A DNA stretch of 64,000 nt, taken from contig JAFCMP010000547.1 in assembly GCA_017506865.1 (NCBI GenBank), positions 744,001-808,000 of the forward strand, given 5' to 3'. This document shows, one piece after another, positions 1 to 64,000 of the stretch. How positions within the stretch are numbered: the first letter of the stretch is position 1; each line of letters opens with the position of its first letter. The position numbers and the translations under genes are program-made. The DNA comes from Tribonema minus. Lineage: Eukaryota > Sar > Xanthophyceae > Tribonematales > Tribonemataceae. The notes under the pieces were generated by a model, which saw only the letters and a list, made by a program, of their open reading frames with translations, was not told where the DNA came from and did not search any database.

Positions 1-455
1 CGAAAAGCACACAACCAAAGCAAGCAAGGCAAGCACGCACGCAACAGCAACCCAGATACCTGCAGTCAGAAGCACGCTTTGAGGGATTTATCGGCACAGT
101 TGCAAAGTTCCAGTCAACAATAGCAGCACGACAATAGTAGCACGACATCAGGTGAGCTCTGCAACACCGAGTGGACACTGCGTAGAAGCAGGAGCTAGCA
201 TCAATCCAGCTGCAACAAACTCCAGTCCAAAGCTGCTCGTGACACACGAGCATGAACACTACACTGCCTTGTGTTGCGGAAGCTAAGCGATGCCACCAAG
301 CACGCACTGACTTCGTACCATTCTTTTCCAGCACTGTAAACAATGAGCACCCGCAGCTGCCTGCCAGCGATTATCTTCAGCCCTAAGTCATATACATGTC
401 TTACTACCATATTGTAGCAATGCAAACAGCACCGTGCCCGCTTGCTCTTTCTCAG

Positions 456-3400
456 ATGGCATCGACTCAATTAGCATGCCCCGGAGACAGGCTAGGCAGG
501 GCGAGCGAGTTCACAAGCGGGCCAGGAACATATACCAGGGGGCCGCACATATTCGCGTCTCTCGTGGGACCCGTGCTGCAGCAGGAGGGGGCGGAAGGGG
601 GGTTGCCGGTGATAACAGTGCGCGGCGGGAGGAACGCGCAGGATCAGGTCAGTTGCATCAAGGTTATTAACCACAGGTTATGGCAATATGGCTGCAGTGG
701 TCTCGAAGGCGACGACGTTGCGTGGATGTGTGCCTGTGAGCTCCTGGGGCTAGGGCCAGGATGAACCGCAACATCTGTTCATGCCTCACCTGCAGCGGTA
801 CACATGGCGGCACGGGATTTCAGGCAACAGTTCCCTGCTTGCGGGCCGCGCATTGGCAGAGCGACATGAGATCACACGTGTGCGCGTACTGTTGCAGTGC
901 TCCGCGGCCGTAAGATCTGTGCACGTGTTTCATGAGAAGTGCACGCATCTGCATACATGCACTTGCAGAGATGCACTCTATGCATGCAACAAGGAGTAGA
1001 TGAATCTTGAGAAAATGAGAGTGAGCGACAGCAAGGTAGACCATGAAGTTGTGAACCTATATTTTCTTTCATTGTTGAATCGGCCAGGTGAGCAGCGGTG
1101 GTCACTGTAGAATTGCGTGTTCGTTTGATTCATGCTTGTTCTATGCGTAATACAAAGCATACTAGATGCATTATTTGAGCGCGCACTGTGATGCCCTCGG
1201 CAGTAGTGACATAGTGGATACTGCGTCGTTGTCACGCGTGTCTGTGTTCAGCCTGCGCTCAGTACTACTCCCAAGTACTTTGAAAATGCCATGATCGTAC
1301 CTGGTCCTATCAAGCTATTGTGCGGTTGTGTTGCAACTATTTTCAGCATGATAACTCCAGCCTTTCAAAAACATTGTTCAAATTGGAAGCATGCTTAATA
1401 ATAATGGTTGCCCACTTAACCCCTGCTACACTACTGCGAGCAGGTAATAGAGGCGGCAAAGAGGTCATGGCGCGCGTGAACATTCTGAACATATTCTCAC
1501 CTTGAATCACTACTTTGATTACGTATACTCGTGCCGCAACTTGCCCTGTTCCCGCGGCACACCACTGCGAGCAGGTGATAGAGGTCGGCGACGTGGTGAT
1601 GGCGCGCATGATCACACATTTTCACCTTGAGTCATTGCTTGAATTATTTCACCTGAAGACACATCCTCACCTGGAATCATCATCTTGAATTCATTACTCA
1701 AATTACTTCACCTGAAAACACATCCTTACCTGGAATCATTATCTTGAAGTCCTCTCCTTGTGCTATAACTTGCCTTGCCCCACTACGCACAGGTTATAGA
1801 GGTTGGCGATGTAGTCATGGCGCGTGTCACACGCGTGCGAGCGCTGCTGGCGTCCGTGGAGATACTGTGCGCGGGGGAGACGGTGCTGCGGGAGGCGTAC
1901 AACGGCATCATCAAAAAAGAGGTATGCGATGCGCGGCGCTCTGCTCATGAACTAGGTTGAAATTGAAGTTGAAGTTTCAACACCACGTGCGAGCGCTGCT
2001 GGCGTCGGTGGAGATACTGTGTGCGGGGGAGACGGTGCTACGGGAGGCGTACAACGACATCATCAAAAAAGTGGTACTCAGCTCATGAACTTGAAGTTGA
2101 AATCAAAGTTGAAGTTTCACCACGTGTGCGCGCGCTGCTGGCGTCCGTTGAAATAATGTGCACGGGGGAGACGGTGCTGCGGGAGGCGTACAACGGCATC
2201 ATAAAAAAAAAGGTATGCGGAGCTGAGCTCAATAATTGAAAATGAAAATTGAAGTTAAAGTTTCACCACGCGTGCGCGCGCTGCTGGCGTCCGTGGAGAT
2301 ACTTTGCGCGGGGGAGCCGGTGCTGCGGGAGGCGTACAACGGCATCATCAAAAAAGAGGTATGCGCTGCATTCGGCAGATGAACGCCATCTTTAAGATCA
2401 AAATGAAGTTTCACCACACGCAGATACTATGCGCGGGGGAGACGGTGCTGCGGGAGGCGTACAACGGCATCATCAAAAAAGAGGTATGTGCGGCGCTCGG
2501 CTCATGAGCTTGAAGTTGAAGTTTCAGTTGAACTTTCACCGCATGCAAACACTGCAGCACTACGGCACCGCAAGGAAGAGGCTCACACGTCGCGCGGCGA
2601 TGCCGTGTTGCTGAGTGGGTGCCTGGCGTGCTTTGACGACATAAGCGATTTGGCTACAGGACCTGGGCACCTTGTAGAAAGAGTGGGACTGTGTCGATGG
2701 TTCATCGAAACTCTTTTGCGGCCTGTGCGAGAACTTGTCCCCTGAAGTTGAAGTTGGAATTAAAGTTGTGGTGTTATGCGGCTGTGCCCACACTCTTTGC
2801 CTGTGGAGGCGACATCGGAGTTCCCACCTCATGCGCCAGTGGTCAATGAGCATACGTTAGGTTCAGCTCCTGATGCGTCAGGGTGTGCGCAACAGGCTCA
2901 ATGAAGGGCCATTGGTTCCCACTGATGCTGTCCGCTTTCCTGCACGTCAGTCTCACAGAGAGTGCCGTAGCCAGAAGGCGTGCTCAATGCTCAGGCTGCA
3001 TTACGTGTCAGCACAACGTAGGTAACCTCCCGCATGTACGCAAGCAAGCCTGTTGAGCGAAGAATGATCACACTACTGCAAAGCACTATGAGCTATCGAG
3101 CAGTGTGTCCAAGCATCAGAACGCTCAAGAATCAGAGTGATCAGGATCGGAGCTTGCATCAGCTGGTCAGCGCCGCGCAATTAGCGGCACGTACACGCTA
3201 CCCACGCACACGCTACCTACCGTACCGCTCCACCCCGCGGATGCGCTCAAAGCCGGATCTCGGGCCCGAGAATAAACTATCTGCTCGCCACGACTCCTCA
3301 CCAGAACACTCCCCCCACCCCCTCTGACGGCAGCTGCTCCCCCCCCCCCCTCCCCCCCCCCCCTTCCCCCAGGACGTCAGAGCCACCGAGGTCGACAGAG

Positions 3401-3630
3401 TCGACATGGGGCAGTCCTTCCGTCCCGGCGACATTGTGCGCGCGCGCGTATCATCGCTAGGCGACGCGCGCCAGTACTACCTCACCACCGCGGCGCCGGA
3501 TCTGGGCGTGCGGTGGGCCAAGAGCGACGCCAGCGGCGCGATCATGGTGCCCGTGTCGTGGCAGGAGATGCAGTGCCCGGTGACGGGGGTGCGCGAGCCG
3601 CGCAAGTGCGCCAGGCCGGACGCGTCGTAG
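456..3630 (+). CDS. CSL4: Exosome complex component CSL4 (EXOSC1), three exons
   Basis: CSL4 is a cap subunit of the RNA exosome, the 3'-5' RNA-degrading complex. Exons are 456-647, 1793-1921 and 3373-3630, all phase 0 with GT-AG borders, giving 192 residues against about 195 in animals. Exon 1 holds the N-terminal domain (PGDRLG, then GTYTRGPHIFASL). Exon 2 begins the S1 domain (EVGDVVMARV, VEILCAG) and ends IIKKE. Exon 3 continues DVRATEVDRVD, SFRPGDIV and the zinc-ribbon-like tail with MQCPVTG; stop is TAG. The start at 456 rather than 396 fits the family, which has about ten residues before PGERL. The last intron ends in a very long poly-C tract (3341-3370). Exon 2 is surrounded by partial copies of itself. 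The family assignment is firm from colinear motifs and joins. Confidence 0.93.
1432..1612 (+). repeat. Acceptor-side copies of CSL4 exon 2
   Basis: Two partial copies (about 1436-1480 and 1566-1610) of the acceptor and first 35-40 nt of CSL4 exon 2. Each keeps a GAGCAG acceptor followed by a relative of GTTATAGAGGTTGGCGATG and ATGGCGCGC, then runs into unrelated intron sequence (TTCTCACCTTGA-like). They precede the true exon at 1793 and cannot encode the rest of it. Confidence 0.85.
1984..2488 (+). repeat. Donor-side tandem array of CSL4 exon 2 (4 copies)
   Basis: Four tandem copies of the last 60-90 nt of exon 2 plus its donor and the start of the intron. Copy ends (exon|GT) fall at about 2073, 2212, 2358 and 2483, against 1921 for the true donor, so the spacing is 125-152 nt. 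The first copy has lost the GAG|GTATGC context (AAAGTG|GTACTC). The others keep GTATG donors. Read-through from the true exon meets TGA at 1958-1960, so a distal donor would give a truncated protein. Copies are separated by TTGAAGTTGAAG-rich intron sequence. Confidence 0.9.
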
Positions 3631-4530
3631 CGCGTCGAAGCAATAGTTGAAGTTTTAAACACGATGCTGCATGAGGCGTGACTTTGCAAGTGCGGTGTTT
3701 GTTCCTGAAGTAGTAATTGAAGTTTGATACTTCTTGAAGTACACAATTTGCGTGTGATGCACCGCGTCTTTGCCAGTGTGGTGTTGCCACATCTCACACC
3801 TCGATGCCAGGCCAGCCTGCAGAAGTTTAATAGCAACTTACAGTGCCTTGCCGTTCATCATGGAGGATTCAACGCCCAGGCTCACCATCGATTTGTACAG
3901 GGCTGAGAATTGCGGACCGTATTAGTGGCTTGAAAGGCCAATGACAATCTCCAAAACAGGGTTTTTTTTTGCAAGTGCTGTGCATCATAGCGGAGGTCTC
4001 GACATGCCACCACAGCTGATGCATGAGCTGTACATTTCTGGCTGGTCCACATGATGCACAGTGTGACTAGCAACGCTGGCACCGTTGCATCCTGAACATC
4101 AAACTCGCCGAGCTGCAAGGGCAATGATGGCGACATGCTCATTGCGCCACACAGGTGAATTGAACAGCAGTGAGGGCTTGCGCGGTTGCAACGGCTGCCT
4201 TCACATTTGGATCGCCAGTGTGAGCAATGTCTGAGCTTGTACATTTGCAGTTGCAGCACAGCCATTGCCTTCGGCTCTGTTGTCCAATCGTGCAGCACAA
4301 CACCGCTTCGCCAACACGCCAGCGTGGCACCAGGCCACAGTCAGCACGAGATGAGGCAACGCAACACACAGGTCATGCGCGCAATGACAAAGCATAAGTC
4401 AGCACAACCTCGCAGGTGTGCCTTTGCGTGCTTTCATCATGCCACTGCCAAACCCTGCATGACAGAACTGCACGACCCAGTCCCCGCCTTTACTTTGCCG
4501 AGCCACGACTTCAAGTGCCAACTTCAAGAG
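3631..4530. other. Intergenic gap between convergent CSL4 and POLD2
   Basis: About 0.9 kb between two convergent genes. No convincing coding region, RNA gene or repeat was seen, apart from TTGAAGTT motifs near 3640-3730. Confidence 0.5.
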
Positions 4531-7500
4531 TCATTCTTCCGCCATGTCAGCGGGGCCCGTTGTTTCCCAGCCGCCAAGGTCGCTGACGCCAAACTGCAGC
4601 GGCGTTGCCTCCAGGGTGTCCAGGTCGATCAGCACGACTTCGCCGGTGGTCGCAAACGACGGGACGCAGACCACGCGCACCTGCGCAGCGCGGTTGAGAA
4701 GACCCTAGAGCGTCAGAAATGCGTACTTCAATGTTGAAGAAAACAACACTAGTGAGATTGGTGTGAGGTGACTGGTCAGATGACTCCAGTGCGGTCAAGT
4801 ACCCGGAGCAAAAATAGGGGGGAGGGAAGGATATGATGAGCACCTGCACAGCGCGATTGAGAAGACTCGAGAGCGTCAGAGGCGTACTACACTTTAGAAG
4901 TATAGGCATACCTCACTTTTGAAGTGTAGGCTTTGCAACGAAGTCTAGTGAGAGTGGCATGTTGTGATGGTCAGCTGTCTCCAGTGCGATCAGGTACACT
5001 GAGCAAACGACGGGACGCAGACCACGCGCACCTGCATAGCGCGATGGACAGGACTATAGAGCGTCAGAGAGGCATACTTTGCTTTTCAAGTACAGGCATA
5101 CTTCACTCTTAAAGTATAGGCAATACTTGACTTTTGAAGCATGGGCGTGCTTCACTTTTGAAGTATAGGCTTCACAAACTCCAGTGAGATTGGTACGTGG
5201 TGACTGGTCAGCTGTCTTCAGTGCGATAAAGTACACTGAGCAAACAATGAGAGGGGGCACACGATGAGCACCTGCACAGTGCGATTGCGAGGATCCGAGA
5301 GCATCAGAGAGGGACGCGCTTTGCGCCACAGCAGTGTCTACTTCAAAAGTACTTCATCGTGTTGTGACTAGTCGGGTGTCTGCAGTGCGCCCAGCCACAT
5401 TAGCAAACGATGGGACGCAGACGGTGCGCACGTGCACAGCGCATTTGAGAGCTCTCAAGAGGGTATGTAACAGCTGTGTCGCAAGTGCCGCCGGTTGCCA
5501 CGTCAAACCCAAGTTGAGCACCAAGGCCCTGTCTACAGCCAACATTTCGTGGAGGCTCACCTGTAGCCACCTTTCACCTAACAAGCAAGACGATATACAC
5601 ACCTTCCGCTGGCCGTCGCAGCCCTCGACGAGCCGCGTCGCCACGTGCGGCGCTGGTTGCGCGCAAATGAAGTACAACAAGTAGCCTGTGTCCGCACACC
5701 CCACGTACCATAGAAAGTCACCAAGGACTAAGCTTAAGAGTATGCATACCTTCTGACCGTCCTGGCCCTCAGCGAGGCGCGTCGCGAAACGCGGCTGGTC
5801 GCCTGCCGCCCGCGAAGACGAAAGTTGAGCATTGAGGCCCTTTCTACAGCTGATGTCATTAAGTTAATCTGTAGCCACATCATAGAAGAAGGTATACATA
5901 CATACATACATACATACAGAAGAAGGTATTCATACTGCACATACCTTCTGCTGGCCGTCGTGGCCCTCCACGAGGCGCGTCGCGAAGCGCGGCTGGTTGC
6001 CCGCAAAGAACACATGCGGGCACTCCTCCAATACAAACGGGTCCTCGGTGAGGAAGGGGTAGCACCCCAGCGTGTCGGGCGCGGTCGGCGCAATGTGCTG
6101 CCACCGCAGCATGTTCTCCAGCATCTGCAGACGGCGCGCGCTGTCGCTGCGGCGGCGCAGGGCGCAGAGGGCATTGGCAGAAACGGCGTTGGTTGCGGGT
6201 CTTTGAATGCTTGTGGGAATAAATGCGGTAACCGACTCCGCTGCCAGCGCATCCTGTTCTCTAGCATCTGCCGGCAGCATGCGCTGCCGCTGCGGCGGCG
6301 CAACGCGGCAATACACAGGGGGTCTCAGCATGAAGAGTAGCACAGTGATTGTGTGTCTTTCAACGCGCGAGTGCACGTGCACGTGAGACTGCTCATCTAA
6401 CGTTCGACTGGGCCGCCACCAAAGTATGTGCTCCGGCATCTGCAGGCGGCGCGCGCTGTCGCTGCGGCGGCGCAAAACACGGAGCGACGTCAGCATGAAC
6501 AGTATTGCAGTCAGTTGCGCGTCTTTGTGTGCGCATGTGTACGTGCGCATGAGAGTACTTGTGTAATGGTTGACTGGGCTGCCACCGCAGCATGTTCTCT
6601 AGCATCTGCAGGCGGCGCGCGCTGTCGCTGCGGCAGCGCAGGGCACAGAGGGCATCGGTTGAAACAGTGTTGGTGGTGTGACTTTGAATGCGCGTAGGAC
6701 GATACATGGTGCTCGGTTTTTGGCTGCCAACATCACGCCTTCTCTCCAGCCTCTGCAGGCGGCGTTCGCTGCTGCTGCGGCGGCACAACGTGGCGATACA
6801 CACGGGGTGTGAACATGAAAAGTAGTACAGTCATTGTGCATCTTTGAGTGCGCGAGAGCACATGCGCACAAGAATGCTTTCATAATGGTCAACTGTGCTG
6901 CCACCGCAGCAGGTTCTCCAGCATCTGCAGGCGGTGCGCGCTGTTGCTGCAGCGGCGCAGGGCACAGAGGGCGCCGGCGGAAACAGCGTTTGTTGCGTGT
7001 CTTCGATCGCGTGTGGGCATATACGTGGTGCTCGGCTGCGCTGCCCACTACTAGGCATCTGCAGGCGACGTTCGACGCTGCAGTGCACACGTGCCGAGAC
7101 ACAGAGGGCGTCTGCCCGAGTAGTTGCAGTCGGCTGAGTGCCTCAGAGTGTGCGACTTTATGTGCGCGCAGATAAACATGTGGTGGTTGACTGGGCTGCC
7201 ACCGCAGCATGTTGTACATCACGTGCAGGCCGCGCGCGCTGTTGCTGCGGCGGTGGCACGGTGGGGGACGCAGGGGGTACAGGGCGCAAGCGGCGATGCA
7301 ATCGGTTTCGTACCCAAAGGCAGCGCCTGCTTCACACCTACAGCGCAGATGCCGAGGAAATCACACGATTTCCGTGCCTGGCGGGCATAACTGCAACCCT
7401 TGCAGGGCAGCTTCAGTGTGTGGTGTTAGAGGTCGCGGCCACTGCGGTGCGCCAAAAAGCACCTGTGGGCGATTCGAGGCATCGCCGAAGCAGGTACATG

Positions 7501-10500
7501 ATGTGTTGATGTAAGGGAGAAAGGGTCGAGCTGCTGCGTGCTTATCTGACCATCCGCAGCGCGTAAAACCATGAGCAGTAGTACAAGCTGCTGGAAGCAA
7601 AAAAAAGCCAACTTTGACTGTTTCTCCACTTGCACAAGCATCTACATAATAATCACTTCTTTGCAATACCAGCCTGCCCTGGTCTAGTGCTGTTCTGCAC
7701 TTTGCATTGGGTCCACCTTGGGTGTCCTACTCTGCCACGGTGTTTAGTTTCGTCAGGTTAAACAAAAAACTACGCACCCCTCGTTGCCGCCCGCCCCCTC
7801 CTCCGCCGCCGCCGTGTACTGCAGGATCTCATCCAGCGGCTGGCCCGCCATGCCTAGCACGAGATCTTACTGACAAACACCAACTGGCACCACCGCCATC
7901 ACATGGAGAGAGGTCGCAAGTCCAACTGCAACTTCAACATGAAGTACGCACCCCTCGTCACCGCCCGCCCCCTCCGCCGCCGCCGTGTACTGCAGGATGT
8001 CATCCAACGGCTGCCCCGCAGTTCCGAGCACGAGACGCGTGCCCACCCACGCCTCATGTGGGTTCGTCGCGAGGCGCGCATTCGGGTAGCGCGACGCCAG
8101 CGGCAGCAGGCACGGGTGCAGCGGCTGCTGCGGCAGCATGTAGTTGGAGGCGTCGCTCGCGCCGGGCATGATGTCCACGGGCAGCGCCGCCGCGACCTGC
8201 GCGGCGAGTCGAGTCACCGAGTCATGGCGTCGCATGAGTATGATTGGACGGGGCTTTTGTTGTTTCTGGATAGCCCACATTCACAAGAGCATAACTTTAT
8301 GTTTCTTTCAAGAATGTACACCGCGCTGCAGCAGACTGTAAGTTGGAGGCGTCGCTCGTGCCGGGCATGATGTCCACGGGCAGCGCCGCTGCAAACTGCG
8401 CGGCGAGTCGGAGTCATTGAGTCATGATGCTGCACGAGTACGTTCGGTCGGATGTTGCCTTTACGTTGCTGAATAGCGCGCTTTCGAAAGAGCATATGTG
8501 CAGCACGCTGCGGCAGCATGTAGTTGGAGGCGTCGCTCGCGCTGGGCATGATGTCCACGGGCACCGCGACCTGCGTGGCGAGTCGGGGGCATCGAGTCAT
8601 GATGCCAAGTCTGTCTGTTGGCCATTAGCGACACCATCACGACGGCAATGCTTTGACTTGGCGATTGCACAATATGAGCCATAGAGTCATCTGACGACCA
8701 GAACCACGATAATGCGCAGCCAGCTGGCAACTACTCAGCAAGCCATACAGTTCTGTCAACACGCAACCTGTTGCGTAAATGGAAAGCTACATAGTGCGAG
8801 CGCACGTTGTCGACAGTCGCAACATTTGCACGTGCATCCCACGCATGCGGCCAGGCATGCGCCGGTCCAAAGCTGCACGAGTACGGCCGGATGTATGAGT
8901 ACGGTCGGATGTTGCCTTTGCTGTTCCTGATGAGCCCGCTTTTAAAGGAGCATATGTACGGCCCGCTGCAGCAGAGGGTAGTTGAAGGCATCGCTCGCGC
9001 CAGGCATAATGTCCACGGGCAGCGCCGCCGCGACCTGCACGACGAGTCGGAGTCACCGAGTCATGGCGGGACGTCCTGCATCAGGCCGCGCTCGCCGCAT
9101 GCTGTCGGAGTCATCGAGTCACGGTCATTGCTCAAGTACAGTTGCTGTACCTCTTCTGTGCCCACATGAATGTTGAGAACCCGAGGGAGCAAACGAACAG
9201 AGTGGAGCAGTTGCACATTACGAAAAGCGTTGCTCGTGTCCGCATGACGTCCACGGGCAGCGCCGCTGCGACGTGTGGCGAAGCAGAGACATAAAGTCAT
9301 GGTCATTGCGTGCAGTTACACGACAATTGTGGTGCGTTAAAAAGTGTAGCACATTCACGGGGATCACGTAAAGAGAGGTCCGGAAGCATGTAGGCCGAAG
9401 GCCACTTGCGCCCGACATATCTCTACGAGCATTGCCGCTGTGATTGGCAGCGAGTCAGGGTCATCGAACAATGGGCTGCGCGGCATTGCGCGCTGCACTG
9501 CTGCTCAGAACAACGGGCTGAGCGGCATTGCGCGCTGCGCTGCTGCTAACTCCTGATCTCATCCCGACCCTAACCCTGATTCTAATCGGGACCCCAACCC
9601 TAAGCCTATGCTAGCTCTAGGGCTTCACCTGTGCGAGCTCCGCATCACACTGAGCGGTGCTGCTAACACTAATTCTAGTCCCAACTCTGGCCCTAGATGA
9701 TCTTTGTCCGCACCCTAGCCCTACAACGATCATGTTTCACTAAACCTAACTCTAGGGTCTCACCTGCGCGAGCTCCGCGTCGCACTCCCGCAGTGGTGCC
9801 GTGCGCTCGCGCTGCTGCTCGGCGCTGAGTTTGCCGCTGCCGATGGAGCCGCTGGCGGCGCCGGCGAGCGGCGGCGGCGGCGCGGCCGCGCTGTTGCCGC
9901 AGACGACCACCCTCACGACGCGCGCAATCTGCAGGGACCGACCGCACAATATAATTTATAGATAATATGTAACGAAAACGAACCAAAAGATAGTAGAGGT
10001 CTAGGTGACAAAGCATGGTTAGCCGCAAGTGCCTTCCACCAATTTAATACTTCGAAGTATTGTTTGTCATGGGCCATGCGCGTGCATGCCTCTCAATGCG
10101 GTGGCATGGCGTGCAGACTGGGAGATGAAGCTGCACTCGCAGCTAACCGTAACCCTAACCTCAAGTGTGCGGCACGAGGGCATGTACTGCATCGGCGCGG
10201 CCGCGCTGTTGCTGCAGTCTACGGGGAGCACCAGAAACCACCAACGAGAATATGGTGGTTATATCGCACATAGCGGGCTCCGGTCTCTATGTCTCTGCAC
10301 ACGGCCGTCGATATCCTGGAGTCCATTTGCGCTTCACGGTGCTTCATGGCGCTTCACCTTCGCCGTACAACGAGCATTGCGCACATTCGGACTGACAGGC
10401 GGCAGACTGTTTCGCCACGCCGACATGCGCCCTCCACTAGAAGCTCCGCATCATCTTGAAGTACGCATCGCGCTGACCTGCTCGTGATCGCCAGCGCCGC

Positions 10501-13500
10501 CCAGGTTTATATGAACATAGAAACGAATCAAACGATCGTAGAGCTCTAAGTTACAAAGTGTGGTTAGCCGTAAGTGCCTTCCACGTATATATATACACAT
10601 ATACATTGCGCCCCCTACTTCATCTTGAAGTACGCATCGCGCTGACCTGCTCGTGATCGCCGGCTCCCCCTAGGTACCCCGCCAGGTGGTCCAAGAACAG
10701 GCGCGTGGGCAGGGGGTCTTGCGGCCCTCCCGCGAGCATCCCCGACACCAGCAGCAGGCAGGCGCCGGGGGGGTGCGCGGCACCCTCTGGGGGGGACGGC
10801 TGGGGGGGCAGGCCGGGGGGGCACCAAGCCTCAACTGCCATGTCGCCGTCGGCGCGAACTGAGCCGCGCACCGCAACGACGATGCCTGTTGGAAGGTCCT
10901 GTTTGTGTGGAAAAAAGCGCACCAGAAAGAGTGTAAACATAGGGTGTGAGGGCCAGGCTTAAGGTCAGGTTTGGCCGACCACAAACCCCAGGTGAACAGC
11001 TGAGATCCCATTTGATTGGGGAAGAGGGGGCCAGAAAGAGTGTGAAGTATTCGCAAATAGTGTAGAGTAAAAGTAGGTGTCATGCCTAGGTCGGCGCGCA
11101 CTGCTGCAGCAGAGCAATGGCTGGTTGCTTGGAGCCGCGCACCGCAACGGCGATGCGGTGGGTGTGGGCAGGTCCTGCGTGATGACGCAGAAAACAGGAA
11201 TGAGTGCGCTCTTAGGGCTGCGCGTAGCTTGAGGTTTGTACTGTCAGCGAACATTCCATGAGGACGGCTTCACATGGCGTTTCTCAAAAACTTCAACTAT
11301 TGAAGTTGCCCTGCCCACCCCTGTGCTTCGATGCCCGCAGGCAGTCCCTGCTGGGACAGCGCGCCGGCGCCGCAGGCCGCACGTCTCAGCGCCAGCACGG
11401 CTCAACCCATTATCCCCTACTTGAAGTTCGAACCCCTTTAAAACGAACTGCCAGCACTCAGTCTGTTGAAGATGTCCACCTGCCCGCACCGGCACAACAC
11501 ATGCGATCATGGAATTAGCTTGGCCAGGTCAGCCGCTTCACCTCAATTTGAACAGTCTCCCTCAAAAACTTGAGTATTCATAACGCGCACCTGCAACGGC
11601 ACGGCATCGTCGGTCCTGGTATCCCCGTGGCAAGGTTGAGCCGGCCGAAGTCGTCCTCCAGCAGCAGCACAGTCGACCGCTCAACCTCAAGTTGAAATGT
11701 AACTTCAACAATTCAACTTCAACAGTAGTACGCCTGCGCCGGCATGACGTCGGCAGGCGTGGTGTCGGCGGCGAGGTTCAGCCGGCCAGAGTCTTTCTCC
11801 AGCAGCAGCGAGTCGTCGGGCGCGGCAAGTCGCCGCGCGGCACGCCAATGGCCTCGCTTCAACTGCAGGAAACTTTGTACTTCTATAGTAAGTCCAATTT
11901 GCAACGCACACACCTGTGCCGGCATGACATCCGGGGTCGTAGTGTCCGCTGCGAGGTTGAGCCGGCCGGAGTCGTCCTCCAGCAGCAGCGAATCATCAGG
12001 CGCGGCAAAATCGCCGCGCGGCACGCCAATGGCCTCGCTAATGCCGCGCTCATCGCGGTACTCCACGAGTACGCTCGGGCGCAGGCGCATGGTCTTGTAC
12101 AGCGTGCCGATGCAGACGCAGGGGCCGCTGCCGCCCGCGCCGTCGGCGTTCGCCTGCGCGCGCATGTAGCAAAGATAAAGGACGCGTGCGCCCGAAAATT
12201 AGCGCGAATCCAGCGTGAACTGGCGCAGTTGCTTCGTAACACAGCACTCCGTTGTGGATGGCAGACATAAAAGTAGAAGTACACAACTGCCGCCGCCGCC
12301 CGTGCCGTCGGCGTTCGCCTGTGCGCGAATGCAGCGTGGATTAGCGCAGTGACTTCACAACACTCCGTCGTGGGTGGCAGACATGGATGTGTACGACTGC
12401 CGCGCATGTTGCGGTGGTTGGCGAGGGAGTGCCGCTGCCGCCCGCGCTGTCGGCATTCGCCTGCGCGCGAATTGAGCATGAATTAGGGCAGTGAGTTCGG
12501 GACACAACACTCCATTGGGAATGGCAGACATGGGAGTATACGACTGCACGCTGCGGTTGCTGGTGAGGGAGTGCAGAGGAGCGCAGCTGCCACCCGCGCC
12601 GTTGGCGTTTGCCTGCGAGCGAATGCAGCGGCGGATGATGAGAGGACGCGTACACCCGTGAATTAGCGCAGTGACTTCACAACACGCCGTCGTGGGTGGC
12701 AGGCATAGAAGTGTACGACTGCCGCGCATGTTGCGGTGGTCGGCAAGGGAGTGCAACTGCCGCCCGCGCCTTCGGCGTTCGCCTGCGCGCGAATCGAGCA
12801 TGAATTAGTGCAGTGAGTTCGGGACACAACACTCCATTGGGAATGGCAGACATGGGAGTATACGACTGCACGCTGCGGTTGCTGGTGAGGGAGTGCAGAG
12901 GAGCGCCGCCGCCGCCACCCGTGCCGTCGGCGTTTGCCTGCGCAACGTAGGCGCATGCTACCGTCAGGACATGAGGCTGCTGGCGGCAATGGCCACGTGA
13001 ATGAGGTACATGGGAGGGGGGGGAGATGCCATTTGGTTATGTCGTTTACATGTGATCGTCAATGCACATTGAGACACTTGCGAGTTTTCAAAAGACACGT
13101 GTAGATTCTGGTAGCACGCTGGACATCTACAATCTGGGCTTTTTCGAGCCCTCAGCGAGCATCAATACAAAGTACATGGGAGTGCGAGGCCCACGGATAT
13201 TTCATGACAACAGCCAGTAAGATGCAGCGCCGCCATCATCGAGCGCGTCCCAGGGCAAATTGTCGCGCCAGGCGACGCTTGGACTATGAGTCAGTGACTG
13301 TCTATGACGCATAAGAGTTGAAGTATGATGCAGAACAGCCGTTCATTGCTGTGATGAGGCAGAGCTGCACATCAAACGAGTGTTCAGCGACTGTCCACAC
13401 GGCGCATTTGCTGTGAGTGATGATCATCACCATTTCCTGTACTCAGAGCGCAAATCAGCGAGAACGAATACATGCATACATACAGTGCTGGCATACCTGT

Positions 13501-14865
13501 ACGAGCCGTTCGCAGCGCCGCAGCTGATCTCCGCCCCTGCACGAGAAAGGGAAGTTCAAGGCAGTGAGCAATTTACGATTAGTCAACTGCAACTGAACAT
13601 ATTCACAATGGGCTTTACGCCTGGTGTGTCTAGTGGTTTCTAAACGACGAAAGTTCAAAGCGGTGGACAAATCACGAGTCAGCAACTTCAATAGACCACC
13701 TTGAATGAGCCCCAGTTCAAAAGGGCCGTTTGTGCGCGCAGAGCGCTGTCGCGACGTTGCAGCAGCAGCAGCGCTCAACGCATGCGTGACATGGTGACAG
13801 TCGCTGCTCGCATACATGTCAACAAGCATGGCCCTTCAACTCAAAGGCAGGTTTGATGCACCAAGTGACATGACATACTGATGCTGCGCACGTGCCTGCA
13901 TGCACACTGCTTCATCTTCAAGACCTCCGCTTTCGCTACAAAAGTGCATGCGCTGCGAAGTATGCAAAGTGCGCGCCAGGGGCGCTACACTACTTCAGGG
14001 CATCCGCTCTACATTACATACAAACCTTCCGGGCATACATACCCGCAACGCACCAGAGGCGCCCCGCCTTGGCACGATCACACGCATACATTCATATGCT
14101 TGGGCGCTCTAACTCAAATGGTAGTGTACGCAGCGCACCGGAGGCTGCCTCGGCGGCAACACTTCGACCTCAGAGTACCCTCTAACACTACCTACTTCAA
14201 CTTTAAGAGTGCTCTCTTTACATGCATACATACATACTGTGCAGTATACGTACCACAGGCGCTCCGCCTGCGCACACACACACGCGTACCGACTCGCATA
14301 CGTACGCACTGACTCAAACCTTAGTCTCCGCGACGACACACCAGAGACGCACTTGGCCACACTACTTCAACTTCTAGGCATGACCTCAGCGCATCAGCAA
14401 TCCACAGCAAGTCGTACCTCTGGCAGCTACAACACTCTCTCAACAATGGCAACTGCGTGGCATTTGTACACACAGTCTGCCATTTGCCGCTCAGTGGGAT
14501 TCAACAACATGGTTCTTCGAGTGCACATTTCTGAAGGTACTCAGTACATGCAAAGCCTCCATCAAACTGCATCATGTTGAAAGCATTGGCTGCATTGATT
14601 GCTACACATGAGCACTGCGTAGTTTATATACATACCACAGGCGTTCCGCCTCAGCCGCGGCCGCGGCGCGCAGGCGCGCGAGCCGCCGCGCGTAGATGTG
14701 ACTGTACTGCTGCTTGAACTCGCGGCGCCGCAGCGTGAAGCGCTGGTCGTGCGGCGTGTACGTGGCCTCCAGGCGCGCGACCTGCCCCTCCGGGGTCCCC
14801 CCGGACGGCACCTTCTTAAACTTCAATGTTGAGGATGGGGCCAGCGGCTGCAGCACGGACGCCAT
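4531..14865 (-). CDS. POLD2: DNA polymerase delta small subunit (POLD2/p50), seven recognised exons
   Basis: POLD2 is the B-subunit that holds the delta replicative polymerase together. Exons in transcript order: 14865-14636, 12153-11914, 10898-10647, 9928-9764, 8196-7952, 6146-5945 and 4680-4531 (TGA). Colinear family motifs: RFTLRRREFKQQYSHIYARR (exon 1), GTLYKTMRLRPSVL and LLLEDDSGRLNL (2), GIVVAVRGSVRADG and LLLVSGM (3), VVCGNS (4), LPVDIMPGASDASNYMLPQQ and LHPCLLPLASRYPNARLATNP (5; 21-residue run split here), APTAPDTLGCYPF and ECPHVFFAGN (6), VVCVPSF (7). Exon 1 ends in phase 2 (TG of Trp) but exon 2 is read in phase 0, and about 7-10 conserved residues are missing between them. A microexon in the 2.5-kb first intron is likely but was not found. 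Junctions 2-3, 3-4, 4-5, 5-6 and 6-7 keep frame. Almost every exon edge is copied in the neighbouring introns. Confidence 0.92.
4820..5465 (-). repeat. Acceptor-side copies of POLD2 exon 7 (4 copies)
   Basis: Four copies of the exon 7 acceptor and the following 20-40 nt of exon, with acceptors near 4843, 5031, 5271 and 5431 (true acceptor 4680). Each shows a relative of the minus-strand sequence GCGCTGCGCAG|GTGCGCGTGG; two also keep the stretch coding for the conserved VCVPSF region. Spacing is 160-240 nt. Between copies lie TACTTCA/TTGAAGTA-type motifs. Confidence 0.85.
5583..5818 (-). repeat. Donor-side copies of POLD2 exon 6 (2 copies)
   Basis: Two copies (about 5585-5655 and 5740-5815) of the last 60-70 nt of exon 6, the part coding around RFATRLVEG, with a donor-like end. 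They lie just downstream, in transcript order, of the true donor at 5945/5944. Confidence 0.85.
5891..5918. repeat. (CATA)n microsatellite
   Basis: Short run of CATA/ATAC tetranucleotides inside the POLD2 exon 6-7 intron, followed by a GAAGAAGGTAT copy. Confidence 0.8.
6240..7260 (-). repeat. Acceptor-side tandem array of POLD2 exon 6 (7 copies)
   Basis: Seven copies of the exon 6 acceptor plus its first 25-50 nt (coding DSARRLQMLENML). Acceptor positions are about 6290, 6460, 6626, 6773, 6946, 7078 and 7240, against 6146 for the true one. Spacings are 144, 170, 166, 147, 173, 132 and 162 nt. All resemble the minus-strand GCGCCGCCGCAG|CGACAGC. Divergence grows irregularly, and most copies carry frame breaks or lose the exon body. 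Confidence 0.9.
7616..7760 (+). mobile_element. Solo 3' part of a TRIM-family LTR
   Basis: About 145 bp nearly identical to the 3' half of the LTRs at 37.2 and 38.7 kb (from GACTGTTTCTCCACTTGC to TTTCGTCA). It also keeps five bases (GGTTA) that follow the 5' LTR there, so it derives from a 5' LTR with the start of the primer-binding region. It lies in the POLD2 exon 5-6 intron. Confidence 0.85.
7767..7866 (-). repeat. Donor-side copy of POLD2 exon 5
   Basis: One roughly 100-nt copy of the end of exon 5 (coding around GQPLDDILQYTAAAEG) with its GTGCG-type donor, about 185 nt from the true donor at 7952. Confidence 0.85.
8320..9290 (-). repeat. Acceptor-side copies of POLD2 exon 5 (4 copies)
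   Basis: Four copies of the exon 5 acceptor and its first 50-80 nt (coding VAAALPVDIMPGASDASNYM). Acceptors are near 8396, 8570, 9034 and 9272 (true 8196). The block GTCCACGGGCAGCGCCGC recurs in at least three of them. Each copy is followed by a GAGTCGGAGTCA-like intron segment that was copied along with it. Confidence 0.88.
9550..9760. repeat. Donor-side copy of POLD2 exon 4 with degenerate telomere-like stretch
   Basis: 9614-9670 copies the end of exon 4 and its donor (minus-strand GCGGAGCTCGCACAG|GTGAAGCCC; true exon end 9764). Around it, 9550-9605 and 9700-9755 hold degenerate CCCTAA-type units (CCCTAACCCTGA, CCCAACCCTAAGCC). Confidence 0.75.
9955..10038. repeat. Dispersed repeat, copy 1
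   Basis: AT-richer segment with the core ACGAACCAAAAGATAGTAG, then AGGTCTAGGTGACAAAGC and GGTTAGCCGCAAGTGCCTTC. A second copy lies at 10505-10590, and part of it recurs in another gene at 43235-43280. The two POLD2 copies could come from an intron duplication; the third shows the sequence is dispersed. Confidence 0.7.
10193..10236 (-). repeat. Acceptor-side copy of POLD2 exon 4
   Basis: A stretch close to exon 4's inner 5' part (plus-strand GGCGCGGCCGCGCTGTTGC) lies about 270 nt upstream, in transcript order, of the true exon 4. The acceptor itself is poorly kept. Confidence 0.55.
10447..10590 (-). repeat. Donor-side copy of POLD2 exon 3 and dispersed repeat copy 2
   Basis: 10447-10505 duplicates the end of exon 3 with donor (plus-strand CGCATCGCGCTGACCTGCTC and the following ATCTTGAAGTA motif; true donor side 10647). 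10505-10590 is the second copy of the dispersed repeat seen at 9955. Confidence 0.85.
11132..11182 (-). repeat. Acceptor-side copy of POLD2 exon 3
   Basis: Copy of the exon 3 acceptor and first 45 nt. It reads minus-strand ACGCAG|GACCTGCCCACA and continues to GTTGCGGTGCGCGGCTC, as in the true exon starting at 10898. The shared CAG|GACCT border supports the chosen acceptor. Confidence 0.85.
11470..11862 (-). repeat. Donor-side array of POLD2 exon 2 (2 clear copies, 1 remnant)
   Basis: A long copy at 11734-11860 repeats the last 110-120 nt of exon 2 (coding APDDSLLLE, DSGRLNLAADT). A second lies at 11587-11672, and a short remnant near 11470-11490. The first copy lies exactly 180 nt from the true exon end and the reading frame stays open between them; it ends in a GC rather than GT donor. 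Using it would add 60 codons in frame, including a second version of that segment. Confidence 0.85.
12283..12945 (-). repeat. Acceptor-side tandem array of POLD2 exon 2 (5 copies)
   Basis: Five copies of the exon 2 acceptor and its first 35-50 nt (coding ANADGAGGSG) with acceptors near 12313, 12457, 12609, 12781 and 12935 (true 12153). Spacings are 144-172 nt, mean about 156. Intron pieces such as TGAATTAGCGCAGTGACTTC and GACACAACACTCC are copied with them, so the repeat unit spans the junction. Confidence 0.9.
13017..13171 (+). mobile_element. Divergent 5'-truncated retrotransposon tail
   Basis: Old copy of the last 150 bp of the retrotransposon at 20-26 kb. It starts in the stretch coding EMPFG near the C-terminus (GAGATGCCATTTGG) and ends CTGGGCTTTTTCGAGCCC, CAGCGAG, ACAAAGTAC. 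Flanking duplication GTACATGGGAG at 13006-13016 and 13172-13182. It lies in POLD2 intron 1, antisense to the gene. Confidence 0.85.
14031..14370 (-). repeat. Donor-side copies of POLD2 exon 1 (about 4)
   Basis: Copies of the last 20-30 nt of exon 1 and its donor near 14040-14075, 14120-14160, 14250-14280 and 14335-14360. Each looks on the minus strand like GCGCCTCTG|GTGCGT or GCCTGTG|GTACGT. They agree on a GTRYGT donor after CTG/CTSTG, which fixes the end of exon 1 at 14636. Confidence 0.7.
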
Positions 14866-17159
14866 GGCTCGGCGCTCTGTTGCGAGGGCGGCGCGTGCGT
14901 GTGCGGGGTGTACTGCTGGTGGACTGCGGGTGCACTTTAGTTGTACTGTTGGTGTGCTGACCTGGCAGCGAGAGGGAAAGCGCATTGCGGCGGCGGGGTG
15001 AGAATGAACTGAGGTTAAACTGGTGCGCGAGCGCGCGTAAACTGCAGCGCACGCGTGATCATCACGCATGTGATGAACTTTGGCGCATCATCAGGCGAGC
15101 CTGTTTGATGCGCACCGCGTCAGCCCAAGTGTTGGCGGGTATAGACATGGAGCAACTGCGACTACTGTCGCCTTTTGTTCCGTGCTGCCAGAACATCTGG
15201 TGCAAGCGTACGGTGTGTATAAATGAATTTTCGCGCGTGTCGTGTCCACAGCAAGCGTCTGGGACGCCGTATAGTGCAAGCGCAAGTGGTCGTGCTTTTT
15301 GTCACGCGTGCAACACAGTCAGCCACCCTCGGGCTTGTTGGGAGGCGAACTCGAGGGTGTCAGCATGCAGGCGTGTTTCATGGCCTCCGCATTTTGACAT
15401 CAGGGAATGCAGTGTTTTGCGGTTGACAAGGTGCAGTAAAATAGTGCCAACAGCAGCCATTCACTATTGTGTGGCTACCAGTGACACAATCAGCACTGGG
15501 TCGACAAGCGTTTGGCAGCATGTTTCAGAAACTTCGCAGGAGCACCATGACAGCACACACTTGCTTCCAATGCTTTGCTCACGCTTAGGAGATCTCACTC
15601 TGTGCATAACACAGTGCATGTGAGTTGTGCTTGTCGTCGCCCTGCGAGGATAAGGAATTTCATAGCAGCTGCCAATCATTTCTGCCAGCGCAACTGTAAT
15701 GCAGACAGGGCGCCTCTGTGCGTTGCTGTCCTCAAACACGTGCCACCAGAGCGTGCCCTAAGAAAGTTACAGCTTACGGTGAAAGTTCATCGAAGGGGAA
15801 TCTGTCATTCGTCATCTGATGCGTACCAATATCACGCAAGAACAACAGGTTTGTAGTCAAGGACACCGCCCAACAACAACAGATGGTCGGCGAAACCGGC
15901 GCTGTGTACTCTGATGCCTGCGAGTGCAGCATTGGCCAACAACACTTTCGTGAGCGGTGGTGCTGCAATATCGGGCCAAAGAACTCTTGTGATTCAGTAT
16001 CCTACGCCCCAATTTCGAATCACACGAGATCTCAATACTCTGCAGGTGCCGTGTGCTACAGGGGCGCGACATAAAGGTTCAGCGCGTCACAAAGCTGAGC
16101 GCTGCAACAAAGACACGTACGTGCAGGGTCGCTGCCTAGAAACGACGCTCCATTGCGCAGCAGATGAACGATGGTGAGCTTCACTGCACACACCTGGGGG
16201 TGTGCACTGTGATAGCATTCGCACGCAACCATTTTTGGGGCACCTCTGTCTCTGGTCCGAACATCTGGGAATTAGGGTGCCAATAGCATCAGCCATTTGC
16301 TGGTGGCGGTGAAGTAAGTGCCACACAAATTCTCTTTGTCGTCGAGGTGTCAACGTAGGTCGGAAGTCACTTGTTGGGTTGGTGTCCTGCGCAATGAACT
16401 TGTTACTCGCCATGCTCTGTCTATGTACTGTTATACAGATCTGTGTCATGATTGGAAACTGCTACGAGATAGAGCTTCTCAAGTACTGCCCGGTGGCTGC
16501 TTCGACCCACCGTCGGTCCCGGTGTCGGTCCCGACGGCCCGGACGACTCTCGGGCCCGGGCGACCCGGCCGAGCAACGGGCGACACTACAAAAAGAGTAA
16601 CACCAACATCACTTGTGAATAGGAAAGATTGCCAGATTCTCAGATATGGTTAGAGGCAGAGCAGCATGGTGCTCTCCACCTCTCCTGATTGAACGAAGAC
16701 TTGAAGTTTTGCCGTATCCGATCACGTCTGATGGCGTAATCGGATAACTATCTCACCTCTGAGACTTCCACTCCGAGCACCACGGCCGCCACTGATAATG
16801 CTGGCAGCTTGCTTCCAGGTCCTTGGTATCCCAGTATAGCAGTATAGCCCCACGTTCGCCAAACTGCCTCCGGGGTGGAGGGCGCGAAGGTTCAAATGGA
16901 GTTGAACTCTAGAGATCCTGTGTGCTTTCTCAGCAGGCAGGAGGGAGTATCCAGGTACCTGGCTGGCAGGGGCAGGACCTGAGTTGTGCAATTTTGTCTT
17001 TTTTGCTGACTTCACGCTTCAAAGAAGCTCACGCCGCGCACCCACGACACGTGTCATTAGAGGTGCCTTGACGGAGGAAGCGATAGCACGTGGTCGCCAA
17101 TTGCTAATCTACACAAACGGCTACAGGCCACAAGCAGCACGTCGTGTAGCTGCGCGGAG
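14866..17159. other. Divergent intergenic region, nothing recognised
   Basis: 2.3 kb between the start codons of POLD2 (-) and the GxxExxY gene (+). It must hold both promoters. No open frame with recognisable similarity and no RNA gene or repeat array was seen. Confidence 0.5.
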
Positions 17160-18382
17160 ATGTCTCGCAAAGCGCGTCTCCCAACGAAAGTCGAGGTCAA
17201 CGAAGACGCGGCAGTGGACGCTCTCGCCGCGAGGCTGGAACGAGTTGCGATTCGCTACGACAGACCTGTGCTCGAGAACGACATGGCCATTGTGAGCACC
17301 CCAGAAGACCTGAGCGACCTGCTGCCCCATCTCTGCAACGCCATCTTCACCACCCTGGGCACCTGCAACCTGGAGGCCAGCTACCAGAGGGCGCTGTGCT
17401 TCGAGCTCCGCTCGCGCGGCATCAGGGTCACGGAGGAGCTGCCCTTGCCCATCCTGTACGGCGACTGCGAGATTGGCTCTCGCCGACTGGATCTGCTACT
17501 CACTCTGCCCGATGGGAGCCAGGCGATAATCGAGCTCAAGGCCGTGCTGAGCCTGGACTCGAAGCATTTGAAGCAGCTCGAGTACTACTTGGCGCACTGG
17601 TCGCTCGATCTGGGGTTCCTCGTGAACTTCCCGCACGAGCAGGGGTTCCCGGCGGACCACAATGGCGTCTTCACCTCGCAGATTCTGCAGGTGAGCTGCG
17701 CGCGCACATGTTTTGCCCGACCTCAACTTCAACATTGAGGTGCCAGCCTTCACAACAGCAGGAGGTAGCCGCTTGCCTGACAGAGCGCTTGCGGGTGCTG
17801 TCCAGGTTGTCAGAACGAGGCTTGCAGTTCAGTGAGACTGAATTGTCAAGGCATCCAATTGGAGAGCCGATACACCCTCCCTGAGTTGCAAGGCTGCATA
17901 GACGACAAAGCGGGGCACCCCAGTTACTGTTATCAACAGAGGTCGAGCCTTGACGACGGTGATTCGCATAGCAGGGTCACCCCAAGGTTTCTGAAGCATC
18001 GATGTGAATGGGCGCGCACATCGGTGACGCAGCAGAAAATTCCTGACACCCACATAGCTTCTCGAGCGACGTGCCAGCATGCTCTGCACCGAACCCGCGA
18101 ATGTTTACAAAACCCCCCCACCCCCTCCCTCCCCCCACACTATCTGCTTTGCAGGGCAGCGTCAACGTGAGCGACAGGGTCCTCAAGCCGCGTGTGCGCG
18201 ATGCCGTCGCGCAAGTCGTCAAGGTCGCGCGTGTGCAGCCGCTGCTGCCGCCGCCGCCGCCGCCGGCTCCTGCGCCCGCTGCCAGGGCGAAGCGTACTCT
18301 CAAAGTGGTGGCGCCCAAGAAGGCCAGTGCCTCGAAAGCAAAAGACGCGGCACCGTTGCTTGATTGCCTTGCAATGAAGTAG
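17160..18382 (+). CDS. GxxExxY-family protein with basic Pro/Ala-rich tail
   Basis: Exons 17160-17690 and 18155-18382 join in phase 0 (ILQ|GSVNV), giving 252 residues, stop TAG. Residues about 45-165 match the GxxExxY family, which has a PD-(D/E)xK nuclease-like fold and is best known from bacteria: LEASYQRALCFELRSRGI, then LPLPILYG, RRLDLLLTL (candidate acidic residue), IIELKAV (candidate E-x-K), KQLEYYL and LGFLVNFP. In the name motif the expected Gly is Cys (C-N-L-E-A-S-Y). The second exon adds a tail with a run of Pro, then Lys/Ala-rich sequence resembling a DNA-binding or nuclear tail. The intron ends in a C-rich tract and TTTGCAG. The function of the family is not established; whether it is an active nuclease is unknown. 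Its intron has no junction copies. Confidence 0.8.
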
Positions 18383-18399
18383 TTGTGGCTGTGCTACAC

Positions 18400-18615
18400 G
18401 AGCAGCGGCGGCAGCGGCGGCGGCAGCGGCGGCTGCAGCGTTGGCGGCAGCGGCGGCGGCAGCGACGGCGGCCACGAAGGCGGGAGGCGCGGCGGCAGCA
18501 GCAGCAGCAGCGCCATGAAGCGCTGCTGTCGAGCGCAGTGGTTTGTTGTGCTGCAGGACTTGCGGCGGCGGCAGCAGCGTCGCCAGCAGCAGCAGCAGCA
18601 GCAGCAGTGGCGGCG

Positions 18616-18646
<31 letters not shown>

Positions 18647-18655
18647 CGGCAGCGG
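18400..18655. repeat. Trinucleotide-rich tract (GGC/CAG)n
   Basis: Imperfect GGC and CAG repeats just 3' of the GxxExxY stop, giving low-complexity Ala/Gln/Gly/Arg frames on both strands. Probably 3' UTR or spacer rather than coding. Confidence 0.85.
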
Positions 18656-20223
18656 GCACCAGCAGCATTTCCAGTGGCCATTGACGAAACCGACAGGGGC
18701 AGGAGCAGTGCATTGGCCGCTGGCGTCATTCGACAGCGAGTGTGTGGCAGCGGCGTCACCAGCAACAGCGGAGCGGCGGTGTCGCCAAGTGGGCCAGCAG
18801 CAGTCCTTACGAGCAGGCGGTGCCTTGTGCTCCTGCAGTTTGTTGAGAGGCTTAATTGCCCATGTACATACTGGTGGCAAGATGGAGACGGCAGACATTG
18901 CAGCAACACATAACAACCGGACTGATCACAATGGCATTCTGCCCCAACGCAATACTATGTACAGGCGATTCCAGCGCACCGGTGCGGCCGCAATGATGCT
19001 CAAGGGCGCACGCACGCCCATGGCGCCCAAGACCTGTAGTGTACGCTGTTGCTGCAACAGCAATGTAGTGCACGTATGTATCCAACTCAGTACGTAGCTG
19101 TCGATATACATACCCCCCTCACACGCTCAAACGGCACAGGTTGGACACATGACCTCATTGAAATGAACACACATAGGTTTGTCTCAAATGTTCACCTTTG
19201 TCACACTTGAAGTACCTGATTGCCGTGTTTGACGGTCTCATGCTGCAACGTGGTGCCTTGATTTTATGTGCCAGCATGGGGATTGCAGAGTCCCGCATTG
19301 GCATGATATCAGCCACCACCCCAGAAGCGATCGGGAGATTCCCAGACACACAAACAAGGTTCATTGCTCGACATACCATGTTTGAACCGACGCGTATAAC
19401 CGCTTGAGTAAGATTCAGGTAAGGGGGGAGCGAGGTTACCCCTAACCCTAACCTCACTCGCCCTCCCCGGCCCCTCCATCAACGATCACTGCGCAGCAGC
19501 TGAGGAGCACCACGCGGCAGCCGCGCGCACTGCGGAGGGAGGACGGGCGCCGCGTCGGGGACTCTTCCTTTTCAATACAGCGACGAGGCAGTCATGCTCC
19601 TTGACACACACACGCACGTGCTGCTATCGATTAATCTCACACATGGTGGCAAATAGCATGCCGTGATACATAATCACAGCACATGTGACGCTGTGCATTC
19701 GGCGGTCTTTCTGAGGCTCGCGTCAGGCGAGCGGCATCGTGCTCGCACTAGCAGACGGGCATGCAGCATGCTGTTGAAAGTGTAGTCCAGCGCTACATAC
19801 TGACGCCACTCCACGTAATGTCGCACACATAACATTTTGCACCCACCATACAGTGTCAGGCGAAATGATGATGACATCATGATGTGTGACCGTCATAGCA
19901 TCAGCATGGTCTGCAATCAATATGACAGCACAAGCAACGCACCAAAAGCAAACAAGGGGCAGACACCGCAGCTGTGTGGCTCTGTGACAGTGGCCCTTGC
20001 AGCAGCTGTAACATTGACTTCGAGCGAACATCAAATGAAAATTTTGACCGCGCACTCGCATATCCGGGCCTGGAGCATTGTCCCAACGGACCAACTGAAA
20101 CCTTGGCCTGTTGCGCAGCCACAAGGGGCATCTGTATGTGTCCGACCCCTACCGCCACACAACGTGCCTCTTCGCAAGCACATGATCTGATGCCGATATG
20201 TATGCCCCCTCCGTACATGTGCT
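18656..20223. other. Intergenic spacer before the retrotransposon
   Basis: No recognised gene. A short CCCTAACCCTAACC telomere-like stretch lies near 19439-19453. The region ends at the target duplication of the retrotransposon. Confidence 0.5.
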
Positions 20224-20234
20224 AGTACTAATAG
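20224..20234 (+). other. Target site duplication, left (AGTACTAATAG)
   Basis: An 11-bp direct repeat, AGTACTAATAG, immediately left of the retrotransposon, repeated at 25771-25781 on its right. Confidence 0.9.
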
Positions 20235-20322
20235 ACTGTCATACGACATGTAGATTCCTTACAGCTAGATGCCAATCATCTGGGCTTTTTCGCGCCCTGA
20301 GCGAGAATTAATAAAAAGTACT
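20235..20322 (+). repeat. Left terminal direct repeat of the retrotransposon
   Basis: 88 bp identical to the element's own 3' end (25689-25776). It ends AAAAAGTACT, and the ORF's ATG follows at 20324. It could serve as leader or promoter, or be the tail of another copy joined head-to-tail. Confidence 0.9.
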
Positions 20323-20323
20323 C

Positions 20324-23300
20324 ATGAAAAGAATATCATGGCGGCGGCGGGAGGCCCGTATTGCCAACTCTGAATCAGCGCAGAAATGCAAGGAATCCGA
20401 TCTAGCGTGCGCACAAGCGCAGGATATTAGCACCAGTGCTGCAGATGGCAATGGCGCTTGTCAACAGGACGATGGCACGAGTGGCAGCAGCAGAGCAACT
20501 GGAGACGGACGCGCAGCGCACAAACGCAAGAGGGTACAGAATGACGGTTGGTCAATTTCCGATCAAACAGGCGAAGGGGAGCACACGGGCGGGCAAAGTG
20601 CAGTCAAGCGCTCTAGAACAGGTCATAACAGTCTGGAACAGCAACGTCTGATGCTAGACGACGAAGCTGGAGGTGGAGGCAGTGCGGACCCGGAGTACAA
20701 GTGCAACTTATGCGACCTCGTGGTGAAGAAGGGCATGTCGCTGCTCTCGTTACAGCAGAGGTTAAACGCCCACATCGCGGCGAAGCACCAGCGCAAACAC
20801 CACAGTGGGACAGCAACAACGTTCCTGGAGCGCTCCGACCTCAGCACGTCGCACTTGCAAACCATCTACACCGAGTGTGCCTTGTGCAAAAACCTGTTTC
20901 ATGCCAACAAGACATTCAGAGTGGACAGCAGCGATGCCAGCGCGGGCAAGCACTGCCGCAAATGCAGGCCTATCACTTCACCCGCTGCAGTGGCGGCAAC
21001 ATTGTCAACAACAGCATCAGCAGCACCGCTAGCACCTGATGCATCGACGGCAACAGCTACCACGTCGCTGCCACAGCAGCAACCGGCTTGCACACCCATC
21101 GGCAACCCCTACGCAAAGGGACCAGCGCACGCGCAGCAGGCACCTGCTGCTCAGGCTGGTGGCAGCAGCTCCTCCGGCAGCTCAAAGAGGCCGGAACGCG
21201 GGGGCAGCAGTGCTACACGAGGGGGTCGGGGTCGCAGTGGAGGGCGCGGACGTGGCAATGGAGGACGCGTTCGCAGCGGCAGCAATGATGCAGACATCAG
21301 CAGTAGCAGAGCGACTAGCGGCAGCAGAACCGGAGGCGGCAGCAGCAGCGGTGCCGGCGGCGGCAGTGCAGCCGGTACTAAGGACAGCGGCGCTGGCAAC
21401 GGCCGCAGCAGTGATGCCAGCAGCCGCAGCGGCGGTGCTAGCAACAGCGGCAGTGGCGCGCGAACTCAAAACGGCCGCGGTGGCCGTGGCAGCGGTCGCA
21501 GCAGCGACAGCGGCGGACGAGGCTGTGGTCGTGGCGGCCGCGGCGGCGGCGGAGGGGGCCCCAGAGCGGCAGGCGCGGCGACAGCAGCGGCAGCGCCAGG
21601 CCCTGCAGGCGCAGCAGGTGGGGCAGGTGGGCTTTTCACGTGGACCATCTCAACCCCCGCAGTCGCAGCAGTGCTTGACAGCATCAGCCTCGATGAGCTG
21701 TGCAAGCTGCAGTTCGCGACAACTAGAAGCCTTGCTAGACCACGCAATCGTCGCTATGTGGGAGCTGCACTGGAGAACGCAGCAACACATCTGTTGGCAC
21801 ACACAATGACGATGTTCGTCAATGCGGCGCGGGAGCCAGATTCCGCAGGGCGGGTGCAGCGACTGCAAAGATCCACGATTCTACACCACCTCATGCCATC
21901 ACTCATCACCTCCACCGATGGCGCACCTGGCATCACTCGCTCCGACAGAATCAGAATGTTGGCACGCGGTGAGCTTGACCGATTGGTGCCAGCGCTCCTC
22001 GCACACGCGCGTGCGCACCGGCGCTGGCGCGCGCGCCAGCAAACGGAGGCAGCGATCAACGCCTACGTCCTACAGTGCATGGGCACACGGGGGGGGCTAC
22101 AGCAGGCAGCGCGTTTCCTTCAGCCCAAAACGGTGGCGATACCTGATGATGACTGCTTTGCCGCCATGCAGTCCAAACACCCCCCCGCTGCGCCAGGGGA
22201 ACAACTCCATGAGCTATCCGGCATGGTGGATCAGCTTGCGGCGAAAGCAGCCGACATGCCAGCAGAACTCAGCCTGTTACAGGGGGAGGGAATTGAGCCA
22301 GAGACGGTTGCCAAGCTCATCCAGCGAGCAAGCCCTTACAGTGGAGCAGGCCCATCGGGGCTGCGCTACAGCCACCTGCAGGATGCGCTACGCACAAGCT
22401 GGGGACGGCATGAGTTTGCTGCTGTCCTCACACGGTGGCTTCAGACCGTTATGCGGGAGGCTGCGCGGCTGCCGGATGCCTTCTGGCAGTTGCATGGCGC
22501 GGGGCGCCTGACGCCACTTGCAGAACAACAGGAAGATGGTACAGCTAAGCAGCGGCCCATCGTTTGCGGCGAGGTGCTGCAGCGACTATGCACTTCGGTG
22601 TACGTGGCAGACCGCAAAGACTTCCTGGCGGAGCTCCTTGAGCCAGACGGGCAGTATGGGGTAGCCGTCTCAGCAGGAGCGGAGAAAGCGGCCATGGCCG
22701 GCAAACTCGCGTATGAGCTCGGTCACTGGCAGTTCATGCTGGACCTCAAGAATGCCTTCAACATGGTGTTCGTCCTGGCGGCAGCGGAATGGGTAGCAGC
22801 ACAGCTGCCGGACTTCCTCGACTACTTCATCGGCACATACGTTCGCACTCGGCCACGCCTGCTGTTCCAGCACGTTGACGGCTCCACGCGCATCATCATG
22901 TCTCAGCGCGGGTTTAAGCAGGGGGACCCCGCGGCACCGATGCTCTTCTGCGGCGCCATTGCTCAGTGCTTGAAACGGTTCAATGAGGCGGCGGCTGCGC
23001 AGCGCGCGCGGAGGCGGATGGGCGCCTACATGGACGATGCCAACGTCCGAACAGGCGCTTGCACGCTGACTCAGGATGACATACAGGCGGTGGCGCAGCT
23101 CAAACAACACTTTGCGGAGGTGGGGCTGGAGCTAAACCTCACCAAGTCACGCGCGCTGCCTGGCAGGGGGCATGTGGTGACGGACCACGAGCGGCAACTG
23201 CTGCAGCAGCTGGGCGTTCAGCTAGTGGGGGATACGGATGAAAATCAGAACCGTGGAGCTGTGTTGCTGGGGGTGCCGGTGGGCCACAGCAGCTTTGTGG

Positions 23301-25663
23301 ACGCATGGCTGCGCAGGGAAGCGGGTGCAGGCGGGGCAGGGGCTCGATTTGCAGAGCGATGCGCGCGCCTGACATCTCCGAGGGCTATGTTCAGGTTACT
23401 GCGCTACTGCGTGGTGCCTCGCATGACGTACTGCCTGCGCACCATTCCCACTACGCAGACAGCGCCAGCCGCCAAGGAGTGGGATCGGGTCACGCAGTGG
23501 GTGCTTGAGCACTCAATGGGCCTGCAGCCACCAGGCCAGACCTGGCGCCAGTTTGAGCAAAGTGGGGCCCACTTCCATCTGGCAGCGCACGGCCCAGCCT
23601 TACAGCAAGCGCGACTCCCAACACGGCATGGCGGCCTTGGCATTACCAGCGCCTGCGACATCGCTGATGCTGCGTATGTGGCGGGCACGTTGCAAGCGCT
23701 GCAACCAGCACTCTCTGGATGGGCGGGGGTGCTGCAGCAGGCGGCTCCTCAAGCGGCTGCAGACAACGCTGCTGAGGATGCGGCAACACAAGCGACACCG
23801 GCAGCAGCGGCAGCAGCACCAGCACCAGCAGCATCAGCAGCGGCAACTGTTACAGCGGCAGCGGCGGTTGCCAGTGGAGGCGCAACCGCTCCGGCAGCGG
23901 CAACTGCATCAGCGGCTGGCCGCGCTTATGGCGCAGCCATTCCGGCAACACACGACGCAGCTGCCGCTGGATCAGGGGCCGCGGCGGCAGCACAGGCGGC
24001 ACCAGCGGCAGCAGCAGCAGCGGCGGCGCACGGCGCAACTACTCCGGCGGCAGCAGCAGCGGCGGCAGCAGCAGCTGCTCCAGCATCAGAGGCTGCTGCA
24101 GCAGCGGCAGCACATGTTGCACCTCAAGTGGCCTCGGCGGCATCACTAACTGCAGCATCAACAGCAGCGGCTGCGGGCATAGGCAATACAGCTGCTACAG
24201 GCCCTACTAGCCTAAGGGCTGCTGCAGCACCTGCAACAGGAGCAGCGTCGGCAGGCGGCGCCGCAACCGTGCCGGCTGCGACAGCGGCAATGGCGGTGGC
24301 AGCGGCCAATGCGGCAGGTGCTGCACCAACACCTGCGGCAGCAGCAACACCACTGGCAGCAGCAGCAACGGCAGGCGGCACAGCTGCAGCACCAGCGCAC
24401 GCAGCAGCGGCAGCCGTCAATGCAGGCGCTGCGCGTTCCACACCAGCAATGCTACAAGGCGCAGCAGCAGCAGAGGTGGCGCGCCTGCCCCTCATGCGGA
24501 CGATCGCCACAGCTGCCACATCTCTACGTGCAGCAACAGGTGACAAGCTGGAACATATACTGCCACCAGCGCTAACGCCACTGCAGCAGCAACCACCTAC
24601 GCAGCAGCCGCCGCTGCGGCCGACAGCAGGTGGTGGCACTGGTGCGGATGCTGCTTGCGTACTTGACGCCAGTGCTCTGCAGTTGCAGTGTAGCCTGAAG
24701 CGCCCCAATCAGAGTGCGCTTGCAGATGCCGTCGCTACCGAGCTTGCAGATAAGGTGGAGGCGGACCTGCAACAGCTGCCGCAGGGCACGCAACGCACGC
24801 AAGCACTTGCTCGATTCCGGTCGCAGCGCCACATGCACTCGATCGGCATGGCATTCCTCAACGAGCCCATGTACTCCACAACGGCTTCGTTCGATGGCCT
24901 ATCCTGGCAGCTGGCCGTCAAACGCGCCATCGGAGTAGAGGAGCAGACGGCAGGCTGCAAGCTGTGCGGGAAGTCGCCGGGCGGCACCCTGCATGCACGG
25001 CTGTGTCAAGCGCCACGCGTCAAGGCGCACGACACCATTGTCCACAATAGCGTCAAGAGGGCCACGCAGCGCCTCCTGCGGCAATACCTCAAAACGGGAC
25101 TGGTGGACGAGGACTACACGCCGTTTCTGGGGTCCGCCGGGCCGCCGGGGAGTCGCAGGATGGACATCGTGCTGCCTGCCGACGCCTTCCCGGTGACCGG
25201 CTACGACGACCCGACACGCCACCTACCGCTCATGGTGGACGTTACCTGCTTCGAGGCACAGGTGGCGTCGCGGGCGGCGAAGACTGCAGCAGACCCCGAG
25301 CGATGCTGCCGCGACCAAGAGGCCGCCAAGACTACCCACTATTCTGGTCATTATGATCAGAATTGCTACAAACTTGCCACTTTGGCAATAGGGTCATTTG
25401 GCAGCATCGGGGAGCAGGGGCGGAAGCTGCTGGAGGCTGTGGCGACGGAGTATGCCAGCAGGATGTCAGTGCCCGGAGGAGCGCGCCCTAAAGCTCTCAA
25501 GGGCATCGCCCTGGCGCGCTTACGCTCGGCACTGTCGGCAGCGCTCCACATGGCGTACTCTGGCCGTGTCATGACACACATGGCAGAATCCAGGGGGGGG
25601 GGGCACATGGAGGAGGACGTAGGGGAGGACCCCGAGATGCCATTTGGCGGCGGCGGCGTTTGA
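20324..25663 (+). CDS. Retrotransposon polyprotein: zinc fingers, reverse transcriptase, restriction-like endonuclease
   Basis: 1779 residues. About 126-155: C2H2 finger (CNLC ... HIAAKH). About 186-215: Cys/His cluster (CALC ... HCRKC). About 270-440: Gly/Ser/Arg low-complexity linker. The reverse transcriptase starts near 675 (GPSGLRYSHL); motif A is MLDLKNAFN (Asp about 807), motif B GFKQGDPAAPMLF (about 863), motif C AYMDDAN (about 901-907). QYGVAVSAGAEKA before motif A is typical of R2-like RLE elements. About 1130-1390: Ala-rich linker. About 1545: CCHC knuckle C-x2-C-x7-H-x4-C, as in R2 endonucleases. Then RRMDIVLP (about 1610) and LMVDVTCFE (about 1637) supply the acidic residues of a PD-(D/E)xK nuclease. 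Stop TGA. No apurinic-type endonuclease was seen. It copies element RNA at a nicked target (target-primed reverse transcription). The clade within RLE elements is unresolved. Confidence 0.92.
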   Translation: MKRISWRRREARIANSESAQKCKESDLACAQAQDISTSAADGNGACQQDDGTSGSSRATGDGRAAHKRKRVQNDGWSISDQTGEGEHTGGQSAVKRSRTGHNSLEQQRLMLDDEAGGGGSADPEYKCNLCDLVVKKGMSLLSLQQRLNAHIAAKHQRKHHSGTATTFLERSDLSTSHLQTIYTECALCKNLFHANKTFRVDSSDASAGKHCRKCRPITSPAAVAATLSTTASAAPLAPDASTATATTSLPQQQPACTPIGNPYAKGPAHAQQAPAAQAGGSSSSGSSKRPERGGSSATRGGRGRSGGRGRGNGGRVRSGSNDADISSSRATSGSRTGGGSSSGAGGGSAAGTKDSGAGNGRSSDASSRSGGASNSGSGARTQNGRGGRGSGRSSDSGGRGCGRGGRGGGGGGPRAAGAATAAAAPGPAGAAGGAGGLFTWTISTPAVAAVLDSISLDELCKLQFATTRSLARPRNRRYVGAALENAATHLLAHTMTMFVNAAREPDSAGRVQRLQRSTILHHLMPSLITSTDGAPGITRSDRIRMLARGELDRLVPALLAHARAHRRWRARQQTEAAINAYVLQCMGTRGGLQQAARFLQPKTVAIPDDDCFAAMQSKHPPAAPGEQLHELSGMVDQLAAKAADMPAELSLLQGEGIEPETVAKLIQRASPYSGAGPSGLRYSHLQDALRTSWGRHEFAAVLTRWLQTVMREAARLPDAFWQLHGAGRLTPLAEQQEDGTAKQRPIVCGEVLQRLCTSVYVADRKDFLAELLEPDGQYGVAVSAGAEKAAMAGKLAYELGHWQFMLDLKNAFNMVFVLAAAEWVAAQLPDFLDYFIGTYVRTRPRLLFQHVDGSTRIIMSQRGFKQGDPAAPMLFCGAIAQCLKRFNEAAAAQRARRRMGAYMDDANVRTGACTLTQDDIQAVAQLKQHFAEVGLELNLTKSRALPGRGHVVTDHERQLLQQLGVQLVGDTDENQNRGAVLLGVPVGHSSFVDAWLRREAGAGGAGARFAERCARLTSPRAMFRLLRYCVVPRMTYCLRTIPTTQTAPAAKEWDRVTQWVLEHSMGLQPPGQTWRQFEQSGAHFHLAAHGPALQQARLPTRHGGLGITSACDIADAAYVAGTLQALQPALSGWAGVLQQAAPQAAADNAAEDAATQATPAAAAAAPAPAASAAATVTAAAAVASGGATAPAAATASAAGRAYGAAIPATHDAAAAGSGAAAAAQAAPAAAAAAAAHGATTPAAAAAAAAAAAPASEAAAAAAAHVAPQVASAASLTAASTAAAAGIGNTAATGPTSLRAAAAPATGAASAGGAATVPAATAAMAVAAANAAGAAPTPAAAATPLAAAATAGGTAAAPAHAAAAAVNAGAARSTPAMLQGAAAAEVARLPLMRTIATAATSLRAATGDKLEHILPPALTPLQQQPPTQQPPLRPTAGGGTGADAACVLDASALQLQCSLKRPNQSALADAVATELADKVEADLQQLPQGTQRTQALARFRSQRHMHSIGMAFLNEPMYSTTASFDGLSWQLAVKRAIGVEEQTAGCKLCGKSPGGTLHARLCQAPRVKAHDTIVHNSVKRATQRLLRQYLKTGLVDEDYTPFLGSAGPPGSRRMDIVLPADAFPVTGYDDPTRHLPLMVDVTCFEAQVASRAAKTAADPERCCRDQEAAKTTHYSGHYDQNCYKLATLAIGSFGSIGEQGRKLLEAVATEYASRMSVPGGARPKALKGIALARLRSALSAALHMAYSGRVMTHMAESRGGGHMEEDVGEDPEMPFGGGGV

Positions 25664-25688
25664 GTGGTTGTCGTTGCGACACTTTCAG

Positions 25689-25776
25689 ACTGTCATACGA
25701 CATGTAGATTCCTTACAGCTAGATGCCAATCATCTGGGCTTTTTCGCGCCCTGAGCGAGAATTAATAAAAAGTACT
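25689..25776 (+). repeat. Right terminal direct repeat of the retrotransposon
   Basis: Identical to 20235-20322; forms the 3' UTR end, with hairpin and A-rich terminus. The last six bases (AGTACT) also belong to the right target duplication 25771-25781. Confidence 0.9.
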
Positions 25777-25807
25777 AATAGCAAAGCGTCGTTGTACGTC
25801 CTGATCC

Positions 25808-26745
25808 TCATTCTCCTAACGTGTCTGCAGCATCCCCCGCAAGCCGGTCCAGAGCCAGCTGCGCCGCCTGTGCAGCCTCAAGACAGTTCGAGCATCTGGG
25901 CACAGCGCTCGTCACTGCTTCGTGGGCGCCTGCGGCGTTGAGCCGTGCTGCTGCACCTGCATCAGCGCTCAGACTGCATATCGTGCGCAGCACCACGATC
26001 AACAGTTCACAACAGCCAGAAGGCGAGTTGCGCAGCACTGCTCTCAGCACGGCTGTTGCGACCTCACACGCTCCTGCCTGAACAAGACGTGAAGCCACGG
26101 CTTGGGAGTGTGACTCATCAGGTGCGGGCAGCGCTGCGAGCGCCTTCAGGCCAGAGCGCAGATAAAAGCAATACGCATCATTAGCCTTGTACATGTTGTT
26201 GAACCGCAGCACAGCACGCACGACGACTTTGCATGCGCCTGCCGTAGAGAGCCTGGCGCTATCGGCGGGCGCGCTCGATGCGAGCGCTGCGATCGCAGAT
26301 GTCGCAGCCGACAGCACCGCAGCGCGCCAAGAATCTTCACATGGCGATCTGGATGTCCCTCTTCAATGTTTGGCGACAGCCGCCATGATGGCCTCTGCGG
26401 CACCTGCTGCCAGGAGCTGTGCAGCGCTACCGCCATGGGACGCCAGTGCTGCCAGTGCTAGGAGCACAGGGCCAGCTGCGCCGTCTCTCGTGGACACTGC
26501 AAGCGCCCCATGAGTGCATCGCCTGCGCCCGCTTCCAGGAACTGCTGCGCAATGGCGGCGCCGCCACAGATGTTGTGCTCCGTGATCCTCGTGATTGCCT
26601 CCGCAGCACCGGCCTGCAGGGCCTGGTGAGTTGCGTCAGTGCGCATGGCAGCAACGACCGCTTGCACAACCTGCGCTGCATGATGCTCCAGCGACAAGGG
26701 GACGTCTGCTGGCCTGAAACGGTGGACAGCTCATCACTCGGCCCG
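25808..26745 (-). pseudogene. Armadillo-repeat protein fragment, broken
   Basis: Minus-strand frames encode several ARM-like helices. First (26745-26460): HHAAQVVQAVVAAM, LQAGAAEAITRI, FLEAGAGDALMGRL. Then LLALAALASHGG and LLAAGAAEAIMAAV. Last (to 25808): LSTAGACKVVVRAVLRFNN, RLVQAGACEVATAVLR, LNAAGAHEAVTSAV. The first block runs into TAG near 26458 and similarity resumes in another frame, a frameshift. The second ends at an in-frame TGA near 26364 and similarity resumes in the same frame. No splice sites explain either break. It looks like a decayed gene of the algal ARM-repeat type. The retrotransposon lies 27 bp beyond its 3' end. Confidence 0.65.
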
Positions 26746-28733
26746 CCGGGACTGAATTTACACTGCATCTGTCAAGTTGTCGTTTCGACTTGCACTTCAT
26801 CCATCAAGCCGTCAGTTTGACTGTAAAACCAAGGCCATGATGTACAGAATACATGTGCGTCCCACCGTTATCTTCCGAAAGGCGGTTGGCAAGTCTGTCA
26901 CCGCCTGACTTGACCAAAGTAATGTGCAGATGATATCCTGTGCAGTTTCTTGGGCTGTATGTGTATGCTGACTCAAGCCGCTGGCACAGGCCAGATCGGT
27001 CTGCTGCATCCGGTATTCTTGAGCAGCGCTGAAGCGCAAAACACACACACACATGTACTCAAGAGCTGCAGCCCATAACTCACCATCAACATCTGGTGTG
27101 CCTTGCAATCAGATGTGTCATCACCACCGACGTGTGTGCCTTGCCTGCAATCTGCTTCCAGCAGGCGCCGGACTGCTGCTGTCGACCATCATCGTTGCAC
27201 GATCACACCAGTGTCTGCTGTGCCCCATCCTAACTGCTCCTGACAGCTGCCGAGGCGCTGTGCCTCTCAACTTATACCCATTTCTGAGGGTTTAGCCCAA
27301 GCAAGCCGGCAGCACCTCCGTAGTGACTGAGAGTTCACTGCTGGTGGCGGTCCTTGGCCCCACCGCTTGGCTCTGGCTTGACGTGGGCACGCCTTGTGTA
27401 AAAATAGTCAGGTGCCTTGCTGTTGCTGCGTCTTAACCCAGCAGCACGCGCTGAGGCGATCTAGTAGCCTAGCGTTGGCAAGCACGAGTGTCGCGCTTCT
27501 ATGGCGTTGGCACTTGAGGTTTCGGCACTTCACTTGGGTCGTTTTCTTGCGCTGCCTGTGTTATTCAGGGTCGTGAAGGTCAAAATAAGCTCATTAGCTG
27601 TAGCGCTCCCTGTTACACCACTCGGCGCGCCTGAATGTGCTTCGAGGCCTCAACACCGAATTCGCATAAAACCAAATACTTCAAGTGGACTTCAACTTTT
27701 TTAAAGAGTTCAGGTGAAAAGTTCAACAATGTGCATTTCTATGCCTATATAAAATATACTTTTATGCCTATATAAAATATGCATATATAGAATGAGCCAG
27801 ACAGTCCAAGAACCCACGCACGCGCGGGATGTCTAAGAAAGGCTCTCGGCCTGAAGACCCCTCGCCAACAAAGCAGCACCTTCATTCGCTCGCGTAAATG
27901 ATCAGGGTACCAAGGCTCCTGTAGGTTGTACAACATGATGTTGAAGTTTTGTTATTGAAGTTGAAGAACTTTAACTTTGTTCACCATCCCTTCCGCACAA
28001 AGGCATGCGCCTGGCGTGCGCTTGCTCGCGGACCGTAACGCCCGCCGACAACAAGCACCCCGACACGCTGTCGCATGGGCAGCACACACCTTCAGGACAC
28101 AGACGCACGAAGGAGACAACAACTCACACAGGTCCGAAGCACAATAACAGATTTGTGAAATCACTGAGAACTCTCAAATATATTACATGGCACCGCGGCC
28201 CGTTGACAGCGCGGCAGCGCTCCTCTTTGTCCCCCCCCCTTGCGCAGCGCTGCCAATTGCGCGAGCGCACTCCAATACACACATCTAGAGGGGCGTCAGC
28301 CCCCACCCGCTTCACTAACCAATGAATGCCACGACTCAGTCCCCGTTGCCGCTGAGCCTTGCGGAGACCGTGTCGTGTGCGCCCCCGCAGCGCCTGCCCC
28401 CCTTCCCCCCCCACCACCACCACCACTGCCGCCGCCCTTGCGAATCGCTGCCTCGCACGCATGGGCCGCAGCGCTGCGCACGCACACGCATTACCGCATT
28501 GAGCGCGATGCAGCACGCCCGCCAGCAGGGACCATGGCATGAGCGCCCTGAGTGCAAGGGGGACACGGGGAAAGCCCCCCCGCCGCCCCCCCCCCCCAAG
28601 CCCGCGCAATCACCCTCGCTGCCTGCGGCGTCGATTCTGTCAGCGCACGCATGCGGAGCGCCGGCGGCGACGCAGCAGCAGCGGCAGCAGCAGCAGCGGC
28701 AGCAGCGGCGGCAGCGGCGGCGGCAGCAGCGCC
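26746..28733. other. Intergenic region, nothing recognised
   Basis: About 2 kb. No supported gene. 27733-27790 holds two copies of an AT-rich unit (TATGCCTATATAAAATAT), the only AT-rich stretch nearby. TTGAAGTT motifs lie at 27670-27700 and 27940-27975. Confidence 0.5.
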
Positions 28734-31655
28734 TCACGCGGGGAACAGCAGCGAGCGGATCTTGGGCAGCAGGTCCTGGTACACGATGGCGAGGCGCGCC
28801 GCCAGCTGGTTGTCGCACACGATGCGCCCCGCGGCGGCGACGAGCACGAGACCGCCCGGGCTCGCGTCGCTCAGGCACTTGGCGGGGTCCTCGTTGACGG
28901 TTACAATCGGCGTAACCGCCATATTCGCGTCTTTCTGCATCTGCGCCTTGTACGCGGAGACAGCGTCGGCGGCGACGGACTTCATGGCGGAGATGTCCGC
29001 CTTGCGCACGTGCACGATGACGTCGCTCTCCTCTATCTTGATGAGGCCCTGGACGAGGAGACCTTTGAGTAGCGCAGGGTATTCCGCGGAGTGCGCGACC
29101 TTGTCTATGGTGGCGGTCGTCTCTGCAAGGAGGGACTGCGCATGCCAAGGGGGGGGGAGAGGGGGGGAAGGGGGGGGGGGAGGGGGGAGCAGTGCTCAGC
29201 ATTGTGTCACTCTGATCCAATGAGCTTTTAGTGTGAGGTATGAAGCCACTTTGCGCGGAGTACTGCGCTGAGTGCGCGACCTTGTCTATGGTGGCGGTCG
29301 TCTCCGCAAGGAGCGACTATGCACGTGGGGAGGGGGGGGGGGGGCGCAGTGCTCAGCATTGTCTCAGTCTAATCCAGTTTAGTGTGAGGTCTAGATGCAT
29401 ACTGCATTACAGCATCAGTGCCTTTTCAGTAGTCGTGTGTTGGTGTACACCACAAAGCATGGGAGGCCAATTTGCAGGGGGTACTCGGCGGAGTGCGCGA
29501 CCTTGTCTATGGTGGCAGTCGTCTCCGCGAGGAGCGACTGTACGCATGCCGGGGGGGGGGGGGGGGTACTTATCAGTATGGTTAACCACAGTATGGGAGG
29601 CTGCTTAGCAGCGGTGCCACATGCCGCATTTTGCGCCTGAGGGAAAGTGGCGAACTCTCCAGGGGAAATACGAAACACTGCAACGGGCGGAATTGCGCGC
29701 GGCGCAGCGCAGCACGCCTGCAGCAGCCAGCATCGCTGGCCATACCTGCCGCAATTGATGGTTGAAGTGGATGTCTGAAGCACACGTTGCTGACAAGAAG
29801 GCGTACTGGTTGTGATGGAATGTGTGCACTGGGGGAAAGGCGCTCACCAGCTGTTTGACCTCAAGTCAAACTGTCAGGCATGGCGTGGCAGCATCAGCAC
29901 GGTGATTTGCAGGCCATAGCGGTGGGCGGCACGGACACCGCAGGTGGCGAAGCAACAGCTGGCTTGAGCCATAGTGATGGCGATTCGCGCTGAGCCGTGC
30001 TGCACCGCTGATCTTCTGGCTGCACACAGCGTGCAGCGCGCGCGTCCCTGACTTCTGAATCGGTAGTGCTCGCCTGCAGACAGCTGCTGAACTTCACATG
30101 GCAGTACCAGGACTGCGGGACAGATCACGTGAACTTCACATGGCAGTACCAGGACTGCGGGACAGATCACGTGATTACCTCCCCCCCCCCCCCAAACCAA
30201 TACCCTATGTCAGTGCTGCCCGCATCTGTGCTCACCTGTAGCGGGTGGTCACGCGCCGCCAGCCAGCGCCAGTGCTTGCGGGAAAGAGTGCGTGTAAGCG
30301 GGACCCCCCCCCCCCCACACACACCCTTTTTGCAACCCGTGGTCAAAACCTTGACCTCAGACTTTCTGCCGCAGCGCTCACCTGAGCAGCTGGTCGCACG
30401 CCGTCATCTTTTGACGCGCAACGCGCCCACCATGTGTAACCCTAACCCCAATCCTAACCCTAACCTCAACCCTCGTCTCAGCCACTGTGTGAGTCAAATC
30501 TCAGCCTAACCGTAACCCTCGTCTCAGCCACTGGTGCACCTGTAGCAGCTGGTCACACGGCGTCGTCTCTTTGAAGCGCACATAATGCGTGCATCTCCCG
30601 CCTCAGCCCCTGTGTAACCCTAATCGAAGCCCTACTCTCAGCCCTCGCTCACATGAAGCAGTTGGTCGTGCGCCCTCATCAATTTGACGCGCGCCCACCA
30701 CGTGTGAGCTGACTTCCGCCCCTGTGTACTTCGCTTTTGAAAGCAATTCTTATGTCAGCCCCCACTTGCAGCAGCGCTCACCTGTAGCAGCTGGTCGAGC
30801 GCCGTCATCTTCTGACCTCGCGACGCGTCACCACATATGACCTTAACCCTAACCCTTGTCTCAGCACCTGTGTAAGCCCAATGGATGCCCTTGCTGCAGC
30901 AGCGCTCACCTGTAGCAGCTGGTCACGCGCCGTCATTTTTTTGACGCGCGACGCGCCCACCATGCCGCTGCGCGCAATCCTGTCCTGCACGGCCCTGTCC
31001 TTGTCCTTCTGCACGTACTCCTCCTGCACACAAGTTTAAATCATATGCACAATTCATCAAGTTGAAGTTATATGCAGAGTTCATCTGTGAGTGCCATCGA
31101 GCCGTGCCGTGCAGAGTATGTCGCCGCAATGGCTAGCACGCGCAGGGTTGCTGTTGCGCGTGTGCGCGGCAGCAAAGGGCTTCTACACAACGCACGCTAT
31201 GCACGCACAAATGCATTAAGCATCAACAGTTGAAGATGGAGCCGGACAGCGTGAATGAGGCCGGGGTGTCGATTCGTGTCGCTGATGTTTGTGATTCGCC
31301 CCTGGATCTTCAAAAAAGACGGCCGCACCTCCGATTTCAAACAGTGCCGTCTTCAGAGAGTGAATGCATGCATAATTTCCATTACCAGAGACCAGTGAAC
31401 TTGAGTAATTAAAGTCAGCAGCGCTTTTTTCTGACATGCTTCTTCAAATCAAGCCATACTTCACCAGCTGCGTACCCTATCCCGTGTCCTACAGTGACGC
31501 ACCTGTATCTTGAGCTTGGCGTTGTGGACGAGCATCTGCTTCTCCAAGTTGAAGTCGTGCTCCGTCTTGAGCTTGATCTCCACCGCCTTTTCGTGCGCCT
31601 CCTGCAGGATGAAGTTCACCATCTGGCGGATCTGGTTGCTGGAGCCCGACTCCAT
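28734..31655 (-). CDS. V-type ATPase subunit E, three exons
   Basis: Peripheral-stalk subunit of the vacuolar proton pump, tying the V1 catalytic head to the membrane sector. Exons 31655-31503 (51 codons), 31023-30910 (38) and 29135-28734 (134 with TGA) join in phase 0 to 222 residues, close to the usual 226-230. Exon 1 has NQIRQMVNFILQEAHEKAVE and NLEKQMLVHNAKLKI, the family's N-terminal coiled coil. Exon 2 has SRVKKMTARDQLLQ. Exon 3 has SLLAETTATIDKV, ALLKGLLVQGL, DVIVHVRKAD, GGLVLVAAAGRIVCDNQLAAR and RLAIVYQDLLPKIRSLLF (residue runs split here). The start ATG has a good context (GCAGCCATGG). The acceptor of exon 3 is fixed by the family alignment and by copies that keep ACAG|TCGCTCCT. Both large introns carry junction copies. 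Confidence 0.93.
29268..29570 (-). repeat. Acceptor-side copies of V-ATPase E exon 3 (2 copies)
   Basis: Copies of the acceptor and first 50-55 nt of exon 3, coding SLLAETTATIDKVAHSAEY, at about 29268-29315 and 29478-29545 (true acceptor 29135). Each keeps its own adjacent poly-C pyrimidine tract on the minus strand (29327-29345 and 29551-29567). Confidence 0.9.
29840..30835 (-). repeat. Donor-side tandem array of V-ATPase E exon 2 (5 clear copies, 2 remnants)
   Basis: Copies of the last 20-50 nt of exon 2 (coding RVKKMTARDQLLQ) plus its GTGAGCGC donor. Exon ends are near 30782, 30653, 30540, 30382, 30236, 30074 and 29846 (true 30910), the last two weak. Spacing is 113-162 nt, then 228. Several units also carry the same CCTAACCC-type intron segment (30435-30475, 30840), showing exon edge and intron were copied together. 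Confidence 0.88.
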
Positions 31656-32983
31656 GGCTGCCCGCTCGTGCTCGCACAGCACTGCGGACAGCGCGTACAG
31701 AGCACACGGACATATTTAGAAAGCCAACAACATGTTTACTTGAAGCATCTACTTGAAGCATCTACATGGGTATCTAGTTGATGTAATCATATATGTGTGT
31801 ATAGCTAATCATATGAGTACAGCATCAGCTGTTTCGCAGCACAGACAAAGCACATAGAAATATACCTGTCAACATCAATGTACGCATAAAGACACACGCA
31901 GGTGCATGGGCATTGAACGCGACTAGGGATGACCAAACTTCCAAACATTCTGCGTCACATCGCGATGGAGGAAGTGCGGTGGCAAGTTTGCAAGTCACAG
32001 GAGGTAAGCGTGTGGGCAGAGGGGCAGGAGCAAAACCTAACCATTTGGATAACAGCGGGACCTTAACACTGAGAGAGTTCCTTGTTTGACGATTACTTTG
32101 TGTCCGCTGAGCCATCACCTGAGCCTGGCAGCCGCGTCAGGACATCAAACGTACGCATTCAGATGAATTGATGACATGGACTTTTATTGGTTCAAACTTT
32201 ACTGATACATTCGAGGTTGAGGATTTCTGAACAAGGCTGGCTCACTTGACGAAAGCCCCCCTCTCTCCCGCCGAACAGAATTCACTCCGGTTGACTTGGT
32301 GTAACCAGAAGCGTACATGCTCTGAAGCACTGATCGTGAAATGAAGAAAGCCGCACGCCATCGATAATGATGCCCATCAGAGCCTACATGACTCGTTGCA
32401 GGTGCACGAGACCGGCACTCCGATGCAAGCATCAGCTTCACGAAGCTGAGCCGGCACCTCTATGGGGTGTTGGCATCGCTGGATGCAAGTGCATGCTGAC
32501 GAAACATGTACCAGCCGATGCTGGCCATGGCTCGCTGTCTCAGCAGCGCGGATCAGACCGCGCCAGTGTGCAAACGCCTAGGATACAGTCGCTATTTCAA
32601 TCCGCTTTGCCTCGCAGACCGGAGGCAATTGCTGCACGTACCTGGTGGTCTAGACTGCTGCCTGTTGCAACCAGCGCCACGCCGAGAGCTTCCTTGAGGC
32701 TGCCCTCGCTCGATCCTGCTTCCCAGCGCGACTTCCTTCGCAAGTTTTCCAGCTGAACTGTTGCACTTTTGCAGTTGAAGTTGTTCTCTCGTAAAGAAGC
32801 CAGCTTGGCGAAGCGTGGAGGTGTAATTCCCGACGCCATCCTGTGGCGAGCAAATCAGAGCCTGCGACCGCTTGCAAGCTTGCCAAGCTTGGCGAAGCAT
32901 GGAGGTGTAATTCCCCACGCCATCCTGGCGGCGAGCAATCAGCCCGCCACAGTTTCTTAATCCTGTCCGCGTAGCTGTGCAAT
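31656..32983. other. Divergent intergenic region with a tandem duplication at its end
   Basis: No recognised gene. 32797-32865 and 32875-32942 are a tandem duplication (core GGAGGTGTAATTCCC and CGCCATCCTG) about 77 bp apart. It ends 40 bp before the zinc-finger gene's ATG, so it lies in that gene's promoter or 5' UTR. Confidence 0.6.
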
Positions 32984-35900
32984 ATGGATACGCTGCAGGA
33001 GTATGTGGATCCTGGATCCTCAGATGAGGACCGCAAGGACAGCAGCAAGCTGGTGAGCTATGAGGACGACGATGACAAGGAGGACCAGTACGATCCTGCA
33101 GATGCAGCGCCTGCCGACGAGGCACCTCCGGCTGCTGCTGCTGCTCCTGAGGAGGAAGATCGGGAAATGGCAGGGCTGGTCATCCCGCCGCCTCCCCCGC
33201 TCCCCGTCGGCAGAGGCAGGGGCAGGGGGCGAGGCGGCGGCGGCATCGCTCTGGAAGGCATGATAGAGATGGAGAAGGGGCCCATGCAGCCGCCATCGGA
33301 GCGAGAAACCCTGGATGCACCCTCGTTCCCGAACTTCGCCTTCGGCGGCGGCGGCCGGGGCGGGCGCGGCAGAGGAGGAGGCAGGGGGGGGGGGCGGGGA
33401 GGGAGGGGCGGCGGCGGCAGGGGACCGCCGCAGGCGGACTGGACTTGCGATTGCGGCAATGTCAACTGGGGGTGGCGGCAGGAGTGCAACCTGTGCCAGG
33501 CCTCCAAGCCTGCGACTCTGGTGGGCCCCGATGAAGTGAGGGACGGTCTGGGGGGGGGGTTCAACGAGCGGCAGGACAGGGCGTCGCTGGCCACGGTGGA
33601 GGTGGGGGAGGACGGCTACGACGACTTCGGGCGCAAGATTAAGAAGGCCAAGGCGGACAGGTGGGACAGCACTGCGCATACATTACGAAATTATGAGGAT
33701 GAAACGGTTGTCTTGCAGCAATGGCAGCTCGCCTGAGCAGATAGGATAGTTTGTGTGCGCGGCACATCCGCGAGCGTTGGGTACCAAGTATAAGACTCAT
33801 GCAATCCAACGTACGGTCGAGGCACTCACCTCGAGGATGCAGGCTGGCAAATTGCAAGTTGGCACACATTTCGCAGCAGCACAAGATTCACTTTGGCGGC
33901 CATGTAGCGCGGCCGCCGACTCCCGCATCTTGTGCATGCAAACGAAGCAAAGGCTGCTGATTTGACGTGTGCACTTGCACCATGTGATGCTAGGTATGTG
34001 CAGTTGGCAGGGGAGCTCGCAACTTCAACAGCGTGAACTTCCGAGGCACGCGCTGCTGGTTGCGCCCGCCTCCTGCGGCGGCAGGCGCGTGCTGGAGCTG
34101 GCAGCGCTCAACCGCCTTGAGCAGGCCTTCAGCAGCGGCGCCATGGCGCAAATACATGCAGTCACAGTCAAGCTACACACTCCCCAGAATCACTTGAGGT
34201 GTACCATACATTCATGGAATCTTCGCGGCGGCCACTACAGCTACACATTACAGCTACATACACATACTGGCATAGCTGAGTGGCTGATAACAGACGACCG
34301 CTAAGACGTCGGCAGCGCTCACACGCCGTCCGTGCGCCCGTGGCCAACCCCCCCCCTTTCCCCGAGCGACCCTTGCGGCGCCACCTCGCGGCCAGCGCGC
34401 AACTGCCGTAACTGCCGCTGCGCCTCAGCAGCAGCAGCGCGTGCGCCCCGCTCCTCCAATCATCATGTACACCTGCGTGCGCCCTGCCTCTCGCTGGCCG
34501 TCTCCCCTCCTCCTCGATCGCCGCGTGTTGCATCTCGCCGCCCATCTCGACAGCCGCGTCGCCCCTCGCTGCGGCTTGCCGCTGCCGCCGCCCTCAATGC
34601 GCCGCGCTTGTGCGCGTGTCGTCTGCGTTCGCCATTTGCTGCCGCTGCGCCGCAGCAGCCGCAGCGCTTCCCCAGCATCGCCGTGCCTGCACACGCTGCG
34701 CGTGCCCGCCGCCGCCCACGACGCAGAGGCTGCAAGCAAAACGCCGCGCTTGCGCACATTCCGTCTGCATGCGCTGGCCGCTGCAGCTGCGCCTCACCAG
34801 CAGCAGCAGCAGCGCTCGCCATAGAGGCGTATCCACATGCACTCTGCAACTTGCCAACCGTCTTCGCATCAACTTCTTCTTTCGCTGAGCCTTGCTGCTT
34901 GTCTCAGAGGGCGGCGCATGCCAGCCCGCGCTGCTGCACGTGCCCCACTGCAGACACGCCTGGGAGGGGCCCGTGCCATCGCGCGAGTGCTCGCGCACTC
35001 TTGGGCTGCATCCATCGGACTCCATCCATCACCGCCGTTGCGTCTCGCTATCAGCATGGGCGCCATGACAAACATACATACACGCATGCACACATGCGCT
35101 GACCCTTGCTGCCACACACGTCCACCGCCACCCCCAACCGATTCGTGCTGCTGGACGTTGCGGCTGCTCTACACATGCTACAACCGCTCTGCTCGTCTCG
35201 ACTGCATGCACATGCTTGCTGAATCCCCGTGCTGCTGCAGGCGCGCGGTGCTGAGTTCCGCTGATGCTAAACCTCGCTCCTTGTCTCAGTGCTCACGCCC
35301 CCACTGCTGCTGCGCGTCCCCGCGTCCTCGCTGCCGCCGCGCTGCCGCCTCAGGCACGCCAAGGAGCAGGCCGCGCTCGTGCGCCTGCAGTCCGCATCTG
35401 ACGTTTTTGCTGAACCTTGCTGCTTGTTTTAAGCAAGTGCGCGTGCGCTAAATTCCCCGCTGCTGCTGCGCGTCCCCACTGATGCAGGCGCCCCACGCAG
35501 GAGCAGGCTTGCTCGTGCTGCTACTCTACACATGCTCAACATAGCTCCTCGTCTCAGCTACATGGCGCGCGCGTGCTGACTCCCCCCGCTGCTGCTGCGC
35601 GTCCCCGCCGTCACACCCACTCTATAGGGTCTGCTCTAGGTTGCTGCTCTACACATGCTACATAGAGTCCCGCTCCTCGTCTCCGCAAGCGAGCGCGTGC
35701 TGACTCCCCCCCCGCTGCTGCGGCTGCGCGCCCCCGCCGCCGCCGCGCCGCCGCCGCAGGTGCGCCAAGGAGCAGGCCGCGCTCGCGCGCCTGCATTCCG
35801 CGTTCGGCCTTGCCTCTGCTCTACACATGCCTAACCTCGCTCCTTGTCTTGTTTCAGCAAGCGTGCGCGCACCAAACCTCGCTCCTTGTCTCAGTGCTCA

Positions 35901-36379
35901 CGTGCCCGCCGCCGCCGCGCCGCCGCCGCAGGCGCGCCAAGGAGCAGGCCGCGCTCGCGCGCCTGCAGTCGGCATTCGGCGGCGGCCTCATGGGCGGCGC
36001 CTCCGGTCTCGACCCCGCCGCCAACAGCAGCAGCAGCGCGGCAGCAGCGCTCGGCCAGTTTGACGACGCCGCGCCCGCAGCAGCGAGCAACAACGACGAG
36101 GATGACCCCCCTTCCAAGCGCCCCAGGGGGAATGGCGAGCAGGCATCGGGGCGAGACAGGGAGCGAGAGCGCGATTTAGACCGTTCTCGAGACAGGGAAC
36201 GGGACAGGGACCGCGATCGGGACCGGTACCGGGACAGGGATAGGGACGGGGATAGGAGGAGTGGGGGGGATAGGAGGGGGGATAGGGATGCGGAGCATAG
36301 GGATGGGGGTAGGGGGGGGCGCGACCGGCGCGAGCGCGAGCGGGAGCGCGACAGGGACAGAGACGCGTACCGTCGCTAA
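32984..36379 (+). CDS. RanBP2-type zinc-finger, RG- and RD-rich RNA-binding protein
   Basis: Exons 32984-33660 and 35932-36379 join through a split Arg codon (AG|G), giving 374 residues, stop TAA. Order: acidic N-terminus (1-65), Pro run, two Gly/Arg-rich stretches (about 75-90 and 118-148), a single RanBP2-type zinc finger (about 150-175; W-x-C-x-C ... N ... C-x2-C, in DWTCDCGNVNWGWRQECNLC), a YDDFGRKIKKAK motif, KEQAALARLQSAFGGG, then an Arg-Asp/Arg-Glu-rich tail. RanBP2 fingers of this kind bind single-stranded RNA. With RG and RD/RE tracts, the set suggests a splicing or mRNA-processing factor like ZRANB2 or TAF15-type plant proteins; this is inference. No RRM domain is visible. The intron holds copies of exon 2's start. 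Confidence 0.82.
35326..35812 (+). repeat. Acceptor-side copies of the zinc-finger gene's exon 2 (2 clear, 1 weak)
   Basis: Copies of the acceptor and first 50-60 nt of exon 2 (coding RAKEQAALARLQSAF) at 35345-35400 and 35758-35812, with a remnant at 35480-35515; the true acceptor is at 35931/35932. All keep GCCGCAG- or CCTCAG-type acceptors after a GCCGCC-rich tract. Each copy is followed by the same kind of intron block (CTCCTTGTCTCAG, CTACACATGC). Weaker relatives may extend back to 34.3 kb. Confidence 0.85.
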
Positions 36380-37173
36380 CAAGCTGGTATGCGTCACAGT
36401 ATACGGTCTCTGCCTCGTGCTTTGTGTGTGTGCGCTTGCTGCTGGCGCGATGTGAATGCAGGCGCATCCCCCCCCCCCCCCCCCGCCCTCCCTCCCTTCT
36501 CCTCACATGCCTGGGCGCGTGCCTGTGACTTTGAAACTCCAGAGTTCCCCGGGTGGTGGGTGGTGCCCATCTTGTCTTTGCTTGGTTCACCGTTTTCTTG
36601 CTCACTTGAACCCTTGACGTACCCAGTCTAGAAGTATGAACGTCTTGGATGATTCTGCTACTACAACAGGAGAGAGGTAAACCAACCACAGGTTCATCAT
36701 GCCATGCATGCCTCAATGAAACAGCTCCGCACAGATGTCAGGCTTGAACCTGAAAATTACAAGAAGGTCAACGCTTCTTGAATGATCATTGCGGCGCGTG
36801 AAGGACAGAGTTGGCGTAACGAGTTTCGAGGACAAAGTTCAACACCTTAGGCGGAGAGTCACCGCCACAGCCATGTACGATTACTCTCAGTCCCAGCCAC
36901 AGCAAGCACAGCTGTTGTGGTCCCATCACCACCCAATCGACAAGCGTCGGTCCTACTGCTGCTCTGCTGTTCGCCTGCGACGCCCCAGTTACGTCAGAGT
37001 CGTAAGGTCAGTCCTACGCATGGGGGGAACTTTTGATAAGTTGCTCCTCGTGTTTTGCCTTGGCAGCGACGGCGCCGACAGCATGCTGCGCTCCCAGTGA
37101 GTGGAGTCGGAAGGTAGGTTTTCACAAGGCTCAGCCCAAGCCATGCTGTCGTGCACGTGCTACAGAGGGCTTC
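36380..37173. other. Intergenic region, nothing recognised
   Basis: Includes a poly-C run at about 36467-36485 like those that precede acceptors here, but no exon could be recognised after it. Confidence 0.45.
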
Positions 37174-37178
37174 TATGT

Positions 37179-37457
37179 TGATGGAGTATGAAATCTACAT
37201 ACCCTACTTATATGTGCCTACATACCTACACAGGTTCTCACCACAGTGGAGTTACTGTGGTTAGTCCACCATGTACTGGTCCAGCACCAGTTCAGCATCA
37301 TTCCGACCCTGCGTCAGGACTGTTTCTCCACTTGCACAAGCATCTACATAATAATCACTTCTTTGCAATACCAGCCTGCCCTGGTCTAGTGCTGTTCTGC
37401 ACTTTGCATTGGGTCCACCTTGGGTGTCCTACTCTGCCACGGTGTTTAGTTTCGTCA
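37179..37457. repeat. Left LTR of the miniature element
   Basis: 279 bp, differing from the right LTR at only a few positions, plus a small indel near 37250. Confidence 0.9.
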
Positions 37458-38726
37458 GGTTATGACGGCCTAGATGCGGGGCACACCAAGGTGTTCCACC
37501 AGAGTTCGATGGGCACGAGAACTCGCAGTCAGTTCTTCCATCGCTACTCAGCCATCACGGTCATGGCGTAAGGGTCCACGAAGTACAGCACGAGAGCTTC
37601 CATCAGTTCTTTCACCGCTACCACCAGCCATCATGGTCATGGCACAGGAGCAAGGCATTCGCTCCAGTCGGTTCAATTCTGCAACTTCAAGGAGACCTGG
37701 CATCCGCACAGAGTAGTGCGTTATCAAATCCGCACAGAGCAGTGCGTCACCAAATCCGCACAGCATCAGTGCGACATCAAATCCGCACAGTCAAGTGCGC
37801 GTCCGGCTTGCAGGCCGCAGCCTAGGAAATCCGCACAGCAACAGTGCGACATCAAATCCGACACACTTTTCTGTGATCGAGCGACCTGTCTATGAACAGT
37901 GATCGCGTGCGCCGGGCGCAACGAGCTGAGAGCACGTATACGGGAGCGGCAGGCACAATACCGTGCACGTCCTAGCACAGGAACAGCGGAAATAGGGAGG
38001 GATCCACCTGCGAGCGTCTCAACACGGTATCAGCACACCAGGTCCTACACAGGGTTCCTGAGCAGGAGTGGCCTATACAGGACGTGGCGGAGGCTCTATA
38101 CAGGGTTCGGCCTACACAGGAGAGCGGCCTAGCGAATCCAGAGAGGTTCCATACAGGGCTCTACCTATACAGGTGAACGCCTAAACGAGGTCGTCTGCAC
38201 ACAACCACAACTGGGATTCGACATCACCAGCATCATGCCAGCATCATCGGCATCTTCGTCCACATCATTGCCATCAGCGACATGGCATCTTCGTCAACAT
38301 CATTGCCATCAGTGACATGGCAGACTCAGCCAGGGTGATGACTTCACCACAATGGAGCACACCTCCATTTAGCTGCACACACACAGCAGGAGCTACAACC
38401 ACATCAACAGCGGCCACGCCAGCTCGCAGCTCAAGCAGGCATCAAGTGCCTTGGAGCAACGACGCCTTCATCACAGGCATCGAGACTACACCGTCTGAGC
38501 GCCCACATTGTGCGGCTCACAACAACGGTCAACATCAACACATCAAGCCTTCCCGCAGCTGTCTACACCTGTATACACTGGTGCCTACTCCAGTTACAGA
38601 GTATGCTGGGGATCCAGACCAAGTTGCATGAACACCACAGCATAGTATCAGGAAGCACACCCGGCTCATACCTGCACATGTTTTGCTTTCCAGTACTACA
38701 ACACACGGCTTCGTACTGAGGGAGGG

Positions 38727-39006
38727 TGACGGAGTATGAAATCTACATACCCTACTTACATGTGCCTACATACCTACACAGGTTCTCACCACAGTAAATG
38801 TTACTCTGGTTAGTCCACCATGTACTGGTCCAGCACCAGTTCAGCACCATTCCGACCCTGCGTCAGGACTGTTTCTCCACTTGCACAGGCATCTACATAA
38901 TAACCACTTCTTTGCAATACCAGCCTGCCCTGGTCTAGTGCTGTTCTGCACTTTGCATTGGGTCCACCTTGGGTGTCCTACTCTGCCACGGTGTTGAGTT
39001 TCGTCA
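38727..39006. repeat. Right LTR of the miniature element
   Basis: 280 bp, preceded by the polypurine tract and followed by the TATGT target duplication. Confidence 0.9.
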
Positions 39007-39037
39007 TATGTAGTATGATAATTGATGTCATACTACT

Positions 39038-39320
39038 CATACGGTATGTTGAAGTTCACTATGGTATGTTGAAGTTCACATACGGTTTGTTGTATGGTAT
39101 CTGGAAGTTTGAACCGTACCTTGAAGTTCACTGACCGTATCCCACGTTGTAGCATCGTATCCTGAAGTTTTTCTGACGGTATCTGTCCGATATGTTGAAG
39201 TTCGACATCCTTATACCGATGGTATCTGGAGTTCAAACACCGTATCTTAAAGTTCACTTACGGTATGTCAAGTTTTAAAACCGTATCTTAAAGTTTTGCT
39301 AATGACATGTTAAGGTTTTG
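39038..39320. repeat. Minisatellite of GGTATGTTGAAGTTC-type units
   Basis: About ten degenerate 20-30 bp units built from GGTATG/GTATCT followed by TTGAAGTT, directly after the miniature LTR element. Confidence 0.8.
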
Positions 39321-41294
39321 CTAACGGTGTGTCGCTGCGTAGGAGGTTGCGATGCGCTCGATGATTTGAAGCCGACGAAGGCTGACTCCCTCGAGTCGTC
39401 GACAGTCGGCGTCGTCCGCGTCGCCCGATGCCGCTGCGCATGTCACAGTGAGCACCGCCTGCTTGCTGAGCGCTTAGTACTGCTAACTTCAAGTGACGGC
39501 CTGCTTACTAAGCGGCGTGCTTACTTGCTTAGTTCGAGGCACGGACGACCCGGATGAAAACACTACTATGGTCATAGGGATCGACGCGGCAGCTCCGGCC
39601 TCTGACATCGATGTGTGTGTGTGTGTGTGTGTGTGTGCAAGTGTTCATGTGTGTTGATGGTCCTCGGGACAGAACTCAAACGTGAAGGGCATGAACGACC
39701 AGCACCTGCGCGATCGACTTTTCAGCTGGCGAGTTTTTTCGTTACGAAAATGAGAACGGCGCGCCTTTCAGCCCACAGGACGCCCACTGGATAGCAAGGC
39801 ACGCACCACATCACGCGCACGAGCGTTCATTGAGCGATCAGTTAAAAACAGCAAACCCTAATTTGTTTTTACCAGTCAGGGCAACAGAAGAGATACCCCC
39901 CTCCTCCCAGCCCCCACTTATGGGCTCAAGCAACCGGCAATTGTCTAGACGAGGTCGGGGACGTAATAGGCCCACCGCCATGGATATATGCAAGTGATAG
40001 CCTGTGAAAAAGCAGGCTCACTTGGTCTGCTGTACATTAATTTTGCAGATTAAAGACTCACCTGTGCAGTGCAGTGCAGGCCCGACGTCATGTTCTCGAG
40101 GTAGTTCTGGAGCTGCGTGTTGTTCTGGGTGTTTGAACAGGTGACACAGAAGTTCACATGTTTCTCTCACAATTTGTTCTTTCGTGACTTCCCTCTTGGC
40201 AGCTCGGCTTCCTGCAGCCTCACTCGCTGCTCTGCCAGTGACACATCCCTGAGCAGTCACAACCTCTTAGGGTTAGGGTTAGCAACATGGTCACACTGGC
40301 TGGAATGAAGGATGCTCTACGGCTATGTCACACTCACCTATTGAAGAGATGATTACGACTGCAAAAGTCTGTGGAGGCATCTACTTGCTCATATTTCCCG
40401 GCTGATCTGGGTACCTAGGTGGCATGGCTGGTCTGCCATCTATACAACATGCTGATGCACCCAACGCTAACAAACATGACAAGTCATCAGTTGGCAAGGT
40501 CAGATGAGATCTGCCGATCCTACAGTAGCAGAACATGCACTGCGTCAAGGGGTCAAGGACCAGCTCGCGCGCAAGTTAACAATTGTTATTGAAGTACGCA
40601 ATGTTACAAGATGGATGCCTGTAATGCACAAAACATAAAATCATCCTGCATCAGTGCATGTCAATTTGCCAATTGCAAGCAGAGAAGAGCTGGCAGCTGG
40701 ACGTAGCCAAAAGTATTGGTTGCAACAAGCCTGTGAATTTATAAAGCTATGCCGCTGCGCTAATGTGGGTTTTCGGGAGCACGCACGACACCAACTTACA
40801 CACAACCAAAGCTACGTCAGCTACGCGGCCGAACACCAATACACACCAAGAACCATGCGCAGAGCATGATCGCTTTACCCTTGCTCTTCCGTTCCTTGTG
40901 CCATTGGCACCATTGCTCAAATACCCTTAAACAACAGTGACCAACCACTAATACACGGTCACGGATGACCATGCGCAAGCGTGATTGCGCCAAACCTGTA
41001 CTTCCCTTCATATGCCATATGGGCACATTACTGCTGAAACACCAGCAGCAGTGACCAACCACTAATACACGGTCATAGGCGACCATGCGCAAACGTGGTC
41101 GCATCAACCCTGCACCTTCCTCCCGCGCTGCAGCCCCAAGTAGCTACAGTAATTTTCCTGGTGCAGCTCACACTCACTCAGCGCGAGTGCGCCATGCCGC
41201 TCAAGCCTCATCTGCCGCCATCAGAAGCCTGATAAGCCGCAACGCCTTCCGACGCACTAGCTGCTGCTAGCTAGACAATGCTTGGTGGCGCTGC
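39321..41294. other. Intergenic region with a microsatellite and a telomere-like motif
   Basis: 39612-39637 is a (TG)n run. 40264-40281 reads TTAGGGTTAGGGTTAG. 40920-41100 holds a duplication of about 120 bp (GTGACCAACCACTAATACACGGTCA twice; run split here). A minus-strand frame near 40072-40140 ending CAG|GTGAGT could be a lone exon, but I do not recognise it. Confidence 0.5.
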
Positions 41295-43234
41295 TCAATT
41301 GTCCTTACTCTTGTACCAGAACGTGATGCTGTCCAGTCTGGAGCCGCTTGTGACCTCGAAACCGACGATCTCCTTGGTGGGGGTCGTGAAGTGCGTTCCT
41401 CCTGCCGTGTTCCCGTGAGGACCATACACTTGCCCACGGTTGGTGTGGAACGTCAGCCAGTCGATGCAGTCGCCGTAGCCGCCTTCAACCTGCGTTGGTT
41501 GACATTGCAAGATCAGGCATGGAACAGATCAATCATTGGACGAAATCAAGCATGTTTTTGTTGCGCACTGCCAAGCTGCGTCATCCCTTTGATGAAAACT
41601 TGCAGCCGCAGGCACACGCACTCTGATCACACATGGGTTTTTACTTGCTGTCAGCGATGGTTACATTTGTTGAAGCGCTGTATGAGGCACGTCAGCTACA
41701 GCGTCAACAATGGCTGCGGTTGCCTCCAAGGAGCGACAATTTTCAGCACACAGCAGTGATCGACAAGATATAGCATTGCGTCAGAGTGCAACACTCTGCG
41801 TTGCCACATGCTGCAAGGGAGCAACAGCAGCCCCTGTGAACGGCGTACGCACTCACATGTGCTGGCACAGCGGTGATTGGCGTATACATTGACATAATTA
41901 CAAGGTATGTGAGCATTGCAAACAGTGTCAGCTAGCACTCTCATATGATGCAGTACACAGTGACAAGGGCAGCAGTGTGCGCCCCGGTGTCGCACAGGTA
42001 CCGATATGCTTTGTATTGACGGCGCACAGCAGCACAGGTAACAGCCTTTGCATTGCGATGTGCCTATGGCGTTCAAGCATGTGGTGCAAGCCCTGGGGAA
42101 AAGGAGTTTGCTGATGCGTTTATATTTGAATATGTAAGCGCAAGCGCTTGGCACTGCATTTCAGATTGAATTATCATTCACAGTTGCCGTGCGTGGCAGA
42201 CCCTGGGAAAAGGAGCCAAGAACAGGACGGTTGCGCATATCACCCTCAAGCAGCTGCAGTATCAGTTCTTGATCAAAGCACTCAGCTATGCATAAGCACG
42301 TCGCTTCTGCATTAATATACCTAGTACACCGTCAGGTTCATCTTCAAGTTTGGGGAAAAAAGTGGCAGCAGCCTGGCCCTTGCGTGGTAGGGCTACATAT
42401 CATAGCAACTGGAGGTTCAACCCTGCAGAAATTCGGCGCATGCTATCGTAGCACTGCTGACGATATTGTTAGTACATCATCAGTGTCTTCAACTTGATTT
42501 GATAAATCTTTCCAAATCTCCAGCTGCTGTATATATGGGCAAGCCCAGCTTTCTGCCCTGCATTGCATGCACCCAGTAAGCCGGAGGGCACGCTATGCTA
42601 TTAGCAATGACACTTTGATAAATGACCAGCAAGTTTCCTGCCACACTGCGAGCATTACTGCCGCACCCATTCCTGGCATCTTTTGACGATGCTTTGGCAG
42701 TACAGTGCAGACTAGGCTGCTGCGTTGAAGCAAACTTTGGATTGCATAGGCAACTCAGCCTCCCTTGGGCCTTTGTAAATTCAAGTCCGCAAGTATGTGC
42801 TCGTAGGTACCTTGTTGATGTATTCACCATCCGCAAGAGTGAATGGTCCGCGGTCGGTGCCGGACTCCTGTCCATAGTAGAAGAAGCGCTCCGGGTTCCC
42901 GTTGGTGTAGGTGACATAGATTCTGTCGATCCAGGCACCAGATCTCACCTGCAGAACAGTGAAGCGCATTGAGGGTCACTTATGCTAGCAGCTGCCGCAG
43001 TTCAATTGGCGCTTGGCAGCGTTGCAGAATTAACTGGCGCCAGCAGCAGCAGGGATGATAGCTCAAGCAAGTCCATGGACTTTAAGCAGTGCTATGGAAC
43101 AAGCTCTGTTGTACAACTTGAAGTACATTGGGCTTTTTCGCGCCCCAGGGGTTTTGCAGGCAGCTTCCATTCCTGCTTTCTACATTCAGGAGTCTGGCAG
43201 TTCGTATGGTGCTGCTTGGCAGGCGTCATTCATG

Positions 43235-43280
43235 AAAATGAATCAAAAGATCATAGAGCTTTAGGTCACAAGGAATCATT
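43235..43280. repeat. Dispersed repeat, copy 3 (partial)
   Basis: Matches 9966-10010 and 10515-10560 (GAATCAAAAGATCATAGAGC, then TTAGGTCACAAG). About 100 bp before it (43131-43147) is GGGCTTTTTCGCGCCCC, the hairpin core of the retrotransposon's 3' end, without its other flanks. Confidence 0.55.
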
Positions 43281-43467
43281 TATATTTAGCTAGCCCTGTG
43301 AACTTTGGTATGGAGGAGTACACTCACTGTACATACTCCAAACATAGCAAGGAAACGTCAAGTACCACTAATTGGTAAGAAAAGGTTGCCACTCGTTCAA
43401 TCAGCGACATGTTGTGCATCACCCAGAGTTACACGTGCTTGCCACAACTGAACACCCTTGCGTACTG

Positions 43468-43580
43468 ACCAGCTTGTGACAGAGGACCAGCTTGGCATCT
43501 AAGCAAGTGCAACGCTGGCCTAGCAGCTTGTGACAGAGGACCAGCTTGGCATCTGAGCAAGTGCAACGCTGGCCGGCGCT
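43468..43580. repeat. Tandem duplication, two units of about 60 bp
   Basis: Two near-identical units containing AGCTTGTGACAGAGGACCAG and CTTGGCATCT..GCAAGTGC in an intron of the jacalin gene. Confidence 0.85.
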
Positions 43581-44693
43581 TGGTACATGCCATGTCAGTG
43601 CGTATGCGAACACATGCGCATGTCATCAAGAGCACAGCCTCCTGAATTATGCATGCTCATTGCCGTTTGAAAAGAAAGCTAGCTGGCTGTTGCTGAGAAT
43701 CCGGGTTTGCAACTGCAGGCAGGCCATGAACATTCAATTGAGAATCCCTCGACTATTATTATAATGTTCATAGGCATGTTGTTACATGTTGCGACTGCTG
43801 TCGCAAGGCGCTCACCCCAATCTGTGCGATCCTCTTCCCGCTCGCGGCGTGGCCCGAGGGAATGCCCCCATTCCGTACGTCGCACCCTTTTCTGCAAGTG
43901 TCGCATGCACATCAAAGACAAACTTTCTGAACATAATGGCGATTGGTGAAGATACAAAAAAAGTGCTGTTTGCTGGACGCGCATGAGTGGCGACAGGACA
44001 GCTTCGAAAGCGCGAACCACTGCAGAACATCGCCGATCGTGAGTCGAGTCGCACTCATCGTTGATGGTGTACTGAGTGCTACATAACCACCAGTTGACTT
44101 GATGCTGACATAGCCTGCAAGCGCTGCTGCGCAGTTGCAGCTGAGTTTGGTTGATGGTCAGTCAGGGAACGAAGTGCTGGAGGGTTGAACAGGCTTGCAA
44201 ATCGCCATTGCAGCAGAGCAGATGATTCAATGCTTCTAAAGTAACTCTTACTGCATGATCTGGCGCTATATAGATCGTTGAATGCTTTAATGAACTGGCA
44301 TCACCTGCACCCATAGAGGTAGATGGGTACCTTATTACAAAATGATGCAACAGCAAGGGCTTTACAAAGTGTACTGCGAGACTTCGTTGATGAACACTCT
44401 CCTCTGCATCAGGTTTGCATTTTCTTAATGACTTCAGAATTGACAATGATGAGTGTATCATCGCTTATTGCGAATGTTCTACACAGTCATGATAGCGTTC
44501 ACGTGTGTGGTAGCCGCTGCAGCTGCCAGTGGACATGCACTGGGAATGGCCACAAAGTGACAGTTTTCCTCTTGAGACTGGCACTAGTGTGCGCCCAGGT
44601 GGTCAATGCAACGCATTTCGACCTGTAGCACAATCACCTCATGCCTCACTTGCTCACTTCACTAGTGCTGATCTGCTGTAATGATGCATTCTT

Positions 44694-45575
44694 TTGAGCG
44701 AGCGCTTACCTACAGCTGGGCGAAACATCAAGCCTCTAATGCTGTCCAGCCGTCCTTCATACGCGGACATGCAGAAGAGCGGAGCCCACTGTTCCTTCAA
44801 CTTAGTCTGGCTGCTTGAGACTGGACCGGTGCTAATCCGCTACATATACATGATGTATTACTTGAGCGAGCGCTTACCTGTAGCTGGGTGAAACCTTAAG
44901 CCTGTGATGTTGTCCAGCCGCCCTTCATACGCGGGCATGCAGGAGAGAGAACCCCACTCAGGCAGTTGCGTGAACTCAGTCTGGCCGCTTGAGACTGGTA
45001 CTAGTGCTAATCTGCTACATATACATGATGTATTACTTGAGCGAGCGCTTACCTATAGCTCGGCGAAACATTAAGCCTGTGATATTGTCCAGCCGCCCTT
45101 CATACGCGGGCATGCAGAAGAGAGAACCCCACTCAGGCTGTTGCTTGAACTCAGTCTGGCCGCTTGAGACTGGTACTAGTGCTAATCTGCTACATATACA
45201 TGATGTATTACTTGAGCGAGCGCTTACCTATAGCTCGGCGAAACATTAAGCCTGTGATGTTGTCCAGCCGCCCTTCATACGCGGGCATGCAGAAGAGAGA
45301 ACCCCACTCAGGCTGTTGCTTAAACTCAGTCTGGCCGCTTGAGACTGTTACTAGTGCTAATCTGCTACATGTACATGATGTATTACTTGAGCGAGCGCTT
45401 ACCTATAGCTTGGCGAAACATCAAGCCTGTGATGCTGTCCAGCCGTCCTTCATACGCGGACATGCAGAAGAGCGGATCCCACTCGGCCTTGAACTCAGTC
45501 TGGCCGCTTGAGACTGGTACTAGGCTAAGCGCTTAATCTGCTACATGTACATGATGTATTACTTGAGCGAGCGTT
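44694..45575 (-). repeat. Donor-side tandem array in the jacalin gene (5 copies, 175-nt unit)
   Basis: Five tandem copies of the last 90-100 nt of the exon at 45836-45579, with its donor and about 75 nt of intron. Exon ends are at 45403, 45228, 45053, 44878 and 44710 (true 45579): spacing 176, 175, 175, 175, 168. The copies are much closer to each other than to the true exon edge, so the array has spread or been homogenised recently. Donors are all GTAAGCGC. Confidence 0.93.
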
Positions 45576-47009
45576 CACCTATAGCTGGGCGGAACATTAA
45601 GCCTGTGATGACGTTCAGCTGCGCCTCATACGCGGGCATGCAGAAGAGCGGGTCCCATTGCTCCTTGAACTCAGCGTGGCTGCTCGTCAGGTAGCGCTCG
45701 AACTCCTCCACCTTGGCTGTGTCTGCCCAGTTGACCTGGTTCAATGAAAGCCTCGTTGCCGTCAGTTCGTTGATCAGGTCGTCCAGCAATGCCTTCTCGC
45801 TTGGGCTGGGCCATTTGGACAGCAGATAATGCGCCTCTGCAGACAAGAACGTGTGCATACTATCAGTGAGAACAACATCATTCAATTTGGCTGTTTCTTG
45901 TTGCAGCACCCGCTCTGCAACTATCCTGGGGCCCATCAAAACTGAGTAATAGTGCACTTATGCCTGGTATACAGTGTGACACACAAATCTGATCTGTCAA
46001 GCATCCGACAGACTCTGGAGGGCTGAGGACATTTACATGACCAGCAGTAGAATCAATTCAATAAAAAAAGGATATGTTCGCCTCATTCAGAGTACCATCA
46101 TACACACTCTGTAGCAGTGTAGGAATCACAAGATGTAGACTCACCTTACTACTGCAATTGGAGCCGCGGCGCTACTGAGGATCCTCGAGCGCCGCGGCGC
46201 TACTGATTTGTCATTTGCCGCTGACAGCATTGATAAGGTGACGCACAGACACTCTTCATAAAGTGTCACTAAATGCCCCAAGGTTTAGCCTGCCATAGCC
46301 CAGCTGCATACTTGTGATGGCGCTGCTGGTATGTAGGCTCAGCCTCTAGAGCACGATGTATACAATAGCTTGTATTCTATTTATAATGTTGCTGCCTCAC
46401 ATGAAGTTTCCTGAAAGGTGAGTCTGGCCCAACTGCAAGGCATGCTGTAATGACCCGCAGCTGTATGAGCCGAGCACATGACTGCATTTTGTGCCAGACT
46501 TTATGAAATTTTGACACTGCCATCAAGGTGCTGCCAGTATCCGCGGCCTACTTGATGATGGTGATATCCTCAAATATCCCCAATTCACAGGCTAACAAAA
46601 CTCTGCTAAGTTTGTTGCCTGAGTGTTTCCATCACGACATTGAATTTATAGCGGCCCAAGGCGAGCTTGACCGCTTGAACTTAGTGTGCAAACACTAATT
46701 ATTATAGTTATAAGAAAATTCCGCGTTTGCCGGGCGCTACAACCATGTCCATTGGCATTAATTTCTTACATGCACTGCTGCAGCGCGAACACCTGAGTAA
46801 TGCTACACTGTAAAAGTCCTGGCAAGGCCACGGTCAAGCTGTAATTCTTGACATTGTTTATTAAATTGCACCAATTGGTATTTAAGCGCTTGCTCTACTG
46901 CAGCTATTTCATCTGCCAGTGGTGCAGTGCAGCAGTGTGTGCAGTATCATGTACTACGTTTGTCACCTGGGCCCCTCCTTGTCCCCCTATTAGACCCTAC
47001 GTTTGTCCC

Positions 47010-47085
47010 CTGGGCCCCTCCCCGTCCCCCTATTAGACCCTTGAGAGGGGGTACGTAGAGGGGGAGTGCCAGGGGACAAGCACTA
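47010..47085. repeat. GC-rich inverted repeat
   Basis: CTTGTCCCCTGG-like arm (from 47010; a direct copy lies at about 46970) faces CCAGGGGACAAG at 47070-47083, with CCCCCT/AGGGGG pairs inside. It could fold into a long hairpin; possibly a MITE remnant. Confidence 0.6.
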
Positions 47086-47112
47086 CGTTGCTTGTGATCA
47101 AAAGCGAGCTAG

Positions 47113-47190
47113 TCGTGTGTGCCCAGGCGGTCAATGCAACGCACTTTGACATTGTCGTACAGGCCGAAATGCGTTGCGTTGACCACCTGG
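47113..47190. repeat. Inverted repeat with 26-bp arms
   Basis: CCCAGGCGGTCAATGCAACG at 47115 faces its near-complement CGTTGCGTTGACCACCTGG ending near 47190, with a loop of about 17 nt. One arm recurs alone at 44587-44625. Confidence 0.75.
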
Positions 47191-47204
47191 CGGCACAGTC
47201 GCCA

Positions 47205-47275
47205 TTGCTCACTCTGACTCACCTGCGTCAGCGAAGTCCAGCTGCCTGTGCTCCTGTCTACTCTTCTGGTATGCC
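47205..47275 (-). repeat. Donor-side copy of the 47.4-kb exon of the jacalin gene
   Basis: Copies the end of exon 47452-47359 with its CAG|GTGAGTC donor and nearby intron (GTGATCAAAAGCG also duplicated at 47095 and 47300). Confidence 0.85.
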
Positions 47276-50200
47276 ACAGTGTCCAACTACTACATTGCTC
47301 GTGATCAAAAGCGCTATACTTACTAATCGCTATCATATGATTGCTCGCTTTGACTCACCTGCGTCAGCGAAGTCCAGCTGCCTGTGCTCCTGTCGAATCT
47401 TCTGGTCGGCCACGGCATCCAGGTGCCTCCCTGGGAGAGCACCGCCTACTGCCTGCAAGCATCAATATTGCGTTTTAGTGGTGAACCTCAAGCCTTGAAG
47501 GTTTCTGTTATAGCTGGCAATGGTAGCGTACATGCACAAAGCACAAACGTCCAGGTCTGTGTTGCAGCACCATGTCTGCAGTGTACAAGCTCTTGGGGCA
47601 CACTGCGATTGCTGCATGCAAATCAAACCCATGCCAGTGGCAAACCAACACTACGTCGGTGGATCAGACCCGATCAACGCATGCCGGCAGGATCGGTTTG
47701 GCGGGAGGTATTATTATGTGGTTGATTGACTGTAATTGATCAAAACACATTTTTTCTGGATCCTGCTGGAGGTGGTGATCCAACTGATACCAGCATTTAT
47801 TTTGGAATGTGGCCACCCTACAGTAAAAAAAATACTTCTGAAGTAATATAAATGTTCTAATTATTCCAGGTTCGAATTATTTTTTGGCTTACTTCTATCA
47901 GTAAATTGGGCAAATAATTCCTTTGACAAAAAGTTTGAAAGCATCTGCCAAGCCGGCCTCCGTACACAAAATGTATGCCTTGGGCCTGGGGCTGAAACGT
48001 TTCATCAATGCATGCCATGTCCACGAGTAAACTCCCATTCGTCACACCAATCATTTTCATGCGGTATGTTGAAGTTCTGTGTAGGGCTATCTCCTAACTA
48101 TATTGCAGCATTGATGTGCGCAATTGTGCAATAATTTACCATATTGTTTGTGTTTGCACCCCTGGCCGCTTTCAAAGTAATTGGAGGCTGCAGCCTAAGG
48201 CTTTTGTTTTGACTTCAACACCATTGGCCACACTGTTGCGTCAACACTGGCTTTAAGTTGCTGGTGCCATGCAACAAATTACACGAAGTGCAAGTGTGCC
48301 ACCGTGTGTTCTGAGATGGAAATATCTACGGTTTGAAGCATATGACACTTTCATGCTCATTGCCGCCGTTTGCACGCTTGACGGTAATGGCAGTTACACT
48401 TGCCGGCACACAGACCGCAATACAATCACTTCTAGCAGCACACGACTGGCGTCGGCCAGCTTGAAGTTCTGTTGCATTAGTCACCTTAATGTCTGCGAAG
48501 GCCGGTAGTAGGGCAAAGTGAGCGGCAGCTCGCTACGTTGCATTGCATCAATATGCTTAGGATATATATATATATGACTGCAGAAATGATCAGAAACTTG
48601 AAGCAAGAGAAGTGGTCTGTAAAAAGATGAACCAATACATGCCTGCGGGAGGCTGAGCGCCTTCATATTGATCAGGCTCCTACCACGCACATCAACGGAA
48701 AGAAATGCATTGTTTTCAAAGTTTTTCAGCCTCGAAATATCACGCAGCTCATTTTGGCTCTCTGTCGATGTTTAACTACAACGGAATTTCTGTTCCGTGC
48801 AGCAGCAGCTGTAGCAGACCCATTGCTGGCATACAATCGTACAACCTCTGTTACGGCAACCAAGAGTATCATCGTTCATGAGTGCGTAATCTGTTTTGGA
48901 ATATAACAATACGAGAATTCACTCAATTGATCATGATGCCAATGCACTATTATGCGCAAAACTATAGGCGGGGAAGGGGCCTAGTCTAAGCGTGCTAGAT
49001 TTGTTCAGGTACGTACCTTCTCGTAGTCAGCAAGGCTTGAAAATGAGCCAAGCACTGCAATGAGGTTGGCGCCAGTGTCGTTGCCGTTCATAACCGCCTT
49101 TGCATTCTCGATGACCACATTCAGGTCGGGAAGAGCTGAAAATTTGAGCTCACGTTGGCTTGGCCAGCCAGTAGCATGTGCTTCCGCCTTCCACTCAGTG
49201 TGTTTGGTCAACTCCTGCCAGTGCACAAGGCATTGCAGACCAGTGAGGTTCCTGTATGTTGCACTTTAAGTTGATGGTTATGATTTGCATAAGGTCCAGC
49301 TTAAGAGAATACAAAAACTGTTAGCAGTGCTAGCTGCACAAGTTTAATCGGTGCTCCATGCCAGCCGGTATGCGTGTAGTACTTGTGAAACCTGTCCTTA
49401 CTGACTCAACAAGTTTTTCAATAACTGCACTGCGGCACCAATTATTAGAGAGGCAACCCAGTTTTTCTCTCTCAGCAAAGTCATAATTCGAAGTAGCGTG
49501 CTCATGTACTCATACACTGGTACGTGTCCATATGAATGCTGCGAGAGGTGGGCATGCCTGTGTCCGCGAGTGTCACAGTGGTGAATTGCATGATATGCAT
49601 CGCATGCAGCACACAAATCAATAGCAGCAGCCGCTGCGGCATGCCACTACGTCTTATCCTTCATGAATAATCCACGCAGTGAACCCATCAAGCTGAAAGC
49701 CGCCGTGATGTGCAGCACTGCTGTCAATACCTGTCGAACTACAGTTGTGTCTCTACAGCTACTTGTAAATTGAACTTCTAGGATTAGGGTTCGAATTAGG
49801 CTCAATCTCACCCTGCTCAAAGCTGGTAAGCCTGTCTGGTTGCGCAACCGTGACGAAGTGGCAGACATCGCACGTCCATCGGTAGCTATAGTATACAGTA
49901 CCACCAACCATCAACCATCGTGGTTTTCCCCGTGTTAACACTCTAAGCACCGACAGAAATCCGTATTAAATAAAGCAGAACAGACAATGTATGTGGTACT
50001 GCTTATTTATCAGCAGCGGGACCGAATCGGAGAGGTGTTTACACGTTGCCTCCCACAGCACGTAACACGCACCGGTTAACGCGTTCGGCGCAGCGGGCCA
50101 CCGGTCGCAGGTTAGAACCGGTACAAAAACTTGTGCTTGTACCGGGTTCAACAGGTTAACGCGCCATCTCTGCTCAATTGCGAGCAATGTTATAGGTGTA

Positions 50201-52482
50201 ACGATTCAGCAATAGTATATACTTCGAAGTATATATTTTTCTCCTGCGCTCACGATTTTGAGATATCCTATGTTGATTTTGGACTTGAACATCAAATTTC
50301 AACTGTAAGCCTTGCAAAGTCCCAAAGTTCAATTCCAAATTGAAGTCTCAAAGTGCTCTGTGCTCAACGTGGAATCCTAATCAACTTCAATACTCGTCCC
50401 CCTCACCTAATAACCTCAACTGGATGAAAGTTTAGCACCGAACGCTGGCTGGGTTCAACCGGACCTGAAGTTTGCCAATTTGGAAGTGGTTTGATGCTGG
50501 GTCCCATTTTCCCAATTCAGCTCCCATTTTTCGCAACCAACACCTACCACTCCTCTTCACCTCATGACCTCTGAAAGTGGTTCAAACTTTGATGCTGCCA
50601 GTGGGTCCCAATTCAGGCCCCTTCTTTACTATTTGCAATGGGTACATGCCATTGGCGGGCTGATGCTTATCAATGTGATGGTGTGAGTCATGATGTTTCA
50701 TCGACTTGAAGTTGTTGACAAGTTGCCAATTTCAAGTTCATCTTCAGAAATTATTGCTTTTTCCTACCGCTCAGCTGCGGCAGAATACCGTGTGACAGGT
50801 CAATCTTGATCATCATAATCGTGATGATGAGTCAAGATGTTATGACATTGCCTGCGGCACATCGAATGATGAAATGAACTACAGAAACTGTTACTGTAGC
50901 AGCAGGAGAGCCTTATAGACGATGTGCCTGACACTTTCACACTTCAAGTTGTAAGTTTCACTGAGTGATTCGCATGACGCAGTAGTTAAACTTATTGCAT
51001 TGTTGATGGTACCAAGTTCTGACTCAGCCTGCCAGTGACAGGCTCAACTCCTACTACTTACCCGATGACAACAAGTATGGTAGTACAGTAGTTGGTCAAG
51101 AACTTCAAGTTAAAGCACCAATGTGACTGTGACATTCCGTAACGATCATGATGTTGCCAAGTTCACAATTGAATTTTGACCGCAAGGGCCCCGCACCCGT
51201 CCCCCCACTGGCAGTAACTGTTTCTGTAGTCTTCTCGCCATCAGATCCAAACTTCTAATGCGAGCAACTCGGAGAACTCGGAGTTCAAGTCTGACTTACC
51301 TGAATTTCAACGTTGGCTGCAGTGCTGGCTTTGACATCTGTTTTCATACTGCTTGCGTAAGCATCCAGCTTCCCCTTGATGTCCTGCTTCGTCATGTCAG
51401 CCGTCTCAGTGAACTACCAGACCGAGTGATACCAAGCACCAGAGATGATGCCATGGATGTAGTAGCGTCCGTAAACTTCATCAAACATGGCTGCTCCCTC
51501 TTCCTTGAGCATCTTGATTGCCTGTGTTACAGTGGTAGCAATACAACAAAGCGGCAATTGTTTAAACAATCAATTCAATTCTGATTCGAATTATCAGCCT
51601 GTCAGTGAGAAGTACTCGTTCTCGTTCAAATCGCAGCAAATCTGTTGTGTATGCTCAAGGCTGGCGGACATACCTCCGAGCCCGAGTGAGAGTCTGTCGC
51701 AGTGCTTCTTCAAGTTCAAGTTCAACTCGTACCAACAACATGCACTTACTAATAGTTTTATCAATTCTCTACTAGTATTAGTAGTAATAGACTGTAAATA
51801 GTTATATTATTTATGCTGCAACTGGCCTGGCAGGCCGCATAAATCATCGTGGCCGCATACCTGATTTCGGCAATGGTGTGGTTTGCTGCAGCGCCTGACA
51901 ACACAAATTGATACAAGCAAGTGCTACGACTAGTACTTTCAAAAGGTTTGAATGGCAACAATGCAAGCAGCATCGGATTTCAAACTGGCAGTGTGGCCTA
52001 CATACCAAATCTCGATTGTGGTTACAAAGGGTATGATCACCAGTTTTGGCAGAGTCTCGTGTTAGCAATTCAAGGTATCAAGAGCTGTGATAGCTGCTTA
52101 CCGCGTCCGAGAGGCGAAGTTGAACCGAAGGGAAGCGTGCATCGCTCTTCCAGCTGCCGTTGACAACCATGTTGCAATCATTGGTGCGGCTGCATGTCTG
52201 CTTCAGAAAGTCGATCTCGACGCTTCCGCCAGCGGAGTAAATGCCAGCCGCGTAGTCGACAGATGCCGTTTATGAGCTTTCAATGAGGCTAGAGTACTCT
52301 GAGACTGTGGTGATGATCTCGACGCTGGAGTTCAAGTTTCTGTTGGCGACGTCTGCGACAGGTACTGAGCCCTCGCGCTTGGAGTCTTCAGCGAACGCGT
52401 AGGCCCCGATGTTGCCGTCGCGCAGGAGGCTGTCACCAACCTGGTAGTTGCTGCGCCAGGCGATCTCTGTCACTGGCGCCAT

Positions 52483-53164
52483 GACGACGCTGGACTGTGC
52501 GGGTTTTTGGTGTGTGAGTGTGTGTGAACCAAAAACACAACCAGCTTGCTCAGCCTCTTTGCATTCCTCCACCGCCCACCTAGAGGAAATTCCCTGCTGC
52601 GAGCTCCTGCAGAAACGAGCTCGCTGACTGCCGTACACATTTCAAAAGGGCAGGAGCTCGAAACAAAGCAAGTTTTGTATCTAGCTGGAAGCATCACAGT
52701 GGCAGGAAGTTTCAGGGTCCGAGGCAATGGTCTGTGATGGAGAGCACGAGGAGTTGCAATTGACGAACGGGCGAACTGGAAATGGCGAACAGCCGCCGGC
52801 AGATTAGGTTGGGCTGGCCAAGCTGCGTACGACGACTGTGACTCAAAGTGTTTGGACAAGAAGTATCGCAGATTCCGAGCTTCTGCATGTAAATAACGGT
52901 TTCTGAAGTAGCGATGCCAACGAGATGACGAACGAGCTAACTCGAAAATGGTCGCCGTAACTGTACGTGGTCGTGCTCATTCTAGGCTCGCGAACCTTAC
53001 AACTTATCCCCGATGGGGCATTGGCGGGTGGGCTCGGCGTGCGCCAACGCGGCCGGCGAGCTCGTGCTATCTCCTGACACACCTGAGCGATTTGAGGAGT
53101 TATCGAGCAAGCGCAATGCGCAAGCAGCCGCATACATGATGCTTCTACCTTTTCTGAACAGAGA
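52483..53164. other. Upstream region of the jacalin gene
   Basis: No recognised gene. A plus-strand frame (53013-53175) is interrupted by the truncated retrotransposon but shows no recognisable domain. Confidence 0.4.
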
Positions 53165-53175
53165 AGTACATCTTT

Positions 53176-53300
53176 GGCGGCGGCGGCGTTTGAGTGGTTG
53201 TCGTTGCGACACTTTCAGACTGTCATACGACATGTAGATTCCTTACAGCTAGATGCCAATCATCTGGGCTTTTTCGCGCCCTGAGCGAGAATTAATAAAA
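53176..53300 (+). mobile_element. 5'-truncated retrotransposon tail (+)
   Basis: The last 125 bp of the element, from the GGCGGCGGCGGCG coding for the final Gly residues through TGA to ATTAATAAAA, almost identical to the full copy. Target duplication AGTACATCTTT at 53165-53175 and 53301-53311. Confidence 0.93.
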
Positions 53301-53609
53301 AGTACATCTTTTGCATGCAGGCTCATTTGTTTGAATCTGACAAGATGTTGGTAGAAGGCTGAGGAAGCTGTGATTCAGTACTGAACAGAGTCTCACTGCG
53401 CACTACAGCATACGCTGCTTCATCTAGGCCTGACCACAACTATTGTAATCAGTCACGCCAACCTCAACACAACTGACCCCCAATCATGGACGTCGTCGCT
53501 GGCCCAGGGGGGCAGCGCGGCGCATGTAGCTCCAACGGCGTGGGGGCAGCTAGCTCTGGCGAGCACCCGGCATGCATTACATGTGGCCCCTGGATAGTGT
53601 GGTCAACGG

Positions 53610-54070
53610 CGGCAGCGACTCCACCCGGGGCAGCGCGGTCAGCGAGGGCAGCGAGGTCAGCAGGGGCAGGGGCAGCGACCTAGTCACCGGGGCGGGGGCA
53701 GTGACCTAGGTCACCGGGATGGGGGCGAGGTCAGCGGGGGCAGCGGGGGCAGCGACCTAGGTCACCGTGGTCAGCGGGGGCAGTGACCTCGCTACCCCCG
53801 CTTGCCCCGAGCGGGGGCAGTGACCTCGCCGCTGCCCCCCGCTGCCCCTGCTGCCCCCGTTGACCTCGCTGCCCCTCAATTGCTGCCCACGCTGCGTCCG
53901 CTGCCCCCGCTGACCTTGCTGCCCCCGCTGACCTCGCTGCCCCCGCTGCCCCCACTGATCTCGCTGCCCTTGCTGCCCCCGCTGACCCCGCTGACCTTGC
54001 TGCCCCTGCTGAAGAATCTACCGTCCGCCTGATCTCGCTCCCCGCTGCCCCCGCTGCCCCCGCTGCCCTG
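53610..54070. repeat. GC-rich minisatellite arranged as an inverted repeat
   Basis: 53610-53785 is built of GGGGGCAGCGAGGTCAGC-type units. 53785-54070 has the same unit in reverse complement (GCTGACCTCGCTGCCCCC). The centre lies near 53800. Confidence 0.85.
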
Positions 54071-54259
54071 AGCTAAACCCGGGGCCCTAAATCAATAATC
54101 ACTGTCCATAATTCCAACTGAAACGGACCCGGTCTTTTACGCAGTTTGACCAACATGCCCATGCAGCCTGCTTTCTTGCGCATCGCAAACCGCAAATCAT
54201 CAGTCTGTGCCCTTGGCACTGCAATTTTCAACTGCTGAAATGTACAGCATTCACTGTAC

Positions 54260-54695
54260 TTTTTATTAATTCTCGCTCAGGGCGCAAAAAAGCCCAGATG
54301 ATTGGCATCCAGCTGTAAGGAATCTACATGTCGTATGACAGTCTGAAAGTGTCGCAACGGCAACCACTCAAACGCCGCCGCCGCCAAATGGCATCTCGGG
54401 GTCCTCCCCTACGTCCTCCTCCATGTGCCCCCCCCCCCTGGATTCTGCCATGTGTGTCATGACACGGCCAGAGTACGCCATGTGGAGCGCTGCCGACAGT
54501 GCCGAGCGTAAGCGCGCCAGGGCGATGCCCTTGAGAGCTTTAGGGCGCGCTCCTCCGGGCACTGACATCCTGCTGGCATACTCCGTCGCCACAGCCTCCA
54601 GCAGCTTCCGCCCCTGCTCCCCGATGCTGCCAAATGACCCTATTGCCAAAGTGGCAAGTTTGTAGCAATTCTGATCATAATGACCAGAATAGTGG
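54260..54695 (-). mobile_element. 5'-truncated retrotransposon copy (-)
   Basis: 436 bp, reverse orientation: the last 109 or so codons, identical in protein to the full element's C-terminus (YDQNCYKLATLAIGSFG...), the stop and the 3' UTR. Target duplication TTCACTGTAC (plus strand) at 54250-54259 and 54696-54705, i.e. GTACAGTGAA in element orientation. Confidence 0.95.
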
Positions 54696-54705
54696 TTCAC
54701 TGTAC

Positions 54706-56162
54706 CTGTACATATAACTACGAGCAAACACATGTCCGCAGCGGCGCACTCAAGTAAGTGTATACGTGTGAGCGCAGCTACCATTCACGCTTGTTGATGA
54801 AGAAACAAAGGCTCCAGGGGAGCCCTAGGCTGGGCATCGTGTGATTGCTAGGGTTTCATCCTATGCAGCAACCGTGTCAGCATTCCCCAAGACATTGCCC
54901 CTGGTGCTGCAACACAGCTCAGCACAACGAACGGGATGTCATGATGCGCTCTGGCAGCTTCTGTGCCTGCGACTCATTCAGGAAGTTCTGCAATGTGCGG
55001 CTAAACACATTATGGTGCTGCTCTGCTGCTGTGAGCATGCCTCAACATGATTGTATGCCATGCATGATGTAAGGTTTACGCCCTGGAGACACATGCCGCA
55101 AAGCACAATTTCTGCTATTTTCTTCACTTCAAATTTGACCATTTGATTGTGAAAAGCGTCTTGTTGATCGGTTTTCTAACGAAAGTAGTAGAAGAAAGCA
55201 AAAGGGGCGCAATTAGCATCTAAATTGTCGCACAGCTGCACCATTACATTTTCAAAGAAAACACACAGACAGGAGGCAGTCTCAGACAGGCACCATATTA
55301 CACAGACGCAAGATTCTCTTTGATTTGACCAGGATTATCCCGTACTTGCATGCATTATAATGATACAGTCAGACAACGCGTAGTGGAAGTCCAAGGAATG
55401 TGATGCTGCTGGCCTGCTTGACCAATGTCACCCCCCCCCCCTCTGAATCGCCCCTATCTGTTGCTGGGTTCCCTGGACAAACATTGACCTTGCATTCCTC
55501 AGCCACTTTGACGCATCAATTTGGGCGAGGAATGGAAGCATCATCTGCTTGTACAGAGGTCTAGGTGTTGCACGGCGCCGCTTGCACCGCGTCTGCCCCC
55601 CCTCCCCCCCCCCCCCTTCCGCGTGCGCTTCGGAAGCACCAATAACATTGTGCGCAAAGCAGCAGCTGGCAAGATGGGCGGGCGCCCAACGGCAGCAGCA
55701 GCAGCAGCAGCGGCGCCCGCGCGGCGCAGCGGCAGTGTGGCAGCGCAGCCACCGCTGCTGCTGACCCCACACGCCGCGTCCGCCGCTGCCGCTGCGACTG
55801 CTTCGGTCAGCGCGCTGCAGCTGCAGCTTGCAGCAGCGGCCAGGCCAGGCAGCAGCGCACACAGTGCTCCGCAGCAGTGGCGACAGCGCTGTTTAGTACT
55901 GCGCCGCTCAGTGACCCCCACACTGCCGCTTCACGGCCTGCCTCGTGCCCTCGTTCTGCTGCCTGAGACGCCGCGCTGCGCCGCCTCTGCCGCCCCGCCG
56001 CCGCCACCGCCCCTTCGCCGCTGCCGCCACCACCGCCGCTACTGCTGCCACCGCCGCCAATGCTGCCGCCTCACCGCCCTGCCGCCGCCTTCGCCCCCAC
56101 CGCCGCTGCCACCGCCTCAACTGCCGCCGCCGCCTCCGCCGCCACCGCTGCCGCCGCCGCCT
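54706..56162. other. Intergenic region 3' of the CDK gene
   Basis: No supported gene. 55600-56160 is strongly GCC/GCT-repeat rich, which opens long low-complexity frames on both strands. A poly-C run lies at 55431-55441. Confidence 0.5.
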
Positions 56163-59100
56163 CTACATGGGCGGCGCGGGCGTCGCGGGGTCGAAGCCGT
56201 CAAAGTACGGGTGCTTGAGCGCGCGGCGCGCAGACACGCGCGCGGCGGGGTCGTACACGAGGCACTTGTTGAGCAGGTCGAGGCCCGCGTCGCTGAGGCC
56301 CGGCGCGGCGTGGCGCAGCGACAGGCGCGGCCACGTGGGGAAGATGGCGTTCCAGTCGGGGAGCTTGGTGACCCCCGGCCACGTCGCCTCGCTCGGCGTG
56401 CCGAGCAGCATGAAGATCTTGTACAGCTCGTCGATCTCCGAGTCGCCGGGGAACAGGGGGGCTTTCGCGGCGAGTTCCGCGAGGATCGTTCCCACCGCCC
56501 ACATGTCCATCGGCGGCGCGTACGTCTGGCTGCCGAGGAGGATCTCGGGGGGGCGGAACCAGAGCGTCACGACCTCGTGCGTGAGGGGGCGGATGGGGGG
56601 GCAGAAGGCGCGCGCGAGGCCGAAGTCCGCGAGCTTGAGGCGCCCGTCGCGCGAGACGAGCAGGTTCTGCGGCTTGAGGTCGCGGTGCATGACGCCGCGC
56701 GCGTGGCAGAACTCAAGGCCGCTGAGCAGCTGGTGCATGAAGGACTTGATGGTGAGGGAAGGGAGGGGCCCCTCGTGCGACTCCATGTAGCGCTTCAGGT
56801 CCTGCAATTTGGGGGGGGGGGGGGGGGGTAGGGGAGGGGGGGTTGTGTGAGGCTTTGTACCGGTGCTGCGGAAAGACATTGCCTGTGAAGCTGCATGGAG
56901 GGGAGGTACAGGGTGAGTTGGGGACAGTTGTGAGCCCTGTGTGGCTCCAAGCGAGAATACAAGCTCAGCAGGGGGAAGCAATGTGGAGATATGAAGAGGG
57001 TGCAGCCACTGTTCAAAGCGCTGTTGTGGGGTTGTATGAATGATCTAGACTAGGCGCAGGAGATAATGAAATGTAAATATTGTTTGCCCCATTTAACCAC
57101 TTCACATCTCCCTTGCTTCATTGCCTAGCACTTGGTGGCAGAGGCAGTGAGAGCATGCCATAAGCTACACTTCAACATCACCTCCAACTCTGCCAGTTGC
57201 AGAGCACTGCCGCTCTCTTGCTGACTCTAACCCTAACCCATATCCTTGTCAGAAAGTGGCCTTTCTGGAGTATAATACAAGCGTACTTCAGGCGCGAATG
57301 CCGATGCCTGTTCACACACCATGCGCGCACGCAACGCATCCCAGCTCAGGGTTTGGAGTAGAGCTGCAGCTCCTGAGTCCAAGCCCCAAGTGAGAGCTTT
57401 GAAGTTCTAGCCCTAGGTAAGACGTCAAACTCGTGATACATAAAGTCAGACTCTGTCCTGTCGCACCAAGCACTGCAGTTGCGGCCGCCAGGAGCGCCAA
57501 GCTACCAGTGTCTCTTTTGCAGCTGCTCTGCTGCTGTACTGCGATGTCTGGCGCATGACCCGCTTTGTCCGCAAAGCCTGAAACCCCTGCTGCAACTTTG
57601 GGCAAGTCAAGCACCCTGTCGACAAACCCAAAGACTGCTGATAACATCAAGTCTACGACCACCGTCTATGGACGCCGCTGCCTTTGCACGCAGCTCGCGC
57701 GTGCGACACACTCCCTTGCCCCCCCCCCCCCCCGCTCATCTTGTCGACAAACTGAACAAACAGGTACAGGGGCCCCGCATCATCCAGCTGCCTGTGTCAG
57801 TGCTCCTGCTGCTCTACCGTTCTCCTGCGACGTCCGGCCCCGTCACACACCGTGTACACCAAGTCACAGACTCTCGTACGATGCTGGGCACATCACTCAC
57901 CTTGTCAACAAACTCTAAAGACCAGGTACCCCCCCGCGCCCCAGGCTCACCTTGTGACAAACTCAAAGACCAGGTACAGCTGCCCCCCTCCAAGCTCGCC
58001 TTGTTGACAAACTCAAATACGACGTACAGCTTCAGGCTCCCAAGCTCACTTTGTTGAAAAACTCAAAGACTAGGTGCAGCCCCCCACCCCCCACCCTTCA
58101 GCTCACCTTGTCAACAAACTCAAATTCAAAGACCAGGTAGCGACCCCCCCCAACCCCCCCCCGTAAGCTCACCTTGTCGACGAACTCAAAGACCAGGTAC
58201 AGGCGCCCCGCGGACTGCACGCAGTCCTGCAGGTCGACGATGTTAGGGTGCTGCAGCTCGCGCAGCACGGAGATTTCCCTGAGCGCTGTGGAGGGGATCC
58301 CCTCGTCCTCCAGGTCCGTGCGGATGCGCTGCGCGTGCGCGCCACGACACAATGCAAATGTTGAGAGATGACATTACGCGACACATGCAAGAAGTGAGAG
58401 ATGGGATTACAGACAGACGGCGAGGGTTCGTGAGGCGTCGGCGTTGACGCATGCGCCTGTGGAGTGGACGCGCACCCAGGAGTAGGTGTGCGTCGTGTTT
58501 TAGGGTTAGGTTTAGTTGGGGTTAGGTTCTGCAGCAGCTGTCTGTTGATTCGTTACTGTGGGTATGTATGAGATGGGGGGGGGGGGGGGGGTAAGAGCAG
58601 AAGGGCCCCCGGGGAATCAGATGGCGTTGGTTTGTTCGACGTGCGCGCTGCGGACGCCGCGCGAAGCCGAAATCGCACCCAGGGAAGTGTCAAGAGGCGC
58701 TGCCGGTGTGTGCACCATGGGACCGAGCAGCACCCGGAGGTTACTCGCAGGGGGGGGGTTGTGAGGCGTTGTCAGCGTGTGCGCTGCGGACGCCGCAGGA
58801 CACGGTCGTCGCACACAGGGAGGTTGGAACGAGCCCTTGTCAGCGTGCGCGCCATTAGAGCGGATAGCATGCGGAGCTTACAGACATGGTCGGTATGTTT
58901 GTGGGGGCATTGTAAGCCTGTGCATCACATACGCCGTTCTTGAAGTTGTGTGAAGCAGCGTGCATGGAGCGCGCTGTTTGTGCTCATGCGTGAATTGAGT
59001 AGTCCACAGATACGGCGTGTATTTGTTGTGGGATGTATCGCTGAAGGTGTTGCAAGATCCTGGCAACCTCCGCGGCTGCGTAGGCACGCTGTGCATAAAG

Positions 59101-60432
59101 AACGAGAAAGTGGATGTCTGCGACTTCATTTCAAACACGTTACACGTGCAAGCAATGACACGGCACGCTGTGATGTGCACTGAGCGGAGGTCCCCCATTG
59201 TACCCGTGCTACTGTCGCGCTGATTCGCGGCCGCGCATGGCATGCCGCAAGGTACGTGCAATGCCTGGAACATCAGGAACATCACATGCCTCGTCACAAC
59301 GTGTTTCACTTCAATGTGATGATGTTCGCACGCTTTTCTGACCGCGAGCGCATACAGCAACACCACATGGCATACCATGCCTTGCTGTTGAACAGTAAAT
59401 CTTGGCATAACCTTCAGTGAGTGAACCCGATGCACATTGCTGCAGAAGCCAGTGTGACGCGCTCAGTATCATTTCAAGTCAAGCTAGGTACCCCCCCCTG
59501 CCTGAGCAAAATGCGGTGTCAGACGAAACACCGGCGGGCAGCCAGCGACACACGCTGTGCAGCTGCAATTCGCGGCACTCGGTCGTTGTGAGGAAATTGA
59601 CGACGAGTGCATTCAGATCTGTCATTGCCACCGTCAGTCTCGCTATGTGTGGGTGTCTGCATTGCAGTGTATAGTTATAATTCTTTATAAGCCTGGCCCA
59701 ATGCGCAGAGCACAGAATTTCATAAAGCCCTGACACTGGCTGGTGCAGAGCATTGATCAAAATCCTGCTCTTTGAGGCTCAAGTTGCGCTTTTGTGATGT
59801 TTGCGTCATCTGGACAGAAGCGCCTGCTGACGGCGCCTTTTGCCCTTTCTGCGTGCAATAGATGAGCCATGCGAAAGTGCATTGAACGCTCGGTTGTGCG
59901 CAATTTGCGGCATTGCATCCACTGGGTCGTGTAGAGTATACGCAAGGCACTTTTGCACTGTCCGTGGGGATGAGCACTAGGCAGTTGCTGAATGCCATTG
60001 TCCGTCCTTCTGCTAGTTTATCAACTGTGAGGCCAGTCACATTGGATTTGGCGTCTCTGAAATGCAAAAACGACCAGACGGGCCAACTGCCAACTGCGCT
60101 AGAGGCGGCTGCTCACAGGCTGACGTGACCGTACCGCTACACCACTGAAGCTCGCTCGGCTCAATAGTTATCCAGATGTATTCATGAGATTCCAACGTAT
60201 GCAAGCCATCGGTGACGAACGGGCGGCGGCCGCTGTCTGCGTTGCTTGTTGCTCGGTGTTGTTTATTTTAGGGTCACCGAATGAGTTCGTCTGTTGGAGG
60301 CGCGCTCACCTTGACCGCCACGATCGTCCCTGTCTGAGTGTCCTCGCATTTGAACACTTCTCCATATGTACCGCTGCCGATGCCTGCACTGGACCCCCCC
60401 TTCTCAATCTTCTTGTATCGATTGCCTATCAT
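56163..60432 (-). CDS. Cyclin-dependent kinase, PSTALRE type, three exons
   Basis: Serine/threonine kinase driven by cyclins, of the CDK1/CDK2/CDKA group. Exons 60432-60310 (41 codons), 58328-58173 (52) and 56801-56163 (213 with TAG) join in phase 0 to 305 residues. Gly loop [14 protein letters not shown]-binding Lys in IVAVK; cyclin-binding helix PSTALRE; catalytic loop [14 protein letters not shown] in [10 protein letters not shown]; activating Thr in the segment [10 protein letters not shown]; then RPPE in place of [22 protein letters not shown] and [20 protein letters not shown] follow. All catalytic residues are present. About six extra residues (GGSSAG) precede the Gly loop compared with typical CDKs. 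PSTALRE instead of PSTAIRE leaves the exact class open. Exon 3's acceptor follows a poly-C run of about 28 nt. The exon 2 donor is repeated through intron 2. Confidence 0.94.
57604..58145 (-). repeat. Donor-side tandem array of CDK exon 2 (about 7 copies)
   Basis: Copies of the last 25-35 nt of exon 2 (coding YLVFEFVDK) with a GTGAGC-type donor. Exon ends are near 58107, 58050, 58000, 57951, 57901, 57740 and 57614 (true 58173). The first five are spaced 49-66 nt, shorter than arrays elsewhere. The first copy lies exactly 66 nt from the true donor with no stop between, so using it would add 22 residues in frame, repeating the exon end. Confidence 0.9.
58329..60309. other. CDK intron 1
   Basis: 2-kb intron. 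Weak GTGCGCGCTGCGGACGCCGC-like blocks at 58640 and 58775 may be remnants of the exon 2 acceptor edge. A poly-G run lies at 58574-58592. Nothing else recognised. Confidence 0.4.
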
Positions 60433-60763
60433 GGCGCTCGAATGTGGCAACTGTCGATGTCAGCAGCTGCTTGCGGGCTTGCACGTGGACGCTGTTGCAA
60501 GACGCTCCGCTGCTGTGGCTCCCGTGGCGCTGTCTGGCACACCCTCTTCTGGTCCGCTCCCGTCCCGCTGCTGTCTGCCGTGTGGGAGTGAGCAAGGTCT
60601 GGTTTTTTTTGGCGCGGCCAAACTTTCAATTTTTTGGTTCATGAATGAATGAATGAAGTCTCATCACAAACTTCAACACCTGTCTTGAAGTTGGAACGGT
60701 GGTGAAGGTGTGTGTGTGAGATTCTCACGGTGAGAAGGCTCAGCAGTGGTGTGGGAGTGCAGC

Positions 60764-62500
60764 ATGGCAGAAGATGCGGAGCATCGCCAGCATGTGCTGT
60801 TCTCGGCGTTGATGCGCTTCGACAGGCTCATCAGCAGGCCATTGTTGACTTCCAAATTTGATTCAGCCAATGCCTGGCCACAAGGTATGTGCTGGCAACA
60901 TGACCGGCTGCTTCAGATCATAGGCAATGTAACCGGGGCGCCTCGTCCAGGCATCAAACAGCTTCGCTGATTGACTGTGATTCAGTCATGTCAAGGCTCG
61001 TTCCACCTCGCGTTTTGCACAGCTGCCAAGTTCAATGCACTTGAGCCTGGCAAGCCACGCGCGGCACTCAATGCCTCGCCCTGCGCTCTGCCTGCAGATC
61101 TGAACGATGCTGCGGCAGAGCTGCCACTCCTGGAGGTCGAGCAGGACTGCATCAAGGCCATTCTGCGGCAGCTGGCGTGCGATGCTGTAGACACGCCGCC
61201 TGTCCCAGGTGTAGCCACCCTGAATGCTGCGATGGTGACGCTACAGCAGCGCCTCACTGCCTTGAAAGATGCAGTCGACTGCCACGACCGTGCCAGCCCG
61301 GCGCCGCACGCAAACGCCACAGCGGCATCGGAGGTATTCAGCAGCACGCACCTGCTCGGCAACATCATGTCATATGCGGCCCCGGGCGATTTCCTGTTCG
61401 TCGCCACGGTCAGCAGGAGGGTGGGGGCCGTAGCCATTGCGCAGGTTGCGTCCGTCCATGGAGCTGGCGCGGTGTGCACGACGAAAATATATGCTGCGCT
61501 GGGGTCCGCCTCAAGGCTGGCGCTCGCGCTCGAGAGCACCGGGTTCGCCGATCTCGTGCAGCTGCGCGATGGCCATGAAACGGCGGATTGCCTCTGCGAA
61601 CGCCTGGGAGAGCTGGAGTCCATGCAGGCGGTTGAGAGCATGCAGGTTGCAGGGATACACGTTTGCAGCGATGTGCTCGTAGGTGCGGCAACCAAGTGCA
61701 ACATCGGCTACCTGCATTCGCTCTGGTGCGGTCCTCTCGGCAAGCCTCAGCTGTGCAGGGACATATGCTACGCAATCTGTGCGCAGACTAGCGGTTTTGG
61801 CGACGATGGCGCAGTGCTGTCGTGGGTGGCGCCTCAGCTCCCCATAGCCGAATCGTGGCCACCATACTTCTTCTACATGCTCTGCAACGCAGCTGCCTTG
61901 AGCGGCCATATTGGCACCCTGAAGTTCCTACTCTTGCGCGGCCGGCCGCTGTTCAGCGACCAACGCCTTCCAACCCTCGATGATGCGAGCATGTGGGCGA
62001 ACCACAAGGGAGCGCTCATGTGCACAGTCGCAGACGGCACCGACCACGTCTTGTCACTGGTCGATGCAGCACTGAGGGACAAGAACGTCAGGGTGCTCCG
62101 CTGGCTGCATGCGCGGCAGCCGCCCCTTCAGTTCACCGACATCACCATGACGGTGGCGGCCCTGCTTGGGGGGCTGCCCACGATGAAGTGGCTGCGTGCA
62201 CACGGGTGCCCTCACGACATCAACGAGGTGGCCAGGACCCTGTTGCTGAGCTGCGGAGGAGCAGCAACGCCGCCAAAAATGGAGTGGGTCAGGAGCTGCA
62301 GCGGAGGCGACTGGAGCGTGCAGGGGATGTCAGACATGCTGGTGCAGGCGTTGGCGCACAGCTCTCCCGCTCTCGCATGCTGGCTGCGCGCGGAAGGCGC
62401 TCGCTGGCCATCGACCTTGGCGGAGGTCGTGATGACCAAGCCGGTTGCACTGCGCACCTTGCTCTGGGCGGTGCAGCAGGGCTGCCCATTTGGCCTGTGA
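60764..62500 (+). CDS. Ankyrin-type repeat protein with F-box-like segment, probably truncated
   Basis: Suggested exons 60764-60884 and 61023-62500 (CAAG|GTATGT and TTTTGCACAG|CT), joined in frame; about 532 residues. The downstream ORF alone could start at 60971. A segment near residues 155-190 (THLLGNIMSYAAPGDFLFVATVSRRV) resembles an F-box-like helix region (split here for length). The C-terminal half carries ankyrin-like units: AAALSGHIGTLKFLLLRG, NVRVLRWLHARQ, ALLGGLPTMKWLRAHGCPHD, LRTLLWAVQQGCPFG. This repeat style, with WLRAHGCP endings, is common in brown-algal, xanthophyte and haptophyte genomes. After the TGA at 62498-62500 the same frame stays open for 34 more codons to TAG and still looks repeat-like (LALHDLGCPCGC), so the stop may be a recent nonsense change. 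Partner or substrate unknown. Confidence 0.65.
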
Positions 62501-64000
62501 ACCACCGAGGTGTGTGACGTGTTGAGCGAGGGTTTGGCAGAGGCAGCTGCAGTCAAGCTTGCGCTGCATGACCTCGGCTGCCCCTGCGGCTGTCCGCGCC
62601 CGTAGAGTACGCTCCTGAAGTTGAAGCGCTAGCGCGGGCTCACATTGCGCCAGTACGAGCGCACGGCGCAACAAACACTTGAAGGTCTGCTCGTATTCAC
62701 ACACTTGCCTCGGCAATGGTGAGAGGTCTCGTTTTGCCTAAATGAGCACTGTGGCAATGATTGCTTTTCATGTTGAGGATCAAGGTTCATTGGCACTGCA
62801 CTGCTAGCGAGCGAGCCACAGGGCGCGAGGCGCGCAGCGCCGCAGCGATGGCAGGCGCGAGAGCCAGTTGGCATGATTTGTCGGATTGCTGGTGCGGAGG
62901 AGCGTGCTCTCAACCCGCCTCCTGGAAGGGGCACGCTCTCGCGGGTTTCACAAATGCTGATTGGTTGATGTCGCATATGCAACGCCAAGGTCTGCTTCGC
63001 AAGCCAAGCAGGGCAAGAGTGACTTTCATTTTCATTGGCAGAATGTGCTACGAGTGCAGAAGCTGCGTTCTGGCCGGGCTGTTGATGAGTGTAGAGACAT
63101 GAATATGGTGCACAGTACGAGGAGACACACAATGTGAACATGCATGGACTATGGTGGCCCAAGAGAGAGGCCAGGTGTTCTGCACGCGCATGCAGCCAGT
63201 GATTGCACATGTCACCGTTTGCCTTGTGTTGCATACATCAGCTACAGATATGGGGCTGTAGCCTTGAATAGGTGAACAGGCACTGTTGGATAGACAGGCT
63301 GTTGTACCTCAACTATACGTTCGCCCCACGCGCAGTCTGGGGGCACACACATGTACCATAACGTAGGCGCTCAGCTTCAGCCTCTACAGATATCAGGTAA
63401 GAAGCCCTATCTTGCTGGAGGTTGGGTATGCTTTTTGTGCATGTCACGAGTTAGAGTCGACAGCCGAAAGGGCAAGGCGCCAATGCTGCAGGCAAAGAAA
63501 CGCAGCAGGCCCATGGGTATACTGCCACCAAGCCGCCGGCTAGCCTATGGGTATACTGCCACCAAGCCCGCAGGCTAGCAGCTGCAGAGGCCATGCACAG
63601 CTGTATGCATGTCCAGACACACTGCCGCCAAGACCTTACAGCAAGCACCTCCCGTGAGGCCACCCATGCGCGTTGGGTAGGAAGATTGCAGATCACGCTG
63701 TTCCTGTACTAGGGGACTTGTGTTATTATTACGCTGTTCCTGTACGTGGTTGAGGGGCTGACTAACATCAATTGATATTTGGCACATGGGGTGTTCCTGG
63801 CAGCTGGTCAATTGCCCATTGATATGAGGGGGTGGCAGCCCTCAACCTGCACACCTCAAGAACTGGGCCAGAAACTGGCTTTCCTGAAATGACCAAGAAC
63901 ATGGGACACAACTCAGAAGCATACACTTCCAGTGCTGCACACAACAACCTCATTGTCTTCGCCATTCAGTCAACAGCGAATCACATGTGTTTGCATGAGC
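62501..64000. other. Intergenic region to window end
   Basis: After the read-through tail of the ankyrin gene (to 62605) no gene was recognised. 63506-63580 is a tandem duplication (GGGTATACTGCCACCAAGCC twice, about 35 bp apart). Confidence 0.5.

Follow-up and report, generated by a model that had tools for sequence, protein, structure and literature searches.

The lengthening of introns is usually ascribed to transposons. The DNA of Tribonema minus analyzed here, a window of 64,000 nucleotides, carries partial copies of exon edges, together with their splice sites, inside the neighboring introns, and raises the question of how these copies arose and whether they enlarge the introns in which they lie. 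Such copies had been predicted for CSL4, POLD2, V-ATPase E, a zinc-finger gene, a jacalin gene and a CDK, and they were found in each of the six.

Positions of the copies in six genes of the window

The joined exons gave open reading frames for CSL4, POLD2 (8 exons), V-ATPase E, the zinc-finger gene and CDK, and the proteins of the window genes read through without the copies. Pfam matches were obtained for CSL4, POLD2, V-ATPase E, jacalin and CDK, and the CDK model is 100% identical over 305 aa to a Tribonema minus protein at NCBI. The zinc-finger protein had no Pfam match in the frame scans or as an assembled protein, and its label is a putative one, read from the sequence. In the jacalin gene, the single exons read well; the join of exons 2 and 3 is out of frame, and therefore the model probably lacks one exon between 45579 and 43891. 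The Pfam frame scans covered the window up to position 60,000 except the minus strand at 15,001-45,000, the third plus frame at 1-15,000 and the plus strand at 45,001-60,000, and the assembled proteins were put through Pfam separately after these scans.

CSL4 (EXOSC1) lies on the plus strand at 456..3630 (exons 456-647, 1793-1921 and 3373-3630). A copy of its exon 2 acceptor edge is located in intron 1 at 1562..1617, as given by both the repeat list and the probe, and the repeat list contains a related stretch at 1428-1521. Intron 2 holds four tandem copies of the exon 2 donor edge at 1986..2553, spaced by 125-152 nt, three of which pass the relaxed probe threshold given below.

POLD2 lies on the minus strand at 4531..14865 (exons 14865-14636, 13536-13497, 12153-11914, 10898-10647, 9928-9764, 8196-7952, 6146-5945 and 4680-4531), as do all of its copies. 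The acceptor edges are copied four times for exon 3, with an additional copy at 12908-12943 from the repeat list (12289..12943 overall), four times for exon 6 (8341..9302), six times for exon 7 (6240..7253) and four times for exon 8 (4840..5450). Among the donor edges, that of exon 3 has one counted copy and a second, weaker one at 11588-11668 (11588..11793 overall), those of exons 4, 5 and 6 have one copy each (10451..10506, 9611..9651 and 7768..7840), and that of exon 7 has two (5597..5806). A copy of the exon 1 donor edge at 14245..14269 is borderline, with a score of 40 and an exon part of just 16 nt.

V-ATPase E, on the minus strand at 28734..31655 (exons 31655-31503, 31023-30910 and 29135-28734), has four copies of the exon 2 donor edge at 30222..30833 and two of the exon 3 acceptor edge at 29260..29566, all on the same strand. 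The zinc-finger gene, on the plus strand at 32984..36379 (exons 32984-33660 and 35932-36379), has two clear copies of its exon 2 acceptor edge within 35323..35808 (35323-35397 and 35733-35808) and two weak ones at 34066-34139 and 34701-34781, likewise on the plus strand. The modeled 3' part of the jacalin gene occupies the minus strand at 41295..47452 (exons 47452-47359, 45836-45579, 43891-43816, 42948-42811 and 41489-41295). There, the donor edge of exon 45836-45579 is copied five times at 44677..45462 with a period of ~175 nt and one common exon breakpoint, and the donor edge of exon 47452-47359 is copied once at 47204..47277, both on the minus strand. Finally, CDK, on the minus strand at 56163..60432 (exons 60432-60310, 58328-58173 and 56801-56163), has six copies of its exon 2 donor edge at 57719..58124 on that strand.

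Frequency and geometry of the copies

The copies were counted using 60-nt probes whose alignment had to span the junction, with a score of at least 44 in a strict test and at least 40 in a relaxed test. In the strict test, a junction-spanning copy was found in the junction's own intron for 15/36 junctions of the window (8/18 donors and 7/18 acceptors), in 12/18 introns, and the same probes gave no match at this threshold in 20 unrelated introns per probe. The relaxed test gave 51 copies at 18 junctions of the window. The maximum was six copies per junction, at the CDK exon 2 donor and the POLD2 exon 7 acceptor, or seven including the functional edge. The original prediction of at least fourteen affected edges with up to seven copies agrees with these counts. 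Its claim of serial arrays at most junctions holds as to the serial copies and is a little strong as to "most", since 42-50% of the window junctions are affected.

A second set comprised 43 introns from 15 CCT/MCM genes, which were chosen blind to repeats. Exon pairs with a model gap between them and the CCT gene on C51 were left out, 4/47 automatically placed introns were dropped owing to a score below 8, and one exon pair gave no intron. In the strict test, copies were found at 20/86 junctions, in 17/43 introns and in 8/15 genes; the other 7/15 genes had no copy at this threshold. The corresponding rate in unrelated introns was 0-0.0012 per probe and intron. In both sets together, 35/122 junctions carry copies, with a null rate near zero, and 18/42 of the junctions having any copy have two to six. 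The repeats of the window are mostly direct: there are 99 direct pairs, 92 of them separated by less than 6 kb, and 9 inverted ones.

The comparison with random intron positions had been set beforehand as the test that could refute the predicted enrichment, and the enrichment withstood it. Copies were found at 28.7% of junctions and 17.0% of deep-intron points, giving a pooled ratio of 1.69 (CI 1.25-2.27), or 1.87 and 1.89 in the individual gene sets, whereas a simulation of uniform duplication, run with exons under constraint and scored by the same detector, gave 0.3-0.9. The copy profile has its maximum over the exon edge and the splice site, and intron points 30-120 nt off a junction are copied at 12.5%, below the deep intron. 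Coding edges without a splice site carried no copy at 0/15 stops and 0/5 starts, compared with 35/122 junctions (Fisher p of 0.012 for stops and 0.004 for stops and starts pooled); this control consists of 20 edges only, and the proteasome genes contributed just one of them, a stop edge (L046). Randomized sequences were produced by first-order Markov resampling rather than exact dinucleotide shuffling. On these limited numbers, a duplication rate higher at splice junctions than in the deep intron or at intron-less coding ends is supported. The predicted active process at splice junctions is therefore partly supported on small numbers, by the copies in 8/15 further genes and the excess over the uniform model; part of the excess may be due to detectability, because exon-derived sequence is the easiest to recognize.

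Repeat families in 61 introns, determined using BLAST with dust, comprised 37 junction families, 14 intron-only families and 9 merely touching an exon edge. By the same procedure, junction families account for 30% of intron length in the window and 18% in the CCT/MCM set. Copy-bearing introns are longer, with a median of 1110 nt compared to 649 nt (p 0.0003). Longer introns also offer more room for any repeat.

The median distance of the first copy is 160 nt, and 62/87 successive spacings are within 100-200 nt. Copies of one array mostly have their exon breakpoint in common, as in jacalin, where it lies at 106 nt five times, and in the POLD2 arrays, where it lies at 30, 30, 26 and 30 nt and at 53, 53, 53, 50 and 32 nt. 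The intron flank is still homologous in 53/87 copies, which indicates that the units are tandem; the other 34/87 have no remaining flank homology at p<=0.01. Every copied site sits on the intron side of the site taken as used, and the outermost pair gives the protein. A model in which arrays grow outward one copy at a time, so that the nearest copy is the youngest, does not hold generally, as the far copies in CSL4 and CDK align better to the source. TTGAAGT/ACTTCAA was rejected as a breakpoint signal, its core occurring at 2/87 boundaries against a background of 5.6%.

Proposed mechanism and alternative explanations

The reading that we prefer, with a probability of about 0.58, is that introns of Tribonema minus lengthen because segments spanning a splice junction are duplicated locally and repeatedly. 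The generating event would be a duplication in which a piece of exon edge, typically 30-90 nt long, is placed together with the splice site and part of the intron adjacent to the original, such that the copied junction lands ~160 nt off toward the intron. As protein continuity suggests, the outermost site, continuous with the exon body, would remain the used one; consequently, the protein would be unchanged and the inner copy would stay in the intron. Arrays would result from later tandem amplification of that unit, and the spliceosome would presumably ignore the unpaired copies through exon definition. Transcription- or splicing-linked breaks resolved at roughly nucleosome scale would fit the junction preference. 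A bolder version, which is possible but doubtful, is that splice junctions are duplication hot spots, where a transcription- or splicing-coupled process copies nucleosome-sized segments (~160 nt) at active junctions, increases intron length in ratchet fashion and leaves, in each intron, a dated fossil record of earlier synonymous states of the adjacent exon edge.

Compared with the functional edge, the exon parts of the copies have a mean identity of 89% (5th-95th percentile 79-98%). In the best copy per junction, the mismatch is 18% at third codon positions versus ~4% at the others, and position 3 differs 4.4 times (CI 3.1-6.4) as often as positions 1 and 2 on average in these copies, and 2.8 times as often in all copies with known frame. 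Neutral decay, simulated for donor edges with one or two copies, gives a factor of 1.4-1.9 and does not explain this excess. The loss of the intron flank is likewise too strong for simple neutral decay, with an identity of 0.66 compared to 0.78-0.80 in the simulation; this fixed-window comparison is prone to indel shifts, and flank homology was therefore also tested separately, with the result of 53/87 given above. Between copies, the identity is 0.76 in the exon part and 0.67 in the flank, where the simulated values are 0.77-0.79 and 0.74-0.76. Changes private to copies are distributed over the codon positions as 65/43/72, which is near neutral, and those private to the functional edge in multi-copy junctions as 1/0/16, a pattern that shows no fast mutation of the functional edge at these junctions. 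The jacalin gene is included in the best-copy and open-reading counts and absent from the main codon, pN/pS and frameshift counts.

Tandem duplication could instead be uniform along introns, with the junction copies merely staying recognizable because the functional exon is conserved. Intron-only tandem duplication does exist (11 pairs and 14 families, in separate analyses), and the intron part of junction copies decays fastest, so that equally old intron-only duplications would often be missed. However, the simulation predicts a junction/deep ratio below 1 where 1.7-1.9 is observed, and the stop edges, which are as conserved, are not copied. In addition, 19/33 non-overlapping pairs with at least 85% identity cross a junction, compared to 3.4 expected from uniform placement, an expectation that is understated because the aligned length was used as the unit length. 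We thus regard uniform duplication as unlikely. Another explanation is that the copies were diverged from birth, when the sequence of the other haplotype was inserted by unequal exchange or by repair overshooting into the exon as the sole well-conserved island; the copies would then hold the synonymous changes and the intron flank of that haplotype. Consistent with this, pN/pS of the copies relative to the functional edge is 0.15 where there is a single copy and 0.33 in multi-copy junctions, the intron flanks often cannot be aligned, and frameshifts, like losses of the splice dinucleotide, occur at close to the low rate of drift. It is nevertheless quite improbable: the haplotypes would have to differ by at least ~15% at third positions, the CSL4 array matched only its own place in a genome search that returned no second haplotype, stop-codon edges should also have been copied (0/15), and the jacalin copies differ nearly evenly over the codon positions (30/29/38).

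It appears less probable still that selection keeps the copies, whether they serve as reserve or decoy sites for splicing or provide alternative exon edges; spare splice sites maintained by selection were part of the original prediction. Of the copied sites, 34/44 donors and 36/43 acceptors have a splice score above the 10th percentile of real sites, although the copy detector itself favors kept splice sites. The exon parts are better kept than the flanks, also between copies, the differences are mostly synonymous, and some phase stays open through to the first copied site in 13/42 cases, versus 19% in random intron. On the other hand, the copied GT/AG bases, with ~6% mismatch, drift about like codon positions 1 and 2 in the exon-derived part (8.0 and 5.4%) and are kept no better than neighboring bases, and 13/78 copies contain a frameshift. 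The exon-side ends of the copies have no clear splice sites (AG in 26/42 against a background of 49%, and GT in 18/40 against 52%), which speaks against mini-exons or alternative exons. The copy distances show no clear bias to multiples of three, with remainders 0/1/2 of 19/13/10 for first copies and 33/24/30 for all copies, and 5/42 first copies have an in-frame distance together with an open reading, which speaks against in-frame exon extension. An assembly artefact is hardly conceivable: the exon parts are on average 11% off the functional edge, a divergence that argues against it, they differ among themselves, and the same pattern is seen in 8 other genes, which all lie on different contigs.

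Comparison with known systems

A sizeable share of intron length (18-30% recognizable) lies in repeat families to which junctions of the same intron belong. Should the junction preference hold, splicing or transcription would shape the mutation that enlarges introns. The many intact-looking inner sites beside the outermost pair that would be used, 23/87 of them with a score equal to or above that of the corresponding functional site, offer a natural setting in a stramenopile in which exon definition could readily be tested.

Among single genes, the closest counterpart to the donor arrays is reportedly the human interferon-induced gene 6-16, said to have been described in Nucleic Acids Res. in 1995, where a minisatellite gives multiple splice donors in tandem units beside an exon. 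Array units that contain a splice site and derive from an exon edge were also found here, as in the 18/42 junctions with two to six copies, with GT kept in 39/44 donor copies and AG in 38/43 acceptor copies; the human case reportedly concerns one gene, whereas donors and acceptors at dozens of junctions are involved in Tribonema. Mutually exclusive duplicated exons have a different structure, as each copy here has one edge, with no clear AG/GT excess at the exon-side ends. Introners resemble the present system as a mass process on the introns of one lineage, but are reportedly dispersed families of near-identical copies common to different genes (PMC9860276); the Tribonema copies are private to their own junction, with 0-0.0012 matches per unrelated intron, and the CSL4 array matched no other place in the genome.

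In the AGGT model, tandem duplication of an exonic AGGT segment creates a new intron (Hellsten et al. 2011; review PMC3443670). Both processes supply extra splice sites by local tandem duplication within a gene. In Tribonema, however, the counted units cross an existing junction and include intron, as the probe demands by construction, and they enlarge existing introns in serial arrays in many genes. Single junction-crossing duplications are known; among the literature matches listed, we found no report of serial junction copies across a genome or of such a process at this scale. Variable tandem repeats on exon-intron boundaries occur in human segmental duplicates, where 27 curated intron modifications in young paralogs were read as alternatively spliced new introns (PMC2812944), whereas in Tribonema existing introns of conserved single-copy genes are enlarged. 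In the potato RdRp gene, a tandem duplication across an intron-exon boundary copied the acceptor and the exon start (Ma et al. 2016, PMC4974935); what is reported there is one event, giving a new spliced intron with RNA support, with neither an array nor a genome-wide pattern described. The same type of unit, a splice site with exon and intron parts repeated head to tail, was found in Tribonema, as seen from the common breakpoints and the flank homology in 53/87 copies.

Junction copies in the window and in CCT/MCM genes

Exon sets were drawn up for CSL4, POLD2, V-ATPase E, the zinc-finger gene, the jacalin gene and the CDK of Tribonema minus, a stramenopile (yellow-green alga), and the genome searched was its 158-Mb assembly of 554 contigs. 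Five of the six gene models run from ATG to stop with no internal stop and with GT-AG introns throughout, and over 305 aa the CDK protein read from the window does not differ from a Tribonema minus protein in NCBI. The jacalin model, which covers the 3' part of the gene, contains one out-of-frame exon join, which is probably due to a missing exon. Pfam backs CSL4, POLD2, V-ATPase E, jacalin and CDK; the Pfam scan of the zinc-finger protein gave no match, which leaves that gene name without support here.

Near direct repeat pairs are dense in the window and inverted pairs are rare. When the repeats are set against the exon models, the exon end with its donor is repeated downstream within the intron, and the acceptor with the exon start is repeated upstream within the intron. 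Junction copies were detected with a 60-nt probe centred on the junction and searched in its own intron with the probe itself masked, where an alignment crossing the junction had to score at least 44. Such a spanning copy was found at 15 of the 36 window junctions, and the same search of unrelated introns gave 0 matches to the window probes. At a relaxed score of at least 40, there were 51 copies at 18 window junctions.

Genes chosen regardless of repeats were located exon by exon through whole-genome searches with PF00118 and PF00493, in whose output some exon ends were partially matched twice (e.g., contig C51, 21979-22089, 22169-22255 and 22346-22639). Splice-site score, reading frame and position in the model were used to place the junctions of this CCT/MCM set, and 43 of 47 placed introns, from 15 genes, were kept. 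Of the 86 junctions, 20 have a copy; they belong to 17 introns and 8 genes, and the other 7 genes had no copy at the strict threshold. The repeat families in all 61 introns comprise 37 junction families, 9 that touch an exon edge with less overlap and 14 intron-only families. Junction families occupy 30% of the intron bases in the window and 18% in the CCT/MCM set, and intron-only families 2% and 5%, respectively.

The total of 87 copies is distributed over 42 junctions, 18 of which carry two to six. The median distance to the first copy is 160 nt, 62/87 successive spacings lie within 100-200 nt, and the median exon part is 58 nt (37 junctions). The exon breakpoint is mostly common to the copies of one array, and therefore an array typically looks like one junction-crossing event followed by amplification; several breakpoints occur in some arrays (CDK, CCTd1 and CCTj0). 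Beyond the splice site, the intron flank of 53 of the 87 copies still shows homology to that of the source; no such homology was detected in, e.g., MCMf2 and CCTa6, despite more than 90% identity of the exon part.

A probable preference for splice junctions

A spanning copy was present at 28.7% of junctions vs 17.0% of points at least 150 nt deep, a ratio of 1.69 (CI 1.25-2.27); taken separately, the window gave 1.87 and the CCT/MCM set 1.89. To represent general duplication, tandem duplication was simulated as uniform, with exons under constraint, introns neutral and the detector unchanged; the ratios were 0.3-0.9 over eight parameter settings. Coding edges other than splice junctions served as an independent control: copies occurred at 0/15 stops (0/12 before extension) and 0/5 starts, compared with 35/122 junctions (Fisher p 0.012 for stops, 0.004 for stops and starts pooled). 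In the gene flanks, repeats were found at 18/326 points downstream and 1/93 upstream. Duplication thus likely favours splice junctions, which falls short of proof because the numbers are small and exon-derived sequence is easier to recognise.

Decay and splice competence of the copies

GT is kept in 39/44 donor copies and AG in 38/43 acceptor copies, and their per-base loss is about that at codon positions 1-2. By sequence, the copied sites still appear competent: 34/44 donors and 36/43 acceptors exceed the 10th percentile of the scores of real sites, in a sample that the detector biases toward such sites. Of the 87, 23 equal or outscore the functional site of the same junction. The protein is obtained only with the outermost donor and acceptor. 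A proposed reason is exon definition, under which inner sites that have no partner across an exon would be ignored.

A frameshift is present in 13/78 copies. Changes private to one copy are near neutral over codon positions 1/2/3 (65/43/72), and those private to the functional edge, which is contiguous with the exon body, are mainly at the third position (1/0/16), so the copies are mostly free of constraint and form an archive of older synonymous exon states. The mismatch at positions 1, 2 and 3 is 8.0, 5.4 and 18.9% over all copies with known frame, 5.2, 3.0 and 20.3% for single copies, 9.0, 6.3 and 18.3% at multi-copy junctions, and, over 39 junctions, 4.8, 3.4 and 18.2% when the best copy of each is taken. 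Third-position bias is slight in the jacalin array.

For the best copies, position 3 exceeds the mean of positions 1 and 2 by a factor of 4.4 (CI 3.1-6.4), above the 1.4-1.9 obtained when neutral donor copies are simulated and detected in the same way. The intron flanks, too, have diverged beyond what neutral tandem duplication would leave: their identity is 0.66 vs 0.78-0.80 in the simulation. This misfit would be explained either by copies that were under constraint during part of their life, by copies already diverged at birth, or by unequal rates of change in exon-derived and intron-derived sequence.

Other elements and known cases

Junctions are not the only sites of short duplications, as shown by two very young pure-intron tandem duplications at 30088-30174 (42 nt at 100%) and 43470-43574 (54 nt at 98%). 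A 280-nt direct repeat (37179-37457 and 38727-39006, 1.5 kb apart, 96%), a 145-nt piece of which recurs identically within a POLD2 intron at 7616-7760, is probably a recent mobile-element fragment. An open frame of 1782 codons with a reverse transcriptase domain (PF00078) lies at 20315-25663 on the forward strand, and short stretches of its flanking sequence are found again at 53173-53305 and in inverted orientation at 54256-54695. A PD-(D/E)XK nuclease domain (PF13366, E 4e-22) at about 17307-17636, also on the forward strand, is perhaps of foreign origin.

TTGAAGT/ACTTCAA is about eight- to elevenfold above expectation in introns, the two forms being present in 22 and 24 of 61. Its 6-mer core is densest within the first 25 nt past the donor (7.2 vs about 2 per kb) and shows no concentration at copy breakpoints; TTGAAGT occurs in exons too (0.54 vs 0.86 per kb). 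Telomere-like TTAGGG arrays, in strong excess as 8-mers, also lie within introns, e.g., at 30437-30473.

In human gene 6-16, a minisatellite reportedly carries donor sites. Tandem duplication is described as an established route to new introns in a review (PMC3443670), one junction-crossing case is reported for potato RdRp (PMC4974935), and tandem repeats are described at human exon-intron boundaries (PMC2812944). Among the matches listed in the literature search, none described junction copies in series across a genome.
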